Source of the DNA: Corynebacterium frankenforstense DSM 45800
GTDB taxonomy: Bacteria; Actinomycetota; Actinomycetes; Mycobacteriales; Mycobacteriaceae
Direction: 5' to 3'
Length of the DNA stretch: 64,000 bases
Assembly: GCF_001941485.1 (NCBI RefSeq)
Contig: NZ_CP009247.1
Coordinates: 2,294,001-2,358,000 of the forward strand
The position numbers and the translations under genes were made by a program. This document shows, one piece after another, positions 1 to 64,000 of this stretch. Numbering within the stretch: position 1 is the first letter of the stretch; each line of letters opens with the position of its first letter. The notes under the pieces are model-generated. The model made no database searches. It was given only the letters and a program-made list of their open reading frames with translations, and was not told the DNA's origin.

Positions 1-737
1 AACTCGTAGTACTCACGGTTGGCCAGCCCGGCGGCCGCCTCCTCGTCGACGACGACGGTCGCGTGCGGGTGCCACTGCAGGATCGAGGCCGGGCAGGCCG
101 CCGACAGCGGCCCCTCGACCAGCTTGGCCACGGCGTCGGCCTTGTTGGCGCCGGTGGCGATCAGCAGCAGCCGCCCGGCGCGCTGGATGGTGCCCAGCCC
201 CTGCGTGAGCACGTGGCGGGGCACCTCCTCGGCCGAGTCGAAGAAGCGGGCGTTGTCCTTGACCGTCTGCGGGTGCAGGGTCTTCAGGCGGGTCACGGAG
301 TTCAGCGAGCTGGTCGGCTCGTTGAACCCGATGTGCCCGTTGACGCCCACGCCCAGAAGCTGGCAGTCGATGCCGCCGGCGGCGAGGATCTGCTCCTCGT
401 AGATCCCGCCCGCCTTGTGCGGGTCCGCCGTGCCGTCCGGCACGTGCAGGTGCTCCGGGTCCACCTCGAGCGGGTCGATGAGCTCGTCGCGCAGCGTGCG
501 GTAGTAGCTCTGCGGGTGGTCGTGGTCGAGGCCGACGTACTCGTCCAGGGCGAAGAACTCCACGCCCTCGGCGGAGAGCTCACCGCGGCCGTGCCGGGCG
601 ATCAGCTCGTGGTAGGTGGCGATCGGCGTCGAGCCGGTGGCCACGCCGAGGACCCCGCCCGGCCGGATGTAGCCGGCCAGGATGTCCGCGGCGACCTCGG
701 CGACCTCTGCGGCGGTGTGACGGATGACAACTTCCAT
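1..737 (-). CDS. nagB: glucosamine-6-phosphate deaminase, 3' end cut by window edge
   Basis: Converts glucosamine-6-phosphate to fructose-6-phosphate and ammonia, the last step of GlcNAc catabolism in the cytoplasm. About 245 residues are visible and the C-terminus runs off the left edge; the family is about 255-265 residues. Visible motifs are GVATGSTP near residue 31, FALDEYVGL near 61 and GVGVNGHIGFNEP near 130, which hold the catalytic Asp/His/Glu network. The ATG at 737 follows an AGGAGAAC ribosome-binding site. It starts 10 nt after nagA ends, so it is the last visible gene of the nag operon. Confidence 0.95.
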   Translation of the reverse strand, partial: MEVVIRHTAAEVAEVAADILAGYIRPGGVLGVATGSTPIATYHELIARHGRGELSAEGVEFFALDEYVGLDHDHPQSYYRTLRDELIDPLEVDPEHLHVPDGTADPHKAGGIYEEQILAAGGIDCQLLGVGVNGHIGFNEPTSSLNSVTRLKTLHPQTVKDNARFFDSAEEVPRHVLTQGLGTIQRAGRLLLIATGANKADAVAKLVEGPLSAACPASILQWHPHATVVVDEEAAAGLANREYYE

Positions 738-747
738 GATGTTCTCC

Positions 748-1938
748 TCAGTCTCTCTCGGACCCGGTCAGCCGCCGCCCGGCGGCGAAGACCTCGGTGA
801 CGTGGCCGGCGGCGTCGAAGACGACGAACTCGGCCGGGTTGCCCACGTGCAGTCCCTCGTTCTGGTCCAGGCCGAGCAGCCGGCCCGGGCGCAGCGACGC
901 GGCGCGCACCGCACGGGTGAAACCGTGGCGCGCGGCGAAGCGGGTGACCTGCCGGGCCAGGGTGCTCGTCCCGCCGGCGATCGCGCCGGGGGTGCCGTCA
1001 TTGGTGGCCAGGCGGGCGACCCCGTCCTCGACGACCACCTCGAGCGGCCCGAGCACGTAGCTGCCGTCCGGCATGCCGGTGGCCTCCATGGCGTCGGTGA
1101 CCAGCACCATGTTGTCCCCGGCGGCCGCGGCGCACAGGTCGACGGTGCCGTCGGCCAGGTGCACCCCGTCGCCGATGACCTCCACGACCGCGCGGCCGGC
1201 GGTGGCCGCGGCCAGCAGGGCCGCGACGGCGCCCGGCTTGCGGTGGTGCAGCGGGGGCATGGCGTTGAACAGGTGGGTGGCCGTGACGGTCGCGCCGCGC
1301 CCGACGGCGTAGTCGACGACCTCGGCGGTCGTCTCGTAGTCCGCCATCGTGTGGCCCAGCGAGACGATCACGCCGCGCTCGGCGCACAGGTCGACCAGCG
1401 CGCGGGCGTTCGGGGTCTCCGGGGCGAAGGTGATCGAGCGCACGATGCCCTCGCCGGCGTCGAGGACGCGCTCGAACATGGCCGGGTCGCCGTCCTGGAT
1501 GCGGTCGGGCGCCTGGGCACCGCACTTCTCGGTGTTGACGAAGGGCCCCTCGAGGTGGACGCCGGCGAGCGTGCCCTCGGCCACGAGCGGGGCGACCACG
1601 CCGAGCTGGCGGGTCAGCTCCTCCTCGGTGCCGGAGACGAAGCTGGCCAGAAGGCGCGTCGTGCCCTGGCTGCGGTGGTAGTCCGCGGCCCGGCGGCACT
1701 CCTCGAGCGTGCCCGTGGGGAAGGCGCCCCGCGCGCCGCCGTGGTTGTGCACGTCGACGAAGCCGGGCGTGATCACCGGGCCGGAGGCACCGGCCGGGTC
1801 CGGCCGCGGCCCGCCATCGGCGCCGGGCTCGGCGATGTCGACGCGGGCGACGGTGCCGTCGGCGTCGACGGCGACCTCACAGTCGCGCGGCTCGTCGATG
1901 CCGTTGACCAGGGTTCCGCGGAACACGTGTGCGGACAT
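748..1938 (-). CDS. nagA: N-acetylglucosamine-6-phosphate deacetylase
   Basis: Removes acetate from GlcNAc-6-phosphate to give glucosamine-6-phosphate, the substrate of the adjacent nagB. 396 residues, normal for the amidohydrolase family. Metal and substrate motifs are in order: HNH at 64-66, the metal ligand Glu130 in HLEGPFV, His195 in SLGHTMADY, His222 in THLFNAMPP, and the catalytic Asp282 in VLVTDAMEATG. Its ATG overlaps the stop of the upstream permease by one base (TGATG), indicating translational coupling. Confidence 0.96.
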   Translation of the reverse strand: MSAHVFRGTLVNGIDEPRDCEVAVDADGTVARVDIAEPGADGGPRPDPAGASGPVITPGFVDVHNHGGARGAFPTGTLEECRRAADYHRSQGTTRLLASFVSGTEEELTRQLGVVAPLVAEGTLAGVHLEGPFVNTEKCGAQAPDRIQDGDPAMFERVLDAGEGIVRSITFAPETPNARALVDLCAERGVIVSLGHTMADYETTAEVVDYAVGRGATVTATHLFNAMPPLHHRKPGAVAALLAAATAGRAVVEVIGDGVHLADGTVDLCAAAAGDNMVLVTDAMEATGMPDGSYVLGPLEVVVEDGVARLATNDGTPGAIAGGTSTLARQVTRFAARHGFTRAVRAASLRPGRLLGLDQNEGLHVGNPAEFVVFDAAGHVTEVFAAGRRLTGSERD

Positions 1939-4046
1939 CAGTGGTAGTCCACCTCCACTGCCTTCTCGCCGGCGACGGCGGCGCCCGTGTGGGCGGCGCG
2001 CACCGCGGCGACCTTCTTCTTGTTGGTCACGACCACCGGGGTGGTCAGGTCGACGCCCTTCTCGCGCAGGTCGGCGGCCGCCACACGGGCGATCGGGGTG
2101 CCGATCTCGACGGTGTCGCCCTTGGCGACGAGCACCTCGAGGCCCTCACCGGCCAGCTTGACGGTGTCCAGGCCGATGTGGACGAGGACGTCCAGGCCCT
2201 CGGCCGTGCGCAGCGCGACGGCGTGGCGGGTCTTGGGCACCATGATCACGGTGCCGGCGACCGGGGAGCCGTAGACCAGCTCGTCGGTCTCGGCCGGCTT
2301 GACCGCGAAGCCCTCGCCGACCGCACCGCCGGAGAACGCGGGGTCCTCGACCTTGTCGAGCGCGATGACCTCACCGGCCACCGGGCAGGCGAGCTCGGTG
2401 GTGCCGGCGACGGGCGCGGACGCGCCCGCGTCGGCCGGCGCGGCGTCGGCAATCGGGGCGGAAGTCGCGGAGACGGCGACCGGGTGCTGCATCTGGCGGC
2501 GCACCTCGTCGTGCACGAACTGCACGTTCGGGCCGATGACGACCTGGACGGCCTTGTGCGAGGGGTGGATGACGCCGGGCACGTTGGCGGAGCGGATCAC
2601 CGCGTCGTCGACCAGCTCGGGGTCGACCACGGTGGTGCGCAGGCGGGTGGCGCAGTACTCCATGGAGTCGATGTTGTCGGCGCCGCCCAGGCCCTGCAGG
2701 ATGCGGGCGGACTTGGCCACCAGCGGGTCGTCGGAGGAGAAGACCTCCTCGGTGGCCTCGGCGGCGGCCTCGTCGTCCTCACGACCCGGGGTCTTGAGGT
2801 TGAGCCAGCCGATGACCAGGTAGAACACGCCGAAGTAGACGAAGAAGTAGATCACGCCGAGCAGGAGCAGCATCCACCACTTGTTGGCGAGCGGGTTCTG
2901 GGAGCTCAGCAGCATGTCGACCAGGCCGGCGGAGAAGCCGAAGCCCGCGGTCCACTGGAAGAAGGAGGCGATGGCCAGCGAGATGCCGGTCAGCAGCGCG
3001 TGCAGGACGAACAGCAGCGGCGCGGCGAACATGAAGGAGAACTCGAGGGGCTCGGTGACGCCGGTCAGGAAGGCGGCCAGCGCGCCGGCGAGCATCAGGG
3101 AGCCGACGACCTTGCGGCGCGGGCCCTTGGCGCGCAGCGTCATGGCGAGCGCGGCGCCGGGCAGACCGAACATCATCACCGGGAAGAAGCCGGCCTGGTA
3201 CTGGCCGATCACGCCGACGACGTCACAGGTCGAGCCGTCCCAGACACCGGGGCAGGTCGCCGCGCTGGTGGCCGCGTCGGCGGCGGCGAGGGTGTCCGCG
3301 CCACCGAGGAACTTGCCGATGTCGTTGATGCCGACGACGTCGAACCAGAAGATCGAGTTCAGGGCGTGGTGCAGGCCGGTCGGGATGAGCAGGCGGTTGA
3401 CCACGCCGTAGATGCCGGCGCCGAACGCGCCCATGCCCTGGATCCACTGGCCGAAGTGGAACAGGCCGTTGTAGAGCAGCGGCCACAGCAGGTAGAAGAC
3501 CCCGGCCAGCACGATCGAGAAGAAGGAGGTCAGGATCGGCACGAGGCGGCGGCCCGAGAAGAACGCCAGGGCGTCGGGCAGGCGGGTCTGGTGGAACCGG
3601 TTGTAGGTCCACGCCGCCAGGATGCCGACGACGATGCCGAGCAGCACGTTGCCGGTGCCGATCGCGTCCCAGCCCTGGGAGGCCCAGTCGAGGGCCTCCT
3701 GGCCGGTCAGGGCCTCGGGGTCCTCGATGCCGCGGTAGCCCGCGACGGCCTCGGGGCCGACGATGAGGGTGACGGTGACGAATCCGAGGAAGCCGGACAG
3801 CGCGGCCGCACCGTTGGAGTCCTTGGCCAGGCCGAAGGCGATCGCCACGGCGAAGAGGACACCGAGATTGCCCAGGACGGCGTTACCGGCCGCCTGGAAG
3901 ACACTTGCGACGGTGGCGAGGTTGTCGCCGCCGTTCGACTCGAGGAAATAGCCGACGCCCATCATGAGGGCGGCGACGGGCAGGACCGCCACCGCGCCCA
4001 TGAGGGCTTTGCCTAGCTTCTGAAGAGGAGCCATGATCTTGTCCAC
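1938..4046 (-). CDS. nagE: PTS N-acetylglucosamine transporter EIICBA
   Basis: Takes up and phosphorylates an amino sugar, probably GlcNAc given the flanking nagA and nagB. 702 residues: a multi-span EIIC domain (about 1-415, with IPTGLHHALN near 221 and GVTEPLEF near 329), EIIB with phosphorylated Cys465 in SMEYCATRLR, an Ala/Pro linker (about 525-550), and EIIA with His623 in VLVHIGLDTV. The GTG at 4046 has AAAGGAGAAC about 4-7 nt upstream; an in-frame ATG at 4034 is poorly spaced. The EIIB-EIIA linker is encoded over one copy of the dispersed motif (2439-2454). A glucose PTS is the alternative, but the EIIC sequence reads like NagE. Confidence 0.9.
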   Translation of the reverse strand: MDKIMAPLQKLGKALMGAVAVLPVAALMMGVGYFLESNGGDNLATVASVFQAAGNAVLGNLGVLFAVAIAFGLAKDSNGAAALSGFLGFVTVTLIVGPEAVAGYRGIEDPEALTGQEALDWASQGWDAIGTGNVLLGIVVGILAAWTYNRFHQTRLPDALAFFSGRRLVPILTSFFSIVLAGVFYLLWPLLYNGLFHFGQWIQGMGAFGAGIYGVVNRLLIPTGLHHALNSIFWFDVVGINDIGKFLGGADTLAAADAATSAATCPGVWDGSTCDVVGVIGQYQAGFFPVMMFGLPGAALAMTLRAKGPRRKVVGSLMLAGALAAFLTGVTEPLEFSFMFAAPLLFVLHALLTGISLAIASFFQWTAGFGFSAGLVDMLLSSQNPLANKWWMLLLLGVIYFFVYFGVFYLVIGWLNLKTPGREDDEAAAEATEEVFSSDDPLVAKSARILQGLGGADNIDSMEYCATRLRTTVVDPELVDDAVIRSANVPGVIHPSHKAVQVVIGPNVQFVHDEVRRQMQHPVAVSATSAPIADAAPADAGASAPVAGTTELACPVAGEVIALDKVEDPAFSGGAVGEGFAVKPAETDELVYGSPVAGTVIMVPKTRHAVALRTAEGLDVLVHIGLDTVKLAGEGLEVLVAKGDTVEIGTPIARVAAADLREKGVDLTTPVVVTNKKKVAAVRAAHTGAAVAGEKAVEVDYH

Positions 4047-4138
4047 GGCCGTTCTCCTTTAGTAGAGCCGGCGGGGGCGACCTTCCGCGGAGGCCCCGTC
4101 GGGAAATGGCTGCACCCGGTTTCTCCGGGCTGAAAGTC

Positions 4139-4861
4139 TTAGATGTCCGCCTTCGCCAACGCGTCCAGCAGATTGCGGTAGTGGCTCCGCACCGCCGCGC
4201 GGTAGGCGCCGGGGTCCTCGGCGACGATGGCGTCGACCATCTCGTCGTGGGAGTCGACGCTGCTGGCCCACTCCTTCGAGGTGGCCAGGCCGAGGGCCGG
4301 GGCGACCTGCATCTGCACCCGCCACATCGCGTCCGAGAGCTCGCGGACCAGGTGGTTCTTCACGTGGCTCATCAGCAGGGTGTGGAAGTGGTGGTCCTCC
4401 TCGAGGAAGGGCTCACCCGCGTCGGCGTGGGCGCGCATCTGCGCGACGACCCCGTGCAGCTCCTCGGCCTGCTCGGGCGTCAGCGCACCCATCAGTCCGG
4501 TGGTCACGGCGGTGTCGAGTCCGTAGCGGACCTCGACGATGTTGCGCATGCGCTCCACGGAGCGTTCGGAGTCCACGAGCGTGCGGAAGACCAGGCCCTC
4601 CACCAGCGGGCTCAGCGACATCCCCGACACGAACGTGCCGTAGCCGTGGCGCACCTCGACGATGTCGAGCGTGGCCAGGGTGCGCACGGCCTCGCGGATC
4701 GAGGAGCGCGAGCACCCGAGGTCTTCGCACATGTCCGCCTCGGAGGGCAGCAGGTCCCCCTCGACGAGTCCGTGGTTGCGGATGTAGTCCTTGATTCCCT
4801 GGGCCGCCGCCTGGGCGGCCGAGCGGTGCCGGAGGCGTCCCCGGCCGGTGAAATCTGGCAC
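4139..4861 (-). CDS. FCD-type GntR transcriptional regulator of the nag genes
   Basis: DNA-binding regulator, probably repressing or tuning the GlcNAc operon immediately downstream. It has an N-terminal winged helix (LLPSEADMCEDLGCSRSSIR, about residues 38-57) and a C-terminal helical FCD effector domain with an acidic/His metal-site pattern (EEDHHFHTLLMSHV and DSHDEMVDAI). The GTG at 4861 is preferred because GGTGGAG lies 8 nt before it; an upstream in-frame GTG at 4906 would add 15 residues. The palindrome at 4948-4959 overlaps its promoter, suggesting autoregulation. It resembles corynebacterial NanR-type regulators, but the effector cannot be read from sequence. Confidence 0.85.
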   Translation of the reverse strand: MPDFTGRGRLRHRSAAQAAAQGIKDYIRNHGLVEGDLLPSEADMCEDLGCSRSSIREAVRTLATLDIVEVRHGYGTFVSGMSLSPLVEGLVFRTLVDSERSVERMRNIVEVRYGLDTAVTTGLMGALTPEQAEELHGVVAQMRAHADAGEPFLEEDHHFHTLLMSHVKNHLVRELSDAMWRVQMQVAPALGLATSKEWASSVDSHDEMVDAIVAEDPGAYRAAVRSHYRNLLDALAKADI

Positions 4862-4947
4862 TTCTAGGTCTCCACCTGTAGTTCGTGGACCCGGGCGCCG
4901 ACCCACCGGAGGGCTCCGGGGGCGACGTCTGGAGTCAGAGGTCGAAA

Positions 4948-4969
4948 TCAGACATCTGACCTAAGCATA
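4948..4969 (-). promoter_or_regulatory. promoter -10 and palindromic operator of the nag operon
   Basis: A -10 box TATGCT (4964-4969, minus strand) is followed by the inverted repeat TCAGA-CA-TCTGA at 4948-4959, placed at the expected transcription start. This is a normal site for a GntR repressor. No clear -35 is seen. Only 92 bp separate the regulator from the permease and I see no second copy there, so the whole cluster may be one transcript. Confidence 0.6.
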
Positions 4970-5123
4970 GACCGTAGGGTGTAGGTCGACGGAAGTCCGG
5001 AGTACATAAACGGGGGTGAATTTGGGGGTGAGTTAGCGCACGTGGCGCGTGCCACGGCGTGGCGTGCCCGCCGACGCCGCGTGCGACGCACCCACGGCGC
5101 GCACGTGCCGACCCGGCCGCGTC

Positions 5124-5139
5124 GCTTGCCGACGCCGCG
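5124..5139 (+). repeat. dispersed motif copy
   Basis: GCTTGCCGACGCCGCG, an exact copy of the 16-base dispersed motif, in the gap between ispF and the GntR regulator. The rest of 4970-5163 is GC-rich with repeated GCGTGCC/GGCACGC patches and holds no convincing gene. Confidence 0.6.
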
Positions 5140-5163
5140 GTGGTCACCCCCGGCGGACCGGCG

Positions 5164-5709
5164 TCAGCGCGTGCGCCAGACGACGGCGGTGGCCACGGCG
5201 GCACGCCCCTCCCCGCGGCCGGTGAAGCCCAGGTGGTCGGTGGTCGTCGCCGAGACGCTGACCGGCGCGCCCAGCGCGGCGGAAAGCACGCGCTCGGCCT
5301 CGGCGCGGCGCGGGCCGACCTTCGGGGTCTGCCCGATCATCTGCACCGCGGCGTTGCCCACGGTGAAGCCCTCCCCCGCCAGCTTCTCCGCGGCGATCTC
5401 GAGCAGGCGCGCGCCGGAGACACCGGTGTACTCGGCGCGGCCGACCCCGACCAGGGAGCCCAGGTCGCCGAGGCCCGCGGCGGAGAGCACCGCGTCGACC
5501 ACGGCGTGCGAGACGACGTCGCCGTCCGAGTGGCCCTCGCAGCCGTCGGCGTCCTCGAAGAGGAGCCCGGCGATCCAGCACTCGCGGCCGGCCTCGATGC
5601 GGTGGGCGTCGGTGGCCACGCCGACCCGGGGCACGGGCGCGGGCACGGCGGCACCGGCGCCCGCGGACTCGGTCGCGGGCGTGTTGTTCTCGCGGGGCGT
5701 TTCGGTCAC
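5164..5709 (-). CDS. ispF: 2-C-methyl-D-erythritol 2,4-cyclodiphosphate synthase
   Basis: Cyclises CDP-methylerythritol 2-phosphate in the MEP isoprenoid pathway. Zinc and substrate motifs are present: [21 protein letters not shown] and the C-terminal [14 protein letters not shown]. An Ala/Pro-rich N-terminal extension of about 25 residues precedes the conserved core. Two in-frame GTGs are possible. The one at 5709 is chosen because AGGAG sits 5 nt before it, while the one at 5715 overlaps that site. It begins 13 nt after ispD ends, so the two are co-transcribed. Confidence 0.95.
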
Positions 5710-5722
5710 GGTCACTCCTGGT

Positions 5723-6580
5723 TCAGTCGGTCTCGGGGGCGGAGGAGGTGGACCCCGCCGCGGCGCCGGGGTCCCCGGGCGCGGCGTCGTCGGCGGGTGT
5801 GGCGTCGTCGGAGGGGGCGGCCGCGTCCGGGACGTCGAAGACGGTCGGCTCGGCCTCGTCGACGATGGTCTGCGCCAGCTTCAGGTCCAGCGGGGTGGTG
5901 ATCTTGAAGGCCATCGGGTCGCCCTGCACGCAGGTGACCTCGGCGCCGTGCCACTCCATCAGTGAGGCGTCGTCGGTGGCGGTGAAGCTCGGCTCGGTCT
6001 CGGCGAAGTAGGCCTCGTTGGCGGCGCGCAGCGCGGCCAGGTCGAAGCCCTGCGGGGTCTGCACCGCGCGCAACGCCGAGCGGTCCGGGGTGCCCAGCAC
6101 GCGGGCGCCGTCGACACGCTTGACGGTGTCGACCACGGGCAGCACGGGGATGACGGCGGGCGCGCCCTCGAGCACGGCGCGCGCCACGCGCGCGATCATG
6201 CCGGGCGGGGTGAGGGCACGCGCGGCGTCGTGAATCAACACCACGCCCTCGGAGCCCTCGATGGCCTGCAGGCCCGCCCACACGCTGTCGGCGCGCTCGC
6301 CGCCGCCGCGCACGATGCGCACGCGCGGTGCGCCCGAAGAGGCGCTGCCGGGGGTGGGCAGAATGCCGCGGCGGGCGAGCAGGTCGGCGGCGTAGCCCTC
6401 CATGTCGGCGCTGGCCAGGACGATGATCTCATCGACGACCTCGGCGGTGACCATCGCGGTCACCGAGCGCTCGAGCAGGGTGCGCCCGCGCAGGGGGACG
6501 AAGGCCTTGGGCACCCGCGCCCCGAGCCGGGTGCCGCGCCCGGCGGCGGCGACGAGCGCCGTGACGTGCCGGTCAGGCAT
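5723..6580 (-). CDS. ispD: 2-C-methyl-D-erythritol 4-phosphate cytidylyltransferase
   Basis: Makes CDP-methylerythritol from MEP and CTP, upstream of IspF in the pathway. 285 residues. The nucleotide-binding start [11 protein letters not shown], the GGGERADSV loop, [10 protein letters not shown] and the TDDASLMEW segment are all present. A C-terminal tail of about 40 residues rich in Ala, Pro and Asp is additional to the family core. Its ATG (6580) lies inside the end of carD with an 8-base overlap, so it depends on carD transcription and probably translation. Confidence 0.95.
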
Positions 6581-7163
6581 CCTCGTCGTCGAAGCTGAGG
6601 TCGTCGAGGTCGACGTCGGTGCCGTCCGGCTTGACCTCGGCGTCGGTGGTGGGCAGGCCCGCCGCCTCGCGCTGGGCGCGCAGGTCCTTGTCGGCCTCCG
6701 CGAGGATCTTCTCGCCCTTCTTCTTGTCGCCGAGCTCGGCCAGGGCGATCTCGCCGACGAGCACCTGGCGCGCCTTGGAGAGCATGCGCTTCTCACCGGC
6801 GGACAGCCCACGGGACTGGTCGCGGCGCCACAGGTCGCGCACGACCTCGGCGACCTTGTTGACGTCGCCGGAGGCGAGGCGCTCCTGGTTGGCCTTGTAA
6901 CGGCGGGACCAGTTGCCGGCCTCCTCGACGTCGGTCAGCCGCATCACGTCGAACAGGGCGCGCAGGCCCTTGTCGTCGACGACGTCGCGCACGCCGACGA
7001 GCTCGGCGTTCTTGATGGGCACACGAACCACGAGGTCGGACTGGTTGACCTGGAGCACCAGGTAGTCCAGGGTCTCTCCCCCGATCTCCCGCTGCTCGAT
7101 GTCCTTGATCACGGCGGCGCCGTGATGGGGGTAGACGACGACCGACCCGACCTTGTAATCCAT
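6573..7163 (-). CDS. carD: CarD-family RNA polymerase-binding regulator
   Basis: Binds RNA polymerase beta and stabilises open promoter complexes; essential in mycobacteria. 196 residues: an N-terminal RNAP-interaction domain beginning [15 protein letters not shown], then a helical DNA-binding domain ([20 protein letters not shown] onward) and an acidic tail. The ATG at 7163 has a strong AAGGAGGAGCCC ribosome-binding site. A perfect -10 (TAGAAT, 7203-7208) lies upstream. carD-ispD-ispF forms one overlapping operon, the same order as Rv3583c-Rv3581c. Confidence 0.95.
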
Positions 7164-7202
7164 GGGCTCCTCCTTGCGCTGCGGCAGACACACGGAGCGC
7201 CC

Positions 7203-7208
7203 ATTCTA
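7203..7208 (-). promoter_or_regulatory. carD -10 box
   Basis: TAGAAT on the minus strand, about 40 nt before the carD start. The -35 region is not recognisable. Confidence 0.5.
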
Positions 7209-7256
7209 CCACGGGCGTTTTCCGGCCCTGCCTGCACTCCCGGCGTTCACGCGGCC

Positions 7257-7272
7257 GCTTGACGACGTCCCG
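7257..7272 (+). repeat. dispersed motif copy
   Basis: GCTTGACGACGTCCCG in the divergent carD/lpqE gap (7164-7503). The rest of this 340-base gap holds the two promoters and GC-rich sequence without a gene. Confidence 0.6.
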
Positions 7273-7430
7273 CCCGCCGCGCCGTGGGCGCGGGGCGGTG
7301 CGCGGCCGCGGCGCCTGCGCACGGGCCGGGGCGGCGTCGGCACACGGCGCCGTCACACCGCGCGAGCCGGCCCCACCCCCGGTTCCCCCTAAAGTCTGCC
7401 CCCGGGAGTCCGTCGAAAGCTTGACGTTTC

Positions 7431-7459
7431 TGTGACTCGCCCCCGTGTTTACTACAGTT
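7431..7459 (+). promoter_or_regulatory. probable lpqE promoter
   Basis: TGTGAC (7431-7436), a 17-nt spacer and TACAGT (7454-7459). A better -35 match, TTGACG at 7421, is too far away to pair with this -10. Confidence 0.4.
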
Positions 7460-7503
7460 AACCCCTGAGAAGCGTAGTCACCGCACCAATGGAGGACATG
7501 TTC

Positions 7504-8067
7504 GTGAAGGCCCTGAAGTCGACCGCCCGCCGCGGGGGCGTCATCTGCGCGACCGCTCTGACCGCGCTGGCGCTGGCATCCTGCTCGGCAGGCCAGATCA
7601 CCCAGACGTCCAGCCAGGTCGCCGCCGTCGACGGCGCCTCCGCCGACGCCGAGGACGGCTCCGTTGCCGTCCGCGACGTCACCGTCGTCGTCGACGGTGC
7701 GGGCAACGCCAACCTGAAGTTCGTCGCGGTCAACCAGGACACCTCCCAGGCGGACCACCGCCTCGAGGCCGTCGAGGTCGACGGCCGGCAGGCCCCCGGC
7801 TTCCGCGCGGCCACCATCGAGTACCCGTGCTCGCTGGTCTCCGACACCGAGGCCGCCCACGACCGTAACGCCCAGGCCAAGGACGCCGGCTGCATCGACT
7901 ACACCGAGACCGAGCTCGACGGCGACTACGCCGTCGCCGGCAACGTCGACGTGACCTTCAAGTTCGACTCCGGTGACATCACCGTGACCGCCACCGTCTC
8001 CGAGCAGCACCCGGAGGCCGGCCACTTCGAGCGCGGCACCGGCGACCCGGCGGACAACCACGAGTAG
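7504..8067 (+). CDS. lpqE: LpqE-like secreted lipoprotein
   Basis: Small exported lipoprotein of unknown role in the envelope. A lipoprotein signal runs MKALKSTARRGG, then a hydrophobic stretch, then the lipobox LALASC whose Cys is lipidated. The rest is an acidic beta-rich domain containing two further Cys (EYPCSLV and DAGCIDY) that could pair. GTG 7504 is preferred because GGAGG lies 8 nt upstream; the ATGs at 7489 and 7498 overlap or crowd that site. Its position between carD and radA matches Rv3584 (LpqE), which is the main ground for the name. Confidence 0.85.
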   Translation: MKALKSTARRGGVICATALTALALASCSAGQITQTSSQVAAVDGASADAEDGSVAVRDVTVVVDGAGNANLKFVAVNQDTSQADHRLEAVEVDGRQAPGFRAATIEYPCSLVSDTEAAHDRNAQAKDAGCIDYTETELDGDYAVAGNVDVTFKFDSGDITVTATVSEQHPEAGHFERGTGDPADNHE

Positions 8068-8085
8068 TCCTCTCTCACCTGCATG

Positions 8086-8112
8086 AGACCCCGGCTGCGG
8101 CCGGGGTCTTCT
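8086..8112 (+). terminator. intrinsic terminator after lpqE
   Basis: A perfect 10-bp stem, AGACCCCGGC (8086-8095) with GCCGGGGTCT (8100-8109), has a 4-nt loop and is followed by a short pyrimidine run. It lies 19 nt past the lpqE stop. Confidence 0.8.
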
Positions 8113-8182
8113 CGTGTCTGCGGGCGCGGCTGTTCGAACCCCGCGGACGCGCCTGTCACGCCCCTGCGCCACAATCGGGGGC

Positions 8183-9622
8183 ATGGCCAAGAAACCCCGC
8201 GTCGAATACGTCTGCTCCGAGTGCGGTCACACCGCCCTGAAGTGGCTGGGCCGCTGCCCGGACTGCGGCTCCTGGGGCACCCTCGAGGAGCGCGCACCCC
8301 GACCCGCCGCCGGCGGGCGCAGCGGCGGCGGCTCCGCGGGGTCGGCGGGCGCCGCGGCGCTGACGCCGACCAGCCCCGCCAAGCCGATGAGCCGGATCTC
8401 GCCGACGGCCTCCTCGAGCGTCGCCACCGGCATCGGGGAACTCGACCGGGTGCTCGGCAGCGGCATCGTGCCCGGCTCAGTGGTGCTGCTGGCCGGAGAG
8501 CCCGGTGTGGGCAAGTCCACCCTGCTGCTCGAGGTCGCCGCCCGCTGGGCCCGCCAGCCCGACGCGGCCGGGAAGAAGCCGCGCACCGCCCTCTACGTCA
8601 CCGCCGAGGAGTCCGCCGGGCAGGTCCGCCTGCGCGCCGAGCGCACCGGGGCCGTCGAGGAGAGCCTGTACCTGGCCGCCGAGTCCGACCTGGACACCAT
8701 CTTCGGCCACGTCGAGCAGGTCAAACCCTCGCTGCTCATCGTCGACTCGGTGCAGACCATGCAGGCCACCGGCGTCGACGGCGTGGCCGGCGGCGTGGCC
8801 CAGTCGCGCGCGGTCACGGCCGCGCTGACCAGCCTGGCCAAGACCTCCGGCATCCCGGTGCTGCTCGTCGGCCACGTGACCAAGGACGGCAACGTCGCCG
8901 GCCCCCGCGTGCTCGAGCACCTCGTCGACGTCGTGCTCAGCTTCGAGGGCGACCGCCACTCCAGCCTGCGCATGCTGCGCGGGATGAAGAACCGCTTCGG
9001 CGCGACCGGCGAGGTCGGCTGCTTCGAGCAGACCTCCGACGGCATCCGCGAGGTGCCCGACCCCTCCGGGCTCTTCCTCTCCCACCGCGGCTCCACCCCG
9101 GACGGCTCGGCGGTCACGGTCGCCATGGACGGGGTGCGCCCGATGCTCGCCGAGGTGCAGTCGCTGGCGGTGACCACCCCGGCGAAGAACCCGCGGCGCG
9201 TGGTCACCGGCCTGGACGCCAACCGCGTGCCGATGGTGCTCGCCGTGCTCGCCGCCCGCGTCGGCCTGCCGACCCAGGACAAGGACGTCTACGTCGCCAC
9301 CGTCGGCGGCGTGCGCATCGGCGAGCCGGCCACCGACCTGGCCGTGGCGCTGGCGACCGTCTCGACGATCCGGCGCAAGGCGCTCCCCGAGCGCACCGTG
9401 GCCATCGGGGAGGTCGGCCTGGCCGGCGAGCTGCGCCGGGTGCCCAACCTGGCCCGCCGGCTCGCCGAGGCCGCCCGGCTCGGCTACCGCACCGCCGTGG
9501 TGCCGGCCGGCGCACTCGACGGGGAGCGCCGCCCGGAGGGCATCGCGGTGCGCGAGGCGGCCACCCTGGCCGAGGCGATCACGGCCGCGGGGCTGGCCCC
9601 CAAGGGGGAGAGAAAGAAGTGA
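8183..9622 (+). CDS. radA: DNA repair protein RadA (Sms)
   Basis: RecA-like ATPase that promotes branch migration during recombinational repair. 479 residues: a zinc finger (CSECGH...CPDCGSWG near 11-29), Walker A GEPGVGKST, Walker B LLIVDSVQTM, the RadA-specific KNRFG motif, and a C-terminal Lon-like domain (VGGVRIGEPATDL onward). ATG 8183 gives the usual MAKK start. It converges with the next gene, only 7 nt away. In mycobacteria disA follows radA; here it does not. Confidence 0.96.
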   Translation: MAKKPRVEYVCSECGHTALKWLGRCPDCGSWGTLEERAPRPAAGGRSGGGSAGSAGAAALTPTSPAKPMSRISPTASSSVATGIGELDRVLGSGIVPGSVVLLAGEPGVGKSTLLLEVAARWARQPDAAGKKPRTALYVTAEESAGQVRLRAERTGAVEESLYLAAESDLDTIFGHVEQVKPSLLIVDSVQTMQATGVDGVAGGVAQSRAVTAALTSLAKTSGIPVLLVGHVTKDGNVAGPRVLEHLVDVVLSFEGDRHSSLRMLRGMKNRFGATGEVGCFEQTSDGIREVPDPSGLFLSHRGSTPDGSAVTVAMDGVRPMLAEVQSLAVTTPAKNPRRVVTGLDANRVPMVLAVLAARVGLPTQDKDVYVATVGGVRIGEPATDLAVALATVSTIRRKALPERTVAIGEVGLAGELRRVPNLARRLAEAARLGYRTAVVPAGALDGERRPEGIAVREAATLAEAITAAGLAPKGERKK

Positions 9623-9629
9623 GGGCCGG

Positions 9630-10334
9630 CTAGCTCAGGTTGAACGGCTGGGCGGCCGAGGGGTTGTCGCCGAGCACCGCGTGCAGGTAGTAGCTGGCCG
9701 CCGGCACGGCCTGGCGGTCCGAGCACTTGTCGGGCTCGGAAGTGGTGCGCGACCAGACGGCCTCGAAGTGGCGCTCCTCGCCGGCCTTGAAGGTGGTGCG
9801 CCCCTCCTGCATCGGCTTGTTGCAGTCGATGTCGGACCACACGCGCGCGTTGGTGGCCATGTCGTAGACCTCGAAGCGCAGCGGGTTCTGGGCGAGGTCG
9901 ATCTCGCAGTCGGCGTCGGTCGGGTTGGCCACCGTCATGTAGAAGGTCGGCTGGGTGCCGTCCGAGTAGCCCGGGCGGTCCGTCTGGGCGGTCACGCGCA
10001 GGTCGGACAGCTCGCAGGTGCGCTTGCCGTTGGAGGCGACCGTCTCGGACTCCTTGGGCTCCTTCGAGGAGCTCGCGGACTCGGACTCCTTCTCCTTGTC
10101 CTTGTCCGTGGACTTCTCGGACTCCTTCGCGGAGGTGGTCTCCGGGGCGGGGGCCTCCCAGGAGTTGGTCTCGGAGCTGAAGACCGGGTCGGTCTTCTTC
10201 TCCTCGTCGCCGCCGGAGCAGGACACGGCCAGCCAGATCAGCAGAGCCACGACCACGAGCAGCGCGACGATCGCCGCGATGCGGCGGCGGAGGTAGATCT
10301 CTTGGGGCAGTCGCCGACGGTTCTTGGAGCTCAC
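9630..10334 (-). CDS. conserved single-pass membrane protein (Rv3587c-like)
   Basis: Function unknown. 234 residues: a basic cytoplasmic N-terminus (about 1-17), one membrane segment (IAAIVALLVVVALLIWLAV, about 19-37), a Ser/Glu/Lys-rich low-complexity spacer (about 60-100), and an extracytoplasmic domain with four Cys (in RTCELSDL, DADCEIDL, DIDCNKP and PDKCSD) that could form two disulphides. The position between radA and canB, convergent with radA, matches Rv3587c. The starting codon in MSSKNRRR fits the topology. Confidence 0.8.
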   Translation of the reverse strand: MSSKNRRRLPQEIYLRRRIAAIVALLVVVALLIWLAVSCSGGDEEKKTDPVFSSETNSWEAPAPETTSAKESEKSTDKDKEKESESASSSKEPKESETVASNGKRTCELSDLRVTAQTDRPGYSDGTQPTFYMTVANPTDADCEIDLAQNPLRFEVYDMATNARVWSDIDCNKPMQEGRTTFKAGEERHFEAVWSRTTSEPDKCSDRQAVPAASYYLHAVLGDNPSAAQPFNLS

Positions 10335-10434
10335 GCCTCCAGTCTATGGCGCACCCGTCGCCGGGCCGGTCAGCCCGGTCGCGGGCGTGTCCCCCACCGC
10401 CGGCGCCCGCACCCGGCGCGCCACGCGCACCGGA

Positions 10435-10450
10435 CGGGGCGTCGTCAAGC
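10435..10450 (-). repeat. dispersed motif copy
   Basis: The minus strand reads GCTTGACGACGCCCCG, ending three bases before the carbonic anhydrase stop codon, in the 118-bp gap 10335-10452. The gap also has a CCGGGC/GCCCGG hairpin at 10361-10378. Confidence 0.55.
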
Positions 10451-10452
10451 GG

Positions 10453-11073
10453 TCAGGCCTCGACGCCGTGCGCCTCGACGACCTCGAGCCCGGAGTCGCT
10501 GAGCAGGTAGCGCAGGCCGACGACACCGAGGCGGTTCTCGGCGATGAGCTCGTCGAGGCCCTCGACGCGGTGGTGCAGCTGGTCGACCACGGCGGAGACG
10601 TGCGCGCGCTCATAGTCGGCGGGGTCGGTCCTGCCCTGGGCACGCGAGGTCATCAGCGCCGGGGCGACCTTCTCGACGAGCGTGCGCTGCCAGCCGCCGG
10701 GCACCTCGCCCTCCTCGACCGCACCGCGGGCGGCGGCGACGGCCCCGCAGCTCTCGTGGCCGAGGACCACGAGCAGGTCGACGCCGAGGCCGCGCACGGC
10801 GAACTCGATGGAGCCGAGCACCGCGGAGTCGAGGATCTCGCCGGCGGTGCGCACGACGAACAGGTCGCCGAGGCCGCAGTCGAAGACGAGCTCGACGGGC
10901 ACGCGCGAGTCGGAGCAGGCGAGCACCACGGCACGCGGGGCCTGCCCGGAGCGCAGCGCGTAGCGGCGCTCGGTGTCGGCGTGGGGGTGCTCGGAGATGT
11001 GGTCGCGGAAACGGGCATTGCCCCTCTTGAGGGTCTCCCAGACGGCCTGGGGTTCGTGCGGGGTCTTGGTCAT
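10453..11073 (-). CDS. canB: beta-class carbonic anhydrase
   Basis: Interconverts CO2 and bicarbonate in the cytoplasm, supplying bicarbonate to carboxylases. Zinc ligands and dyad are visible: Cys-Ser-Asp-Ser-Arg in VVLACSDSRV, then His and Cys in LGHESCGAV, which is the beta-class pattern. The ATG at 11073 is chosen because GGAGG (11081-11085) lies 7 nt away; the alternative ATG at 11079 is one base from it. It is divergent from mutY, as Rv3588c is from Rv3589. Confidence 0.94.
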   Translation of the reverse strand: MTKTPHEPQAVWETLKRGNARFRDHISEHPHADTERRYALRSGQAPRAVVLACSDSRVPVELVFDCGLGDLFVVRTAGEILDSAVLGSIEFAVRGLGVDLLVVLGHESCGAVAAARGAVEEGEVPGGWQRTLVEKVAPALMTSRAQGRTDPADYERAHVSAVVDQLHHRVEGLDELIAENRLGVVGLRYLLSDSGLEVVEAHGVEA

Positions 11074-11111
11074 GGACATACCTCCATGATCGCACCGGGG
11101 GTGGCCGCCGA

Positions 11112-11117
11112 TACACT
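11112..11117 (+). promoter_or_regulatory. mutY -10 box
   Basis: TACACT lies 9 nt before the mutY ATG, inside the 53-bp divergent canB/mutY gap. The mRNA is probably leaderless or nearly so. Confidence 0.45.
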
Positions 11118-11126
11118 CGAGCCGCG

Positions 11127-12176
11127 ATGACCTCCCCCGACACCACCTTCCCCACCCCTGATCCGGCGGCGCTGCGCGCGCTGGTCGGCTGGTTCGCGGC
11201 CAACGGGCGGGACCTGCCGTGGCGTGCGGAGGACACGAGCGCGTGGGGGGTGCTGCTCTCCGAGGTGATGAGCCAGCAGACCCCCGTCGCCCGCGTGGCC
11301 CCGGTGTGGCGCGAGTGGATGGGGCGCTGGCCCACCCCGGCCGACTTCGCCGCGGCGGGACGTGCCGAGGTACTGCGCGCCTGGGGCCGGCTGGGCTACC
11401 CGCGCCGGGCGCTGCGTCTGCACGAGTGCGCGGCCGCGATCGTGGAGCGCCACGGCGGGGAGGTCCCCGCCGGCGTCGCGGAGCTCGAGGATCTGCCGGG
11501 CATCGGCACCTACACCGCCCGCGCGGTGGCCTGCTTCCACTTCGGCGCGAACGTCCCCGTGGTCGACACCAACGTCCGCCGCGTGCACCGCCGCCTTATC
11601 GAGGGCACGTACCTGCCCGGCCCGGCGCGCGCCGCGGACCTGCGCAAGGTCGCCGCGCTCCTGCCCGGCCCGCTTGCCGACGCCGCGCTGCCCGGCCGCG
11701 CGCGCACGCGTGACGTCGCCGCGCCGACGGCCGACGGGGACGGCTCCGCCGCCCCCGCGGCTGCCCCGCGGGAGGACGGACTGCGCGCGGAGCGGAAGGA
11801 AGCGGAACTGCCCGCGGGGCCGGAGATATCGGTGGCGCTGATGGAGCTGGGTGCCCTGGTGTGCACCGCCTCCTCCCCCGACTGCGACGTCTGCCCCGTG
11901 CGCCCCTGGTGCGCCTGGGTGGCCGCCGGCTCCCCGGAGCCGAGCGCCGAGGAGCTGGCCGGGGCGAAGAAGCGGGTGCAGAAGTTCGCGGGTACCGACC
12001 GGCAGGTGCGCGGCAAGATCATGGCCGTGCTGCGCGCGGCCGAGCACCCGGTGGACAAGGCGGAGATCGACGCCGTGTGGCCCGACGCCGCGCAGCGCTC
12101 GCGCTGCCTGTTCTCGCTGATCGAGGACGGGTTGGCCGAGCAGGACGCCGACGGCCGCTTCCGCCTGCCGGCCTGA
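11127..12176 (+). CDS. mutY: A/G-specific adenine glycosylase
   Basis: Removes adenine mispaired with 8-oxoguanine in base-excision repair. 349 residues: the catalytic helix-hairpin-helix (EDLPGIGTYTARAVA), the catalytic Asp in VVDTNVRRVH, and a [4Fe-4S] cluster motif C-x6-C-x2-C-x5-C in CTASSPDCDVCPVRPWC. About 40 residues rich in Ala, Arg and Pro are inserted before the cluster region. Just upstream of that insert, a copy of the dispersed motif (11672-11687) encodes LADAA. The C-terminal Nudix-like domain is short. Confidence 0.93.
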   Translation: MTSPDTTFPTPDPAALRALVGWFAANGRDLPWRAEDTSAWGVLLSEVMSQQTPVARVAPVWREWMGRWPTPADFAAAGRAEVLRAWGRLGYPRRALRLHECAAAIVERHGGEVPAGVAELEDLPGIGTYTARAVACFHFGANVPVVDTNVRRVHRRLIEGTYLPGPARAADLRKVAALLPGPLADAALPGRARTRDVAAPTADGDGSAAPAAAPREDGLRAERKEAELPAGPEISVALMELGALVCTASSPDCDVCPVRPWCAWVAAGSPEPSAEELAGAKKRVQKFAGTDRQVRGKIMAVLRAAEHPVDKAEIDAVWPDAAQRSRCLFSLIEDGLAEQDADGRFRLPA

Positions 12177-12263
12177 GCGGCGCGGGCCCGCGCCTGTGAC
12201 CGCACCCCTCCGTACCTCCGGATTTCTGCCGGTGAAACCCCTGTGGCCGCCATTCAAACCAGC

Positions 12264-12269
12264 TAATCT
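12264..12269 (+). promoter_or_regulatory. leaderless -10 box of the first lipase
   Basis: TAATCT is followed by exactly 7 nt and the ATG at 12277. No ribosome-binding site is present, consistent with a leaderless mRNA. Confidence 0.5.
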
Positions 12270-12276
12270 TTGCGCC

Positions 12277-13671
12277 ATGTTCATGCACCTACGCAATCTT
12301 CGGCGCGCGACGGTGACGCTCGCGGCGTCGGCAATCGCGGCCGCCTGCCTGACCGCGCCCGCCCACGCCCAGTCCTCGACGCCGGACGCGCTGATCTCGG
12401 ACCCGGCCGACCCGTTCTACTCCGCGCCGGCCGACGTGCCGCAGGTGCCGGGGACCGTCATCCGCGAGCAGCTCGCCCCGCACATGCTCAACCTCGCGGA
12501 CCCGACCGCGCGCCAGCTCGGGCTCGACGAACCGCAGCTGCCCGGGCAGGCGCACCGGATGATGTACTCGTCGACCGACCGCGACGGGCGCCCGGTCGCG
12601 GTCACCGGCGTGGTCATCGAGCCCTCCGTGCCCTGGACCGGGGCCGGGCCGACCCCGACGCTGGTCATGGCCGCCGGCACGCGCGGGCAGGGCGACGCCT
12701 GCGCGCCGTCGAAGGGGCCGTGGCTGCTCGGTGCGGTCGACCCGCAGAACGGGGCCGCGGGCATCAACTACGAGCTGCCCGTGATGTACGCCGCGGCGAT
12801 GCGCGGGATGCGCGTGGTCATGACGGACTACATGGGCCTGGGCACCGAGGGGCTGCACCACTACGTCCACCGCACCGAGCAGGCGCACGCGGTGCTCGAC
12901 TCGGCACGCGCGGGGCTCGATCTGGTCGGCGCGCCCGCCGACTCCCCGGTGGCCTTCTACGGCTACTCGCAGGGCGGCGGGGCCGCGGCGGCCGCCGCCG
13001 AGGAGGCCGCGGGTTACGCGCCCGGGCTGAACGTCGCCGGCTCCTACGTCGGCGCTCCCCCGGCCGAGCTGACCAGCGTGCTCAGCGGGGTGGACGGCTC
13101 GACGATCGCGGGCGTGCTCGGCTACGCGGTCAACACCGCCACCGACGTCGACCCGGCCGTCGACGAGGCCTTCGACCGTCAGGCCTCCGCGCAGGCCCCG
13201 GCGGAGCTGCGCCGGCTGGCGAACGCCTGCATCGGCGACACCGCCCTGAGCTGGGCGTTCCGCCACTCCGCCGAGCTGATAGAGAGCGGGCGCCCGCTGT
13301 CCGAGGTGCTCGAGGAGGAGCCCGCGATCGGCGAGTACCTCAGCGAGCAGGCGCTCGGGCTGCACCCGATCAGCGCGCCGATGCTCGTGCTCAGCGGGCG
13401 CCACGACGACCTGATCCCGCACGCGCAGGCGCGCGGGATGGCCGTGGGCTACTGCGCAGCCGGCGGCACGGTGGACTTCCGCAACGACGGGCTGCCGGAG
13501 CTGCCGCCCAAGACGGGGCTCAACCACGCGATCCCGGTGTTCTCGCACGCGGGTCCGGCCCTGGACTGGGTGCAGGACCGGTTCAACGGGGTGCCGGCGG
13601 CGAGCAACTGCGACTCGCTTTTGGCCGGCGGGCCCGAGCAGGTCCTCGCCGTGCCCGGAGTGAGTTCTTAG
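12277..13671 (+). CDS. secreted alpha/beta-hydrolase lipase
   Basis: Exported triacylglycerol lipase or esterase of the secretory lipase (LIP) family. 464 residues. A Sec signal peptide ends at AHA-QSS near residue 31. The nucleophile is Ser232 in GYSQGGGA; probable acid and base are in SGRHDDLIP and LNHAIPVF. Cys143 and later Cys residues may form disulphides. The signal peptide is partly encoded by a copy of the dispersed motif (12321-12336). A paralogue of identical length lies at 16093-17487. An ATG at 12283 is an alternative start. Confidence 0.9.
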   Translation: MFMHLRNLRRATVTLAASAIAAACLTAPAHAQSSTPDALISDPADPFYSAPADVPQVPGTVIREQLAPHMLNLADPTARQLGLDEPQLPGQAHRMMYSSTDRDGRPVAVTGVVIEPSVPWTGAGPTPTLVMAAGTRGQGDACAPSKGPWLLGAVDPQNGAAGINYELPVMYAAAMRGMRVVMTDYMGLGTEGLHHYVHRTEQAHAVLDSARAGLDLVGAPADSPVAFYGYSQGGGAAAAAAEEAAGYAPGLNVAGSYVGAPPAELTSVLSGVDGSTIAGVLGYAVNTATDVDPAVDEAFDRQASAQAPAELRRLANACIGDTALSWAFRHSAELIESGRPLSEVLEEEPAIGEYLSEQALGLHPISAPMLVLSGRHDDLIPHAQARGMAVGYCAAGGTVDFRNDGLPELPPKTGLNHAIPVFSHAGPALDWVQDRFNGVPAASNCDSLLAGGPEQVLAVPGVSS

Positions 13672-13790
13672 CGGTCCCGGGGCAGGATGCCGGCAAAATG
13701 TGCACCAGGTTTTCGGCCAGCCGCCGTTTCCCCAGGTCGGATTTCGAGGCCGGCGAACTTGGTCTACATTTTGCCGCGGCTCAGGGACCG
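13672..13790. repeat. 119-bp imperfect inverted repeat
   Basis: Arms of about 55-60 nt face each other: CGGTCCC (13672-13678) with GGGACCG (13784-13790), and GGCAAAATGT (13692-13701) with ACATTTTGCC (13766-13775), continuing inward with ACCAGGTT against AACTTGGT. It fills the gap between the lipase stop and the convergent DUF4236 gene. It could be a bidirectional terminator, a structured RNA or a MITE-like element. Confidence 0.7.
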
Positions 13791-13798
13791 GGAGGACG

Positions 13799-13972
13799 CT
13801 ACTTCTTCCAGCGGCCGCGGAAGTTCAGGCCGCCGGGCAGCTTGACGTAGATGCCGCCGCGGGAGTTGAAGGTGACCGGGCCGATGCGCTTGGACATCGA
13901 GGCGCCCGAGCCCGAGTAGTTGATCCAGCTGTCCTTGCCCATCTTCTGGCGCTTGCGGAAGGTGATGCCCAT
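13799..13972 (-). CDS. DUF4236-like small protein
   Basis: 57 residues, function unknown. It starts MGITFRKRQKMGKDSW and carries a Ser/Gly stretch (NYSGSGASMSKRIGP) followed by a Gly-rich basic C-terminus ending RGRWKK, the pattern of DUF4236 domains found at the N-termini of many small bacterial proteins. ATG 13972 has AGGAG 8 nt upstream. Codon use matches neighbouring genes, which supports a real gene despite the length. Confidence 0.8.
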   Translation of the reverse strand: MGITFRKRQKMGKDSWINYSGSGASMSKRIGPVTFNSRGGIYVKLPGGLNFRGRWKK

Positions 13973-14101
13973 GGCGGAACTCCTGTTCGTCGAGGCCGGT
14001 TGTTGCCCTGATTTTAGCGCGTGACCACTCCCCCGCCCGGCGCGCGGGCCGGAGTGCTCGGGCCGCGCGGGCCGGACTGTTCGAGCCGGAGGAGCGCAGA
14101 C

Positions 14102-15817
14102 TCAGCGCAGGCCGCGGAAACGGTTGACCGCCGCCATGATCTCGTGGCGGCGCGGCCGGGCGAAAAGACCCGGGTGCCCGCGGTAGGGCGCCACGGCGTC
14201 CAGGCCGTCGCGGTCCATGGTCGCCTCGACCTCGTCGACGGCCTCGGCCAGGGTGCGGGTGCCGTCGAGAAGCGGTTCCAGCTTGTCAATGACGTGGGCG
14301 ATGCCGGTGGTCTGCGCCGGGTCCACGAGTTGCTCGGCCGGGCCGAGGTCGACGGAGTCCCTGCCGAGCCGGATGGTGGTGCGGCCCTTCGCGCCCGCGG
14401 GCTTTCGTCCACCGTGGCCCGGGCCGCCCTTGCCGCCCTTGCCCCGGCCGCCCTTGCCACGGGAGGGCTTGGCGGCGACCTTCAGCACCGGCGAACGGTC
14501 GGGCGCGGCAGAGTCGGCGCCGAAGACCTGGTCGGCTGCGGCCCCGGCACCGGCCTCCTCCCCCGCCAGCTCGTGGGCGCGGTCGGTGACGTCCGAGACC
14601 CGGTAGGAGTCCAGGGCGATGACGTGGTCGGCCACCCCGAAGAAGGCGCCTGAGCCGCTGGCGACCAGCACGGTGGAGACCCCGAGGCGCTCGTAGAGGG
14701 CGCGCACACGCTCCACGAACGGGGTGATCGGCTCCTTGTCCGGGCTGATCAGCGCACGCATCCGGGAGTCGCGGAGCATGAAGTTCGTCGCCGAGGTGTC
14801 CTCGTCGATCAGCAGCGTCGTGGCGCCGGTCTCGAGGGCCTCGACGAGGTTGGCCGCCTGCGAGGTCGACCCGGAGGCGTTGGTGGTGGAGAAGCTCACC
14901 GTGTCCTGGCCCGACGGCAGCCCGGAGATGAACGGCGAGATGTCCACGCCCGAGACCGCACGGCCGTCCTCGGCGCGCACGGAGACCGCGTCGGCCCGGG
15001 TGACCACCCACTCGCGCCCGTCGCCGGGGATGTGCGGGTAGACCCCGCGCTGGATGGCGCGCAGCAGCGTCGACTTGCCGTGGTAGCCGCCGCCGACGAT
15101 CACGGTCACCCCGGCCGGCACGCCCATGCCGGCAAGCACCCGCCCCGAGGGCAGCGAGACCTCCCGGCGCAGGGTGTCCGGGGTGGCGAAGGGGACGGCG
15201 TCGGCGAGCGGCTGGTCGGAGTCGCCCGAGCGGCGCGGCAGCACCGCGCCGTCACCGACGAAGGCGACCAGGTCCTCGTCCGCCAGCCAGCGGCGCAGGA
15301 AGGCCACGTCGCGGGCGTGGGTGACCCACGCATCGAGCTCGGCGGCGGCGACGGGGCGCAGCGCGGCGTCGACGATCCCGGGCAGCGCGCCGGTCAGGGT
15401 GCCGGCGGCGGCGCGGCCGAGGATGCGGCGCCCGCGCGCGGGAAGTTGCACGGTGAAGCGCACCGTCGTCGACTCCGCGCCGAGGCGCACGGTGGTGCGC
15501 TCGAGGATCTCCTGGCCGGGGCGGCCGAAGGAGAGGTCGCGCTCGCGGGCGGCGGCGCGCACGAGGGCGCGGGTGAGGAAGTCCTCGGCGCCGATGAGGC
15601 CGGGGCGGTCCCCGGGGAGGCTCAGCCCGGAGACGGAGTCCGGGATCTCGAGGTGGGCCAGCGAGGCCGGGGCGTACGGGTCCGTCTGCGCGCGGTCGAG
15701 CACGAAGACGCAGCCTCCGCCCAGGTCATAGGCGGTGCCGGTGAGGTCGCGGTAGGCGCCGTAGGGCTTTCCGTCGAGGCGGTGCAGGTCGCGGGAGAGG
15801 TCGTCGAGGGTTCGCAC
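14102..15817 (-). CDS. predicted ABC-class P-loop ATPase
   Basis: 571-residue cytoplasmic ATPase of the family annotated only as 'ATPase of the ABC class'; substrate unknown. Walker A is GGGYHGKSTLL (near 246) and Walker B TTLLIDEDTSATNFM (near 340). There are no membrane segments. Between the ATPase core and the C-terminal domain lies a Gly/Lys-rich spacer (SRGKGGRGKGGKGG, near 455-468) that could contact nucleic acid or be a flexible linker. The start codon sits only about 20 nt from the next gap. The neighbouring lipases and small protein do not suggest a role. Confidence 0.85.
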   Translation of the reverse strand: MRTLDDLSRDLHRLDGKPYGAYRDLTGTAYDLGGGCVFVLDRAQTDPYAPASLAHLEIPDSVSGLSLPGDRPGLIGAEDFLTRALVRAAARERDLSFGRPGQEILERTTVRLGAESTTVRFTVQLPARGRRILGRAAAGTLTGALPGIVDAALRPVAAAELDAWVTHARDVAFLRRWLADEDLVAFVGDGAVLPRRSGDSDQPLADAVPFATPDTLRREVSLPSGRVLAGMGVPAGVTVIVGGGYHGKSTLLRAIQRGVYPHIPGDGREWVVTRADAVSVRAEDGRAVSGVDISPFISGLPSGQDTVSFSTTNASGSTSQAANLVEALETGATTLLIDEDTSATNFMLRDSRMRALISPDKEPITPFVERVRALYERLGVSTVLVASGSGAFFGVADHVIALDSYRVSDVTDRAHELAGEEAGAGAAADQVFGADSAAPDRSPVLKVAAKPSRGKGGRGKGGKGGPGHGGRKPAGAKGRTTIRLGRDSVDLGPAEQLVDPAQTTGIAHVIDKLEPLLDGTRTLAEAVDEVEATMDRDGLDAVAPYRGHPGLFARPRRHEIMAAVNRFRGLR

Positions 15818-15928
15818 GCCCCCGGTCTACCAGGTACGGAACCACCCGCGCCGCCGACCGCGGGCGTCGGAAATTCTTAGCCGACGAAATTTTTCCCCGA
15901 AAGAACGAACAGCGATTCGCCGGGCATT

Positions 15929-15934
15929 TAAACT
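15929..15934 (+). promoter_or_regulatory. possible -10 of the second lipase
   Basis: TAAACT in the AT-richest part of the 275-bp gap 15818-16092. A -35 is not clear, and about 150 nt of C/A-rich leader would follow. Otherwise nothing is seen in this gap. Confidence 0.3.
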
Positions 15935-16092
15935 TTCCCCAACGCGAACTTTTTGTGTCTCACACCACACACTGCGCCGCGCCCCGCGGCACACCCGAGC
16001 ACACCCGCGCCACACCCGTGACCGGGCCGTTCCGCGTTGCCCCGGGCGCGAGCCGCCCACCGTCCCACGACGTCCCCGACGAAAGGACCCCC

Positions 16093-17487
16093 ATGCGAAA
16101 GACCTCGTCACGCGCGGGCGCGGCCGCGGTGTTCACCGCCGGCCTGCTCGCCGCCTCCGTCTGCGCCGGCCCCGCACACGCGCAGTCCAGCGCACCCGAA
16201 GGCTCCTCGACGCCCAGCGGCGGCTCGTCCGCGCCCACCGGCTCGAGCGGCAACGAGATCCCCTCTGCGATCGGCGGCTCCTCCGACGCGCCGTGGGACA
16301 TGGCCATCCGCACCGGCATCGCGGACCTGGCCGACCCGGAGGACATCGACCCCGACGGCTTCTACTCCTCGATCGACCCGAACCCGACCGGCGAGCCCGG
16401 CGAGGTGGTCAAGTCCCAGCCGTCCAGCTGGAACCTGCTGGTCGAGGGCGCGACCTGGGGCACCACCGCCGAGCGCATCGTCTACACCTCCCGCGACGCC
16501 AACGGCGAGCCCATCCCGGTCACCGGCACCCTGATCACCCCGGCCGTGCCGTGGGACGGCCCCGGCGAGCGGCCCGTGATGGTCCACGCCCCGGGCACCC
16601 AGGGCGCCGGCGACCAGTGCGCGCCCTCGAAGCTGCTGGCCAAGGGCAAGGAGTACGAGGCGATGGTGCAGGCGGCGATGCTCGGCCGCGGCTGGGCCGT
16701 CGCGATGCCCGACTACGAGGGCCTGGGCACGCCGGGATCGCACACGTACATGAACCGCGTCTCGCAGGCGCACACCACCCTGGACATGGGACGGGCCGCC
16801 CGCGCCAAGGGCTTCACCGGCCCGATGGCCATGTGGGGCTTCTCCCAGGGCGGCGGGGCCGTCGCCGCGGCCGCCGAGCTGCGCGCCGAGTACGCCCCGG
16901 ACCTCGAGATCGCCGGCGCCTTCGCCGGGGCCGTGCCCGCGGACCTGGGCGAGGTGGCCAAGCACATCGACGGCTCCGCGCTGACGGCCGGCATCGCCTA
17001 CACGCTCAACGGCTTCACGCGCACCTACCCGGAGACCCGCGAGGCCCGCGACGAGCTGGTCAGCGAGCAGGGCCAGAGCTTCCTCGAGCAGGCCGACCAC
17101 GAGTGCGAGACGTCCTCGCTGTTCAAGTGGGGCTTCACGGGCACCGAGGCCGCCACGCAGTCCGGCGAGCCGGTGAGCGCCTACCTGGACGAGGAGCCGT
17201 GGAAGTCGGTGCTGGACAAGCAGCGCATCGGCACCATCGCCCCCGACATCCCCGTCTACGTCACCCACAACGTGCAGGACGACCTGGTCGGCATCGAGCA
17301 GGGCCGCCGGATGGTCGAGGACTGGTGTTCCAAGGGCGCGCAGGTGAACTACATCGAGCACGACGTCGGACCGGTCGCGCCGGTGGTCGACCACTCGATC
17401 CCGGACGCGCTCGAGCTGGGCACCGCCATCCCCTGGCTGGAGCAGGCCGTGCGCGGTGAGAACGTGGCGTTGACCTGCAACGCCTAG
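16093..17487 (+). CDS. secreted alpha/beta-hydrolase lipase, second copy
   Basis: 464-residue exported lipase or esterase, paralogous to the one at 12277. The signal peptide ends at AHA-QSS near residue 30. A Ser/Gly/Pro spacer (about 31-65) follows, then the hydrolase fold with nucleophile Ser251 in GFSQGGGA and a probable His in VVDHSIPD. AAAGGA precedes ATG 16093, so unlike the first copy it has a conventional leader. The two enzymes diverge strongly outside the active-site blocks. Confidence 0.9.
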   Translation: MRKTSSRAGAAAVFTAGLLAASVCAGPAHAQSSAPEGSSTPSGGSSAPTGSSGNEIPSAIGGSSDAPWDMAIRTGIADLADPEDIDPDGFYSSIDPNPTGEPGEVVKSQPSSWNLLVEGATWGTTAERIVYTSRDANGEPIPVTGTLITPAVPWDGPGERPVMVHAPGTQGAGDQCAPSKLLAKGKEYEAMVQAAMLGRGWAVAMPDYEGLGTPGSHTYMNRVSQAHTTLDMGRAARAKGFTGPMAMWGFSQGGGAVAAAAELRAEYAPDLEIAGAFAGAVPADLGEVAKHIDGSALTAGIAYTLNGFTRTYPETREARDELVSEQGQSFLEQADHECETSSLFKWGFTGTEAATQSGEPVSAYLDEEPWKSVLDKQRIGTIAPDIPVYVTHNVQDDLVGIEQGRRMVEDWCSKGAQVNYIEHDVGPVAPVVDHSIPDALELGTAIPWLEQAVRGENVALTCNA

Positions 17488-17494
17488 AAGAAGA

Positions 17495-17554
17495 TTGACG
17501 ACGCCCGCGGGGCGCACGGTGGCTGACCACTGTGCGCCCCGCGGGCGTCGTCAA
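17495..17554. terminator. near-perfect 28-bp hairpin made of two inverted motif copies
   Basis: A 23-bp perfect stem (17495-17517 with 17532-17554) continues through GGTGG/CCACT to a CTGA loop, giving 28 pairs with one G-U. Each arm starts with the dispersed motif (TTGACGACGCC). It lies 7 nt past the lipase stop and about 50 nt past the convergent clpC stop. It is probably a bidirectional terminator, although no U-tract follows. Confidence 0.75.
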
Positions 17555-17605
17555 GCGCGGGCGCGGGGCGCGCTCACGCGCACCCCCGCGGCGTCGGGAA
17601 GCGAA

Positions 17606-20404
<2,799 letters not shown>

Positions 20405-20439
20405 GTTGCCCCTAAACTTCTGCCGTAAATGTGTCATCC

Positions 20440-20445
20440 ACTCTA
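20440..20445 (-). promoter_or_regulatory. possible clpC -10 box
   Basis: TAGAGT on the minus strand, about 35 nt before the start. No clear ClgR-type operator was recognised. The 20405-20855 gap also carries a near-copy of the dispersed motif at 20498-20513 and a possible -10 (TAGTCT, 20751-20756) for the plus-strand amidohydrolase. Confidence 0.4.
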
Positions 20446-20855
20446 ACGCGCGGGCGTGACCGGATCTTGCACTCTCGCGCCCCCTCTGCCAGCCCATGCT
20501 TTCCGACGTCCCGTCGGTGCAGGTGACAGCGCCCGCGCGGCGTTGTACGCCGCTAGCGAACAGGGCCCGCGGAAGGGTCCGGGCGTACCGACCGGGGACG
20601 TCGGTCGAGGACCGGGATCGGCCTTGTCGCAATGTCCATGTCCAGCGCCGCAGGCATGACACAGAGACCCCACGGCGGCCCCGTCGCCGAGCGCGGCGAT
20701 ATGCCCGGGGCCGAACGCAGCGGCCCTCGACCTGCTCGCAGTGACCGGCATAGTCTTGGGGACAGTCGCAATTGTCTTCGCCGCAGCAGCGCGCACGCCC
20801 CGCCGCGTTCGCGTGCGGGAAAAGGTCTCGGACACCGACAGTTAGGACGAAGCCG

Positions 20856-21890
20856 ATGCAGCACGATCGGGCTCTCGACGCCATCGACACGCACGCGCAC
20901 GTATACCCGGACGATTACCTGGATTACCTCGGCGCACACGGGGCCCCGGAAGGCAGCACCGAGATCGCCAAGGGAATGGGTGCCGATTCCGGCGCAGAAG
21001 ACATGAAGGCGCGGCTCGAATGGATGGATCGAGCCGGAGTCGAGGCCCAGGTGCTGGCGGTGACACCGCAGAGCCCCGCCCTGCCCGAAGCCGAGCACGC
21101 AGCGTACGCCGCACGCATGATCAACGAGCGCTACATCGACATCGCCGAGGCCTACCCGGGCCGCTTCCACTGCTACGCGGCTCTTCCGCTCCCGCACCTC
21201 GACGCGGCCCTCGAGGAATTGGAGTGGATCGACGATTCCGGCCGGTTCTGCGGCGTCGGGCTGCCGGCCTTGTCGGCGGGGCGGCCCTATCTCTCGGAGG
21301 GCTACCTCGACCCGGTCTGGAGCTTTCTCGACGAACGGGAAATGGTGGTCAATATTCACCCGACCGGGTGCGGGGCGAACTCGCAGTGGTTGCTCGACCA
21401 CCGTCTGGAGTGGGTCAACGGCGCACCGGTCGAGGACGCCACCGCGACATTGGAGCTGCTGAAGGCTGATGTTCCGCGTCGCTTCCCCAAGATCACGTTC
21501 CACGTCGCGCATCTGGGCGGCGATCTGCCCATGCTGGCGCAGCGAATCGAGGACAACTACGAGGACTGGGACGCGTTTCCGGCGTCACCGAACGAGACCT
21601 TGCGGCGGTTCTATTTCGACGCCGCCAACTTCCACGAGCCGTCGTTGGCCCTCGCCGCGGAGACCTTCGGCCTGACGCAGCTGATCGCCGGTTCCGATTT
21701 CCCGTACTTCCAGAGGGAGAAATACGTCCGCGCCTTCGACTACGTGCGGACGTCACGCTTCAGCGACGAGGAGAAACAACAGATTCTGCGGAAGAACGCG
21801 GAGCGCCTGTTCAAACTGGGCGAACGTACCGGTGAAAGCCACGGGGAGAAGTGCACCCGTGAAAGCCACGGAGAGAAGGACAAGTGCTAG
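20856..21890 (+). CDS. amidohydrolase_2 family metal-dependent hydrolase/decarboxylase
   Basis: 344-residue TIM-barrel enzyme of the ACMSD/resorcylate decarboxylase superfamily; substrate unknown. Metal ligands: His13 and His15 in DTHAHVYP, a His in NIHPTGCG, a His in HVAHLGGDLP and an Asp in AGSDFPYF. ATG 20856 has AGGACGAAG upstream. The C-terminus carries a 27-bp tandem duplication (21832-21851 and 21859-21878) encoding two ESHGEK repeats. It overlaps the next gene by 7 nt. By eye it is less GC-rich than its neighbours, suggesting acquisition. Confidence 0.8.
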   Translation: MQHDRALDAIDTHAHVYPDDYLDYLGAHGAPEGSTEIAKGMGADSGAEDMKARLEWMDRAGVEAQVLAVTPQSPALPEAEHAAYAARMINERYIDIAEAYPGRFHCYAALPLPHLDAALEELEWIDDSGRFCGVGLPALSAGRPYLSEGYLDPVWSFLDEREMVVNIHPTGCGANSQWLLDHRLEWVNGAPVEDATATLELLKADVPRRFPKITFHVAHLGGDLPMLAQRIEDNYEDWDAFPASPNETLRRFYFDAANFHEPSLALAAETFGLTQLIAGSDFPYFQREKYVRAFDYVRTSRFSDEEKQQILRKNAERLFKLGERTGESHGEKCTRESHGEKDKC

Positions 21891-22699
21891 AAAGCTACCG
21901 CGACCGGATCGCCGGCCCGTCCGCGCTCGTCGAGGCCTCGGCGGCCCACGGCGTCGAGTTCCTCGACGAGGTCGTCGACCGGCACACCCGGACGATCCCC
22001 TTCGACAACGTGGACGTGGCCTTGGGCCGCGGGGTCAGCATCGCGCCCGAGTCCGTGCGCCGCAAGCTGCTGGACCAGAGGCGCGGCGGTTTCTGCTTCG
22101 AGCACGCGGAGATCATCCACCAGGTCCTGGACGAGCTGGGTGTGGAGCACCATCGCTTCCTGGCCCGGGTACTGCTCAGCGGCAGCGAGGAGCCGGGCGC
22201 GGCCACGCACTGCGCCAATATCGCGCACCTGGACGGCGGGCGCTACATCATCGATCCCGGCTTCGGCGGGGGTACGCCCACCGTGGCGGTACCCCTCGAC
22301 GGCGCGGAACGCGCAGGCTTCCGCGTGGTGCCTGCCGCCGACGACGACCCGCGCGCAATCGACCGCATCCTGCAGTCGCGCACCGATGTCTCGGACAAGC
22401 ATCCCGAGGGCTTCAAGGACGTCTACGGCATCTGCGACTGGGATCCCCGACCGGCGGACTTGGACATGGCCTGCTGGTATGCGGCTTCCAGGCGAGGGCA
22501 GATGTTCACCGAGAACTTCGTCGTGGTGCTGCGCGGCGAGGGCACCCGCTCCATCTTCAACACCGGGCTCAAGACCGAACAGGGAACCCGGGAGCTCGAC
22601 GGCGCGGAGGACCTGCGCGACGCGTTACGGAGGCATTTCGGCGTCGAAGTGGATCCGCGACAGGCGGCCGAACTGTGGGATTTCGCCCACCGCGGCTGA
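21884..22699 (+). CDS. nat: arylamine N-acetyltransferase
   Basis: Transfers acetyl (or another acyl) from CoA to arylamines. 271 residues with a complete catalytic triad: Cys71 in RRGGFCFEH, His109 in ATHCANI and Asp124 in IIDPGFGG. The GTG start overlaps the end of the amidohydrolase, which shows translational coupling and suggests a shared pathway on an aromatic amine or amide. The ribosome-binding site AGAAGGACA is supplied by the second duplicated segment of the upstream gene. Confidence 0.92.
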   Translation: MLESYRDRIAGPSALVEASAAHGVEFLDEVVDRHTRTIPFDNVDVALGRGVSIAPESVRRKLLDQRRGGFCFEHAEIIHQVLDELGVEHHRFLARVLLSGSEEPGAATHCANIAHLDGGRYIIDPGFGGGTPTVAVPLDGAERAGFRVVPAADDDPRAIDRILQSRTDVSDKHPEGFKDVYGICDWDPRPADLDMACWYAASRRGQMFTENFVVVLRGEGTRSIFNTGLKTEQGTRELDGAEDLRDALRRHFGVEVDPRQAAELWDFAHRG

Positions 22700-22759
22700 G
22701 CCCGCGCGGCTGAGCCCACCGTGGCCGGCGCACGCCGCTCGCGTGAGCCCGCGCGGCCG

Positions 22760-22900
22760 GCACGCCGAAGTCCGCCATCACGGCGGGCAGGGCGACCGAG
22801 ACGGTCGTCTCTTGAGGATCATCATCATCGCGGAGATGACGAGGACGGCCAGCAGCGCGAAGACGCGCCGGCCCTCCAGCTTTTCTTCGGTCGCCGCCAT
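22760..22900 (-). pseudogene. remnant of a DHA2-type MFS drug exporter, N-terminus only
   Basis: From ATG 22900 the frame reads MAATEEKLEGRRVFALLAVL then VISAMMMIL, the first membrane helix of an EmrB/QacA-type exporter. One frame over it continues ETTVSVALPAVMADFGV, the signature that normally follows. One missing base near 22812 explains the shift, and homology ends soon after. A broken gene with a good start region is the simplest reading. Confidence 0.7.
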
Positions 22901-22942
22901 GCGGGTCCTGCTTTCCGTCTCGGTTTCGGGTGGTGCGCGGTT

Positions 22943-22958
22943 GCTTGCCGACGCCGCG
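22943..22958 (+). repeat. dispersed motif copy
   Basis: GCTTGCCGACGCCGCG upstream of the broken exporter, in the otherwise gene-poor stretch 22700-23198. Confidence 0.6.
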
Positions 22959-23010
22959 CGGTGCGGCGCGGGCGCGTGATCTCCGGCACCGCGCGGCCCG
23001 CCGCGCGTGC

Positions 23011-23038
23011 AAAAACCCCGGCCTTCTACGGCCGGGGT
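23011..23038 (-). terminator. intrinsic terminator (minus strand)
   Basis: A 9-bp stem, ACCCCGGCC with GGCCGGGGT, has a 6-nt loop and is followed on the minus strand by five Ts. It would end transcripts from the large membrane-protein gene whose stop is at 23199. Confidence 0.75.
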
Positions 23039-23100
23039 GTGGCGAGGTGTTTCGCGGACGACACAGGTTAAACCGGATCTTTCGGCCCCGCCAACGGCGT

Positions 23101-23129
23101 CGCGGCCGCCGTGGGACACGGCGGCCGCG
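23101..23129. repeat. 13-bp perfect inverted repeat
   Basis: CGCGGCCGCCGTG, then GGA, then CACGGCGGCCGCG. It lies between the YhgE/Pip stop and its terminator, has no T-run and could stabilise the mRNA 3' end. Confidence 0.6.
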
Positions 23130-23198
23130 AATCGAAACCTTTGGATTGAACCCGTTTGCGTTAGTCTCCTGCGGGTTTGTCAGGGCCGGTGATCTTGG

Positions 23199-25547
23199 TC
23201 ACTTACGGCGGCGCAGCAGCCTCCCGAGGCGGTCGCGCTCGGCCTTGCGGCGCTTTCCGCCGCCGCCCTTCTCCGGGGCGTCGACCGGGTCCAGCCGGCC
23301 GGTCGTCTCGGCGTCTGCGGCATCGCCGATCCCGGCCGCACGGTCGCGGCCCGAACCGGTCACCCCCGTGTCGCCGAAGCCCGCGGCGCTCGCGCCGCCG
23401 GCCCCGCCGCCCTCGGCGTGGCGGCCGGCCGTGCCCGTACCGGCGACGTCGTCATGCGCGGCGTCGTCAATCCCGGCGCCGACGGAGACGCGCTCGCGCT
23501 CCCGCTCGTGGGCGTCGACCTGCTCGGCGTAGAAGTCGTCCTCCTCGCGCAGCATCAGCTCGTCCTGCTCGCGGGCGAAGCCGTTGATGCGGGCGACGCG
23601 GACGACGATCGTCAGAGCCAGCGGCACCAGGATGAAGAAGAGCAGTCCGGCGATGCCAGCCCAGAAGGTCGCGTCCCAGCGGCCGTCGGTGGCGCGGATG
23701 AAGCCGTAGCGGGCGTAGGTCATCGGGCTGGTCGGGTGGAAGAAGCGGAACAGCTGCGGGATGATCGGCTGCGGCCACACGCCGCCGAAGACCAGCACGC
23801 CGTAGCCGTACATGCCCAGCGAGAAGATGCCGCCGATCACGCGGCCGAACAGCGCGCGGAAGAACTGGTAGCTCGCGGCGCCGGCCATCGCGATCAGGGC
23901 GAAGACCACGACGGTGGCCAGCCAGCTGGCCGGGGACCAGCCCATGAAGGTCGAGATCAGGCCCATCGCGCAGACGGTGACGAAGTTGATCAGGCTCAGC
24001 GCGCCGAAGGCCTTGAGCACCGGGCCGACCGAGCGCGAGCGCGACCAGCGGCCGGTCACGTGCGGGACGAGCATGGCGGTCAGCGCCATGATCAGGAAGC
24101 CGATGACCACGACAAGGATCAGCGAGATACCGCTGGTGACCTCCTTGGCCGTCGGGTCGTTGACGTCGATGTTGGTCGTGACCGGGTGCAGGTTCGTCTC
24201 GTCGAAGGCGACCGGGGCGGCGGCCTGCTTGGCCGAGCCGTCGACGTTCTCGAAGGTCGGGGCGCGTCCCGCGCCCTCCTCGAGCCGCGTGCTCAGCTCC
24301 CCGGTGCCGTCCTTGAGGCGGGTGGTGCCGTCGTCGAGCTGGGCCGAGCCGTCCTTCAGGCGGGTCGTGCCGTCCTTCAGGCGCGTGGTGCCGTCGTGCA
24401 GCTGGGTCGCGCCGTCGGAGAGCTCCGTGGCACCGTCGTCGAGCTGGTAGATGCCGTCGGCCAGGCGGTTCATGCCGTTGAGGTAGGGCGCCGAGGGGTC
24501 GTTGAGGTTGTAGCGCATCTCGGCGGTGCCGTTCTTCAGCTTGTTCAGCTGGGCGACCATGTTGTCGGGGTTGTTGGCGTTGAAGCGGCCGACGATGCCC
24601 TCGAGCTGGGCGGCCTGCTCGTGCTGGCCGACGCCGTGCAGCAGGTCGATGACCGGCTGCAGGGCGGGTGCCACGGACCGGACCTGCTCAAGCAGCGGGA
24701 TGAGCAGGCCGGTCAGCTGGCCCACGCCGTCGTCGATCTGCGCGGCACCGTCGCCGAGCTGCTGCGTGCCGCCCTGCAGCTGGCCGATGCCGTCGGTCAG
24801 CTGGGTGGTGCCGTCCTTGAGGCGGGTGGTGCCGTCGGTCAGGCGCGTGGTGCCGTCGTGGAGCTGGGTCGCGCCGTCGTCGAGCTGGCCCACGCCGTCC
24901 TTGGCCTGGGTGGTGCCGTCCTTGAGCTGGGTGGCGCCGTCGTCGAGCTGGCCGGCGCCGTCGGCGGCGGCGCGCAGGCCGTCGCCGAGCTCGTTGATGC
25001 CGCCGATGATCTCCTGGCTGTAGCCCTCGGCGATGGAGCTGGCGACCTGCGCCTGGATCTGCGGCACCAGGCCCGAGGTCAGCAGGGCCTGGTTGGAGCC
25101 GTTGTAGTCGTTGTAGGCGATGGTCACCGTCGGCTGGACGGGTTCCTCGCTCATCACGGACAGGACGTTGGTGGAGAAGTCCTCCGGGATGTTCATCACG
25201 AACAGGTACTCGCCGGTGACCAGGCCCTGGTCGGCGTCCTCGCGGCTGACCTCCTCGAAGGCGAGGTAGTCCGCGGCGGCGAGGCCCTCGACGACCTGGT
25301 CGCCGTAGTTGTTCTGCTCGCCGTCACGCTCGGCGCCGTCGTCCTCGTTGACGACGGCCAGCTTGGTCGAGTGCAGGTACTGGGAGGGGTCCCACATCGC
25401 CCACATGAAGGTGATCGCGCCGATCAGGGGCGTCACCAGGAGGAAGACGATGAGGGTGCGCGCCAGCATGGTCTTCGGGCGCCAGTCGAGTGCGGAGAAG
25501 AGGCCGCGGCACTGCCTACGGGTCGCTGTCGCTTCTGAGCTCGGCAT
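23199..25547 (-). CDS. YhgE/Pip-family membrane protein with LxxG heptad repeats
   Basis: 782-residue membrane protein of the phage-infection-protein/ABC-2-like family; function uncertain, proposed for export or virus receptors elsewhere. One N-terminal membrane helix (TLIVFLLVTPLIGAITFMWA), a large external region with two blocks of seven-residue repeats (such as QLDDGATQL and RLKDGTTQL), then five or six C-terminal helices and a charged cytoplasmic tail. The tail contains a dispersed motif copy (23457-23472). ATG 25547 follows AAGGACAACC; in-frame upstream sequence has no ribosome-binding site. Confidence 0.85.
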   Translation of the reverse strand: MPSSEATATRRQCRGLFSALDWRPKTMLARTLIVFLLVTPLIGAITFMWAMWDPSQYLHSTKLAVVNEDDGAERDGEQNNYGDQVVEGLAAADYLAFEEVSREDADQGLVTGEYLFVMNIPEDFSTNVLSVMSEEPVQPTVTIAYNDYNGSNQALLTSGLVPQIQAQVASSIAEGYSQEIIGGINELGDGLRAAADGAGQLDDGATQLKDGTTQAKDGVGQLDDGATQLHDGTTRLTDGTTRLKDGTTQLTDGIGQLQGGTQQLGDGAAQIDDGVGQLTGLLIPLLEQVRSVAPALQPVIDLLHGVGQHEQAAQLEGIVGRFNANNPDNMVAQLNKLKNGTAEMRYNLNDPSAPYLNGMNRLADGIYQLDDGATELSDGATQLHDGTTRLKDGTTRLKDGSAQLDDGTTRLKDGTGELSTRLEEGAGRAPTFENVDGSAKQAAAPVAFDETNLHPVTTNIDVNDPTAKEVTSGISLILVVVIGFLIMALTAMLVPHVTGRWSRSRSVGPVLKAFGALSLINFVTVCAMGLISTFMGWSPASWLATVVVFALIAMAGAASYQFFRALFGRVIGGIFSLGMYGYGVLVFGGVWPQPIIPQLFRFFHPTSPMTYARYGFIRATDGRWDATFWAGIAGLLFFILVPLALTIVVRVARINGFAREQDELMLREEDDFYAEQVDAHERERERVSVGAGIDDAAHDDVAGTGTAGRHAEGGGAGGASAAGFGDTGVTGSGRDRAAGIGDAADAETTGRLDPVDAPEKGGGGKRRKAERDRLGRLLRRRK

Positions 25548-26051
25548 GGTTGTCCTTCGGTTGAGGGCGCCGCCTTCCGGCGACGCCTGCGTGAACTCCG
25601 GTGGCGTCCGGGGGCGACCCGGACGACACCTATATGTCGTGGGCCACATCTTCGCATGCCTAATAACTCATGTCATGTGTTTGGGAAACATATTTGTTCC
25701 TGCCCCTCCTTCCCCGGCGGCCGCTTCCCCACTAACAGCCGTTCGCAACATGCGCCTCACCAGTAACAACAGCGCAGATGCCCCCTCCCCTGTCGCCGCA
25801 CCCCCGACGCGTAAAAAATTTGGCCGCGCACTCGCCGTAAGCCACGGAAAACACCGGCGCCGGCGGGCAGAAACACGACTCCCCCGCCCTTCCGCAGCGC
25901 ACGAAAAAACGCGCCACCCGGAGGTGGCGCGCCTCGTCGAACCCGCGGGACGTCGTCAATCGGACGGCGCCCGCGGGGCCGACACCATCGCCGGCACCGG
26001 CACAAGCGCCTGCGCCGACACCATCGCCGGCGCCGGCACCGGAACCGGGGC
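25548..26051. other. 504-bp gap with AT-rich promoter zone and direct repeats
   Basis: 25630-25700 is AT-rich and probably holds the promoter of the YhgE/Pip gene. 25946-25961 is a dispersed motif copy (minus strand). 25979-26004 and 26014-26039 are near-identical 26-bp direct repeats. No gene is supported. Confidence 0.6.
25904..25931 (-). terminator. intrinsic terminator of lysS
   Basis: A 9-bp stem, CGCGCCACC with GGTGGCGCG, has a CGGA loop and is followed on the minus strand by six Ts. It lies about 120 nt after the lysS stop. Confidence 0.85.
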
Positions 26052-27641
26052 TTAAGCCTCCGGCTTGACCAGCGGGAAGAGCACGGTCTCGCGGATGCCC
26101 AGGCCGGTCAGGGCCATCAGCAGGCGGTCGATGCCCATGCCGTTGCCGGAGGTCGGCGGCATGCCCTGCTCCATGGCGGCCAGGAAGTCCTCGTCGAGGC
26201 GCATCGCCTCGTCGTCGCCGGCGGCGGCCAGGCGGGCCTGGTCCTCGAAGCGCTCGCGCTGAATGACCGGGTCGACGAGCTCGGAGTAGCCGGTGGCCAG
26301 CTCGAAGCCGCGGACGTAGAGGTCCCACTTCTCGGTCACGCGCGGCTTGGAGCGGTGGTCGCGGGTCAGCGGCGAGGTCTCGACCGGGAAGTCCTTGACG
26401 AAGGTCGGCTCGTAGAGCTGGTCGGAGCACAGGTGCTCCCAGATCTCCTCGACGAACTTGCCGTGGCCCCAGCCGCCGTTCTCCGGCCACTCCAGGCCGA
26501 TCGCGTCGGCGATCTCGCGCAGTTCCTCGACGGTGGAGTCGACGGTGACCTCGGGCTGGCCGGGGAACTTGCGGGCCAGCGCCTCGTTGAGCGAGGGGTA
26601 CATCTCGAGGACCTTCCACTCGCCGCCGAAGTCGTACTCGGTGCCGTCGGCCAGGGTGACCTTCTCGGTGCCGAAGACGGCGCGGGCCACGGACTGGATC
26701 AGGCCCTTGATCAGCTTCGCGCCGGTCTCGTAGGTGCCGTAGGCCTGGTAGGTCTCCAGCATCGCGAACTCCGGGGAGTGCGAGGAGTCCACGCCCTCGT
26801 TGCGGAAGTTGCGGTTGACCTCGAAGACGCGCTCGATGCCGCCGACCACGCAGCGCTTGAGGTAGAGCTCCGGGGCGATGCGCAGGTAGAGGTCGATGTC
26901 CAGCGCGTTGGAGTGGGTGACGAAGGGGCGGGCGGCCGCGCCGCCGTGCAGGGTCTGCAGCATCGGGGTCTCGACCTCGAGGAAGCCCTCGCCCTCGAGG
27001 TAGTCGCGCAGCGCGCGCATGACCTTGATGCGGGTCAGGGCGTTCCGGCGGGCGGCCTCGCGCATGATCAGGTCGGTGTAGCGGTGGCGCACGCGGGTGT
27101 CCTCGGCCATCTCGGCGAAGGAGACCGGCAGCGGGCGCAGCGCCTTGGACGCCATCTGCCAGGCGGTGGCCATCACGGAGAGCTCACCGCGGCGGGAGGC
27201 GACCACGCGGCCGGTAACCGAGATGAAGTCGCCGAGGTCCGCGTCGGCCTTCCAGGCGTCGAGGGCGTCCTTGCCCACCTCGGCCAGCGAGAGCATGGCC
27301 TGGATCTGGGTGCCGTCGCCCTCCTGGAGGGTGGCGAAGCACAGCTTGCCGGTGTTGCGCATGAACATCAGGCGCCCGACCAGGGAGACGACCTCGTCGG
27401 TCTCCTCGCCGGGGGCGAGCTCGACGACGCCCTCGGCGCCGGTCTTCTCCTCGTCGGCCCCCAGCACGCGGTAGCGCTCGCGCACCTCGCGGATGCTGCC
27501 GGTGCGGGCGACCTCCACCGGGTAGGCCTCGGTGCCCTCGGACAGCAGGCGGGCGCGCTTCTCCCGGCGGACTCGCTGCTGCTCGGGCAGGTCAGAGCCG
27601 CCCTCGGCGGCGACGTTCTTGGGGTCCTTTGCGTCAGTCAC
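26052..27641 (-). CDS. lysS: lysyl-tRNA synthetase (class II)
   Basis: Charges tRNA-Lys. 529 residues: an N-terminal OB-fold anticodon domain ([17 protein letters not shown]) and the class II catalytic core with motif 2 ([20 protein letters not shown]) and motif 3 ([11 protein letters not shown]). GTG 27641 lies 8 nt after a TACGCT -10 box (27650-27655), so the message is probably leaderless. The place downstream of clpC matches Rv3598c, but lsr2 is not between them here. Confidence 0.97.
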
Positions 27642-27649
27642 GTCTCCAC

Positions 27650-27655
27650 AGCGTA
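27650..27655 (-). promoter_or_regulatory. leaderless -10 box of lysS
   Basis: TACGCT on the minus strand, 8 nt before the GTG start. This suggests lysS has its own promoter after panC. Confidence 0.45.
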
Positions 27656-27724
27656 GTGGACCGCTCCGCAGGACTCGCAGCCGGACTCTCGCGCGTGCCC
27701 GGGGGACGCCTCGTGCGCGCCCAC

Positions 27725-27795
27725 GGCGGGCCGGCGCGGCGCCCGCGGCGGGCCGGCGCGACGCCCGCGGCGGGCCGGCGCGACGCCCGCGGCGG
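27725..27795. repeat. 22-bp tandem repeats downstream of panC
   Basis: About three units of CGGGCCGGCGCGACGCCCGC (plus GG) run directly up to the panC stop codon. They are not coding and may affect readthrough into lysS. Confidence 0.65.
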
Positions 27796-28659
27796 CTAGC
27801 CGGACTGCTCGGCCAGCCCGCGGAAGCCCACGCCGAGCGGCACGCCGACGTTGTCGGTCAGGCGCACCTCGCCGAAGCGCGCGGCGACCAGCAGGCGCGC
27901 ATCCCCCTCGGCCGGCGGCTCGCCGAGCAGGTGGGAGCGCAGCTCGAGGTACTCCGGCTCCACGCCGGCCGCCTTCAGGACCGCCCCGGCGGTCTCCAGC
28001 ACGGCCTCGGCACCGTCCTCGGCGACGTGCGCGCCGGCGGTCAGCGCCGCCGAAAGGGCGATGGCGCGCTCGCGCATCTCAGGCGGGACCTGCGCGTTGC
28101 GCAACGAGAGCGCCAGGCCGTCGGGCATGCGCACCGTGGGAAAGCCGTGCACGTGCACGGGCAGGTGCAGGTCGGTCACGGCGTGCTGAACGTCGACGAG
28201 CAGCTCATAGTCCTTCTCGCCGATAAAGACGTCGGTGGCCTGGCTGGCGCCCAGCAGCGCGAGGATGCGGGTCAGCTCCCGGCCGCGCTCCCCGACGGGC
28301 TCGAGCCCCCGGTCGACGGGCAGCACACGGGTGCGCCCGGTAAGTGCCGGGTCGTCGGCCGGCAGGTGGAAGACGGCGTCGGCGCCGCAGGCGGCGAGCC
28401 GGGCGCGCAGGTCCGGCGTCTCTGTTTCGCTTGCCGACGTCCCGGGCTCGGCGTCGAGCGCCGCCTCACCGTCGACTGCGACGACGGTGACGGCGCCGCG
28501 CAGGCGGTGGGCGGCCTCGGTCAGGGCGAGGTGGCCGCCGTGGACGTCGCGGCCCAGGGGCACGAGCACCACGGGGCGGCCGGTGCGCCGCATCGCGTGG
28601 CTGAGGCGGGCGAGCAGCGTGGCGTCGACCTCGGCGGCGGTGCCGAACTCGAAAGGCAT
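27796..28659 (-). CDS. panC: PanC-like pantothenate synthetase, degenerate N-terminal motif
   Basis: PanC joins pantoate and beta-alanine. 287 residues. The second half is canonical ([10 protein letters not shown] and [15 protein letters not shown]). The usual MGALHEGH nucleotide motif is GRDVHGGH: both His remain but the Met-Gly pair is lost. A short insert (about residues 70-85) carries a dispersed motif copy (28429-28444). Neither panD nor coaX is adjacent, unlike mycobacteria. It may be a weak or repurposed enzyme. It starts 9 nt after the upstream gene. Confidence 0.75.
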
Positions 28660-28668
28660 CTGGTCCTC

Positions 28669-29514
28669 CTAGTCGTTCCTGTCGTTCTTGTCGTTCTTGT
28701 TGTTCTTGTCGTTCTTGTTGTTCTCGCCGTCGTTGTCGTCTCCGGTGTCGTCGGCGTGGTGCTCGCCGGGTTCCTCGGCGTCGGCGGCCCCGCCGGCGGG
28801 GCCGGGGTGCAGCAGCGCCCACAGCTCGACGTCGTGGTCGCCGCGCAGCTCCGCGGCCCGGCGCACCAGGTCGACGAAGGCGCGGGCCCGGGGTCGCCCG
28901 CCGTCGGCGAGCTGCCGGGCGAGCTGGTCGTCCAGTTCGTCCGGCAGCGGCAGCGACTCGTCCGGGGCGGGGTCGGTGAACAGCTTCTCGGTGACCCGGT
29001 CGGCCTGCGCGCCGAGGACCTCGTCGAGCAGCGCGCGGGCCTCGCCGCGCACCACCCCGGTGGCCGTGGCCCAGGTCAGGGCCGGCGCCAGGTCCGCGCG
29101 GGCCGCCAGGGGCAGGCGCACGGGGTTGCCGCCGAGTTCGGCGACGAGCAGCTGGACGACGGCCTCGCCGGCCTCGTCGACGTAGTCGACCACCCACTCC
29201 GAGGTGCCGAAGGGGTGCAGGGCGCCGACGACGGCGCCCTCGATCTCGAGGGCGTCCAGCGCGGTGGCGTCGTGGGCCAGGGCGGTGTGCAACACGATCT
29301 GGCCGCGGTGGACGTGCACGGCGAGGTCGTCGACGGCGTCGGCGAGGTGGTGGTCGCCGGCGACGATGATCACGGCGGCGAAGCCCTCGGTCTCCGCGGC
29401 GTCGGTGTACTCGACCACGGCGTGCCCGGCGCGCGCGAGGCGGTCGAAGGTGCCGTGGTAGGCGCGGTGCGGGCGCCCGAGGTAGACCCCGATGCGGATG
29501 CGGGGTCCGGGCAC
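28669..29514 (-). CDS. DUF2520 Rossmann-like protein (Rv3603c-like)
   Basis: 281 residues, function unknown. The N-terminal half has a Rossmann-like NAD(P) fold pattern (RIGVYLGRPHRAYHGTFDRL, then VIIVAGDHHL and GALHPFGT), followed by a helical domain as in 6-phosphogluconate dehydrogenase-like proteins. The last 25 residues are Asn/Asp/Lys repeats encoded by a 9-bp microsatellite (28673-28730). The GTG start shares one base with the preceding stop (TAGTG). It is always next to panC in relatives, hinting at pantothenate or CoA metabolism. Confidence 0.8.
   Translation of the reverse strand: MPGPRIRIGVYLGRPHRAYHGTFDRLARAGHAVVEYTDAAETEGFAAVIIVAGDHHLADAVDDLAVHVHRGQIVLHTALAHDATALDALEIEGAVVGALHPFGTSEWVVDYVDEAGEAVVQLLVAELGGNPVRLPLAARADLAPALTWATATGVVRGEARALLDEVLGAQADRVTEKLFTDPAPDESLPLPDELDDQLARQLADGGRPRARAFVDLVRRAAELRGDHDVELWALLHPGPAGGAADAEEPGEHHADDTGDDNDGENNKNDKNNKNDKNDRND
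28673..28730. repeat. 9-bp microsatellite at a gene 3' end
   Basis: Repeated GTCGTTCTT/GTTGTTCTT units encode (N/D)KN-type residues. They are prone to slippage and would change tail length in steps of three residues. Confidence 0.7.
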
Positions 29515-31187
29515 TACTTGTTCCTCCGGGCCAGCAGCTCGGCGACGGTCAGGGCCCCGGAGCGCTCGTCGGCGCGGCGGCGGCCGCGGGGCTCGGCGGG
29601 CGCCTCGTGGTGGCCGCCGGCGGCCTCGTCGACCGGGGTCTCGGCGGTGCGGTCGGTGCGGTCGGTGCGCTCAGCGTGGTCGGTGCTCTCGGCTCGCCCG
29701 GTGCCCTCGGTGCGCCAGGCGTCGGCGCCGGTCCCGGTCGCGGAGTCCCGCCCGGCCTTGCGGGCGGGCCCGGACTGGGCCGCGGTGTCGGTCTCGGGGG
29801 CGCGGTGCTGGCCGCGGCGGGGCTGCGGGGCCTCGCCGGCTCCGCCGGTCTTCACGGTCGGCTCGGCGTGCACGGTCGGCTCGGTGGTGGCCGTGGCGGC
29901 CGGCTTCTGGGCCTGCGGCTTGGACTGCGCAGCCTGCTGCGGCGCGGGCTGCTGCTTCGGCTGCGTGGACTGCGTCTTGGGCTGCTGCGGCGCGGACTGC
30001 GCCGGCTTCGCGGCGCGGGTCGAGGTCGACGTGGCGGCGGCAGCGGCGTCCGCCTGCTTCGCGGCGGGCTCGGCCTGCTGCCGGGCCTGCGCGGGCTCGG
30101 CCTGCTGCCGGGTCTGGGACCGGGTCTGCTGCTGGGACGGCTTCACCTGCGCCTGCTGCACCGTGGGCTGCTCGGCCGGCTTGGCCTGCGCCGGGCGCGC
30201 GCTCGCACGGGAGGTGGAGGCGGTGTCGTCGTCCTCGCGCAGCAGCTCGGCGAGCTCCGGGGAGATCGACGGGGTGCCGGCGGGCTGGCCGTCCTCGGCG
30301 CCGAGGCGCCCGGCGACCGCGTCGACGGACGGGGCGCCGGAGACGTGGCCGGCCTTCTCGCGGTGCTGGGTCTCGGCGGCCGAGGTGGTGGCACCCGAGC
30401 CCCAGGGGCCGAAGCCGGAGTCCTGGGCGCGGGTCTCCAGCTCCTGCAGGCGCCAGGCCTGGGCGCGCAGGGCGGCGGGCTCGTACTCGAAGGCCTGGCC
30501 GCGCAGATCCTCGATCTGCTGGCGCAGCTCGGCGAGGCTGTCGCGGATCTCCGCGAGCAGCTGCATGTCCTCCTCGCGGAGGTTGACCTCCTTGGCCGGC
30601 GCGGGGGCACCGCCGCGGGCGCGCACGGCGTCGGCCTCGGCGGCGCTGCGGGCCTGCTCGGCCTCGCGCAGGTTCTGGGTGTACTCGAGCTCCTTGCGGG
30701 CGGTCTCGGCGGCGCGGCGGTAGCGCACCACGAGGAAGAAGCCGATCACGGCGGCCCACAGGGCGGCCAGGAGCGCCAGGCGCAGCGCCACACTGCTGTC
30801 GGTCAGGAGCATCACGACGCTGGCGATCAGCGCCAGGGCGACCAGGGCGATGAGCAGCCAGTTGCTGGCGCCGCCCTCCCCCGAGCCGGAGCCGGAGCCG
30901 GAACCGGAACCGAGGCCGGAGTCGGAGCCGACGCCGGATTCGGCGCCGCGTGTCTCCGCGCCCGTCGCATCCGCCCGCTCACCTGCGGCGTCCGCACGGC
31001 CACGGCGGCCGGGACCGCGGGCGTCGTCGGACACGGCGTCGTCACGCACCCGGTTGATGCGCGCGGTGTCCGCGGCGGCGGGTCCGTGGGTGGCAGCGGA
31101 GCCGGTGTCCGGCCCCGGGGTGCCCCATCGCCCGGCCGATCCGGCGGGCGAGTACTCCGTGTCTTCGTGGGCGTTCGGGCGGGTCAT
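29514..31187 (-). CDS. DUF6779 membrane protein (Rv3604c-like)
   Basis: 557 residues, function unknown. It has an acidic, Ser/Gly-rich N-terminus (about 1-105), two membrane helices (WLLIALVALALIASVVMLL and RLALLAALWAAVIGFFLVV), a coiled-coil segment (about 165-235, AETARKELEYTQNL onward) and a long Gln/Ala/Pro/Thr-rich disordered tail. ATG 31187 lies 7 nt after a TAGGTT -10, so it is probably leaderless and heads the run to panC. The position matches Rv3604c. Confidence 0.8.
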   Translation of the reverse strand: MTRPNAHEDTEYSPAGSAGRWGTPGPDTGSAATHGPAAADTARINRVRDDAVSDDARGPGRRGRADAAGERADATGAETRGAESGVGSDSGLGSGSGSGSGSGEGGASNWLLIALVALALIASVVMLLTDSSVALRLALLAALWAAVIGFFLVVRYRRAAETARKELEYTQNLREAEQARSAAEADAVRARGGAPAPAKEVNLREEDMQLLAEIRDSLAELRQQIEDLRGQAFEYEPAALRAQAWRLQELETRAQDSGFGPWGSGATTSAAETQHREKAGHVSGAPSVDAVAGRLGAEDGQPAGTPSISPELAELLREDDDTASTSRASARPAQAKPAEQPTVQQAQVKPSQQQTRSQTRQQAEPAQARQQAEPAAKQADAAAAATSTSTRAAKPAQSAPQQPKTQSTQPKQQPAPQQAAQSKPQAQKPAATATTEPTVHAEPTVKTGGAGEAPQPRRGQHRAPETDTAAQSGPARKAGRDSATGTGADAWRTEGTGRAESTDHAERTDRTDRTAETPVDEAAGGHHEAPAEPRGRRRADERSGALTVAELLARRNK

Positions 31188-31194
31188 GCATTCC

Positions 31195-31200
31195 AACCTA
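31195..31200 (-). promoter_or_regulatory. leaderless -10 box of the DUF6779 gene
   Basis: TAGGTT on the minus strand, 7 nt before the ATG. Confidence 0.45.
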
Positions 31201-31246
31201 CCGAATGCGCCGGTGGCTTCCCGGGGCGACTCGCCCCGCGGCGGCC

Positions 31247-31711
31247 CTAGGCGGGCTCGCCGTCGGCGGGCGGGGGTACCTCGCAGGAGCGCTCGAGGAA
31301 GACCCCGGCGCCCGAGAGCACCACCCCGCCGAGCGCGCTGGCGACCACGCCGGGGATGTCGGAGGCGGCGGCCACCAGGTCGCCCGCGCGCGGGATGACC
31401 CAGGCGGCCATGCCCGCATAGAGCCCGCCGATGACCGCACCGGTCCACGCCGAGGCCTTGCCGATGACCAGGAACTGCGCGGCGGTGATCGGGTTGAGCT
31501 GCGAGCGGTCCTGGCCGATGCGCCCGTCCTTGCGCCGGGCGCGCACCTTGACCGCGATGACCAGGCAGACGACGGCCATCACCCACAGCGTGATGGAGAC
31601 GGCCACGGGCACCGAGGCCATGGAGCCGTAGAAGCGCCAGGTGGCGATGAGCGTCATCGCGGCGATGAAGCCGCCGACGGCGATCAGCGCGGGGATCGAG
31701 GTGCGTTTCAC
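31247..31711 (-). CDS. DUF3180 membrane protein (Rv3605c-like)
   Basis: 154 residues, function unknown, four membrane segments (ALIAVGGFIAAMTLIATW; VAVSITLWVMAVVCLVIAV; a segment near 90-108; ASALGGVVLSGAGVFL), with a conserved polar loop (RSQLNPITAAQFLVIGKASA) typical of DUF3180. The GTG start overlaps the folK stop (GTGA), so it is the distal gene of the folate operon, as in mycobacteria. Confidence 0.85.
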   Translation of the reverse strand: MKRTSIPALIAVGGFIAAMTLIATWRFYGSMASVPVAVSITLWVMAVVCLVIAVKVRARRKDGRIGQDRSQLNPITAAQFLVIGKASAWTGAVIGGLYAGMAAWVIPRAGDLVAAASDIPGVVASALGGVVLSGAGVFLERSCEVPPPADGEPA

Positions 31712-32292
31712 GGGCGCTCACCGCCGTCCGCGCCGGCCGCGTCCGAGCCCGTGGCGTCCGCGCCGTCCGCGTCCGAGCCGGCGCCCTCCTCCAGCGCCCC
31801 GCGCCGGTGCACCCCGTCGACCTCGGCGGCGTCGAGCTCGCCGACCCACCCACGCACCGCGCGCCCCGCCAGCTCGGCGTCCGGCTCGATCTCGAGCCAG
31901 GGCACGAGCACGAAGGCCCGGTGGAAGGCGTGCGGGTGCGGCAGGGTGAGCACGGGGTCGTCGGAGCGCACCTCGGCGCCGTCGCGGATGACCTGCACGA
32001 TGTCGACGTCCAGGGTGCGCGGGCCCCAACGGCGCACCCGCACGCGCTCGGCGTCGGCCTCGAGCCCCTGGCCGAAGGCGAGCAGTTCGCCGGGGCTGCG
32101 GGTGGTCTCGACGACGAGGGTGGCGTTGAGGAACTCGTCCTGGTCCTCCACGCCCCACGGCGCGGTCGAGTAGATCGAGGAGGCGGCGACCAGCCGGATG
32201 TCCCCGCTCGCGCGGATGGCGGCGGGCACCGTGCGCAAGAGCGCCAGGCGATCGTCCATGTTCGAGCCGATGGAGAGCACCGCGCGGATCAT
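31708..32292 (-). CDS. folK: 2-amino-4-hydroxy-6-hydroxymethyldihydropteridine diphosphokinase
   Basis: Pyrophosphorylates the pterin for folate synthesis. 194 residues. Motifs: LSIGSNMDDRLA, DEFLNATLVVET, RRWGPRTLDVDIV with the Mg-binding Asp pair, and LPHPHAFHRAFVLVP. A Asp/Ala/Gly-rich tail of about 30 residues is extra. ATG 32292 overlaps the folB stop (ATGA). Confidence 0.95.
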   Translation of the reverse strand: MIRAVLSIGSNMDDRLALLRTVPAAIRASGDIRLVAASSIYSTAPWGVEDQDEFLNATLVVETTRSPGELLAFGQGLEADAERVRVRRWGPRTLDVDIVQVIRDGAEVRSDDPVLTLPHPHAFHRAFVLVPWLEIEPDAELAGRAVRGWVGELDAAEVDGVHRRGALEEGAGSDADGADATGSDAAGADGGERP

Positions 32293-32795
32293 CGGCGCGC
32301 CTCCCCCGACGGCGTGCCTTCCTGGCCCTTTGCCGACGTCCCGCCTACCTGCGTGCTTGCCGACGTCCCGCGCGCCTGCGTGCTTGCCGACGTCGCGCGC
32401 GCCGGCGCCGCGCGCAGCGCGGCGCCGTGGGCCTTGCGGGAGCGGCGGGCGACCACCGCGACGTCGTCAAACGTCAGCGGGATCGGCGCGGCCGGCTTGT
32501 GCACGGTGACCTCGACGGCGTGCAGCTCGGCGAAGCGCTCCATGGCCGCCGAGGCGATGCGCCCGGCGACGGCCTCGATGAGGTCGAGCGGCTCGCCGGT
32601 GACGACGTCGTGGGCGATCTGGGCGAGCTCCGCGTAGTTGACGGTGTCGTTGAGGTCGTCGCTCTCCGAGGCGGCCGTGAGGTCCAGCCAGCAGACGAGG
32701 TCGACGATGAAGTCCTGGCCCAGGCGGCGCTCCTCGGGCAGCACGCCGTGGCGGCCGCGCACACGCAGCCCGGTCAGTTCGATGCGGTCGGCCAT
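32289..32795 (-). CDS. folB: dihydroneopterin aldolase
   Basis: Cleaves dihydroneopterin to the FolK substrate. The core (residues 1-120) has RGRHGVLPEE with the catalytic Glu and VTVHKPAAPIP with the catalytic Lys. A 45-residue tail follows whose end is three 9-residue repeats (TSASTQARG, TSASTQVGG and TSAKGQEGT) made by tandem 27-bp units, each built on the dispersed motif. It is 168 residues against about 120 usual. Confidence 0.94.
   Translation of the reverse strand: MADRIELTGLRVRGRHGVLPEERRLGQDFIVDLVCWLDLTAASESDDLNDTVNYAELAQIAHDVVTGEPLDLIEAVAGRIASAAMERFAELHAVEVTVHKPAAPIPLTFDDVAVVARRSRKAHGAALRAAPARATSASTQARGTSASTQVGGTSAKGQEGTPSGEARR
32328..32397 (+). repeat. three tandem 27-bp units of the dispersed motif
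   Basis: Motif copies begin at 32328 (imperfect), 32355 and 32382, spaced exactly 27 bp. They lie in the folB tail, antisense to the gene. Confidence 0.7.
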
Positions 32796-32895
32796 TGCGG
32801 GTCCTTCCTGGTCTCGGTCTTTCCTTGCCTCAGATCTTGCCTTGTCCCGGCGCCCCGGCGCCCCGGCGCACCCGGGCGGCCGGTGCGCGCCAGAC

Positions 32896-33780
32896 TCAGG
32901 CGCGGGCGTCGGGCAGCTTCAGGCCACCGGCGACGGGGCGGCGGGCGTGCCAGTTGGCGGCGACGTCGACGGCGTCGCGCGAGACGACGACGTCGTGGAC
33001 GCGCACGCCCCAGGCGCCCAACTGCGCGGAGATCGCCGTGACGGCGGCGGTGGCCGGGTCGGCGTCCAGCGGGGTGTGGGCCAGGCCCCGGTCGGCGCGC
33101 ACGCCGGTGAGGAAGCGCTTGCGGCTGGCGCCGACGAGCAGCGGGAACTCGCCGTCGATGAACTCGGGCAGCGCGCCGAGCAGCGCCCAGTTGTCCTCGG
33201 CGGACTTGGCGAAGCCGAGGCCCGGGTCGAGCACGATGTTGTCGTGGTCGACGCCGGCGGCCAGCGCCTTGTCCACCAGGCGGGCGAGCGTGGCGTGCAC
33301 GTCGGCGACCACGTCGCCGCCGTGGTCGGCCTGCCCGGCGGCGTCGCCGAACTGGACGGTCTTCCAGTGCATCAGGCACACCGGCAGGTCGGTCTCGGCC
33401 ATCACGGCGAACATGTCCGGGTCGGCCAGGCCGCCGGAGACGTCGTTGATCATGTCCACGCCGGCCTCGGCGGCGGCCCGGGCGGTCGAGGCGCGCATGG
33501 TGTCCACGGAGGTGCGGATGCCCTCCTCGGAAAGCGCCTTGATCACCGGGGCGACGCGGTCGCGCTCGACGTCCGCGGGCACGCGGTGGGCGCCGGGGCG
33601 GGTGGACTCACCGCCGACGTCGATCATGTCGGCGCCCTCGGCGACCAGGCGGTGGGCCTGGTCGAGGGCGGCCTGCGGGTCGAGGTAGCGCCCGCCGTCG
33701 GAGAACGAGTCCTCCGTGACGTTGACGATGCCCATCACGAGGCAGCGGTCGGGGACGGTGAGGTCGGAGACACGGACCAT
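32896..33780 (-). CDS. folP: dihydropteroate synthase
   Basis: Joins pterin and p-aminobenzoate; the sulfonamide target. 294 residues. Motifs: MGIVNVTEDSFSDGG, IDVGGESTRPGA, NDVSGG, VLDPGLGFAKS, VGASRKRFL and the C-terminal RVHDV. ATG 33780 has AAAGGAA about 12 nt upstream. A 100-bp gap separates it from folB, probably within one operon. Confidence 0.96.
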   Translation of the reverse strand: MVRVSDLTVPDRCLVMGIVNVTEDSFSDGGRYLDPQAALDQAHRLVAEGADMIDVGGESTRPGAHRVPADVERDRVAPVIKALSEEGIRTSVDTMRASTARAAAEAGVDMINDVSGGLADPDMFAVMAETDLPVCLMHWKTVQFGDAAGQADHGGDVVADVHATLARLVDKALAAGVDHDNIVLDPGLGFAKSAEDNWALLGALPEFIDGEFPLLVGASRKRFLTGVRADRGLAHTPLDADPATAAVTAISAQLGAWGVRVHDVVVSRDAVDVAANWHARRPVAGGLKLPDARA

Positions 33781-33889
33781 GGGGTCTGGGGGTTCCTTTC
33801 GCAAAGGCCGGACGTCTTCGCCCTCCGAGCCTAGGCGGCGCGGGGCGCACGCCCAGCGACCGACCTGCCGTGGCGCCGCTCCCCTGCGC

Positions 33890-33968
33890 GGGGCGGCCAC
33901 CGCACCCCGGCGCGGGCCGACGACGGCACCCGGGCGCGGGCCGGCCACCGCACCCCGGCGCGGGGCGC
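33890..33968. repeat. GC-rich direct repeats between folE and folP
   Basis: Units of GCACCCCGGCGCGGGCC and close variants recur three to four times, up to the folE stop codon. No gene is present. Confidence 0.55.
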
Positions 33969-34568
33969 CTAGCCGCGGATCAGGCTGAGCGCCTCGGCGC
34001 GCGAGGCGGAGTTGCGCTGGAAGCCGCCGCGCACGGCGGAGGTGGTGGTCACAGCACCCGGCTTGCGGATGCCGCGCATGGCCATGCACAGGTGCTCGCA
34101 CTCGATGACCACGATGACCGACTGCGCGTGCAGCCGCTCGACCAGGGCGTCGGCGACCTGGGAGGTCAGCCGCTCCTGGACCTGCGGGCGCTTGGCGTAC
34201 ATGTCGACCAGGCGGGCCAGCTTGCTCAGGCCCGTGACCTTGCCGTCCACCGACGGGATGTAGCCCACGTGCGCCTTGCCCAGGAAGGGCAGCAGGTGGT
34301 GCTCGCAGGTGGAGTAGACCGGGATGTCGCGCACGAGCACGAGCTCCTGGTGGCCCTCGTTGAAGACCTTCTCGAGCACGTCGGCCGGGTCGCAGAAGAG
34401 CCCGGCGAGGGTCTCCTTGTAGGCGCGCGCCACGCGGGCGGGCGTCTCGCGCAGGCCCTCGCGGTCGGGGTCCTCGCCGACCGCGATGAGCAGTTCGCGC
34501 ACCGCGGCCTCGGCGCGCTCCTGGTCGAAGTGGCGCCCGCTCTCGGCGGTGCCTTCGATGTCTGTCAC
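33969..34568 (-). CDS. folE: GTP cyclohydrolase I
   Basis: First step of folate synthesis, GTP to dihydroneopterin triphosphate. 199 residues. Zinc ligands are in [10 protein letters not shown] and [12 protein letters not shown]; the GTP-binding [20 protein letters not shown] segment is present. The GTG start directly abuts the ftsH stop (TAAGTG), so it is co-translated with ftsH. Confidence 0.96.
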
Positions 34569-37259
<2,691 letters not shown>

Positions 37260-37409
37260 GTGGTCATTCTTCGCGGGGTCGCAGGGGGTCGCGGCCGCAC
37301 GGGTTCCTCCCGCACGGCGGCGACGGGGTGGAAGGCCGCGGTTGTCGCGTCCACGGCCTCGGACAGAGCAACGATACCCGCTCGCGCACCGGACGCGTTC
37401 GCGGTGGCG

Positions 37410-37994
37410 TCAGTCCTCGTAGACGCTGCGGCTCAGGGTGCCCAGCCAGGGCAGGTCGCGGTAGTGCTCGGCGTAGTCGAGGCCGTAGCCGACGACGAAC
37501 TCGTTGGGCAGGTCGAAGCCGACGTCGAGCAGGTCGACCTGGGCGGTCTGGGCCTCGGGCTTGCGGAAGAGGCTGACGACGTTCAGGGAGTTCGGGTTGC
37601 GGTGGCGCAGGTTGCGGATCAGCCAGGACAGCGTCAGGCCGGAGTCGATGATGTCCTCGACGATGAGGACGTCGCGCCCGGCGATGTCGCGGTCGAGGTC
37701 CTTGAGGATGCGCACCACGCCCGAGGAGGTGGTCGAGGAGCCGTAGGAGCTGACGGCCATGAACTCCATCTCGGAGGGGATGCTCAGCGCGCGGGCGAAG
37801 TCGGTCATGAAGAACACCGCACCCTTGAGCACGCCGACCAGCAGGAGGTCCTGCTCGCTGTCGCGGTAGCGCTCGGAGACGGCGTCGGCCATCTCCTGGA
37901 CGCGCGCGGCGAGCTCGTCCTCGTGGACGAGGACGGCCTCGACGTCGTCTCCGTAGGGGTTCTCGGGGACGTCGTAGTCTTTCTTGTCGTGCAT
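37410..37994 (-). CDS. hpt: hypoxanthine phosphoribosyltransferase
   Basis: Purine salvage: hypoxanthine/guanine plus PRPP to IMP/GMP. 194 residues with the PRPP motif [16 protein letters not shown] and the flexible-loop [14 protein letters not shown] 37994 gives the natural start; no strong ribosome-binding site is seen. It lies just upstream of ftsH, as Rv3624c does relative to the folate cluster. Confidence 0.95.
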
Positions 37995-38165
37995 GTCGCT
38001 CGCTTTCGGCCTGGGGTTCGCGGTGTGTGGGTGGCCCGGGGCCGCCGCGCCCTGCTCACCCGCCCGCGGCGGGCCGGCACCGGCGCTTCCCCGGGTCCGT
38101 GCACCGCACAGTCTGCCACGCCCGCGCTGACGGCCACAATGACCGGGTGGTGCCACCCCCGGGGC

Positions 38166-39182
38166 TCAGACCTCCGTGATGCGCCCGGCGCGCCGTGCCA
38201 GGCGCAACCCGCCGCCGAGATCGACGGGGCCCTGCCCGTGCCAGTCGGTGATCAGGCGGGCCAGGTCGCTTAACGACGCCGCGGTGACCCGCCCGCCGCG
38301 GTTCCGTACCAGGTGTGCGAGTGCGCGCGTGCGCACGGCCGCCGGCACCGCCGCCAGGGCGGCGACGTCGGTGGCGTCGACGCCGCGTGCCCACTCCTCG
38401 AGTGCGGCGGAGTCCGCGGCGACGCGGGCGGCCGCGGCGGCCAGCGGGCCTGCGGCCGCCCCGCCGACCAGGTCGTCGAGCAGCGGCAGGACCTCGGCGC
38501 GCACGCGCACCCGGCGGAAGGCGGGGTCGCTGTTCTGCGGGTCGGTCCACGGCTCCAGGCCGAGCTCCGCGCAGGCGGCGGCGGTGTCGGCGCGCGCGAC
38601 GCCCAGCAGCGGGCGGCGCAGCTCGTGGGCGGGGTCGGCGGGGTCGGGGCCGCGCTCGGGCATGCCGGCGGGGTTTCCGCGCAGGGCGCCGAGCAGGTAG
38701 GTCTCGGCCTGGTCCTCGCGGGTGTGGGCGATGAAGCAGACCCGCCCGGCCGAGGCCCGTGCCAGCGCCCGGTAGCGGGCGTCGCGGGCGGCGGCCTCGG
38801 TGCCCGCTCCCCCGGGCCCGGCGCCGGCGCGGGCGTCGACGCGCACCACGCGGGCGGTGGCCCCCAGGCGGCGGGCGGTGGCGGCGGCGCACTCAGCGAC
38901 CTCGGCGGAGCCGGCCTGCAGGCCGTGGTCGACGACGACGGCCTCCATGGCGAGGCCCTCGGCCAGCAGCGCGGCGAGCAGCGCGGTCGAGTCGGGTCCA
39001 CCCGACAGCCCGCACGCCGCGGGCTTCGCAGGCTCAGCCCGCGACGGTGAGCCGACTCGGGACGTCGCACGCGCGACGTCGGCAATCGGGTGGGTGCGCA
39101 GGTGCCGACGCACGGCCACGCGCAGGCGGCCGAAGGCGGGCGGGTCGTGCGGCAGGGGCACCTCGCCGAGGGCGCGGGGCAC
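38166..39182 (-). CDS. tilS: tRNA(Ile)-lysidine synthetase
   Basis: Modifies C34 of tRNA-Ile(CAU) so it reads AUA. 338 residues. The PP-loop is GLSGGPDSTALL; HTREDQAETYLL and RPLLGVARADT follow. The N-terminus has an extra segment (about 31-52) that includes a dispersed motif copy (39072-39087). GTG 39182 starts 4 nt after dacB ends. A near-copy of the motif lies at 38268-38283. Confidence 0.92.
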   Translation of the reverse strand: MPRALGEVPLPHDPPAFGRLRVAVRRHLRTHPIADVARATSRVGSPSRAEPAKPAACGLSGGPDSTALLAALLAEGLAMEAVVVDHGLQAGSAEVAECAAATARRLGATARVVRVDARAGAGPGGAGTEAAARDARYRALARASAGRVCFIAHTREDQAETYLLGALRGNPAGMPERGPDPADPAHELRRPLLGVARADTAAACAELGLEPWTDPQNSDPAFRRVRVRAEVLPLLDDLVGGAAAGPLAAAAARVAADSAALEEWARGVDATDVAALAAVPAAVRTRALAHLVRNRGGRVTAASLSDLARLITDWHGQGPVDLGGGLRLARRAGRITEV

Positions 39183-39186
39183 CGGC

Positions 39187-40500
39187 TCAGGCCTCGCGCA
39201 GCAGGGACGCCAGGCGGTCCGCGCCCGCGCGGGCGGCGAGGACGTCGACGTCGTTGGAGATGAACGCGAAGGTGAACTGGTGGCCGTTCTCGCTGGTCAC
39301 CACGCCGGCCAGGGCCGAGGTCTGGTCCAGGGTTCCGGTCTTGGCGCGCACCCAGCCGCGCCCGGGCAGGTCGCCGTAGCGTTCGGCCAGCGTGCCGGAG
39401 GCGCCGCCGACGGGCAGGGCCGTCAGCAGCGGGCGCAGCTCGGTGTCGGTGGCCGCGTAGTGCAGGACCTGGTCGAGCAGGCGCGGGGTGATGCGGTTGT
39501 CCACCGAGAGCCCGGAGTTGTCGTGGATGTCGGTGCCGGTGGTGTCGAAGCCGCGCTCGGCGAGCACGTCGAGGGTCGCCTTGGTCGCGCCGGCGGCGTC
39601 GCCGGTCTCGCCGCGGGCCAGCGCCACCTCGCGGCCGATGGCCTCGGCCATGACGTTGTCGGAGTCGAGCATCATCGCGTCGATGCGCTCGCCCAGCGTG
39701 GGCGAGTCGACCTCGGCGATCTTCTCGGCGCCCGCGGGGACGGTCGCGGCCGTCGGCTCCGCGGCGGGCTGGGCGTCGAGGCGGGCGGCCAGGGCGGCGG
39801 CGACGTCGGCGGCCGGGGTGTGGCTGCGCGGCACGTCGCCCTCGGTGGCGTCGATGCGCGCGCCGTTGATCATCACCGGGTCCAGCGGCGCGACGAAGCC
39901 GGCGTCGACGTCGACGGGGTCCCAGCCGGCCAGGATGCGCTCGCCGGACCAGGCGCTGACGTCCACGGCGACCTCCTCGACCGGGGTGCCGGACGCGCGC
40001 ACGGCGGCGGCCAGCTCGTCGAGGGAGTCGGCGTTCAGCCACACGTCGCCGGTGGCCTTCAGCACGATCTGACCGGGGTTGTCACCCCGGTAGACGGCGG
40101 TGGTGATGCGGTCCTCGGCGCCGAGCTCGGCGACGGCCGCCGCGGCGGTGAGCACCTTGGTCGAGGAGGCCGGGCGCAGCGCGGTGTCCGGCTCGACCGA
40201 CCAGACGGTCTCGCCGCTGGCCGCGTCGGTGACGATCGCGCCGAAGCGGCCGAGCTCGGCGTCCCCGGCCACGCCCTGCAGACCGGCGGCGAGCCGGTCG
40301 CGGGCGGCCTGGTCGAGGGCGACCGGGTCGACGGGCTCCATGAGCTCCTCCGGCTCGGCCAGCTCGAAGGCCGGCTCGTGCTCGAGGTCGCCGTAGGCGC
40401 GGTCGTAGGCCACGCCCGCCGCGGCCACGCCGCCGACGAGGATGGCGGTGGCCGCGGCCGCCGTGATCCACCATGCCTTCTGTGACTTCACGCGGTTCAC
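39187..40500 (-). CDS. dacB: D-alanyl-D-alanine carboxypeptidase (PBP4, S13 family)
   Basis: Trims peptidoglycan cross-bridge peptides outside the membrane. 437 residues with an N-terminal signal anchor ([20 protein letters not shown]). The three penicillin-binding motifs are SxxK (Ser112-Lys115 in PASSTKV), SxN in DSDNVMAE and KTG in [12 protein letters not shown] 40500 is chosen; a GTG at 40491 is possible. The place and strand match Rv3627c. Confidence 0.93.
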
Positions 40501-40559
40501 CGTACCGCCCGCATGAGTCGGCCACCGCCCGCGACCCCGGGCGTGGCTCCGCGGGCGGG

Positions 40560-40565
40560 TAGGAT
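40560..40565 (+). promoter_or_regulatory. ppa -10 box
   Basis: TAGGAT with a leader of about 28 nt and GAAAGGA before the ATG. The -35 is weak. Confidence 0.5.
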
Positions 40566-40599
40566 GACGGGAAAGTCAACCGAGAAAGGACCAACTGGC

Positions 40600-41076
40600 A
40601 TGAGCGTCGAAGTCACCGTCGAGATCCCGAAGGGTTCGCGCAACAAGTACGAGGTCGACCACGAGAGCGGCAAGGTCTACCTGGACCGCTACCTGTTCAC
40701 CCCGATGGCGTACCCGGCCGACTACGGCTTCATCGACGGCACCCTCGGCGAGGACGGCGACCCGCTGGACGCCCTCGTGATCCTGCCCGAGCCCGTCTTC
40801 CCCGGTGTGGTGGTCGAGGCCCGCCCGGTCGGCGTGTTCAAGATGACCGACGAGGCCGGCGGCGACGACAAGCTGCTCTGCGTCATCGACGACGTCCGCT
40901 ACGAGGGCTACCAGGACATCGACGATGTCGCGCAGAACGTCAAGGACGAGATCGAGCACTTCTTCGTCCACTACAAGGACCTGGAGCCCAACAAGGAGGT
41001 CCAGGGTTCCGGCTGGGGCGACAAGGCCGAGGCCGAGAAGATCCTGGCCGAGGCCGTGGAGCGCGCCAAGAAGTAG
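40600..41076 (+). CDS. ppa: inorganic pyrophosphatase
   Basis: Hydrolyses pyrophosphate, pulling biosynthetic reactions forward. 158 residues, family [35 protein letters not shown] with the Mg-binding Asp cluster, and [13 protein letters not shown] 40600 has a good ribosome-binding site. A small hairpin (GGCCTG/CAGGCC, 41084-41098) follows the stop. Confidence 0.97.
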
Positions 41077-41182
41077 GCCCGCCGGCCTGAAACAGGCCCC
41101 TCCGGCCCTGCCCGCCGTGCGTGACGTGACCACAATCTCGTCACCGACGGCGGGTTCTGCCTTGTCAGCACGGAAAACACGG

Positions 41183-41188
41183 TAGATT
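41183..41188 (+). promoter_or_regulatory. leaderless -10 box of the MarR gene
   Basis: TAGATT lies 6 nt before the ATG at 41195; no ribosome-binding site is present. Confidence 0.5.
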
Positions 41189-41194
41189 CGGGGT

Positions 41195-41668
41195 ATGTCC
41201 GAAAAGCGCGCCGCCGATCCGCTGCCCCTGCCCGCGGAGCTCTTGAGCTCCCCGTCCTTCCAGCTCGAACGCCTGCGACGCCGCACCCGCGACGAGGTGG
41301 AGTCCCGCCTGGCCGAGGAGGACACCACGCTGCGCGAGTTCTGGGTGCTCGCCTGCCTGGTCGAGGTCGGCGGCGACGGCGAGAACCAGTCCCGCCTGGC
41401 CGCCACGCTGCTCATCGACCCCTCCGACGTGGTGCGCATCATCGACCGGCTCGAGGAGAAGAACTGGGCCGGGCGCACCCGCGACCCGCAGGACCGGCGC
41501 CGCCAGCTGGTCACGGCCACGAAGAAGGGCCGCAAGGCCCACAACAAGCTCGCCGAGCTCATCGCCGAGGGCGAGGACGCCGCACTCGACGAGTCGACCT
41601 CCAAGCAGCTCAAGCACCTGCGCAAGCTGGCCCGCGCGATCATCGCCGAGGACACCCCCGCGCAGTAG
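41195..41668 (+). CDS. MarR-family transcriptional regulator
   Basis: 157-residue winged-helix regulator; targets unknown. The DNA-binding part is NQSRLAATLLIDPSDVVRII, then the wing RTRDPQDRRRQLVTATKKG, with helices for dimerisation at both ends. It is transcribed alone, between ppa and ppk2. Confidence 0.85.
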   Translation: MSEKRAADPLPLPAELLSSPSFQLERLRRRTRDEVESRLAEEDTTLREFWVLACLVEVGGDGENQSRLAATLLIDPSDVVRIIDRLEEKNWAGRTRDPQDRRRQLVTATKKGRKAHNKLAELIAEGEDAALDESTSKQLKHLRKLARAIIAEDTPAQ

Positions 41669-41695
41669 GCTCAGGCGGCAGGCCAGGCAGAGAAG

Positions 41696-41736
41696 AAGCC
41701 GGGCGCGGACCTTGAGAGGTCCGCGCCCGGCTTTCG
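41696..41736. terminator. strong bidirectional terminator
   Basis: A perfect 17-bp stem (41696-41712 with 41717-41733), a TGAG loop and a TTT run. It lies between the convergent MarR and ppk2 genes. Confidence 0.9.
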
Positions 41737-41794
41737 GCTGCTTCGCGACGGTGGCGGCCACACCCGCGGCGCGGGTGCGGCCGGTCTCAGCGGA

Positions 41795-42694
41795 TCAGTC
41801 GCCGATCTGGTCGCGGCCGCGCATCACGATGTTCGGGTCGGGCTCGCCGACGAGCTCGTGGTCCTTGTCCGAATACTCGAACTTGCTGAGGATGTAGCGC
41901 ATCGCGTTGATGCGGGCACGCTTCTTGTCGTTGGACTTGATCGTGATCCAGGGCGACTCGTCGGTGTCCGTGTAGCGGAACTGCTCCTCCTTGGCCCGGG
42001 TGTAGTCGTCCCACTTGTCCAGGCTGGCGAGGTCCATCGGCGAGAGCTTCCACTGACGCACGGGGTCGACCTGGCGGATGGCGAAGCGGGTGCGCTGCTC
42101 CTTCTGGGTCACGGAGAACCAGAACTTGGTCAGCGAGATGCCGGAGCCGAGGATCATGTTCTCCAGCATCGGGACCTCGCGGAGGAACTCGGCGTGCTGG
42201 GACTCGGTGCAGAAGCCCATCACGCGCTCGACGCCGGAACGGTTGTACCAGGAGCGGTCGAAGAAGACGATCTCGCCGGCCGAGGGGAAGTGCTCGATGT
42301 AGCGCTGGAAGTACCAGGAGGTCGACTCACGCGGGCTGGGCTTCTCCAGGGCGACGGTGCGGGCGCCACGGGGGTTGAGATGCTCGTTGAAGCGCTTGAT
42401 GGTGCCGCCCTTGCCGGCGGCGTCGCGGCCCTCGAAGAGGATGATGTGCTTCTGGCCGGTGTCCTTGGTCCAGTTCTGCCACTTCAGCAGCTCGATCTGC
42501 AGGGCGCGCTTGACGTGCTCGTACTCGTCACGGGACATGCGCTCGTCGTACGGGTAGTTCTCACGCCAGGTCTGCACCGGGGTGCCGTCCGGGCGGATGA
42601 GGGCCGGATCGTCCTCGTCCGAGTCATCGACCACGTAGCCTTCGGTCTTCGTGAGGTCGATGATCGGCAGATCGTCGTCACTGTGCTCAGCCAT
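41795..42694 (-). CDS. ppk2: polyphosphate kinase 2
   Basis: Uses polyphosphate to phosphorylate nucleoside diphosphates. 299 residues: Walker A in GRDAAGKGGTIKRF, Walker B/lid FFDRSWYNRSGVERV, and a conserved basic lid segment. ATG 42694 is 7 nt after a TAGAAT -10 (42702-42707), so leaderless translation from here is likely; an ATG at 42703 would fall in the -10. Adjacent to porA, as in C. glutamicum. Confidence 0.94.
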   Translation of the reverse strand: MAEHSDDDLPIIDLTKTEGYVVDDSDEDDPALIRPDGTPVQTWRENYPYDERMSRDEYEHVKRALQIELLKWQNWTKDTGQKHIILFEGRDAAGKGGTIKRFNEHLNPRGARTVALEKPSPRESTSWYFQRYIEHFPSAGEIVFFDRSWYNRSGVERVMGFCTESQHAEFLREVPMLENMILGSGISLTKFWFSVTQKEQRTRFAIRQVDPVRQWKLSPMDLASLDKWDDYTRAKEEQFRYTDTDESPWITIKSNDKKRARINAMRYILSKFEYSDKDHELVGEPDPNIVMRGRDQIGD

Positions 42695-42701
42695 GTGAAT
42701 C

Positions 42702-42707
42702 ATTCTA
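42702..42707 (-). promoter_or_regulatory. leaderless -10 box of ppk2
   Basis: TAGAAT on the minus strand, 7 nt before the ATG. The 42708-42925 stretch upstream has no other recognisable feature. Confidence 0.5.
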
Positions 42708-42925
42708 CCCGTATGCGGTGGTTCTGCCTGACAGCAAGCTCAGGAGGTGACGTCGGCGACTCCCGTCAGGGGTGATCGGGCGGTGTACCACACCCCCCGG
42801 AGACCACATCCCGTGGACCCGCAAGGCGTGTGCGGCACGTTCGGCGTGTGCGGTGCGCCGGCCGATGCTGACAGTCAGACACGACGCCAGCCGCCCCGGG
42901 GCGGCAAGGCCGACCCCCGAACATG

Positions 42926-42960
42926 CGAAAGCGCCCCGCCACCCGAAGGTGCGGGGCGCT
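42926..42960 (-). terminator. terminator of the porH-porA transcript
   Basis: AGCGCCCCGC with GCGGGGCGCT (10 bp), an inner ACC/GGT and a CGAA loop, then TTTC on the minus strand. It lies 40 nt after the porA stop. Confidence 0.75.
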
Positions 42961-43000
42961 CAAGGCTCCAGAGTCTCAGCGACTCAGTGCCGAGAGTTCC

Positions 43001-43219
43001 TTAGCGGAACAGGCCGAACAGCTTGGAGATGGCCTCGGCGGTGTCAGCGAAGACGCCACCGAAGGTGTTCAGCAGAGCAGAGATGACGGTGTCCTGGTGG
43101 TCATCGCCCTCGCCCCAGCCGGAGGACAGGAAGTTCCAGTTCTGCAGGTTGGTCCAGGCCTCGGTGGCCTTGCCGTCGTCGCCCGTGAAGGTGTTGTCGA
43201 TCTGCGGCTCGTTAGCCAT
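43001..43219 (-). CDS. porA: PorA-type outer-membrane channel peptide
   Basis: 72-residue acidic peptide with no Sec signal and an amphipathic C-terminal helix (ALLNTFGGVFADTAEAISKL). In C. glutamicum PorA and PorH form hetero-oligomeric channels in the mycolate outer membrane and are O-mycoloylated on Ser/Thr. Identity rests on position (ppk2-porA-porH-groEL), size and composition. It is longer than the 45-residue C. glutamicum PorA. Ribosome-binding site AAAAGGGG. Confidence 0.8.
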   Translation of the reverse strand: MANEPQIDNTFTGDDGKATEAWTNLQNWNFLSSGWGEGDDHQDTVISALLNTFGGVFADTAEAISKLFGLFR

Positions 43220-43316
43220 AGCGTTTCCCCTTTTCGAAGAAGTAGGTGTGATGAGTTGTTGCCCCAGGTGGGGCAGTTCAAGCCGTCAGCGTAGGGAGCT
43301 GACAGCTAGATCAGTC

Positions 43317-43535
43317 TTAGGCAGCGCCGTCGGTACCGGCATCCGAGGCCGGAGCCTCAGTGGTCTCGGTCGGGAACAGGCCCTTGGTGTTGTCGATGTT
43401 CTCGCTACCGAAGGACTTGGCCAGCTGGATGAAGAAGTCCGGGATGCCCTGGAAGAAGACCTTGATGTTCTCGGCGAAGGTGGACAGCTCGTCGAACTGC
43501 TGCGACCAGATCTGGGAAAGGACGGAGAAGTCCAT
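43317..43535 (-). CDS. porH: PorH-type outer-membrane channel peptide
   Basis: 72 residues, starting MDFSVLSQIWSQQFDELSTF, like C. glutamicum PorH (MDLSLLKETLG...), with an amphipathic helix and an acidic Thr/Ser/Ala tail suitable for mycoloylation. No signal peptide. Ribosome-binding site AAGGAGTAGAGC. It is co-transcribed with porA 97 nt downstream. Confidence 0.82.
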   Translation of the reverse strand: MDFSVLSQIWSQQFDELSTFAENIKVFFQGIPDFFIQLAKSFGSENIDNTKGLFPTETTEAPASDAGTDGAA

Positions 43536-43891
43536 GCTCTACTCCTTGTCGTGCGGACCGCGGTTGCGGCCGGTATGAATGTGACGCGAAGCTCGGCGGC
43601 CGTGAGGCCCGTAGGTTACCCCCTACGCTCGCGCCTGGCGCCGTGCTCACAGGGATCATCTTGCCACAAAGGATTCACCCGTCAACCGAAAAAATGTGAG
43701 CTCCGTCGCTCCCAGGTTCCAGGCAGGCAGGAAATACAGACCAATATTTTCGCTATGAAACTCCGGCACACCCCTGACCTGGGATAATGCTTTCTGAATG
43801 GAATTGTAACGCTCGGACCTGCCCACATAAGTGGGGAATATTCCTTGCTTTACTTCCGTGTTATTCACCTGGAATTCAACTTTTCAGGTGC
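43536..43891. other. AT-rich gap upstream of porH
   Basis: Marked drop in GC at 43660-43890. It should hold the porH promoter; TAACCT near 43615 is one candidate -10. A 70-codon open frame here (43656-43868, minus) lacks a ribosome-binding site and is not called. Confidence 0.5.
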
Positions 43892-43933
43892 CTCACAGAA
43901 AGAGGGCCGCCCCCTCTTTCGGGGGCGGCCCTC
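43892..43933 (-). terminator. groEL terminator
   Basis: A 13-bp perfect stem, GAGGGCCGCCCCC with GGGGGCGGCCCTC, has a 6-nt loop and is followed by TCTTTCT on the minus strand. Confidence 0.88.
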
Positions 43934-43993
43934 GCCGCCGGTGACCCGGTCAGAACCGGTCAGTGGCGGCGGCCACGTGGCTTGGGAGACGGA

Positions 43994-45658
<1,665 letters not shown>

Positions 45659-45756
45659 TTAAAGATTTGTCGGGGACGACACTCACGTCTGTTCATCGGC
45701 CAGCAGGCGCCCGCGACGGCACGGTCGGTCGAGTGTTGGCCAACCTCACCCGCTGT

Positions 45757-45818
45757 CTGGCACTCATCGGTGTGAAGTGCTAGATCCCGTTCTAGCAGTC
45801 GACCCCTGCGAGTGCAAG
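45757..45818 (-). promoter_or_regulatory. groEL promoter with two CIRCE operators
   Basis: The minus strand reads TTGCAC (45812-45817), 17 nt, TAGAAC (45789-45794). CIRCE 1: CTGGCACTC-N9-AAGTGCTAG (45757-45783), just after the start. CIRCE 2: CTAGCAGTC-N9-GAGTGCAAG (45792-45818), covering -35 to -10. Each resembles TTAGCACTC-N9-GAGTGCTAA, the HrcA site. Confidence 0.85.
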
Positions 45819-45880
45819 ATCACGATCGCCCTCTCCGGGCCCGCCCGGACGGGCCCCGCGGCCGCTCTCGCGCGCGACGC

Positions 45881-45908
45881 GGGTAGTTACAGCACGGGTA
45901 GTTACAGT
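45881..45908 (+). promoter_or_regulatory. leaderless promoter of the M20 gene with a repeated box
   Basis: GGGTAGTTACAG occurs twice, 15 bp apart (45881 and 45896). The second copy contains TACAGT (45903-45908), 6 nt before the ATG. Confidence 0.5.
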
Positions 45909-45914
45909 GGGCCC

Positions 45915-47279
45915 ATGAGCAACGACACCCAGACCCAGGCCGTGCGCGAGTCCGTCGCCGGCGACCGCGAGACCGTCTTCCGCGAACTCTCCGAGCTCGT
46001 CTCCTTCAACTCCGTGCACGGTGACCCGGAACTGACCGACCAGACCGCCGCCGCGGCGGACTGGGTCGCGAAGGCCTTCACCGCCGCCGGGCTCGACGTC
46101 GACAAGCTCGAGACCACCGACGGCTCCCTCGCCGTCGTCGGCCGCCGCGCCGCCAACGGCGGCGCACCGACCGTCCTCCTCTACTGCCACTACGACGTCG
46201 TCGCCGCCGGCGCACGCGAGGCGTGGGAGACCGACCCGTTCACCCTGACCGAGCGCGACGGGCGCTGGTACGGCCGCGGCTCGGCCGACTGCAAGGGCAA
46301 CGTCGCCATGCACCTGGCCGCCCTGCGCGCCGTCGAGGCCGCCGGCGGCACCGACCTCGGCCTCATCCTCGTGGCCGAGGGCTCCGAGGAGCAGGGCGGC
46401 GCCGGCCTCGACGACCTCGTCGCCGAGCGCCCGGAGCTGACCGACGCCGACGCGATCCTCATCGCCGACACCGGCAACGCCGCCGTGGGCACCCCGACGC
46501 TGACCACCTCGCTGCGCGGTGGCGCCCAGGTCACCGTCACCGTGCGCACCCTCGAGGCCGCCATGCACTCCGGCATGTTCGGCGGTGCGGCCCCGGACGC
46601 CGCCTTCGCCCTGGTGCGCATGCTCGACTCGCTCCGCGACGTCTCGGGCCGCACCGTGATCGAGGGCGTGGACACCTCGGCGACCTGGCCGGGCGAGCCC
46701 TACACCGAGGAGGCCTTCCGCGCCGACGCCGGCGTGCTCGACGGCGTCAGCATCATGGGCACCGGCGGCGACCAGCCCTCCGACCTGGTCTGGGCCCGCC
46801 CCGCGGTGACCCTGACCGGCTGGACCTCCACCCCGGTCGACGAGGCCGTCAACGCCGTGCCCGCCACGGCCAGCGCACGGCTGAACCTGCGCGTGGCGGC
46901 CTCCGACGACCCGGCCGAGGTCGCCGAGAAGCTCGCCGAGCACCTGCGCAACCACGCCCCGTGGGGCGCGCAGGTCGAGGTCTCCATCGACGACGTCAAC
47001 GAGGGCTTCGACTGCGACACCTCGCGCCCCGCCGTGCACCTGCTCGGCGACTGCCTCGCCGAGGCCTACGGCGCCGCCGAGTGCTCCGCCATCGGCTCCG
47101 GCGGCTCGATCCCGCTGACCAAGGTGCTCCAGGACGCGCACCCGGACGCGGAGATCGCCCTGTTCGGCGTCGAGGAGCCGCGCACCGGCATCCACGCGCC
47201 CAACGAGTCGGTCGACCCGACCGAGATCGAGAACCTCGCCGTCGCCGAGGCCCTCTTCCTGCTGCGTTACGGAAAGTAG
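45915..47279 (+). CDS. M20-family dipeptidase
   Basis: 454-residue zinc peptidase in the cytoplasm. Ligands and catalytic residues: His/Asp in YCHYDVV, Asp in GRGSADCKGN, the catalytic Glu pair in EGSEEQGG, Asp in IADTGN, and His in TGIHAPNES. A dimerisation domain (RGGAQVTVTV region) sits in the middle. ATG 45915 gives a leaderless start; in-frame sequence upstream crosses the groEL promoter and is not coding. Confidence 0.9.
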   Translation: MSNDTQTQAVRESVAGDRETVFRELSELVSFNSVHGDPELTDQTAAAADWVAKAFTAAGLDVDKLETTDGSLAVVGRRAANGGAPTVLLYCHYDVVAAGAREAWETDPFTLTERDGRWYGRGSADCKGNVAMHLAALRAVEAAGGTDLGLILVAEGSEEQGGAGLDDLVAERPELTDADAILIADTGNAAVGTPTLTTSLRGGAQVTVTVRTLEAAMHSGMFGGAAPDAAFALVRMLDSLRDVSGRTVIEGVDTSATWPGEPYTEEAFRADAGVLDGVSIMGTGGDQPSDLVWARPAVTLTGWTSTPVDEAVNAVPATASARLNLRVAASDDPAEVAEKLAEHLRNHAPWGAQVEVSIDDVNEGFDCDTSRPAVHLLGDCLAEAYGAAECSAIGSGGSIPLTKVLQDAHPDAEIALFGVEEPRTGIHAPNESVDPTEIENLAVAEALFLLRYGK

Positions 47280-47309
47280 GCGGCCCGGGAGAAAAATCCG
47301 GCGAAACCC

Positions 47310-47343
47310 TTGCACGGTGAGCGCTGCGCGATATACGCTCACC
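47310..47343 (+). promoter_or_regulatory. promoter with 8-bp inverted repeat
   Basis: TTGCAC (47310-47315), then TACGCT (47334-47339) with an 18-nt spacer, or TATACG with 16. GGTGAGCG (47316-47323) and CGCTCACC (47336-47343) form a perfect inverted repeat across the spacer and -10, a good operator. Confidence 0.6.
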
Positions 47344-47346
47344 GAT

Positions 47347-47409
47347 GTGACTCACCTCATCGATCTTCTTCAGCGAGTAGCCGAGGCTACGTACCCCAGC
47401 GCGGGATAG
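47347..47409 (+). CDS. putative 20-residue leader peptide
   Basis: GTG start 7 nt after the -10, so leaderless; encodes MTHLIDLLQRVAEATYPSAG. It carries Leu/Ile codons (CTC ATC, CTT CTT; CTT is unusual here). A hairpin follows. A branched-chain amino-acid attenuator is the natural reading, since the downstream protein resembles the LeuA regulatory domain. Confidence 0.5.
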   Translation: MTHLIDLLQRVAEATYPSAG

Positions 47410-47412
47410 GGA

Positions 47413-47437
47413 CTGACCCCCGCGCATGGGGGTTCAG
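47413..47437 (+). terminator. possible attenuator hairpin
   Basis: CTGACCCCC with GGGGGTTCAG (one bulge) and a GCGCAT loop, 3 nt after the leader stop. ACCCC (47393-47397), inside the leader, could pair with GGGGT instead and disrupt it. No U-tract follows. Confidence 0.4.
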
Positions 47438-47505
47438 CCGTCGCACCACATCGCCGAAGAGTCGGTCCATCAACTGCACCCACGCACTTTCACGAGGACC
47501 GAACG

Positions 47506-48066
47506 ATGAACGCCTTCTCCGTCACCACCGCCGACACCGCCAGCACCCAGACCCCCACCCGTCGCACCACCACCGCGCCGCGGACCACGGACACACCCGG
47601 CCATCGCGACGACGGGGACGACCCCTTCTTCCGCCGCTACGGCACCCGCCGCCTGCCCCGCGGGCTGCGCGAGGAGGCCGCCGGGATGGACTGGCAGCTG
47701 TTCCTGACCATCTACTCCCCCGAGGCGCGCCTGGCGGTCAACCACGTCACCAGCACCCGCAGGGACAACTGCACCTTCCGCTTCGGCATCTCCGCGACCC
47801 GGCGCTCCAAGACCCACGCCCCGCGCGAGGAGTTCCACGAGATCGACGCCTCCGGCCCCGCGGCGGCCTGCTCGGAGCTGCTGGCGGACGCCGGCCGCGC
47901 CGTCGAGATCCTGGACTTCCACCAGTACCCGCTCTTCGAGGCCACGGTCACCTTCGTCCGCGGTTCCTGGAAGAACCGCACCGCCTGGGCGATGGGCTTC
48001 GGCCCCGACCCGCAGACCTCCGTCGTCCACGCGCTGACGTGCGCCGCCGAGCGCATCCACGGCTGA
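47506..48066 (+). CDS. stand-alone LeuA regulatory-domain-like protein
   Basis: 186 residues. The N-terminal 40 are Thr-rich and disordered. LPRGLREEAAGMDW follows, then a region (about 110-185: EIDASGPAAACSELL, AVEILDFHQYPLF, TSVVHALTCAAERI) that reads like the C-terminal allosteric domain of 2-isopropylmalate synthase without its catalytic barrel. Similar short proteins in mycobacteria are labelled homocitrate synthase. Role unknown; a leucine-sensing partner is possible. GAGGACC precedes the ATG. Confidence 0.6.
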   Translation: MNAFSVTTADTASTQTPTRRTTTAPRTTDTPGHRDDGDDPFFRRYGTRRLPRGLREEAAGMDWQLFLTIYSPEARLAVNHVTSTRRDNCTFRFGISATRRSKTHAPREEFHEIDASGPAAACSELLADAGRAVEILDFHQYPLFEATVTFVRGSWKNRTAWAMGFGPDPQTSVVHALTCAAERIHG

Positions 48067-48078
48067 GCGCCTCCGCGG

Positions 48079-48116
48079 ACTCCGGGACGGTCCTCCCGCA
48101 CACTCCGGGACGGTCC
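48079..48116 (+). repeat. 15-bp direct repeat
   Basis: ACTCCGGGACGGTCC at 48079-48093 and 48102-48116, in the 305-bp gap before mrpA. TACACT at 48203-48208 is a candidate -10 for the mrp operon. Nothing else is seen in this gap. Confidence 0.6.
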
Positions 48117-48371
48117 CGCCGCGCGGCCCAGGGCGACCCCGGACCGGGCCCGGGCGGGTGTGACCTCCCCGGCGCGGAACGACGGGCCAGGAAACATATA
48201 GGTACACTCTGGCGTGTTGGCCGTGTCCCATAGATCCCCGTCCCCTCAGCCCGCCGCGGCCGAATTCCGCGCGCGGGTTCAGCAGCGCCCCCGCCGGCCC
48301 GCGGCTCGGGTGTCTTACCGGTCCGGTTTCCTGGCCCTGCCCGACCGAAGTGAAAAGGGGAGTTTCACCGC

Positions 48372-51300
48372 GTGCTGATCCTGCTCTGTGCCCTCGCCGT
48401 CACCTCGGCGGCCGCGCCACCGCTGATCCGGGCCATGGGCCGGGCCGGCTTCGGGCTCCTCGCGCTCGTGCCGGCCGCGGGATTCGTCTGGACGGCACGG
48501 CACTTCGTCGACGGCAACTTCGCCGACGGCGGCACCCTGACCGCCACCTACCGCTGGCTCGACCCGCTGCACCTCAACCTCGAGTTCCGCATGGACGGGC
48601 TCAGCGCCCTGTTCAGCCTGATCATCCTGGGCGTCGGCGCGCTGGTGCTGCTCTACTGCTGGGGCTACTTCGACTCCGCCCCGCGCCGCCTGGCCAAGTT
48701 CGGCGGCGAGATGGTGCTCTTCGCCACCGCCATGTACGGCCTGGTCATCTCCGACGCGATGCTTCTGATGTACGTGTTCTGGGAGATCACCTCCGTGCTC
48801 TCCTTCCTGCTCGTCGGCTACTACGGCGAGCGCGCCTCGTCGCGCCGCGCGGCCGGCCAGGCGCTGATGGTGACCACCCTCGGCGGACTCGCCATGCTCG
48901 TCGGCATCATCCTCTTCGGCTCGACGACCGGGGTCTGGAACCTCTCGGAGATCCCCGGCATCGAGGACCTGGCCGGGCAGCCCTACATCGTCGTCTCCGT
49001 CATCCTCATCCTCGCCGGTGCGCTGTCGAAGTCCGCGATCTTCCCCTTCCACTTCTGGCTGCCCGGCGCGATGGCCGCCCCGACGCCGGTCTCGGCCTAC
49101 CTGCACTCCGCGGCGATGGTCAAGGCCGGCATCTACCTGGTCGCCCGCCTGGCCCCGGACTTCAACGTCGTCGGCGCCTGGTACCTGGTCATCATCCCGA
49201 TGGGCCTGATGACCATGCTGGTGGCCGGCTGGATGGCGCTGCGCCAGAAGGACCTCAAGCTGATCCTGGCCTACGGCACCGTCTCCCAGCTCGGCTTCAT
49301 CATGTCCGTGGTCGCGATCGGCTCGCGGGAGGCCCAGCTCGCCGGCCTCGCGCTGACCTTCGGCCACTCGCTGTTCAAGGCGACGCTGTTCATGATCGTC
49401 GGCGCCATCGACCACACCTCGGGCACCCGTGACGTCGAGGAGATCTCCGGGCTGGGCCGCAAGCGGCCGTTCATGTTCGCCCTCGCCGTCATCGCCGCCG
49501 CCTCCATGGCCGGCATCCCGCCGCTCTTCGGCTTCGTGGCCAAGGAGACCGCGCTGGACAAGGTCATGGACGAGCCGCTCCTGGTCGGCATGCCCAGCTC
49601 GCTGATGATCGTCGGCCTGGTGCTCGGCAGCATCCTGACCATGGCCTACAGCCTGTTCTTCCTCTACGGAGCCTTCGCCACCAAGCCCGGGGACCACCCC
49701 TCCGGCGGCGGCACCTCCGAGGCGATCGCCACCATGCACCCCTACGGGCCCAAGCTGTGGCTCTCGCCCGTGGTGCTCACCGTCTTCACCGTCGGCCTCG
49801 GCCTGTGGCCCGCCCCGCTCGACGGCGCGGTCGCCCAGTACCTCGGCTCCCGCTTCCCGGGCACCGAGGCCTCGCACCTGGCGCTGTGGCACGGCCTGAC
49901 CCCGGCGCTCGGCCTTTCCGCGATCATCATCGCCGGCGGTGCCGTGATGTTCTGGCAGCGCAGCGTGGTCCACCGCCTGCAGCTCGCCGAGCCCGCGCTC
50001 GGCGACGCCAACGCCGCCTACGACGCCGTCATCAGCTTCCTGCGCACCATCTCGCTGCGCCTGACCGCCTCCACCCAGCGCGGCTCCCTGATGATCAACC
50101 TCGGCGTCATCTTCGCCGTGCTCGCCGCCATGCCGCTGACCGCCCTGATCTTCGGCGACCGCGACGACGTGCGCATGGAGGTCTGGGCCAGCCCCTGGCA
50201 GGCCATGGCCGCGACCATCATCATCTTCGCCGCCCTCGGCGCCACCCGCACCCACAACCGGCTGTCCGGCGTGATCATGGTCGGCGTGACCGGCTACGGC
50301 CTGGCGATGATCTTCGCCCTGCACGGCGCCCCGGACCTGGCCCTGACCCAGGTGCTCGTCGAGACCATCCAGATGGTCATCTTCATGCTGGTCCTGCGCA
50401 AGATGCCCACCACCACCGAGTGGAAGGGCACCCCGAAGGGCAACCGGGCCCGCGCCTGGCTGTCCGCGGCGACCGGCCTGTCGGTGACCATCGTGGCGCT
50501 CTTCGCCATGAACGCCCGCTCCGAGCGGCCCATCTCCGAGCTCATGCCAGCCCTGGCCAAGGAGATCGGCCACGGCGCCAACACCGTCAACGTGCTGCTC
50601 GTCGACCTGCGCGCCTGGGACACCATGGGCGAGGTCTCCGTGATCGTCATCGCCGCCGTCGGCGTGGCCTCCCTGATCTACGGCACCCGCTCCTTCTCCC
50701 GGTCCTCGCACCGCCCGACGCTGCGCGCCGTGGGCCGCCGTTGGCTCTCCGCCGACATCGAGACCGAGAAGGCGCAGAACCGTTCCCTGATGGTCGACGT
50801 GGTCACCCGCCTCGCCTTCCCGGCGATGATGCTGGTCTCCCTCTACTTCTTCTTCGCCGGCCACAACGCCCCCGGCGGCGGCTTCGCCGGCGGCCTGGTC
50901 GCCGCGCTCGCGCTGTGCCTGCGCTACCTCGCCGGCGGTCGCCCCGAGCTCGAGGCGACCCTGCCGGTCGACCCCTCGCGCATCCTCGGCACCGGCCTGA
51001 TCGCGGCCGTCGCCGGTGCGGTGTGGCCGATGTTCATCGGCCGGCCGCCGCTGTCCTCCGAGGTCTGGGACCTGACCGTCCCGCTCGTCGGCGACATGCA
51101 CGTGCCCTCGGCCCTGCTCTTCGACGCCGGCGTCTACATCATCGTCGTCGGCCTGGCCATGCACATCCTGACCTCGCTGGGCGGGCGCATCGACCTCGAC
51201 GAGGAGCGCCGCCGCCAGCGCGCCCGCGACCGCGCCCGCTCCGTGGCCCGCGCCACCGAGCGCCGCCGCGCCAGCGCCCGCGCCCGGGCGAACGCCAACG

Positions 51301-51578
51301 CGGAGAAGATGCCGCGCAAGATCGCCGCCTCGCCGCCGATACCGGTGCCGGTGCCCGCCGGCGCCTCCGGTGCGGCGGAGACGGCCGCGGCCGAGAGACC
51401 CAAGCCCGACTGGACCGCCCACGCCCGCACCGCCGCCGACGAGGCCGCCGAACGCGCGGCCGCGGACGCGGCCGGCGGCTCGGACGCCACCGGCAAGGGC
51501 GAGTCAGTCGCCCACGGCGCCCCACGCGGCGTCGGCAAGCACGACACCGACAACGACACCGACGGAAAGGAGCGCTGA
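48372..51578 (+). CDS. mnhA: Mrp Na+/H+ antiporter subunit A fused to B
   Basis: Proton-driven cation antiporter subunit, membrane. 1068 residues: about 20 helices homologous to complex I NuoL (YVFWEITSVLSFLLVGYYGE; FPFHFWLPGAMAAPTPVSAY), then a MnhB domain (about 815-960, AGHNAPGGGFAGGLVAALAL) and a charged Ala/Arg-rich cytoplasmic tail of about 100 residues. A dispersed motif copy (51525-51540) lies in the tail. GTG 48372 has AAGGGGAG upstream. First gene of a six-gene operon. Confidence 0.94.
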   Translation: MLILLCALAVTSAAAPPLIRAMGRAGFGLLALVPAAGFVWTARHFVDGNFADGGTLTATYRWLDPLHLNLEFRMDGLSALFSLIILGVGALVLLYCWGYFDSAPRRLAKFGGEMVLFATAMYGLVISDAMLLMYVFWEITSVLSFLLVGYYGERASSRRAAGQALMVTTLGGLAMLVGIILFGSTTGVWNLSEIPGIEDLAGQPYIVVSVILILAGALSKSAIFPFHFWLPGAMAAPTPVSAYLHSAAMVKAGIYLVARLAPDFNVVGAWYLVIIPMGLMTMLVAGWMALRQKDLKLILAYGTVSQLGFIMSVVAIGSREAQLAGLALTFGHSLFKATLFMIVGAIDHTSGTRDVEEISGLGRKRPFMFALAVIAAASMAGIPPLFGFVAKETALDKVMDEPLLVGMPSSLMIVGLVLGSILTMAYSLFFLYGAFATKPGDHPSGGGTSEAIATMHPYGPKLWLSPVVLTVFTVGLGLWPAPLDGAVAQYLGSRFPGTEASHLALWHGLTPALGLSAIIIAGGAVMFWQRSVVHRLQLAEPALGDANAAYDAVISFLRTISLRLTASTQRGSLMINLGVIFAVLAAMPLTALIFGDRDDVRMEVWASPWQAMAATIIIFAALGATRTHNRLSGVIMVGVTGYGLAMIFALHGAPDLALTQVLVETIQMVIFMLVLRKMPTTTEWKGTPKGNRARAWLSAATGLSVTIVALFAMNARSERPISELMPALAKEIGHGANTVNVLLVDLRAWDTMGEVSVIVIAAVGVASLIYGTRSFSRSSHRPTLRAVGRRWLSADIETEKAQNRSLMVDVVTRLAFPAMMLVSLYFFFAGHNAPGGGFAGGLVAALALCLRYLAGGRPELEATLPVDPSRILGTGLIAAVAGAVWPMFIGRPPLSSEVWDLTVPLVGDMHVPSALLFDAGVYIIVVGLAMHILTSLGGRIDLDEERRRQRARDRARSVARATERRRASARARANANAEKMPRKIAASPPIPVPVPAGASGAAETAAAERPKPDWTAHARTAADEAAERAAADAAGGSDATGKGESVAHGAPRGVGKHDTDNDTDGKER

Positions 51579-51579
51579 G

Positions 51580-52071
51580 ATGGTCGCCAACCTCTTCCTG
51601 CTGCTCGCCGCCGGCACCATGGTCGCCGCCGGGGTCTACCTGGTGCTCGACCGCGCCATGACGAAGATGATGCTGGGGCTGCTGCTCATCGGCAACGGCG
51701 CCAACCTGCTCATCCTGCAGGCCGGCGGCGGCGCCGGCGCCCCGCCGATCGAGGGCCGCGACAGCGAGGCCCACGACGGACTGATCGCCGACCCGCTGGC
51801 GCAGGCGATGATCCTGACCGCCATCGTCATCTCCATGGCGATGACCGCGTTCATCCTCACCCTGGCCTACCGCCAGTACCGCTACCGCACGGCGGACGTC
51901 ATCGAGGACGACGTCGAGGACGCCGCCATCGCCGCGCGGCCCACCACCGCCGCCGCGGCCCCCGACCACGACGCCTCCGACGACCCGGAGACCGGCAGCC
52001 CCACCTCCGAGGGCGACACCTTCGGTCCCCGCTCCTTCGAGGCACCGGTGAAGGGGGAGGACGATGAGTGA
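51580..52071 (+). CDS. mnhC: Mrp antiporter subunit C
   Basis: 163 residues, NuoK-like: three helices (LFLLLAAGTMVAAGVYLVL; MTKMMLGLLLIGNGANLLIL; ILTAIVISMAMTAFILTLAY) and an acidic tail of about 50 residues. GAAAGGAG inside the end of mnhA serves its ATG. Confidence 0.92.
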   Translation: MVANLFLLLAAGTMVAAGVYLVLDRAMTKMMLGLLLIGNGANLLILQAGGGAGAPPIEGRDSEAHDGLIADPLAQAMILTAIVISMAMTAFILTLAYRQYRYRTADVIEDDVEDAAIAARPTTAAAAPDHDASDDPETGSPTSEGDTFGPRSFEAPVKGEDDE

Positions 52072-53935
52072 GTACTTCTCCGGGCTCGTCGGCACCGTCG
52101 GGCCCGTGATCGCCTACCTGATCCCCCTGCCGATCCTGATCCCCGCGCTGGCCGCCGCGCTCGCGCTGGTCTTCTCCCGGCACCCGATGATCCAGCGCAC
52201 CATCGCCTTCATCGCGCTGCTGGCCACGATCACGCTCTCGGCGATCATGGTCATCGTCGTCGACTCGCTCGGCGTGCAGACCCTGCAGATCGGCGGCTGG
52301 CAGGCCCCGGTGGGCATCACGCTGGTGGCCGACCGGCTCTCGACGGTGATGCTCACCGTCTCCGGCCTCGTGCTGTTCGCGGTGATGTGGTACGGCATCT
52401 CGCAGGGCATCCGCGACGGCGACGAGCACGACCCGGTCGCCGTCTTCGTGCCGACCTACCTGCTGCTGTCGATGGGCGTGAACATCTCGTTCCTCGCCGG
52501 CGACCTGTTCAACCTCTACGTCGGCTTCGAGGTATTCCTCGTCGCCTCCTACGTGCTGCTGACACTGTCGGGCTCCGCGTCACGTGTGCGCGCCGGCGTC
52601 AGCTACGTGATGGTCTCGATGGCCTCCTCCATGGTCTTCCTCTTCGGGCTGGCCATGGTCTACGCCGCCGTGGGCACGGTCAACATGGCCCAGGTCGGCA
52701 TCCGCATGGAGGACGTGCCGAACGGCACCCGCGCCGCCATCTTCGGCGTGCTGCTGGTCGCCTTCGGCATCAAGGCCGCCATCTTCCCGCTGGACGCCTG
52801 GCTGCCGGACTCCTACCCCACCGCGCCCTCGCTGGTCACCGCCGTCTTCGCGGGCCTGCTGACCAAGGTCGGCGTCTACTCGATCATCCGCGTGCAGACG
52901 GTCATCTTCTCCGACGGCTCGCTGCAGACGATGCTCATGGTCGTGGCCCTGGCGACGATGCTCGTGGGCATCCTCGGCGCCATGGCGCAGAACGACATGA
53001 AACGACTCCTGTCGTTCACCCTGGTCAGCCACATCGGCTACATGATCTTCGGCGTGGCGCTCGGCACCGCCCACGGGCTCAACGGCGCGATCTTCTACGC
53101 CGTGCACCACATCCTGGTGCAGACCACGCTCTTCCTGGTCGTCGGCCTGATCGAACGCCAGGCCGGCACCTCCTCGCTGCGCCGGCTGGGCTCGCTGCTC
53201 TACGTCACCCCGGTCATCGCGGTGCTCTACTTCATCCCGGCGATCAACCTGGGCGGCATCCCGCCGTTCTCCGGGTTCATCGGCAAGGTGCTGCTCATGC
53301 AGGCCGGCGCCGAGGTCGGCGGGTTCTGGGCCTGGCTGCTCATCGGCGGCGCGGTGGTCACCTCGCTGCTGACCCTCTACGTGATGGTGCTGGTCTGGTC
53401 CAAGGGCTTCTGGCGCTCCCGCAAGGACGCCCCGGAGGGCAACCTGGCCATGGCCCGGCCCTCCCCGCTGGCCGACATCACCGACGAGGTCGAGATCGCC
53501 GACCGCGAGGACGTCGGCCGCGTGCCCTTCGGCATGGTCGCCTCCACGGCGCTGCTGGTGGCCGCCTCGTGCGCCATCACTCTCTTCGCCGGCCCGCTGG
53601 TCTCCGTGACCGAGCGCGCCGCGGAGTCCTCGGCCAACGTCGCGGTCTACCGTGAGGCTGTGCTGGGCACCTCGGCCGACGACCCGGGCCGCGATCTGGA
53701 CCCGACCACCCGTGAGGACACCGGTGCGGACCACCGACGTGACGACGAGCCCGGCACCGACGGCGCGCGCAAGGCCGGTTCCGACGGCCTGGACTCCGGC
53801 GAGCGCGGGCAGTCTCCGGTGCAGCGGCCCGACGCCGGCCGCGCCGACGTCAACGCCGGCACCAACGGCGACAGCGCCGACGCCTACACGGACGCCGGCG
53901 GCGACGAGGACGCGGACAAGGAGGAGACCCGATGA
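52064..53935 (+). CDS. mnhD: Mrp antiporter subunit D
   Basis: 623 residues, NuoN/M-like with about 14 helices (NLYVGFEVFLVASYVLLTLS; FPLDAWLPDSYPTAPS with the conserved proton-channel Lys/His pattern) and a hydrophilic Asp-rich tail of about 100 residues. It overlaps mnhC by 8 nt. Confidence 0.93.
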   Translation: MSEYFSGLVGTVGPVIAYLIPLPILIPALAAALALVFSRHPMIQRTIAFIALLATITLSAIMVIVVDSLGVQTLQIGGWQAPVGITLVADRLSTVMLTVSGLVLFAVMWYGISQGIRDGDEHDPVAVFVPTYLLLSMGVNISFLAGDLFNLYVGFEVFLVASYVLLTLSGSASRVRAGVSYVMVSMASSMVFLFGLAMVYAAVGTVNMAQVGIRMEDVPNGTRAAIFGVLLVAFGIKAAIFPLDAWLPDSYPTAPSLVTAVFAGLLTKVGVYSIIRVQTVIFSDGSLQTMLMVVALATMLVGILGAMAQNDMKRLLSFTLVSHIGYMIFGVALGTAHGLNGAIFYAVHHILVQTTLFLVVGLIERQAGTSSLRRLGSLLYVTPVIAVLYFIPAINLGGIPPFSGFIGKVLLMQAGAEVGGFWAWLLIGGAVVTSLLTLYVMVLVWSKGFWRSRKDAPEGNLAMARPSPLADITDEVEIADREDVGRVPFGMVASTALLVAASCAITLFAGPLVSVTERAAESSANVAVYREAVLGTSADDPGRDLDPTTREDTGADHRRDDEPGTDGARKAGSDGLDSGERGQSPVQRPDAGRADVNAGTNGDSADAYTDAGGDEDADKEETR

Positions 53936-54444
53936 TCTACCACGGGCTGCGTAACCGCTTCCGCCCCCTGGCCATCATCCTGCTGGCCCTGGTGTGGATC
54001 CTCCTGATGGGCGAGTTCACCTGGGCCAACGTCATCGGCGGGCTGGCCGTGGCCGCTTTCGTGGTGGTTCTGCTGCCGCTGCCGAAGCTGCCGATCAGCA
54101 ACATCTCGATGAACTGGCCGGCCGCCTTCGGCTTCGTCGTGCGCTGGTTCGGCCAGCTGGCCCAGGCCTCCGTCCAGGTCGCCTGGCTGGCCATCCGCCC
54201 GCAGGCCCCGCCGCGCACCGCCGTGGTGCGCGTGCCCATGCGCGTGGCCAACGAGCTGGTGCTCACCCTGGCCACCGCGGCGTACAACCTGCAGCCGGGC
54301 GGCTCGGTCTCCGACATCGACATCGCCAACCGCATGTGGACGGTCCACCTGCTCAACGCGGACGACGAGGAGCACCTCAACGCCGAGATCGAGAACATCC
54401 GCCGCCTCGAGCGCGACATGATCAGAATCTTCGAGAGGAGCTGA
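53932..54444 (+). CDS. mnhE: Mrp antiporter subunit E
   Basis: 170 residues, two N-terminal helices (LAIILLALVWILLMGEF; VIGGLAVAAFVVVLLPL), then a soluble domain with the family block TLATAAYNLQPGGSVSDID. ATGA overlap with mnhD. Confidence 0.92.
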   Translation: MIYHGLRNRFRPLAIILLALVWILLMGEFTWANVIGGLAVAAFVVVLLPLPKLPISNISMNWPAAFGFVVRWFGQLAQASVQVAWLAIRPQAPPRTAVVRVPMRVANELVLTLATAAYNLQPGGSVSDIDIANRMWTVHLLNADDEEHLNAEIENIRRLERDMIRIFERS

Positions 54445-54446
54445 CC

Positions 54447-54722
54447 GTGGACCCCACCATCTACAACGGCGTGCTCACCGTCGCCGCCGCCGCGTTCTGC
54501 GTGGCGTTCGTGCTGACGACGTACCAGATCCTCGCCGGCCCGAACTCCCTGGACCGCGTGCTCGGCCTCGACGGGCTGGTCGCCATGATCCAGTGCGCGC
54601 TGGCGGTCTACATCTGCTGGACGCTGGACACCACCGTCTCCAACGCGATGCTCGTCGTCGCGCTGCTCGGCTTCATCTCCTCGGTGTCCGTCGCCCGCTT
54701 CCGCAAGAGGGACGGTTCCTGA
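54447..54722 (+). CDS. mnhF: Mrp antiporter subunit F
   Basis: 91 residues, three helices, with the family signature GPNSLDRVLGLDGLVAM. GTG start; GAGAGGAG upstream in mnhE. Confidence 0.92.
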   Translation: MDPTIYNGVLTVAAAAFCVAFVLTTYQILAGPNSLDRVLGLDGLVAMIQCALAVYICWTLDTTVSNAMLVVALLGFISSVSVARFRKRDGS

Positions 54723-55186
54723 TGCACCTGCAGTTCTTCACCGACCTCGTCTCGCTCGTCTTCATCTGCTGCGGCGCCTTCCTGGTGCTCTCCGCGGCGA
54801 TCGGCCTGCACCGCTTCGGCGACACCATGTCGCGCGTGCACGCGATCACCAAGCCGCAGACGACGGGCCTGATCCTGACGGTCATCGGCGCGATCATCCG
54901 CGTGCTCGGCTCCGAGCACTTCTCCGTCGCCGAGCGCGGCGACCTGGGCGTGCTCGTGCTCCTGCTGCTGTTCACCTTCATGACCAACCCGGTCACCGCA
55001 CAGCGCCTGGGCCGCGTGGCCCGCCGCGAGGGGCTCTACGGCACCCCGGAGCACATGTCGCGTAACGACGCCCCCGCGGAGCGTTCCCTGCGCACCAAGG
55101 GCGGCAAGGCGTCCAAGTCCGGCAAGGCCGCGAAGACGGCCAAGACCGGCAAGATCGCCCGGCCGGACCGCGGCGGGCAGGCGTAG
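54722..55186 (+). CDS. mnhG: Mrp antiporter subunit G
   Basis: 154 residues: three helices with the MnhG signature IGLHRFGDTMSRVHAITKPQ, then a Lys/Ala-rich basic tail of about 45 residues. The ATG shares one base with the mnhF stop (TGATG). Last gene of the operon. Confidence 0.92.
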   Translation: MHLQFFTDLVSLVFICCGAFLVLSAAIGLHRFGDTMSRVHAITKPQTTGLILTVIGAIIRVLGSEHFSVAERGDLGVLVLLLLFTFMTNPVTAQRLGRVARREGLYGTPEHMSRNDAPAERSLRTKGGKASKSGKAAKTAKTGKIARPDRGGQA

Positions 55187-55435
55187 GGGCGGGCCGCACG
55201 GGCGCGTCCGGCGGCCCGCCGCCCGAGCATTGGCGGACGCTGAGGGGAGCCCGGATGTTCTCCACGAGTTCTCCCGGGCGCCTCGCCGAGGCGGCGGGCC
55301 GGGGGTAACTTCCGGCGTGGCCCGGATGCCCCGGACACGGGGACAGCCCCAGACCCTCCCCCACCACGGCACGGCGGTGACCGCCACCGGGACGGCGGGC
55401 CCCCGGCGACGCGAACCACCTGTTGCGGAGACCCG

Positions 55436-56683
55436 ATGATCTCGCCGTTCTTCAACGTCGCGCGGTTCGCGCTGCTGTACGCGATCTCCATGTCGATCGC
55501 CGGAATCGACCTCGCACTGACCGTCCGCACCGGTTTCCACCTGACCGGCTCCTCGCTGGGCGGCACCGCCTCGTACGTCATGATCGGCGCCGGCACGATC
55601 CTCGGGGCACGGTTCGGCGGGAGACTCTTCCAGGGCCTCGGCGTGCGGAACACCTTCGCTATCTCGGGCGCCTGCTGCATGGCCTCAGGCATCCTCACCG
55701 CCTGCGGTTCCGGCCTGCAGGTGCCGCCGCTCTTCTACGTGGGGCTCCTGTTCGTCGGGGTCTTCATCGGGCTCTCCAACTACCACCGCCTTCTGGTGGT
55801 CGACTTCTCACCGCGCCCCTCCGCCTGGGACACCGGGCTCGTGCTCTTCGCCGGTGTGATCGGGGCGATCGCGGGGCCCCTGCTGGCCGACAGCCTGGCC
55901 GGCGGCCCGGAGGAGAGCTTCCGCGCCTACATCGCCGTCTCCGCCCTCGGGCTGGCGGCGGTCGCGGGTTCCGTCATCCTCCCGGGGTCCACCCCGCCGC
56001 GTCTCAGCTCTCGCGAGGCCGGTGCCGATGCGGACGCCGGTGCAGAGGCCGGTGCAGACACCGGAGCGGAGGACCCGGCCGTCCCCCGCGGAGAGGCGCC
56101 GGACGACTCCGGCCGGCTGCGGGCCGGGGCGCTGATCGGCTTCTTCAGCTACCTGGTCATGACCGTGATCATGACGGTCGTCCCACTGCAGGCCCAGGTC
56201 GACGGCATGGACGGCGGCGGCATCGCCGTTCTCTCCCAGGTCCACCTGACCTCGATGTACCTGCCGATCCTCCTGGCCTCGCTCCTCCTCTCCCGCCTCC
56301 GGCCGATCGTCGTCTCCGCCGTCTCCTTCGCCGTCGCCTCGGGCCTTCTCCTGCTGATCCACGTCGGTCACGACGGTGGCGAAACGGGTTTCGCGGCCCT
56401 GCTCCAGCTGATGATCGTCTCCGGCCTGCTCTGGGCGTTCGCCTACACAGCAGGTTCGACGATGGTCGCCGGGAGCGCCTTCGGGCGGGCGCATCCCGCC
56501 GCCCGCGGCCGCGCCGAGATCCTCCCGCCGCTCGGTCTCATCACCGGGTCAGTGTCCGGGGGATTCCTGCTCGAGTCCGCGGACTTTCACGGTGTCGTCC
56601 TGATGACCCTCGTCGCCTGCCTGGTGGCGGCCGTGGGCTGCGCGGTGGTCTGGCTCAGGCCGCGGTCGACGCAGGCCGCCTAA
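55436..56683 (+). CDS. MFS transporter
   Basis: 415-residue membrane transporter with about 12 helices; substrate unknown. Helices include FALLYAISMSIAGIDLAL and FYVGLLFVGVFIGLSNY; the central cytoplasmic loop (about 185-225) is an Ala/Asp/Gly-rich run (EAGADADAGAEAGADTG) unlike the rest. No strong drug-efflux signature. Monocistronic, convergent with the next gene. Confidence 0.82.
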   Translation: MISPFFNVARFALLYAISMSIAGIDLALTVRTGFHLTGSSLGGTASYVMIGAGTILGARFGGRLFQGLGVRNTFAISGACCMASGILTACGSGLQVPPLFYVGLLFVGVFIGLSNYHRLLVVDFSPRPSAWDTGLVLFAGVIGAIAGPLLADSLAGGPEESFRAYIAVSALGLAAVAGSVILPGSTPPRLSSREAGADADAGAEAGADTGAEDPAVPRGEAPDDSGRLRAGALIGFFSYLVMTVIMTVVPLQAQVDGMDGGGIAVLSQVHLTSMYLPILLASLLLSRLRPIVVSAVSFAVASGLLLLIHVGHDGGETGFAALLQLMIVSGLLWAFAYTAGSTMVAGSAFGRAHPAARGRAEILPPLGLITGSVSGGFLLESADFHGVVLMTLVACLVAAVGCAVVWLRPRSTQAA

Positions 56684-56699
56684 GGGCGGCGTCGCAGCG

Positions 56700-57896
56700 C
56701 TACTCGCCGTGGGTGGGCGGGGTGAGCTCGTCCATCTCCGCGATCGTCGCGTCGACGGCCGGCAGCCAGGAGCCGTGCTTCTCGAAGAGCCGGCGCTGGC
56801 GGGCGTAGCCGGCGCCGCGCTCGAGGATCTCCGGGATGAGCGCCAGTTCCTCGGCGCAGCCGATCTCCTCGGCCAGCGGGGCCAGGGTGTCGGCCAGCTC
56901 GGAGAGCTCCTCGGAGACCCACCGCTCGTCGGTGGCCTGCGAGGTGATCACCAGCGCCTCGAGCCCGTAGCGGGCGGCGCGCCACTTGTTCTCGTCGACG
57001 TGCCAGGGCTGCAGGATTGGCAGGTCCTCGCCGCGGTCGATCATCCGGTCGTAGTGGACGACCAGGCAGTGGGTCAGCGCCACCACGGCGGCCAGCTCGC
57101 GCAGGTTGCTGGTCGCATCCGAGACGCGCACCTCGATGGTGCCCCACTTCGGCGCCGGCCGGATGTCGAAGTGCATCGAGCCGGTGTGGTTGATCACCCC
57201 GGAGATGTCCTGGTCGTGCATGTAGCCCTCCCACTCGGCCCAGGTGCTGAACTGGTACGGCAGGCCGGCGGTGGGCAGCTGCTGGTAGAGCATCGTGCGG
57301 TTGGAGGCGTAGCCGGTGTCGATGCCGTCCCATCCCGGCGAGGAGGCCGTCAGGGCCAGCAGGTGCGGGAACTTGGTCATCATCGCGTTGATGATCGGCC
57401 ACACGCGGTCCTCGTGGCTGATGCCGACGTGGACGTGGATGCCCCAGATGAGCATCTGGCTGCCCCAGTAGCGGGTGCGCTCGATGATCTCGTTGTAGGA
57501 GCCCTTCTCGCTGACCGGGTTCTCGCGGAAGTCGGAGAAGGGGTGCGAGCCGGAGCCCCACAGCTTCAGGCCGAGCTTGCCGGCGGCCTCGCGCACGGCG
57601 TCCAGGTCGTGGCCGAGCTCGGCGACGATCTGCGGCACGGAGTCGCACACGCCGGTGACCAGCTCGACGGTGTTCTGGAGGAACTCGCGCTCGAGGTGGA
57701 TCTCCGGGTGGTTGGCCTGCACGTCCGCGATGACCTCCGCGGCGCGCGGGGCCAGGTCCCGGGTCTCCGGGTCGATCAGGGCGACCTCCCACTCCACACC
57801 GATGGTGTGGCGGGGGCTGCGCTTGAACGGGATCGGGGTGATCTCGGAGCGGGTACCGGGGTGCTCCCAGCCGCGGGTCTGTGCCGGAGTGGTCAT
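56700..57896 (-). CDS. carboxylate-amine ligase (GCS2/YbdK family)
   Basis: 398 residues, ATP-dependent glutamate-cysteine ligase-like enzyme; substrate unproven. Motifs: [43 protein letters not shown] and [13 protein letters not shown] 57896 is chosen; a GTG at 57950 sits 12 nt after a TAATCT -10 (57963-57968) and is possible, adding 18 residues. Matches Rv0433 by position. Confidence 0.88.
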
Positions 57897-58044
57897 CGCT
57901 TCTGGGCCCGGCCTTTCGGGGTTGCGGGTGTGGTCCTCGGGCGTTTTCACGCCGTCACCTGGAGATTACCGGCCGTTTTGCCGGGGACGGAATCCGGTGG
58001 CCCCAACCCGGGCCGCGGTGAATGAAAAGGCCCACGAATGGACG

Positions 58045-58065
58045 GGCGTCGGGCACACCGACGCC
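58045..58065 (-). terminator. possible terminator
   Basis: GGCGTCGG with CCGACGCC (8 bp, 5-nt loop) downstream of the LytR_C gene; Ts follow only after about 20 nt. Confidence 0.35.
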
Positions 58066-58101
58066 GGGCGGACCAGCGCCGGGCACGCCGGCGCCGGGGC
58101 G

Positions 58102-58947
58102 CTACAGCGCGACGTCGTTGGCGAGGACCAGCGTCAGGTCGTTGGCGCCGGCGGTGTCGTCGGGCAGCGCCTGGTCGTACTCGCGGGCCACGCCGCCGAC
58201 GCGGTCGGCCAGCTCGCGGGCGCGCTTCTCGGCGTCGGCGTTGCCGGGCTGGAAGAAGACGGTGTTCTCGGGGACCTGGAGGACCTCGCCGGGCAGGTTA
58301 CCCACGGAGCCGACCTCGGTGCCCTGGCCCTTGAGCTCGTCGGAGAGGCGGGCGGCCAGGTCCGGCACGGTGGAGTTGTTCAGCACGTTGACCTTGGCCG
58401 GGGCGGCGTCGCCGTGGCCGGCCGCGCCGTTCGCGCCGGCCTGGCCCTCGGCGGTCCGGCCGTCGGCCTCGCCGTCCTTGTGCTGCTTGTCCCCGGCGTC
58501 CTGCCCGGCGCGCTCGCCGGCGGCGTCCTCGCCGCCCCGGCCGTTCTGCCCGTTCGCGCCGTTCTGTCCGGCCTGACCCTTCTGGCCGGCCTGACCCTGA
58601 CCGGCACCCGGCTCGGCCGAGCCGCTCATGGCCGCGGAGTCGGAGGCCTCGTCGTCCCCGCCGGAGGTCAGGGCGTAGACACCCCAGAGCCCCAGCAGCA
58701 CGGCGACGGCGATGAGCACCATCGCCAGGCCGCGCAGCGGCAGCCCCGAGCGGGCCGCGGCGCCGGAACCGGCCGCGCCCGCACCGGTCGCGCCCACACC
58801 GGCACCCGCGGCGCGGGCCTCCCCGCGCTCGGGCGCCTCGTGCGCGCCGGCGGCCGCCTCGGGCTGCCCCTCGTGAGCGTCGTCGTAAACGTCGTCGTAG
58901 TCGTGGTTGCCGTCGCGGCGTCCGCCGTTGCCATTCACATCAGTCAC
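58102..58947 (-). CDS. LytR_C-domain membrane protein (Rv0431-like)
   Basis: 281 residues. Disordered acidic N-terminus, one membrane helix (LAMVLIAVAVLLGLWGVYAL, about 68-87), a Gly/Gln-rich spacer, and a LytR_C domain (about 190-281, VNVLNNSTVPDLAARLSDEL). Such domains accompany cell-wall assembly enzymes. GTG 58947 lies 7 nt after TAGTGT (58955-58960), so it is leaderless. Confidence 0.85.
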   Translation of the reverse strand: MTDVNGNGGRRDGNHDYDDVYDDAHEGQPEAAAGAHEAPERGEARAAGAGVGATGAGAAGSGAAARSGLPLRGLAMVLIAVAVLLGLWGVYALTSGGDDEASDSAAMSGSAEPGAGQGQAGQKGQAGQNGANGQNGRGGEDAAGERAGQDAGDKQHKDGEADGRTAEGQAGANGAAGHGDAAPAKVNVLNNSTVPDLAARLSDELKGQGTEVGSVGNLPGEVLQVPENTVFFQPGNADAEKRARELADRVGGVAREYDQALPDDTAGANDLTLVLANDVAL

Positions 58948-58954
58948 ACGCGTA

Positions 58955-58960
58955 ACACTA
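58955..58960 (-). promoter_or_regulatory. leaderless -10 box of the LytR_C gene
   Basis: TAGTGT on the minus strand, 7 nt before the GTG. Confidence 0.45.
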
Positions 58961-59130
58961 ATACATTTACGCACCATCTGTCCGCAGCCATGCCGGGCCG
59001 ACCGCACAGAAAATCCGCAGCGACCCCGGCGCGCACCCCGCGCCCCGGAACCACATCCCCCGCACCCCCGGCACGCTCCCCCGCAACCCCGGCGCGCACC
59101 CCACCGCACGCGCACCCCGCAGCCGGCCGC

Positions 59131-59346
59131 TCACAACCCCCGGTCGCGCAGCCGCTCGAGGCGCGCGATCAGCAACGGGTGCGCCGCGCGCGCGTCGGCG
59201 TCGTCAATCAACCTGTTCAACCGCTGGTAGTACCGCACCGGCGAGATCCCCAGGCGCTCCCGGATCGCCTCGTCGCGCGCGCCGGGCGAGCGCGGGGCGT
59301 GTTCGGCGAACTCGAGGAGGTCCGCATCGGTGGCCGGGGTGGACAT
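59131..59346 (-). CDS. DUF3263 small helix-turn-helix-like protein (Rv0430-like)
   Basis: 71 residues, helical, with a DNA-binding-like segment ([20 protein letters not shown]); function unknown. ATG 59346 is 6 nt after a TACAGT -10 shared with the divergent def promoter. It includes a dispersed motif copy (59194-59209) at the codons for LIDDADA. Confidence 0.82.
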
Positions 59347-59349
59347 GCC

Positions 59350-59358
59350 TAAACTGTA
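59350..59358. promoter_or_regulatory. overlapping divergent -10 boxes
   Basis: TAAACTGTA: TAAACT serves def (plus, ATG 7 nt on), and its complement TACAGT serves the DUF3263 gene (minus, ATG 6 nt on). The start codons are only 16 bp apart, so each -35 must lie in the other gene. Confidence 0.65.
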
Positions 59359-59362
59359 TGCC

Positions 59363-59956
59363 ATGACTGTCCGGCCCATCGTCATCTACGGCGACCCCGT
59401 CCTGCACAACCCCACGCGCCCCGCCGAGGAGCCGTTCTCGCAGTACCGCGAGCTCATCGACGACATGTTCGAGACCATGGAGAAGGCCCACGGCGTCGGC
59501 CTCGCCGCCAACCAGGTGGGCCTCGACCTGCGCATCTTCGTCTACAAGTGCCCCGACGACGAGGGCCACTGGCACGAGGGCTACTTCCTCAACCCCACCC
59601 TGGAGACCTCCGAGATCCCGCAGACCATGCCGGCCGTCGACGGCTCCGACGACGAGGGCTGCCTGTCCGTGCCCGGCGAGGGCTTCCCCACCGGCCGCGC
59701 CCACTGGGCCAAGGTCACCGGCTACGACCTCGACGGCAACGAGGTCTCCGCCGAGGGCGAGGGCTTTTTGGCCCGCTGCTTCCAGCACGAGGTCGGCCAC
59801 CTCGACGGCTACGTCTACCTGGACGTGCTCATCGGCCGCAACAAGCGCGCGGCGAAGAAGGCCGTCAAGGCCCACGGCTGGGACCACCCGGGCAACACCT
59901 GGACCCCGGGCGAGGTCCGCGACCCCTTCGGCCACGACGACGAGCCCGAGGACTGA
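59363..59956 (+). CDS. def: peptide deformylase
   Basis: Removes the formyl group from nascent peptides. 197 residues: [18 protein letters not shown] with the metal Cys, and QHEVGHLDG with the HEXXH ligands. A C-terminal tail rich in Asp/His is extra. ATG 59363 is leaderless and matches relatives ([12 protein letters not shown]). Confidence 0.96.
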
Positions 59957-59966
59957 CCCCTCTCCC

Positions 59967-61001
59967 ATGAGTCCGCGTCCGCGCTCCGGGATCCGCCGCG
60001 TCTTCCGCACCGAAGCCCCCGGCCTCGGCGACCGGGTCACCGTGCGCCGGCGCGTGCCGGGCACCCGCCAGGTCACCGACGTCATCGGCCACATCGTCGC
60101 CCTCGAGCCGCTGACGGTGCGCCCGCAGGAGGTCGGGGGCCTGCCGTCGAACGCCGAGGCCGTGGTCATCGACCGCGCCCAGCTGGTCACCGTGCGCCTG
60201 CTGCCCGAGCGCACCGTGCGCAACGGCGACATCCGCGCCGTCGAGGTCGCCACCGCGCGCGCCTTCCCGGGCATCGAGCACTCGCTCAGCTCCGACGGGC
60301 AGTGGCTGCTGCGCGCCGGCGACGGCGTGACCGAGCGCTCCAACTCCGCCGCGCCGCTCGGCCCGCAGGCCGGCTTCGGCGCGGTGCCGCTGGACGAGAT
60401 CCTCGCCTTCTACGCCCGCCACTCGATGCCCGCGATCATCCAGGTCCCCGAGCGCATCGCGCGCCCGGCCGAGCGCCTCGCCGCCGGGCCCGAGTGGGAG
60501 TGGGGCCCGGAGATCCTGGTGATGACGCGCCCGCTTGACGACGCCGCGCCTGCCGCGACGTTGCCGGAGGGGTTCACGTTCGAGGTCGACGCCGCCCCCG
60601 ACGAGGAGTGGTACTCGCTCTACCACTTCCGCGGGCAGGCCCTGCCCCGGCACGCGCTGGAGCTTTTGCGCGGCGACATCGACGGCACCATGAGCTTCGG
60701 GCGCATCCGCGCCGCGGACGGGCGCACCGCCGCGATCACCCGCGGCACCGTCACCGCCGACGACGCCGGGCGCTCCTGGCTGGGGCTCTCGGCCGTCGAG
60801 GTCTCCCCGGACTTCCAGCGCCACGGGCTGGGCAGGGCGATCACCGCCGGGATGCTCGCCTGGGGTGCGGGCGCCGGCGCCGGCCAGGCGTTCCTGCAGG
60901 TGGTGCACACCAACACCGCGGGCATCCGCCTCTACCGCTCCGCGGGCTTCGCCGAGCACCACCGCCACCGCTACGCGCACCGGCGGGCGACCTCGGGATA
61001 G
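59967..61001 (+). CDS. GNAT-family N-acetyltransferase (Rv0428c-like)
   Basis: 344 residues. The N-terminal half is a SH3-like/dinucleotide domain of unknown use; the C-terminal half is GNAT with the acetyl-CoA loop VSPDFQRHGLGRAI and VHTNTAGIRLYRSAGF. A linker copy of the dispersed motif (60533-60548) encodes PLDDAAP. It begins 10 nt after def, so it is probably co-transcribed; substrate unknown. Confidence 0.85.
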   Translation: MSPRPRSGIRRVFRTEAPGLGDRVTVRRRVPGTRQVTDVIGHIVALEPLTVRPQEVGGLPSNAEAVVIDRAQLVTVRLLPERTVRNGDIRAVEVATARAFPGIEHSLSSDGQWLLRAGDGVTERSNSAAPLGPQAGFGAVPLDEILAFYARHSMPAIIQVPERIARPAERLAAGPEWEWGPEILVMTRPLDDAAPAATLPEGFTFEVDAAPDEEWYSLYHFRGQALPRHALELLRGDIDGTMSFGRIRAADGRTAAITRGTVTADDAGRSWLGLSAVEVSPDFQRHGLGRAITAGMLAWGAGAGAGQAFLQVVHTNTAGIRLYRSAGFAEHHRHRYAHRRATSG

Positions 61002-61004
61002 GGT
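60999..61004 (+). promoter_or_regulatory. leaderless -10 box of xthA
   Basis: TAGGGT overlaps the GNAT stop codon and is 7 nt before the xthA ATG. Confidence 0.4.
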
Positions 61005-61011
61005 GGTGGCC

Positions 61012-61836
61012 ATGCGCATCGCCACCTGGAACGTCAACTCGGCGCGCACCCGCGCCGACCGTATGGCGGAGTTCCTGACCCGTCACGACGTCGACGTCCT
61101 CGCGGTCCAGGAGACCAAGTGCACCGACGAGAACTTCCCGGCCGAGCGCTTCGAGGACCTCGGCTACGAGGTCGCCCACGTCGGTTACAACCAGTGGAAC
61201 GGCGTGGCCGTCCTCTCCCGGGTCGGGCTCGAGGACGTCGCCGACCACTTCGACGGCCAGCCCGGCTTCACCAAGACCGGCGGGATCGACGAGGAGCGCG
61301 TCGAGGCCCGCGCCGTGGCGGCCACCTGCGGCGGCGTGCGCGTCTGGAGCCTGTACGTGCCCAACGGGCGCGCCATCGCCGACCCGCACTACCAGTACAA
61401 GGTGCGCTGGCTGTGGCGGCTGCGCGACGTCGTCAAGCAGGAGCTCGACGCCCACCCGGAGGCGCGCCTGGCGCTGATGGGTGACTTCAACATCGCCCCG
61501 CAGGACCACGACGTGTGGGACCGCGCCTTCTTCGAGGGCCGCACCCACGTCACCGAGCCGGAGCGCGCCGCCTTCGAGGGGCTGTGCGAGGCCGGCCTCG
61601 AGGAGGTCACCCGCGCACGCACCGGCGACACCCCGTACACCTACTGGGACTACACGGCCGGGCGCTTCCCGCGCAACGAGGGCATGCGCATCGACTTCCA
61701 GCTGGCCAGCGCCCCGCTCGCCGAGCGGGTCACCGGCGCCTTCATCGACGTCGACGAGCGCTCCGGCAAGGGCGCCTCCGACCACGCCCCGGTGGTGGTC
61801 GACTACGACGTCGCCGACTTCGACGCGGTGCGCTGA
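61012..61836 (+). CDS. xthA: exodeoxyribonuclease III / AP endonuclease
   Basis: Repairs abasic sites. 274 residues: ATWNVNSARTRAD, VLAVQETKC with the metal Glu, LMGDFNIAPQDHDVWD, MRIDFQLAS and the catalytic SDHAPVV. ATG 61012 is probably leaderless. A dispersed motif copy (61423-61438) lies in a helix here (RDVVKQEL). Confidence 0.95.
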   Translation: MRIATWNVNSARTRADRMAEFLTRHDVDVLAVQETKCTDENFPAERFEDLGYEVAHVGYNQWNGVAVLSRVGLEDVADHFDGQPGFTKTGGIDEERVEARAVAATCGGVRVWSLYVPNGRAIADPHYQYKVRWLWRLRDVVKQELDAHPEARLALMGDFNIAPQDHDVWDRAFFEGRTHVTEPERAAFEGLCEAGLEEVTRARTGDTPYTYWDYTAGRFPRNEGMRIDFQLASAPLAERVTGAFIDVDERSGKGASDHAPVVVDYDVADFDAVR

Positions 61837-61860
61837 CACCCGGGCCTCGGACACTCGCGC

Positions 61861-63357
61861 ATGGGCCTCTCCTTCAGCGTCGACCTGGACACCTGGCAGC
61901 TCGTCGGGTTGATCATCGACTACACCATCAAGATCATCGCCATCGGCTACGTGCCCGAGGGCCGCCGGCCGAGCTCCTCGACCGCGTGGCTGCTGGCCAT
62001 CCTGCTGCTGCCGTTCGTCGGCCTGCCGCTCTTCCTGCTCTTCGGCTCGCCCTACATCAACCGCCGCCGCCACCGCATCCAGCAGGAGGCCAACGCGATG
62101 ATCGAGGACATCCAGGCCGACACCCCGGACCACCCGGCCGGCATGGACCTCTCCGACGACCTCGACGCGATGATCCGGCTCAACCGGAAGCTGACCAACC
62201 TGCCGGCCGTCGTCGGCGAGGACCGCGCGCTGCACACCGACTACGAGGAGTCCATCGCCGCGATGGCCGCCGCCATCGACGGCGCCCGCGACTACGTCCA
62301 CGTACAGATCTACATCATGGCCTGGGACAGGACCACGGACGTCTTCTTCGAGTCACTGGGACGCGCCGTCGACCGCGGGGTGCGCGTGCGCCTGCTCTTC
62401 GACCAGCTCGGGTCTCTCAAGTACCCCGGCTACCTGAAGCTGGGCCGGCGCCTGGACGAGCTCGGCGTGGACTGGCACCTGACCCTGCCGCTGCAGCCCT
62501 GGCGGCTGCGCTTCCGCCGGCCGGACCTGCGCAACCACCGCAAGATCGTCATCGTCGACGGCGAGGTGGCCTTCCTCGGCTCGCAGAACATGATCGACCG
62601 CAGCTACCTGGTGCGCGGCAACGTCAAGGCCGGGCGGCGCTGGGTGGACGTGATGCTCGAGCTGTCCGGGCCGATCGTGGACTCGATGGAGATGGTCTTC
62701 GCCACCGACTGGTACAGCGAGTCCGGCGAGGAGATCCCCCTGCACGGCCGCGAGCAGCCGGCCGGCGCCCCGCCGCGCGACTCGAGCGCGAACGTGGTCC
62801 AGCTGGTGCCCTCGGGCCCCGGCTACACCACCGAGCCGGCGCTGCGCATGTTCAACTCCGTGGTCTACCACGCCAAGGAGAAGCTGATCATCTGCTCGCC
62901 GTACTTCGTGCCGGACGAGTCGCTGCTCGAGGCCGTGATCACCGCCTGCCACCGCGGGGTGGACGTGGAGCTGATGGTCTCGGAGAAGGCGGACCAGTTC
63001 ATGGTCCACCACGCCCAGTCCAGCTACTACCAGGCGCTGCTGGAGGCCGGCGTGCGCATCCACCAGTTCCCCGCCCCCTACATCCTGCACACCAAGTTCG
63101 TGCTCGCGGACCCGGGCGAGGGCGGCGACGAGACCGTCGCCGTGGTCGGCTCTGCGAACCTGGACATGCGCAGCCTGGGACTGAACTACGAGGTCTCGCT
63201 GCTCGTCGCGCGCGGTGACCTGCTGCTCAAGCTCGACGACCTCGCCGAGGCCTACCGGCGCGCCTCCTCCGAGCTCACGCTGGCCGAGTGGCGCCACCGC
63301 GGGGTCATGCGTCGCTACGTCGACAACGTCATGCGGCTGACCTCGGCGCTCCAGTAG
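61861..63357 (+). CDS. cls: cardiolipin synthase
   Basis: Condenses two phosphatidylglycerols in the membrane. 498 residues: two N-terminal helices (QLVGLIIDYTIKIIAIGY; WLLAILLLPFVGLPLFLLF) and two HKD motifs, NHRKIVIVDGEVAFLGSQN and LHTKFVLADPGEG. The normal length and order for bacterial Cls. Confidence 0.95.
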   Translation: MGLSFSVDLDTWQLVGLIIDYTIKIIAIGYVPEGRRPSSSTAWLLAILLLPFVGLPLFLLFGSPYINRRRHRIQQEANAMIEDIQADTPDHPAGMDLSDDLDAMIRLNRKLTNLPAVVGEDRALHTDYEESIAAMAAAIDGARDYVHVQIYIMAWDRTTDVFFESLGRAVDRGVRVRLLFDQLGSLKYPGYLKLGRRLDELGVDWHLTLPLQPWRLRFRRPDLRNHRKIVIVDGEVAFLGSQNMIDRSYLVRGNVKAGRRWVDVMLELSGPIVDSMEMVFATDWYSESGEEIPLHGREQPAGAPPRDSSANVVQLVPSGPGYTTEPALRMFNSVVYHAKEKLIICSPYFVPDESLLEAVITACHRGVDVELMVSEKADQFMVHHAQSSYYQALLEAGVRIHQFPAPYILHTKFVLADPGEGGDETVAVVGSANLDMRSLGLNYEVSLLVARGDLLLKLDDLAEAYRRASSELTLAEWRHRGVMRRYVDNVMRLTSALQ

Positions 63358-63457
63358 CGCGGGGCGCCTGGTCCCGGCCCTCGCGCCGCCCCGGCAGCGG
63401 CCCGCGCCCGCGCCCGCGCCCGGGTCACACCCCTGTTGCACCCGGACAAAATATTTC

Positions 63458-63484
63458 TTGGACCGTGCACGTCGGTGATAGATT
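63458..63484 (+). promoter_or_regulatory. possible promoter of the Na/Pi gene
   Basis: TTGGAC (63458-63463) and TAGATT (63479-63484) with a short 15-nt spacer, in the AT-richer part of 63358-63543. About 60 nt of leader with GAGGAGG follows. Confidence 0.35.
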
Positions 63485-63543
63485 AAGGACAGCTGAACAG
63501 TAGAGGAACACCGGTCCGGACGAGCGTGAGGAGGAGGCCGCAA

Positions 63544-64000
63544 GTGGTGCCGAGCCCCGCCGAGAAACGGCGTCCCGTCCCACCGGTGGTCGACCTCCCC
63601 GAGTCCCGCGTCATCCGCCACGGCCTCGACCGCGGCGGGGTGCCCGCTCCCCCGCGCCGCGGCTCCGCGACCGCCGCCGGTGCACGCGCCCGCGCGGCGC
63701 GCAGCTCCGCCGGCCCGCTCGGCGTCGAGCACTTCATGAACCCCAAGCAGATCCCCGAGGCCGAGGACATGGTCATGCTCTCGGGCTGGGGGCGCCTGGC
63801 GCGCTGGTCGGCCGTCCTCGGCTGCCTGGCGCTGGCGTTCCTGGGGCTCTACCTGCTCATCGACGGCGTCTACGCGCTCGGCTCCGGCCCGCTGGAGGGC
63901 CTGCTGCAGCGCGCGATGCACCCGCTGGCGGGTCTCCTGCTGGGCATCCTGATCACCGCCGTCGCCCAGTCCTCCACGGCGACGACCGCGCTGACGATCG
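63544..64000 (+). CDS. Na/Pi cotransporter family protein, cut by window edge
   Basis: About 152 N-terminal residues are visible. A Pro/Arg-rich cytoplasmic start leads to a helix (WSAVLGCLALAFLGLYLLI), then GLLLGILITAVAQSSTATTA, the QSSTAT signature of sodium/phosphate cotransporters. GTG 63544 or 63547; GAGGAGG lies upstream. Co-substrate is inferred from family only. Confidence 0.85.
   Translation, partial: MVPSPAEKRRPVPPVVDLPESRVIRHGLDRGGVPAPPRRGSATAAGARARAARSSAGPLGVEHFMNPKQIPEAEDMVMLSGWGRLARWSAVLGCLALAFLGLYLLIDGVYALGSGPLEGLLQRAMHPLAGLLLGILITAVAQSSTATTALTI

Follow-up and report, generated by a model that had tools for sequence, protein, structure and literature searches.

What is the short word that recurs throughout this part of the Corynebacterium frankenforstense chromosome, and what might read it? 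In the window, meaning the whole 64,000-nt stretch of DNA analysed, the exact word GMTTGMCGACGYC occurs 20 times (Table 1), so that every copy claimed in the initial annotation was found, and its estimate that chance would supply far less than one copy agrees with 100 dinucleotide shuffles of the window, which gave a mean of 0.07 copies and at most 1. On the whole 2.6-Mb chromosome there are 443 exact copies (224 and 219 by strand), and the control, the pattern read backwards, gave 1 + 1. A slightly looser pattern, GMTTDHCGACGYC, matches 658 times on the chromosome (331 and 327 by strand; control, 2 and 1) and 23 times in the window. Four near copies had also been listed, of which those at 20498 and 38268 match this wider pattern and those at 32328 and 32457 do not. 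The full form of the motif in this genome is approximately HGMTTKHCGACGYCSCG, which is non-palindromic, and its core is strict, with 86 exact copies against no more than 1 of any single-base variant inside CGACG.

Table 1. Copies of the motif and of its wider pattern in the window. Positions are those of the 13-mer; minus-strand starts in the initial annotation were those of a 16-mer and lie 3 or 4 bases lower.
Feature	Sequence	Position	Strand	Context
motif	GATTGCCGACGCC	2442..2454	-	within gene 1938-4001(-)
motif	GCTTGCCGACGCC	5124..5136	+	intergenic
motif	GCTTGACGACGTC	7257..7269	+	intergenic
motif	GCTTGACGACGCC	10438..10450	-	intergenic
motif	GCTTGCCGACGCC	11672..11684	+	within gene 11127-12176(+)
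motif	GATTGCCGACGCC	12324..12336	-	5' end of gene 12313-13671(+)
motif	GATTGACGACGCC	17493..17505	+	inverted pair, arm 1, between two convergent genes
motif	GCTTGACGACGCC	17544..17556	-	inverted pair, arm 2, between two convergent genes
hairpin from inverted pair		17495..17554	.	28-bp stem
wider pattern	GCTTTCCGACGTC	20498..20510	+	intergenic
motif	GCTTGCCGACGCC	22943..22955	+	intergenic
motif	GATTGACGACGCC	23460..23472	-	within gene 23199-25469(-)
motif	GATTGACGACGTC	25949..25961	-	intergenic
motif	GCTTGCCGACGTC	28429..28441	+	antisense, gene 27796-28659(-)
motif	GCTTGCCGACGTC	32355..32367	+	antisense, gene 32289-32795(-); next copy 27 bases on
motif	GCTTGCCGACGTC	32382..32394	+	antisense, gene 32289-32795(-)
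motif	GCTTGACGACGTC	34856..34868	+	antisense, gene 34569-37259(-)
wider pattern	GCTTAACGACGCC	38268..38280	+	antisense, gene 38166-39182(-)
motif	GATTGCCGACGTC	39075..39087	-	within gene 38166-39182(-)
wider pattern	GCTTGTCGACGTC	46095..46107	-	antisense, gene 45915-47279(+); absent from the initial annotation
motif	GCTTGCCGACGCC	51528..51540	-	antisense, near 3' end of gene 48372-51578(+)
motif	GATTGACGACGCC	59197..59209	-	within weakly called gene 59131-59346(-)
motif	GCTTGACGACGCC	60533..60545	+	within gene 59967-61001(+)
motif	GCTTGACGACGTC	61426..61438	-	antisense, gene 61003-61836(+)

The word is over-represented far past the expectation from composition, dinucleotides and codons. In 402 called genes (406,887 bases, out of 464 kb of the C. 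frankenforstense genome), 56 coding copies were observed against the 6.15 expected from 100 codon-preserving shuffles (sd 1.95, maximum 13), a comparison that the initial annotation had set as its own refuting test and which the motif withstood. All 45 of the same-strand coding sites share one reading frame, and the peptide that they encode is always x-[LI]-x-D-[AV], as would suit a by-product of codon or amino-acid bias (e.g., for L-D-D-A or L-A-D-A peptides), but this explanation is refuted by the shuffles and can practically be dismissed, given also that 40 of 114 copies lie at least partly outside coding sequence and that 29 of the 74 coding copies are antisense. Outside genes the motif is in 2.84-fold excess (p 3.5e-10), and in the window the gene calls place seven of the 20 exact copies between genes, the same number as first reported. 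Nine pairs of neighbouring copies lie within 130 bases of each other (~5 expected), six of them facing inward and none outward.

At least 100 copies were counted in 106 of 151 Corynebacterium genomes, 96 of which use the CGACG form and 10 a CGATG form, and a T-tract-CGACGCC form is found in eight further genomes of the genus; these are lineage dialects of one core. The most copies in any genome seen is 906. The density is 255 copies per Mb in C. frankenforstense but at most ~18 per Mb in any genome from 30 other genera of the family, and among the genomes tested, which did not include Micrococcus luteus, a high density of the motif is confined to Corynebacterium. Some genomes of three other genera have up to 118 copies versus 11 to 40 for the controls, which weighs against the uptake reading given below. 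The motif has been lost in several Corynebacterium lineages, and k-mer statistics on 22 to 149 kb gave no clear alternative dialect in the motif-poor clade-A genomes (G014, G083, G041 with G061 and G119, G131 with G132, and G081).

Orthologous sites were compared between two sister species (G004 and G006), based on 82 majority-dialect sites. Fifty-seven of these align without gaps, facing an identical word, the word of the other dialect or a non-site that differs by substitution; the remaining 25 are unaligned or contain an indel, two cases that were not separated, and are uninformative. Among the 19 retained orthologous sites, 18 differ by a C-to-T change at a single position, and 16 of those 18 differ nowhere else, whereas unrelated CGACG words, the control, had changed in 110 of 407 cases (27%; p 8e-10). 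The fixed bases were kept at 19 of 29 sites versus 46 of 196 control words (p 1.8e-6). The contrast between retained sites and control words indicates, as judged from the aligned sequences, that the recognition specificity of the motif was changed in place between the sister species. Within the CGATG clade, two lineages have apparently gone back to CGACG and 48 to 70 CGATG copies remain in them, the median number of such copies in the 96 CGACG genomes being 14.

The initial annotation had left a choice between a spreading element and a selected DNA site, and it is the latter that these alignments favour, with uptake as its best supported form. A small mobile repeat (REP- or MITE-like) spread by insertion would, like the motif, be dispersed, enriched outside genes and in part arranged as inverted pairs, and some insertions are possible among the 25 unaligned or indel-bearing sites. 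The gap-free sites, however, differ by point substitution in place, with no inserted unit opposite empty sites, conservation is weak beyond ~16 bases (C preferences only, at +21 and +24), and the same-strand coding copies keep a fixed frame, making such a repeat most improbable.

The orientation of the copies bears on a further explanation. Chi sites are asymmetric, abundant and lineage-specific, and should be enriched on the leading strand. If the motif were a Chi-like hotspot of recombination, acting on a RecBCD/AdnAB-type repair nuclease, this would account for a short asymmetric word with hundreds of copies and dialects at the level of lineages, but the motif has no strand polarity: across the 106 genomes there are 22,170 versus 22,309 copies (49.8% forward), and the 965 kb adjoining one side of the origin in C. 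frankenforstense hold 100 plus and 93 minus copies. Together with the non-genic excess and the inward pairs, both foreign to Chi, the lack of leading-strand enrichment makes this explanation very unlikely. The near-equality of strands beside oriC, a comparison proposed in the initial annotation, disfavours a replication-polarised signal in general.

We consider that the motif is probably a DNA uptake sequence, i.e., a self tag in natural transformation. Its over-representation, neutrality of strand and lineage dialects, its build-up by point substitution in permissive DNA, its intergenic excess, its scarcity in the small samples of foreign DNA described below and the occurrence of some inverted pairs as putative terminators are traits of uptake sequences. 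In most of the Corynebacterium chromosomes tested, its hundreds of copies run either way, occupying genes wherever coding constraints permit and exceeding expectation between them. In the mechanism that we propose, a receptor on the cell surface, part of either the Tad (Flp) pilus or the ComEA system, the genes for which are carried by nearly every genome tested, would bind the word on extracellular DNA and so bias uptake. The incoming DNA would then recombine, by which copies would be spread and repaired at homologous sites (molecular drive), and if the preference of the receptor shifted by one base, the chromosome would follow while relics of the old dialect stayed. Inward-facing pairs may have been reused as transcription terminators. 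By analogy with ComP of Neisseria, the candidates for the receptor are the TadE/TadF minor pilins or ComEA.

Genes for DNA-uptake machinery are present in the hosts of the motif. ComEC and DprA were each identified in 151 of 151 Corynebacterium genomes and a T2SSE ATPase above the cut-off in 145 of 151, and the tadA, tadB/C, flp and tadE families were found in all 20 tad loci read, with tadF called in 19. Since almost every genome has ComEC, DprA and the Tad ATPase, their presence or absence explains nothing, and the link between motif and competence is putative, in that no receptor was found (see below) and lineages that lost the motif retain com and tad genes: there was no co-loss in the motif-poor clade-A genomes G041, G061, G119, G014, G132, G083 and others, in which com, tad and DprA are recognisable. 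One genome, G137, has 491 CGATG copies, yet its com locus has large gaps in comEA, comEC and holA, which could stem from a recent loss of sequence or from faulty assembly. In tadA of G131 and G128, the tblastn alignments cross two stop codons, the ATPase domain itself being without a stop in either. An initial correlation with ComEC frame length and TadA score was set aside, as it probably mirrors the basal split of the genus.

The same distribution could in principle arise from any sequence-specific chromosomal protein, and the persistence of the motif in G137 despite its broken-looking com genes, as well as the losses of the motif that no com or tad loss matches, speak for a cytoplasmic protein that organises or partitions the chromosome (of a nucleoid-associated or condensin-loading kind), with the motif as its binding site and a specificity that drifted from one species to another. 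Such a protein would lead one to expect dispersion over the whole chromosome, conserved orthologous sites, the specificity switch, and rarity in islands and phages. The motif is indeed scarce in foreign DNA, in what are small samples: non-collinear (strain-specific) regions of one genome hold 3 sites in 61.9 kb versus 31 in 98.1 kb (p 1e-4), and three phages totalling 130.7 kb hold none, the phages' own hosts not having been counted. The density is also slightly raised near the origin, where the first 965 kb contain 193 of the 443 copies (p 0.005). Over that same distance, however, the spacing is roughly random (Poisson-like, with a largest gap of 21 kb) and there is no orientation bias, and loss in several lineages is unlike an essential organiser. 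On this evidence we regard an organising protein as unlikely.

If the motif is an uptake sequence, its receptor might betray itself by residues that follow the dialect. We searched for alignment columns splitting the CGATG genomes from the two CGACG-using lineages inside the CGATG clade, with a helicase as the null, and obtained 14 such columns for ComEC (some gapped), 8 for TadB, 4 for TadC, 3 each for TadA and ComEA, 2 each for Flp and TadE, 1 for TadF and 2 for the helicase. As a control, residues common to any two lineages and to no other were counted. In ComEC, the two CGACG lineages had 5 of these, compared with 24 in true sisters and as many as 14 in other pairs, and in the other proteins the two CGACG lineages were outside the nine best pairs. 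No residue of TadA, TadB, TadC, TadE, TadF, Flp, ComEA or ComEC follows the dialect beyond other groupings of the same genomes, and no receptor was found among the columns of these eight proteins. In TadE (R and K) and likewise in ComEA (K and K), each of the two CGACG lineages acquired a basic residue, a pattern from which native CGACG genomes depart; because the control finds nothing special for the two lineages, these residues are only a weak lead.

Uptake sequences have been described in two Gram-negative families, the Neisseriaceae (DUS) and the Pasteurellaceae (USS), in which they act as a sexual-isolation code. AT tracts flank the USS, and the clade-B T-tract form resembles them. According to PMC3630211, the DUS is short and asymmetric, its core fixed and its flanks variable, and it occurs in many copies, with dialects one or few bases apart that track phylogeny and with dyad-symmetric pairs, all as in Corynebacterium, although the copies number thousands there and hundreds here. 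The DUS differs from our motif in its unrelated sequence and in relying on a type IVa pilus, compared with Tad (Flp) in these Actinobacteria; no relative of ComP was identified, and uptake in Corynebacterium is putative. Like our motif, the USS is over-represented, its counts fall steeply at a single mismatch, it has accumulated through point mutations where the DNA is permissive, and it is neutral in orientation (PMC1939737, PMC12616744). It differs in sequence, phylum and pilus, the Corynebacterium uptake again being putative. A third comparable system is Tad/Flp-pilus transformation of M. luteus, for which the accessible text of PMC6370729 lists actinobacterial ComEA, ComEC and Tad-type pili, the same gene classes as in Corynebacterium, but mentions no uptake sequence.

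No corynebacterial motif like this one was found in the open-licence literature, covered mostly as listings, in keeping with what had been stated at the outset. We lean towards the view that this is the first uptake-sequence system outside the Neisseriaceae and Pasteurellaceae and the first to be read via a Tad pilus, that most of Corynebacterium is or recently was transformable, and that kin dialects of one core switch genome-wide with the receptor. If so, uptake sequences would have arisen independently a third time, in Actinobacteria, and this case, including a natural dialect switch between sister species and relics retained in some lineages, would provide a replicate for how such a code originates, spreads and changes. 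Natural competence would be implied in a genus of industrial strains, skin commensals and pathogens, for which a 13-base tag on DNA would suggest itself in genetic work on laboratory strains. Should something other than the uptake machinery read the motif, a protein whose evolving specificity rewrites genomes in more than 100 species would still call for an explanation.

The inverted pair in the window illustrates the putative reuse of inward-facing copies. The segment 17485-17575 folds at -75.6 kcal/mol (z -10.2), and none of 200 shuffles was as stable; the hairpin within it is terminator-like by place and shape, and we designate it a predicted terminator.

Exact copies of GMTTGMCGACGYC had been counted 20 times in the window in the initial annotation, a number that was reproduced here and that compares with a mean of 0.07 and a maximum of 1 in 100 dinucleotide shuffles. 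Across the whole C. frankenforstense chromosome, a single contig of 2,604,152 bases, GMTTGMCGACGYC was identified 224 times on the forward and 219 times on the reverse strand, versus 1 + 1 for the same pattern read backwards as a control, and a wider form, GMTTDHCGACGYC, was present in 331 + 327 copies (control, 2 + 1). Judged by topoisomerase I, the closest named relatives of this genome are Corynebacterium, in keeping with its genus. The form of the motif was examined in 464 kb of this genome (the window and 20 stretches of 20 kb each) containing 86 exact copies. Each single change within the core CGACG occurred once or not at all; some changes outside the core were frequent, for instance those at the fourth base (T to C, 22) and the fifth (G to T, 19). 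In the same sample SCG was preferred downstream of the word, G was avoided directly 5' of it and C was weakly preferred at +21 and +24. The suggested comparison with codon-preserving shuffles likewise placed the real coding copies far above the controls: 100 rounds of synonymous-codon shuffling within 402 genes gave 6.15 copies of the strict form (maximum 13) versus 56 observed, and 8.13 of the wider form (maximum 17) versus 75, so codon use does not explain the motif.

Of 114 copies of GMTTKHCGACGYC, 40 lay at least partly outside genes according to the corrected gene calls, versus 12.4% of the DNA (2.84-fold, p 3.5e-10). Among the 74 coding copies, the 45 on the gene strand were in one frame throughout, x-[LI]-x-D-[AV], and the 29 antisense copies were split over three frames (14, 14 and 1). 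A 965-kb stretch starting at the apparent dnaA-recF region, which was identified by eye, contained 100 plus and 93 minus copies, spaced almost exponentially (KS p 0.12, CV 0.90) with a maximum of 21 kb between neighbours, and was slightly denser than the remainder of the chromosome (193 of 443 copies, p 0.005). Nine neighbours in this stretch were at most 130 bases apart, where about five were expected; six were oriented inward, three in tandem and none outward. The inward pair in the window forms a stem, as do the inverted uptake-sequence pairs of Haemophilus (PMC5217627).

Motif features, C. frankenforstense tad and com genes, and motif copies in named species (genomes reached via 26 of 80 named loci)
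Item	Location	Description
Inward motif pair	window, 17493 and 17544	28-bp stem (-75.6 kcal/mol, z -10.2) in the interval separating two convergent genes
Near-tandem copies	window, 32328-32394	exact copies at 32355 and 32382 (spacing, 27 bases), a degenerate one at ~32328
Gene holding the near-tandem copies	window, 32289-32795(-)	folB-like by eye
G137 com locus (L254)	G137:C2:1650107-1658655	comEA, comEC and holA in pieces, two apparent internal gaps
TadA	tad locus	TIGR03819
T2SSF-type proteins	tad locus	two; one under curated cut-off
DUF4244 protein	tad locus	in Flp's place
TadE	tad locus	NF041390, under cut-off
TadE-like protein	tad locus	TIGR03816
ComEA	com locus	TIGR00426, PF12836
ComEC	com locus	TIGR00360
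A further species		906 copies, highest in the set
C. glaucum		424 copies
C. silvaticum		413 copies
C. haemomassiliense		262 copies
C. wankanglinii		196 copies
C. mastitidis		109 copies
C. dentalis		26 copies (low)
C. jeikeium		25 copies (low)
C. meridianum		19 copies (low)

Among 151 Corynebacterium genomes, GMTTDHCGAYGYC was present in at least 100 copies in 106, in 50-99 copies in eight and in fewer than 50 in 37. The 106 motif-rich genomes used the core CGACG (96) or CGATG (10), and their copies totaled 22,170 forward versus 22,309 reverse. The CGATG dialect was initially discovered de novo in genome G143, which has no strict CGACG copies, words of the GCTTG[ACT]CGATG type about once per 2 kb in an 80-kb sample, and 550 matches to the full CGATG pattern genome-wide. 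Seven genomes from other genera (Gordonia, Dietzia, Amycolatopsis, Streptomyces) had 16 to 52 copies. Among 201 genomes drawn from across the family, the 185 from 30 other genera had 7 to 118 copies (controls, 1 to 52), a maximum of ~18 per Mb versus 255 per Mb in C. frankenforstense. A few genomes of three of these genera (g23, g15 and g5) were several-fold above control (e.g., 116 vs 11); some had 60-118 copies with controls of ~11-40, a mild excess far under the density in Corynebacterium.

The motif is thus abundant, neutral as to strand and divided into dialects, and it has also been switched in place. Genomes G004 (578 CGACG, 48 CGATG) and G006 (26 CGACG, 570 CGATG) fall in sister groups and were aligned collinearly over 92.4 kb at 82.1% identity. 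Of the 48 CGACG sites in G004, 29 aligned without gaps, and in G006 these were CGATG in 18 cases (16 differing solely at the switched base), unchanged in one and non-sites in ten; conversely, 28 of 34 CGATG sites in G006 aligned, with 18 switched, one unchanged and nine non-sites in G004. The initial annotation had proposed to look for clean presence or absence in sister species; the aligned sites showed substitution in place. The other 19 and 6 sites were unaligned or had an indel, part of them because they lie past the end of the other genome's stretch. Non-motif CGACG words had become CGATG in 110 of 407 cases (27%) versus 18 of 19 for the motif (p 8e-10), and the eight fixed bases were retained at 19 of 29 sites versus 46 of 196 composition-matched words (p 1.8e-6). 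In a 58-genome tree CGATG was the commonest state of one subclade (nine genomes), which also holds one genome without an assigned dialect, two motif-poor genomes and two CGACG lineages (G004, G005, G108 and G073; G036 and G050) that we read as two returns to CGACG. The returned lineages retain 48 to 70 CGATG copies, in comparison to a median of 14 over the 96 CGACG genomes, and account for six of the nine highest counts (the others being G092 and G051, both off the tree, and G011, with 54). Such residual copies would be the expected leftovers of a changed reader specificity.

Trees built from genes neighbouring the tad locus, which carried no support values and were inspected by eye, showed a split at the base of the genus. 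Judged by TadA and ComEC scores, 27 or 28 of the 37 genomes poor in the motif belong to clade B (jeikeium type), although few of them were actually placed on trees. Its members had a single TadB/C-like protein of 349-396 aa in all seven loci read (L107-L113), versus separate tadB and tadC genes in clade A. The median ComEC frame was 554 in the 106 motif-rich versus 706 in the 37 motif-poor genomes. At the com loci read (L051, L195-L214), the called ComEC proteins measured 419-568 aa at 11 of the 12 loci of clade-A type (the exception being G055, 663) and 672-714 aa in five of seven clade-B loci (G010, 539; G015, 483); G098 and G041 yielded no ComEC call. A related word consisting of a T tract, about three bases and CGACGCC was present in eight genomes that are poor in the motif and have a TadA of clade-B type; trees include four of the eight. 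TTTNNNCGACGCC occurred 73 to 223 times, balanced between the strands, in G033, G134, G071, G015, G010, G065, G147 and G080, and 0 to 30 times in the remaining 143 genomes. Since clade-B-type genomes carry this word, the CGACGCC core is common to both sides of the basal split.

We infer that the reader of the motif is probably the DNA-uptake machinery, because the motif's distribution matches the testable traits of DUS and USS, the machinery genes are present and the rivals are weak. ComEC (PF03772) and DprA (PF02481) were each found in 151 of 151 Corynebacterium genomes and the T2SSE ATPase was above cut-off in 145. Micrococcus luteus transforms by Tad pili with ComEA and ComEC (PMC6370729), and C. 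frankenforstense shares these gene classes. Non-exhaustive literature searches, one of them with 9-mers of the motif, showed among the matches listed no uptake sequence for Corynebacterium or any actinobacterium.

Against the uptake reading, the motif was lost inside clade A in a clade made up of G041, G061, G119 and C. meridianum, with separate losses in G014, G132, G131, G083 with G128, and G081, and these motif-poor genomes showed no DprA loss and no visible com or tad loss at the loci read (the C. meridianum com locus excluded). G137 has 491 CGATG copies, yet its comEA, comEC and holA are interrupted by large gaps, which could reflect either a recent event or an assembly fault. A search for receptor residues in the candidate tad and com proteins singled out none.

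Seven regions of G006 that are not collinear with G004, 61.9 kb in all and with transposase-like and other genes by eye, contained three CGATG sites versus 31 in the other 98.1 kb (p 1e-4); one of these regions holds a second copy of a ~5.8-kb stretch present in G004. The two non-collinear regions of G004 (5.8 kb) had none of 36 sites, a result that carries no weight (p 0.14). Phages BFK20, phi673 and phi674, whose own hosts' motif counts were not among our data, had no copies in 130.7 kb. Within 160 kb, G006 carries a 497-aa transposase-like gene three times, and the first 60 residues are identical in all three (L223, L225).

Other words were over-represented in two genome samples. In G014, which is without the motif, the palindrome TCATCGATGA was found 20 times versus 3.0 expected, counting both strands (L087-L089, L231-L233, L104, L202). 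In G127 (L067-L070, L109, L207), GGGACGCCG was found 36 times versus 11.0 and the palindrome GGCGATCGCC 16 times versus 3.0, the latter reminiscent of the cyanobacterial HIP1.
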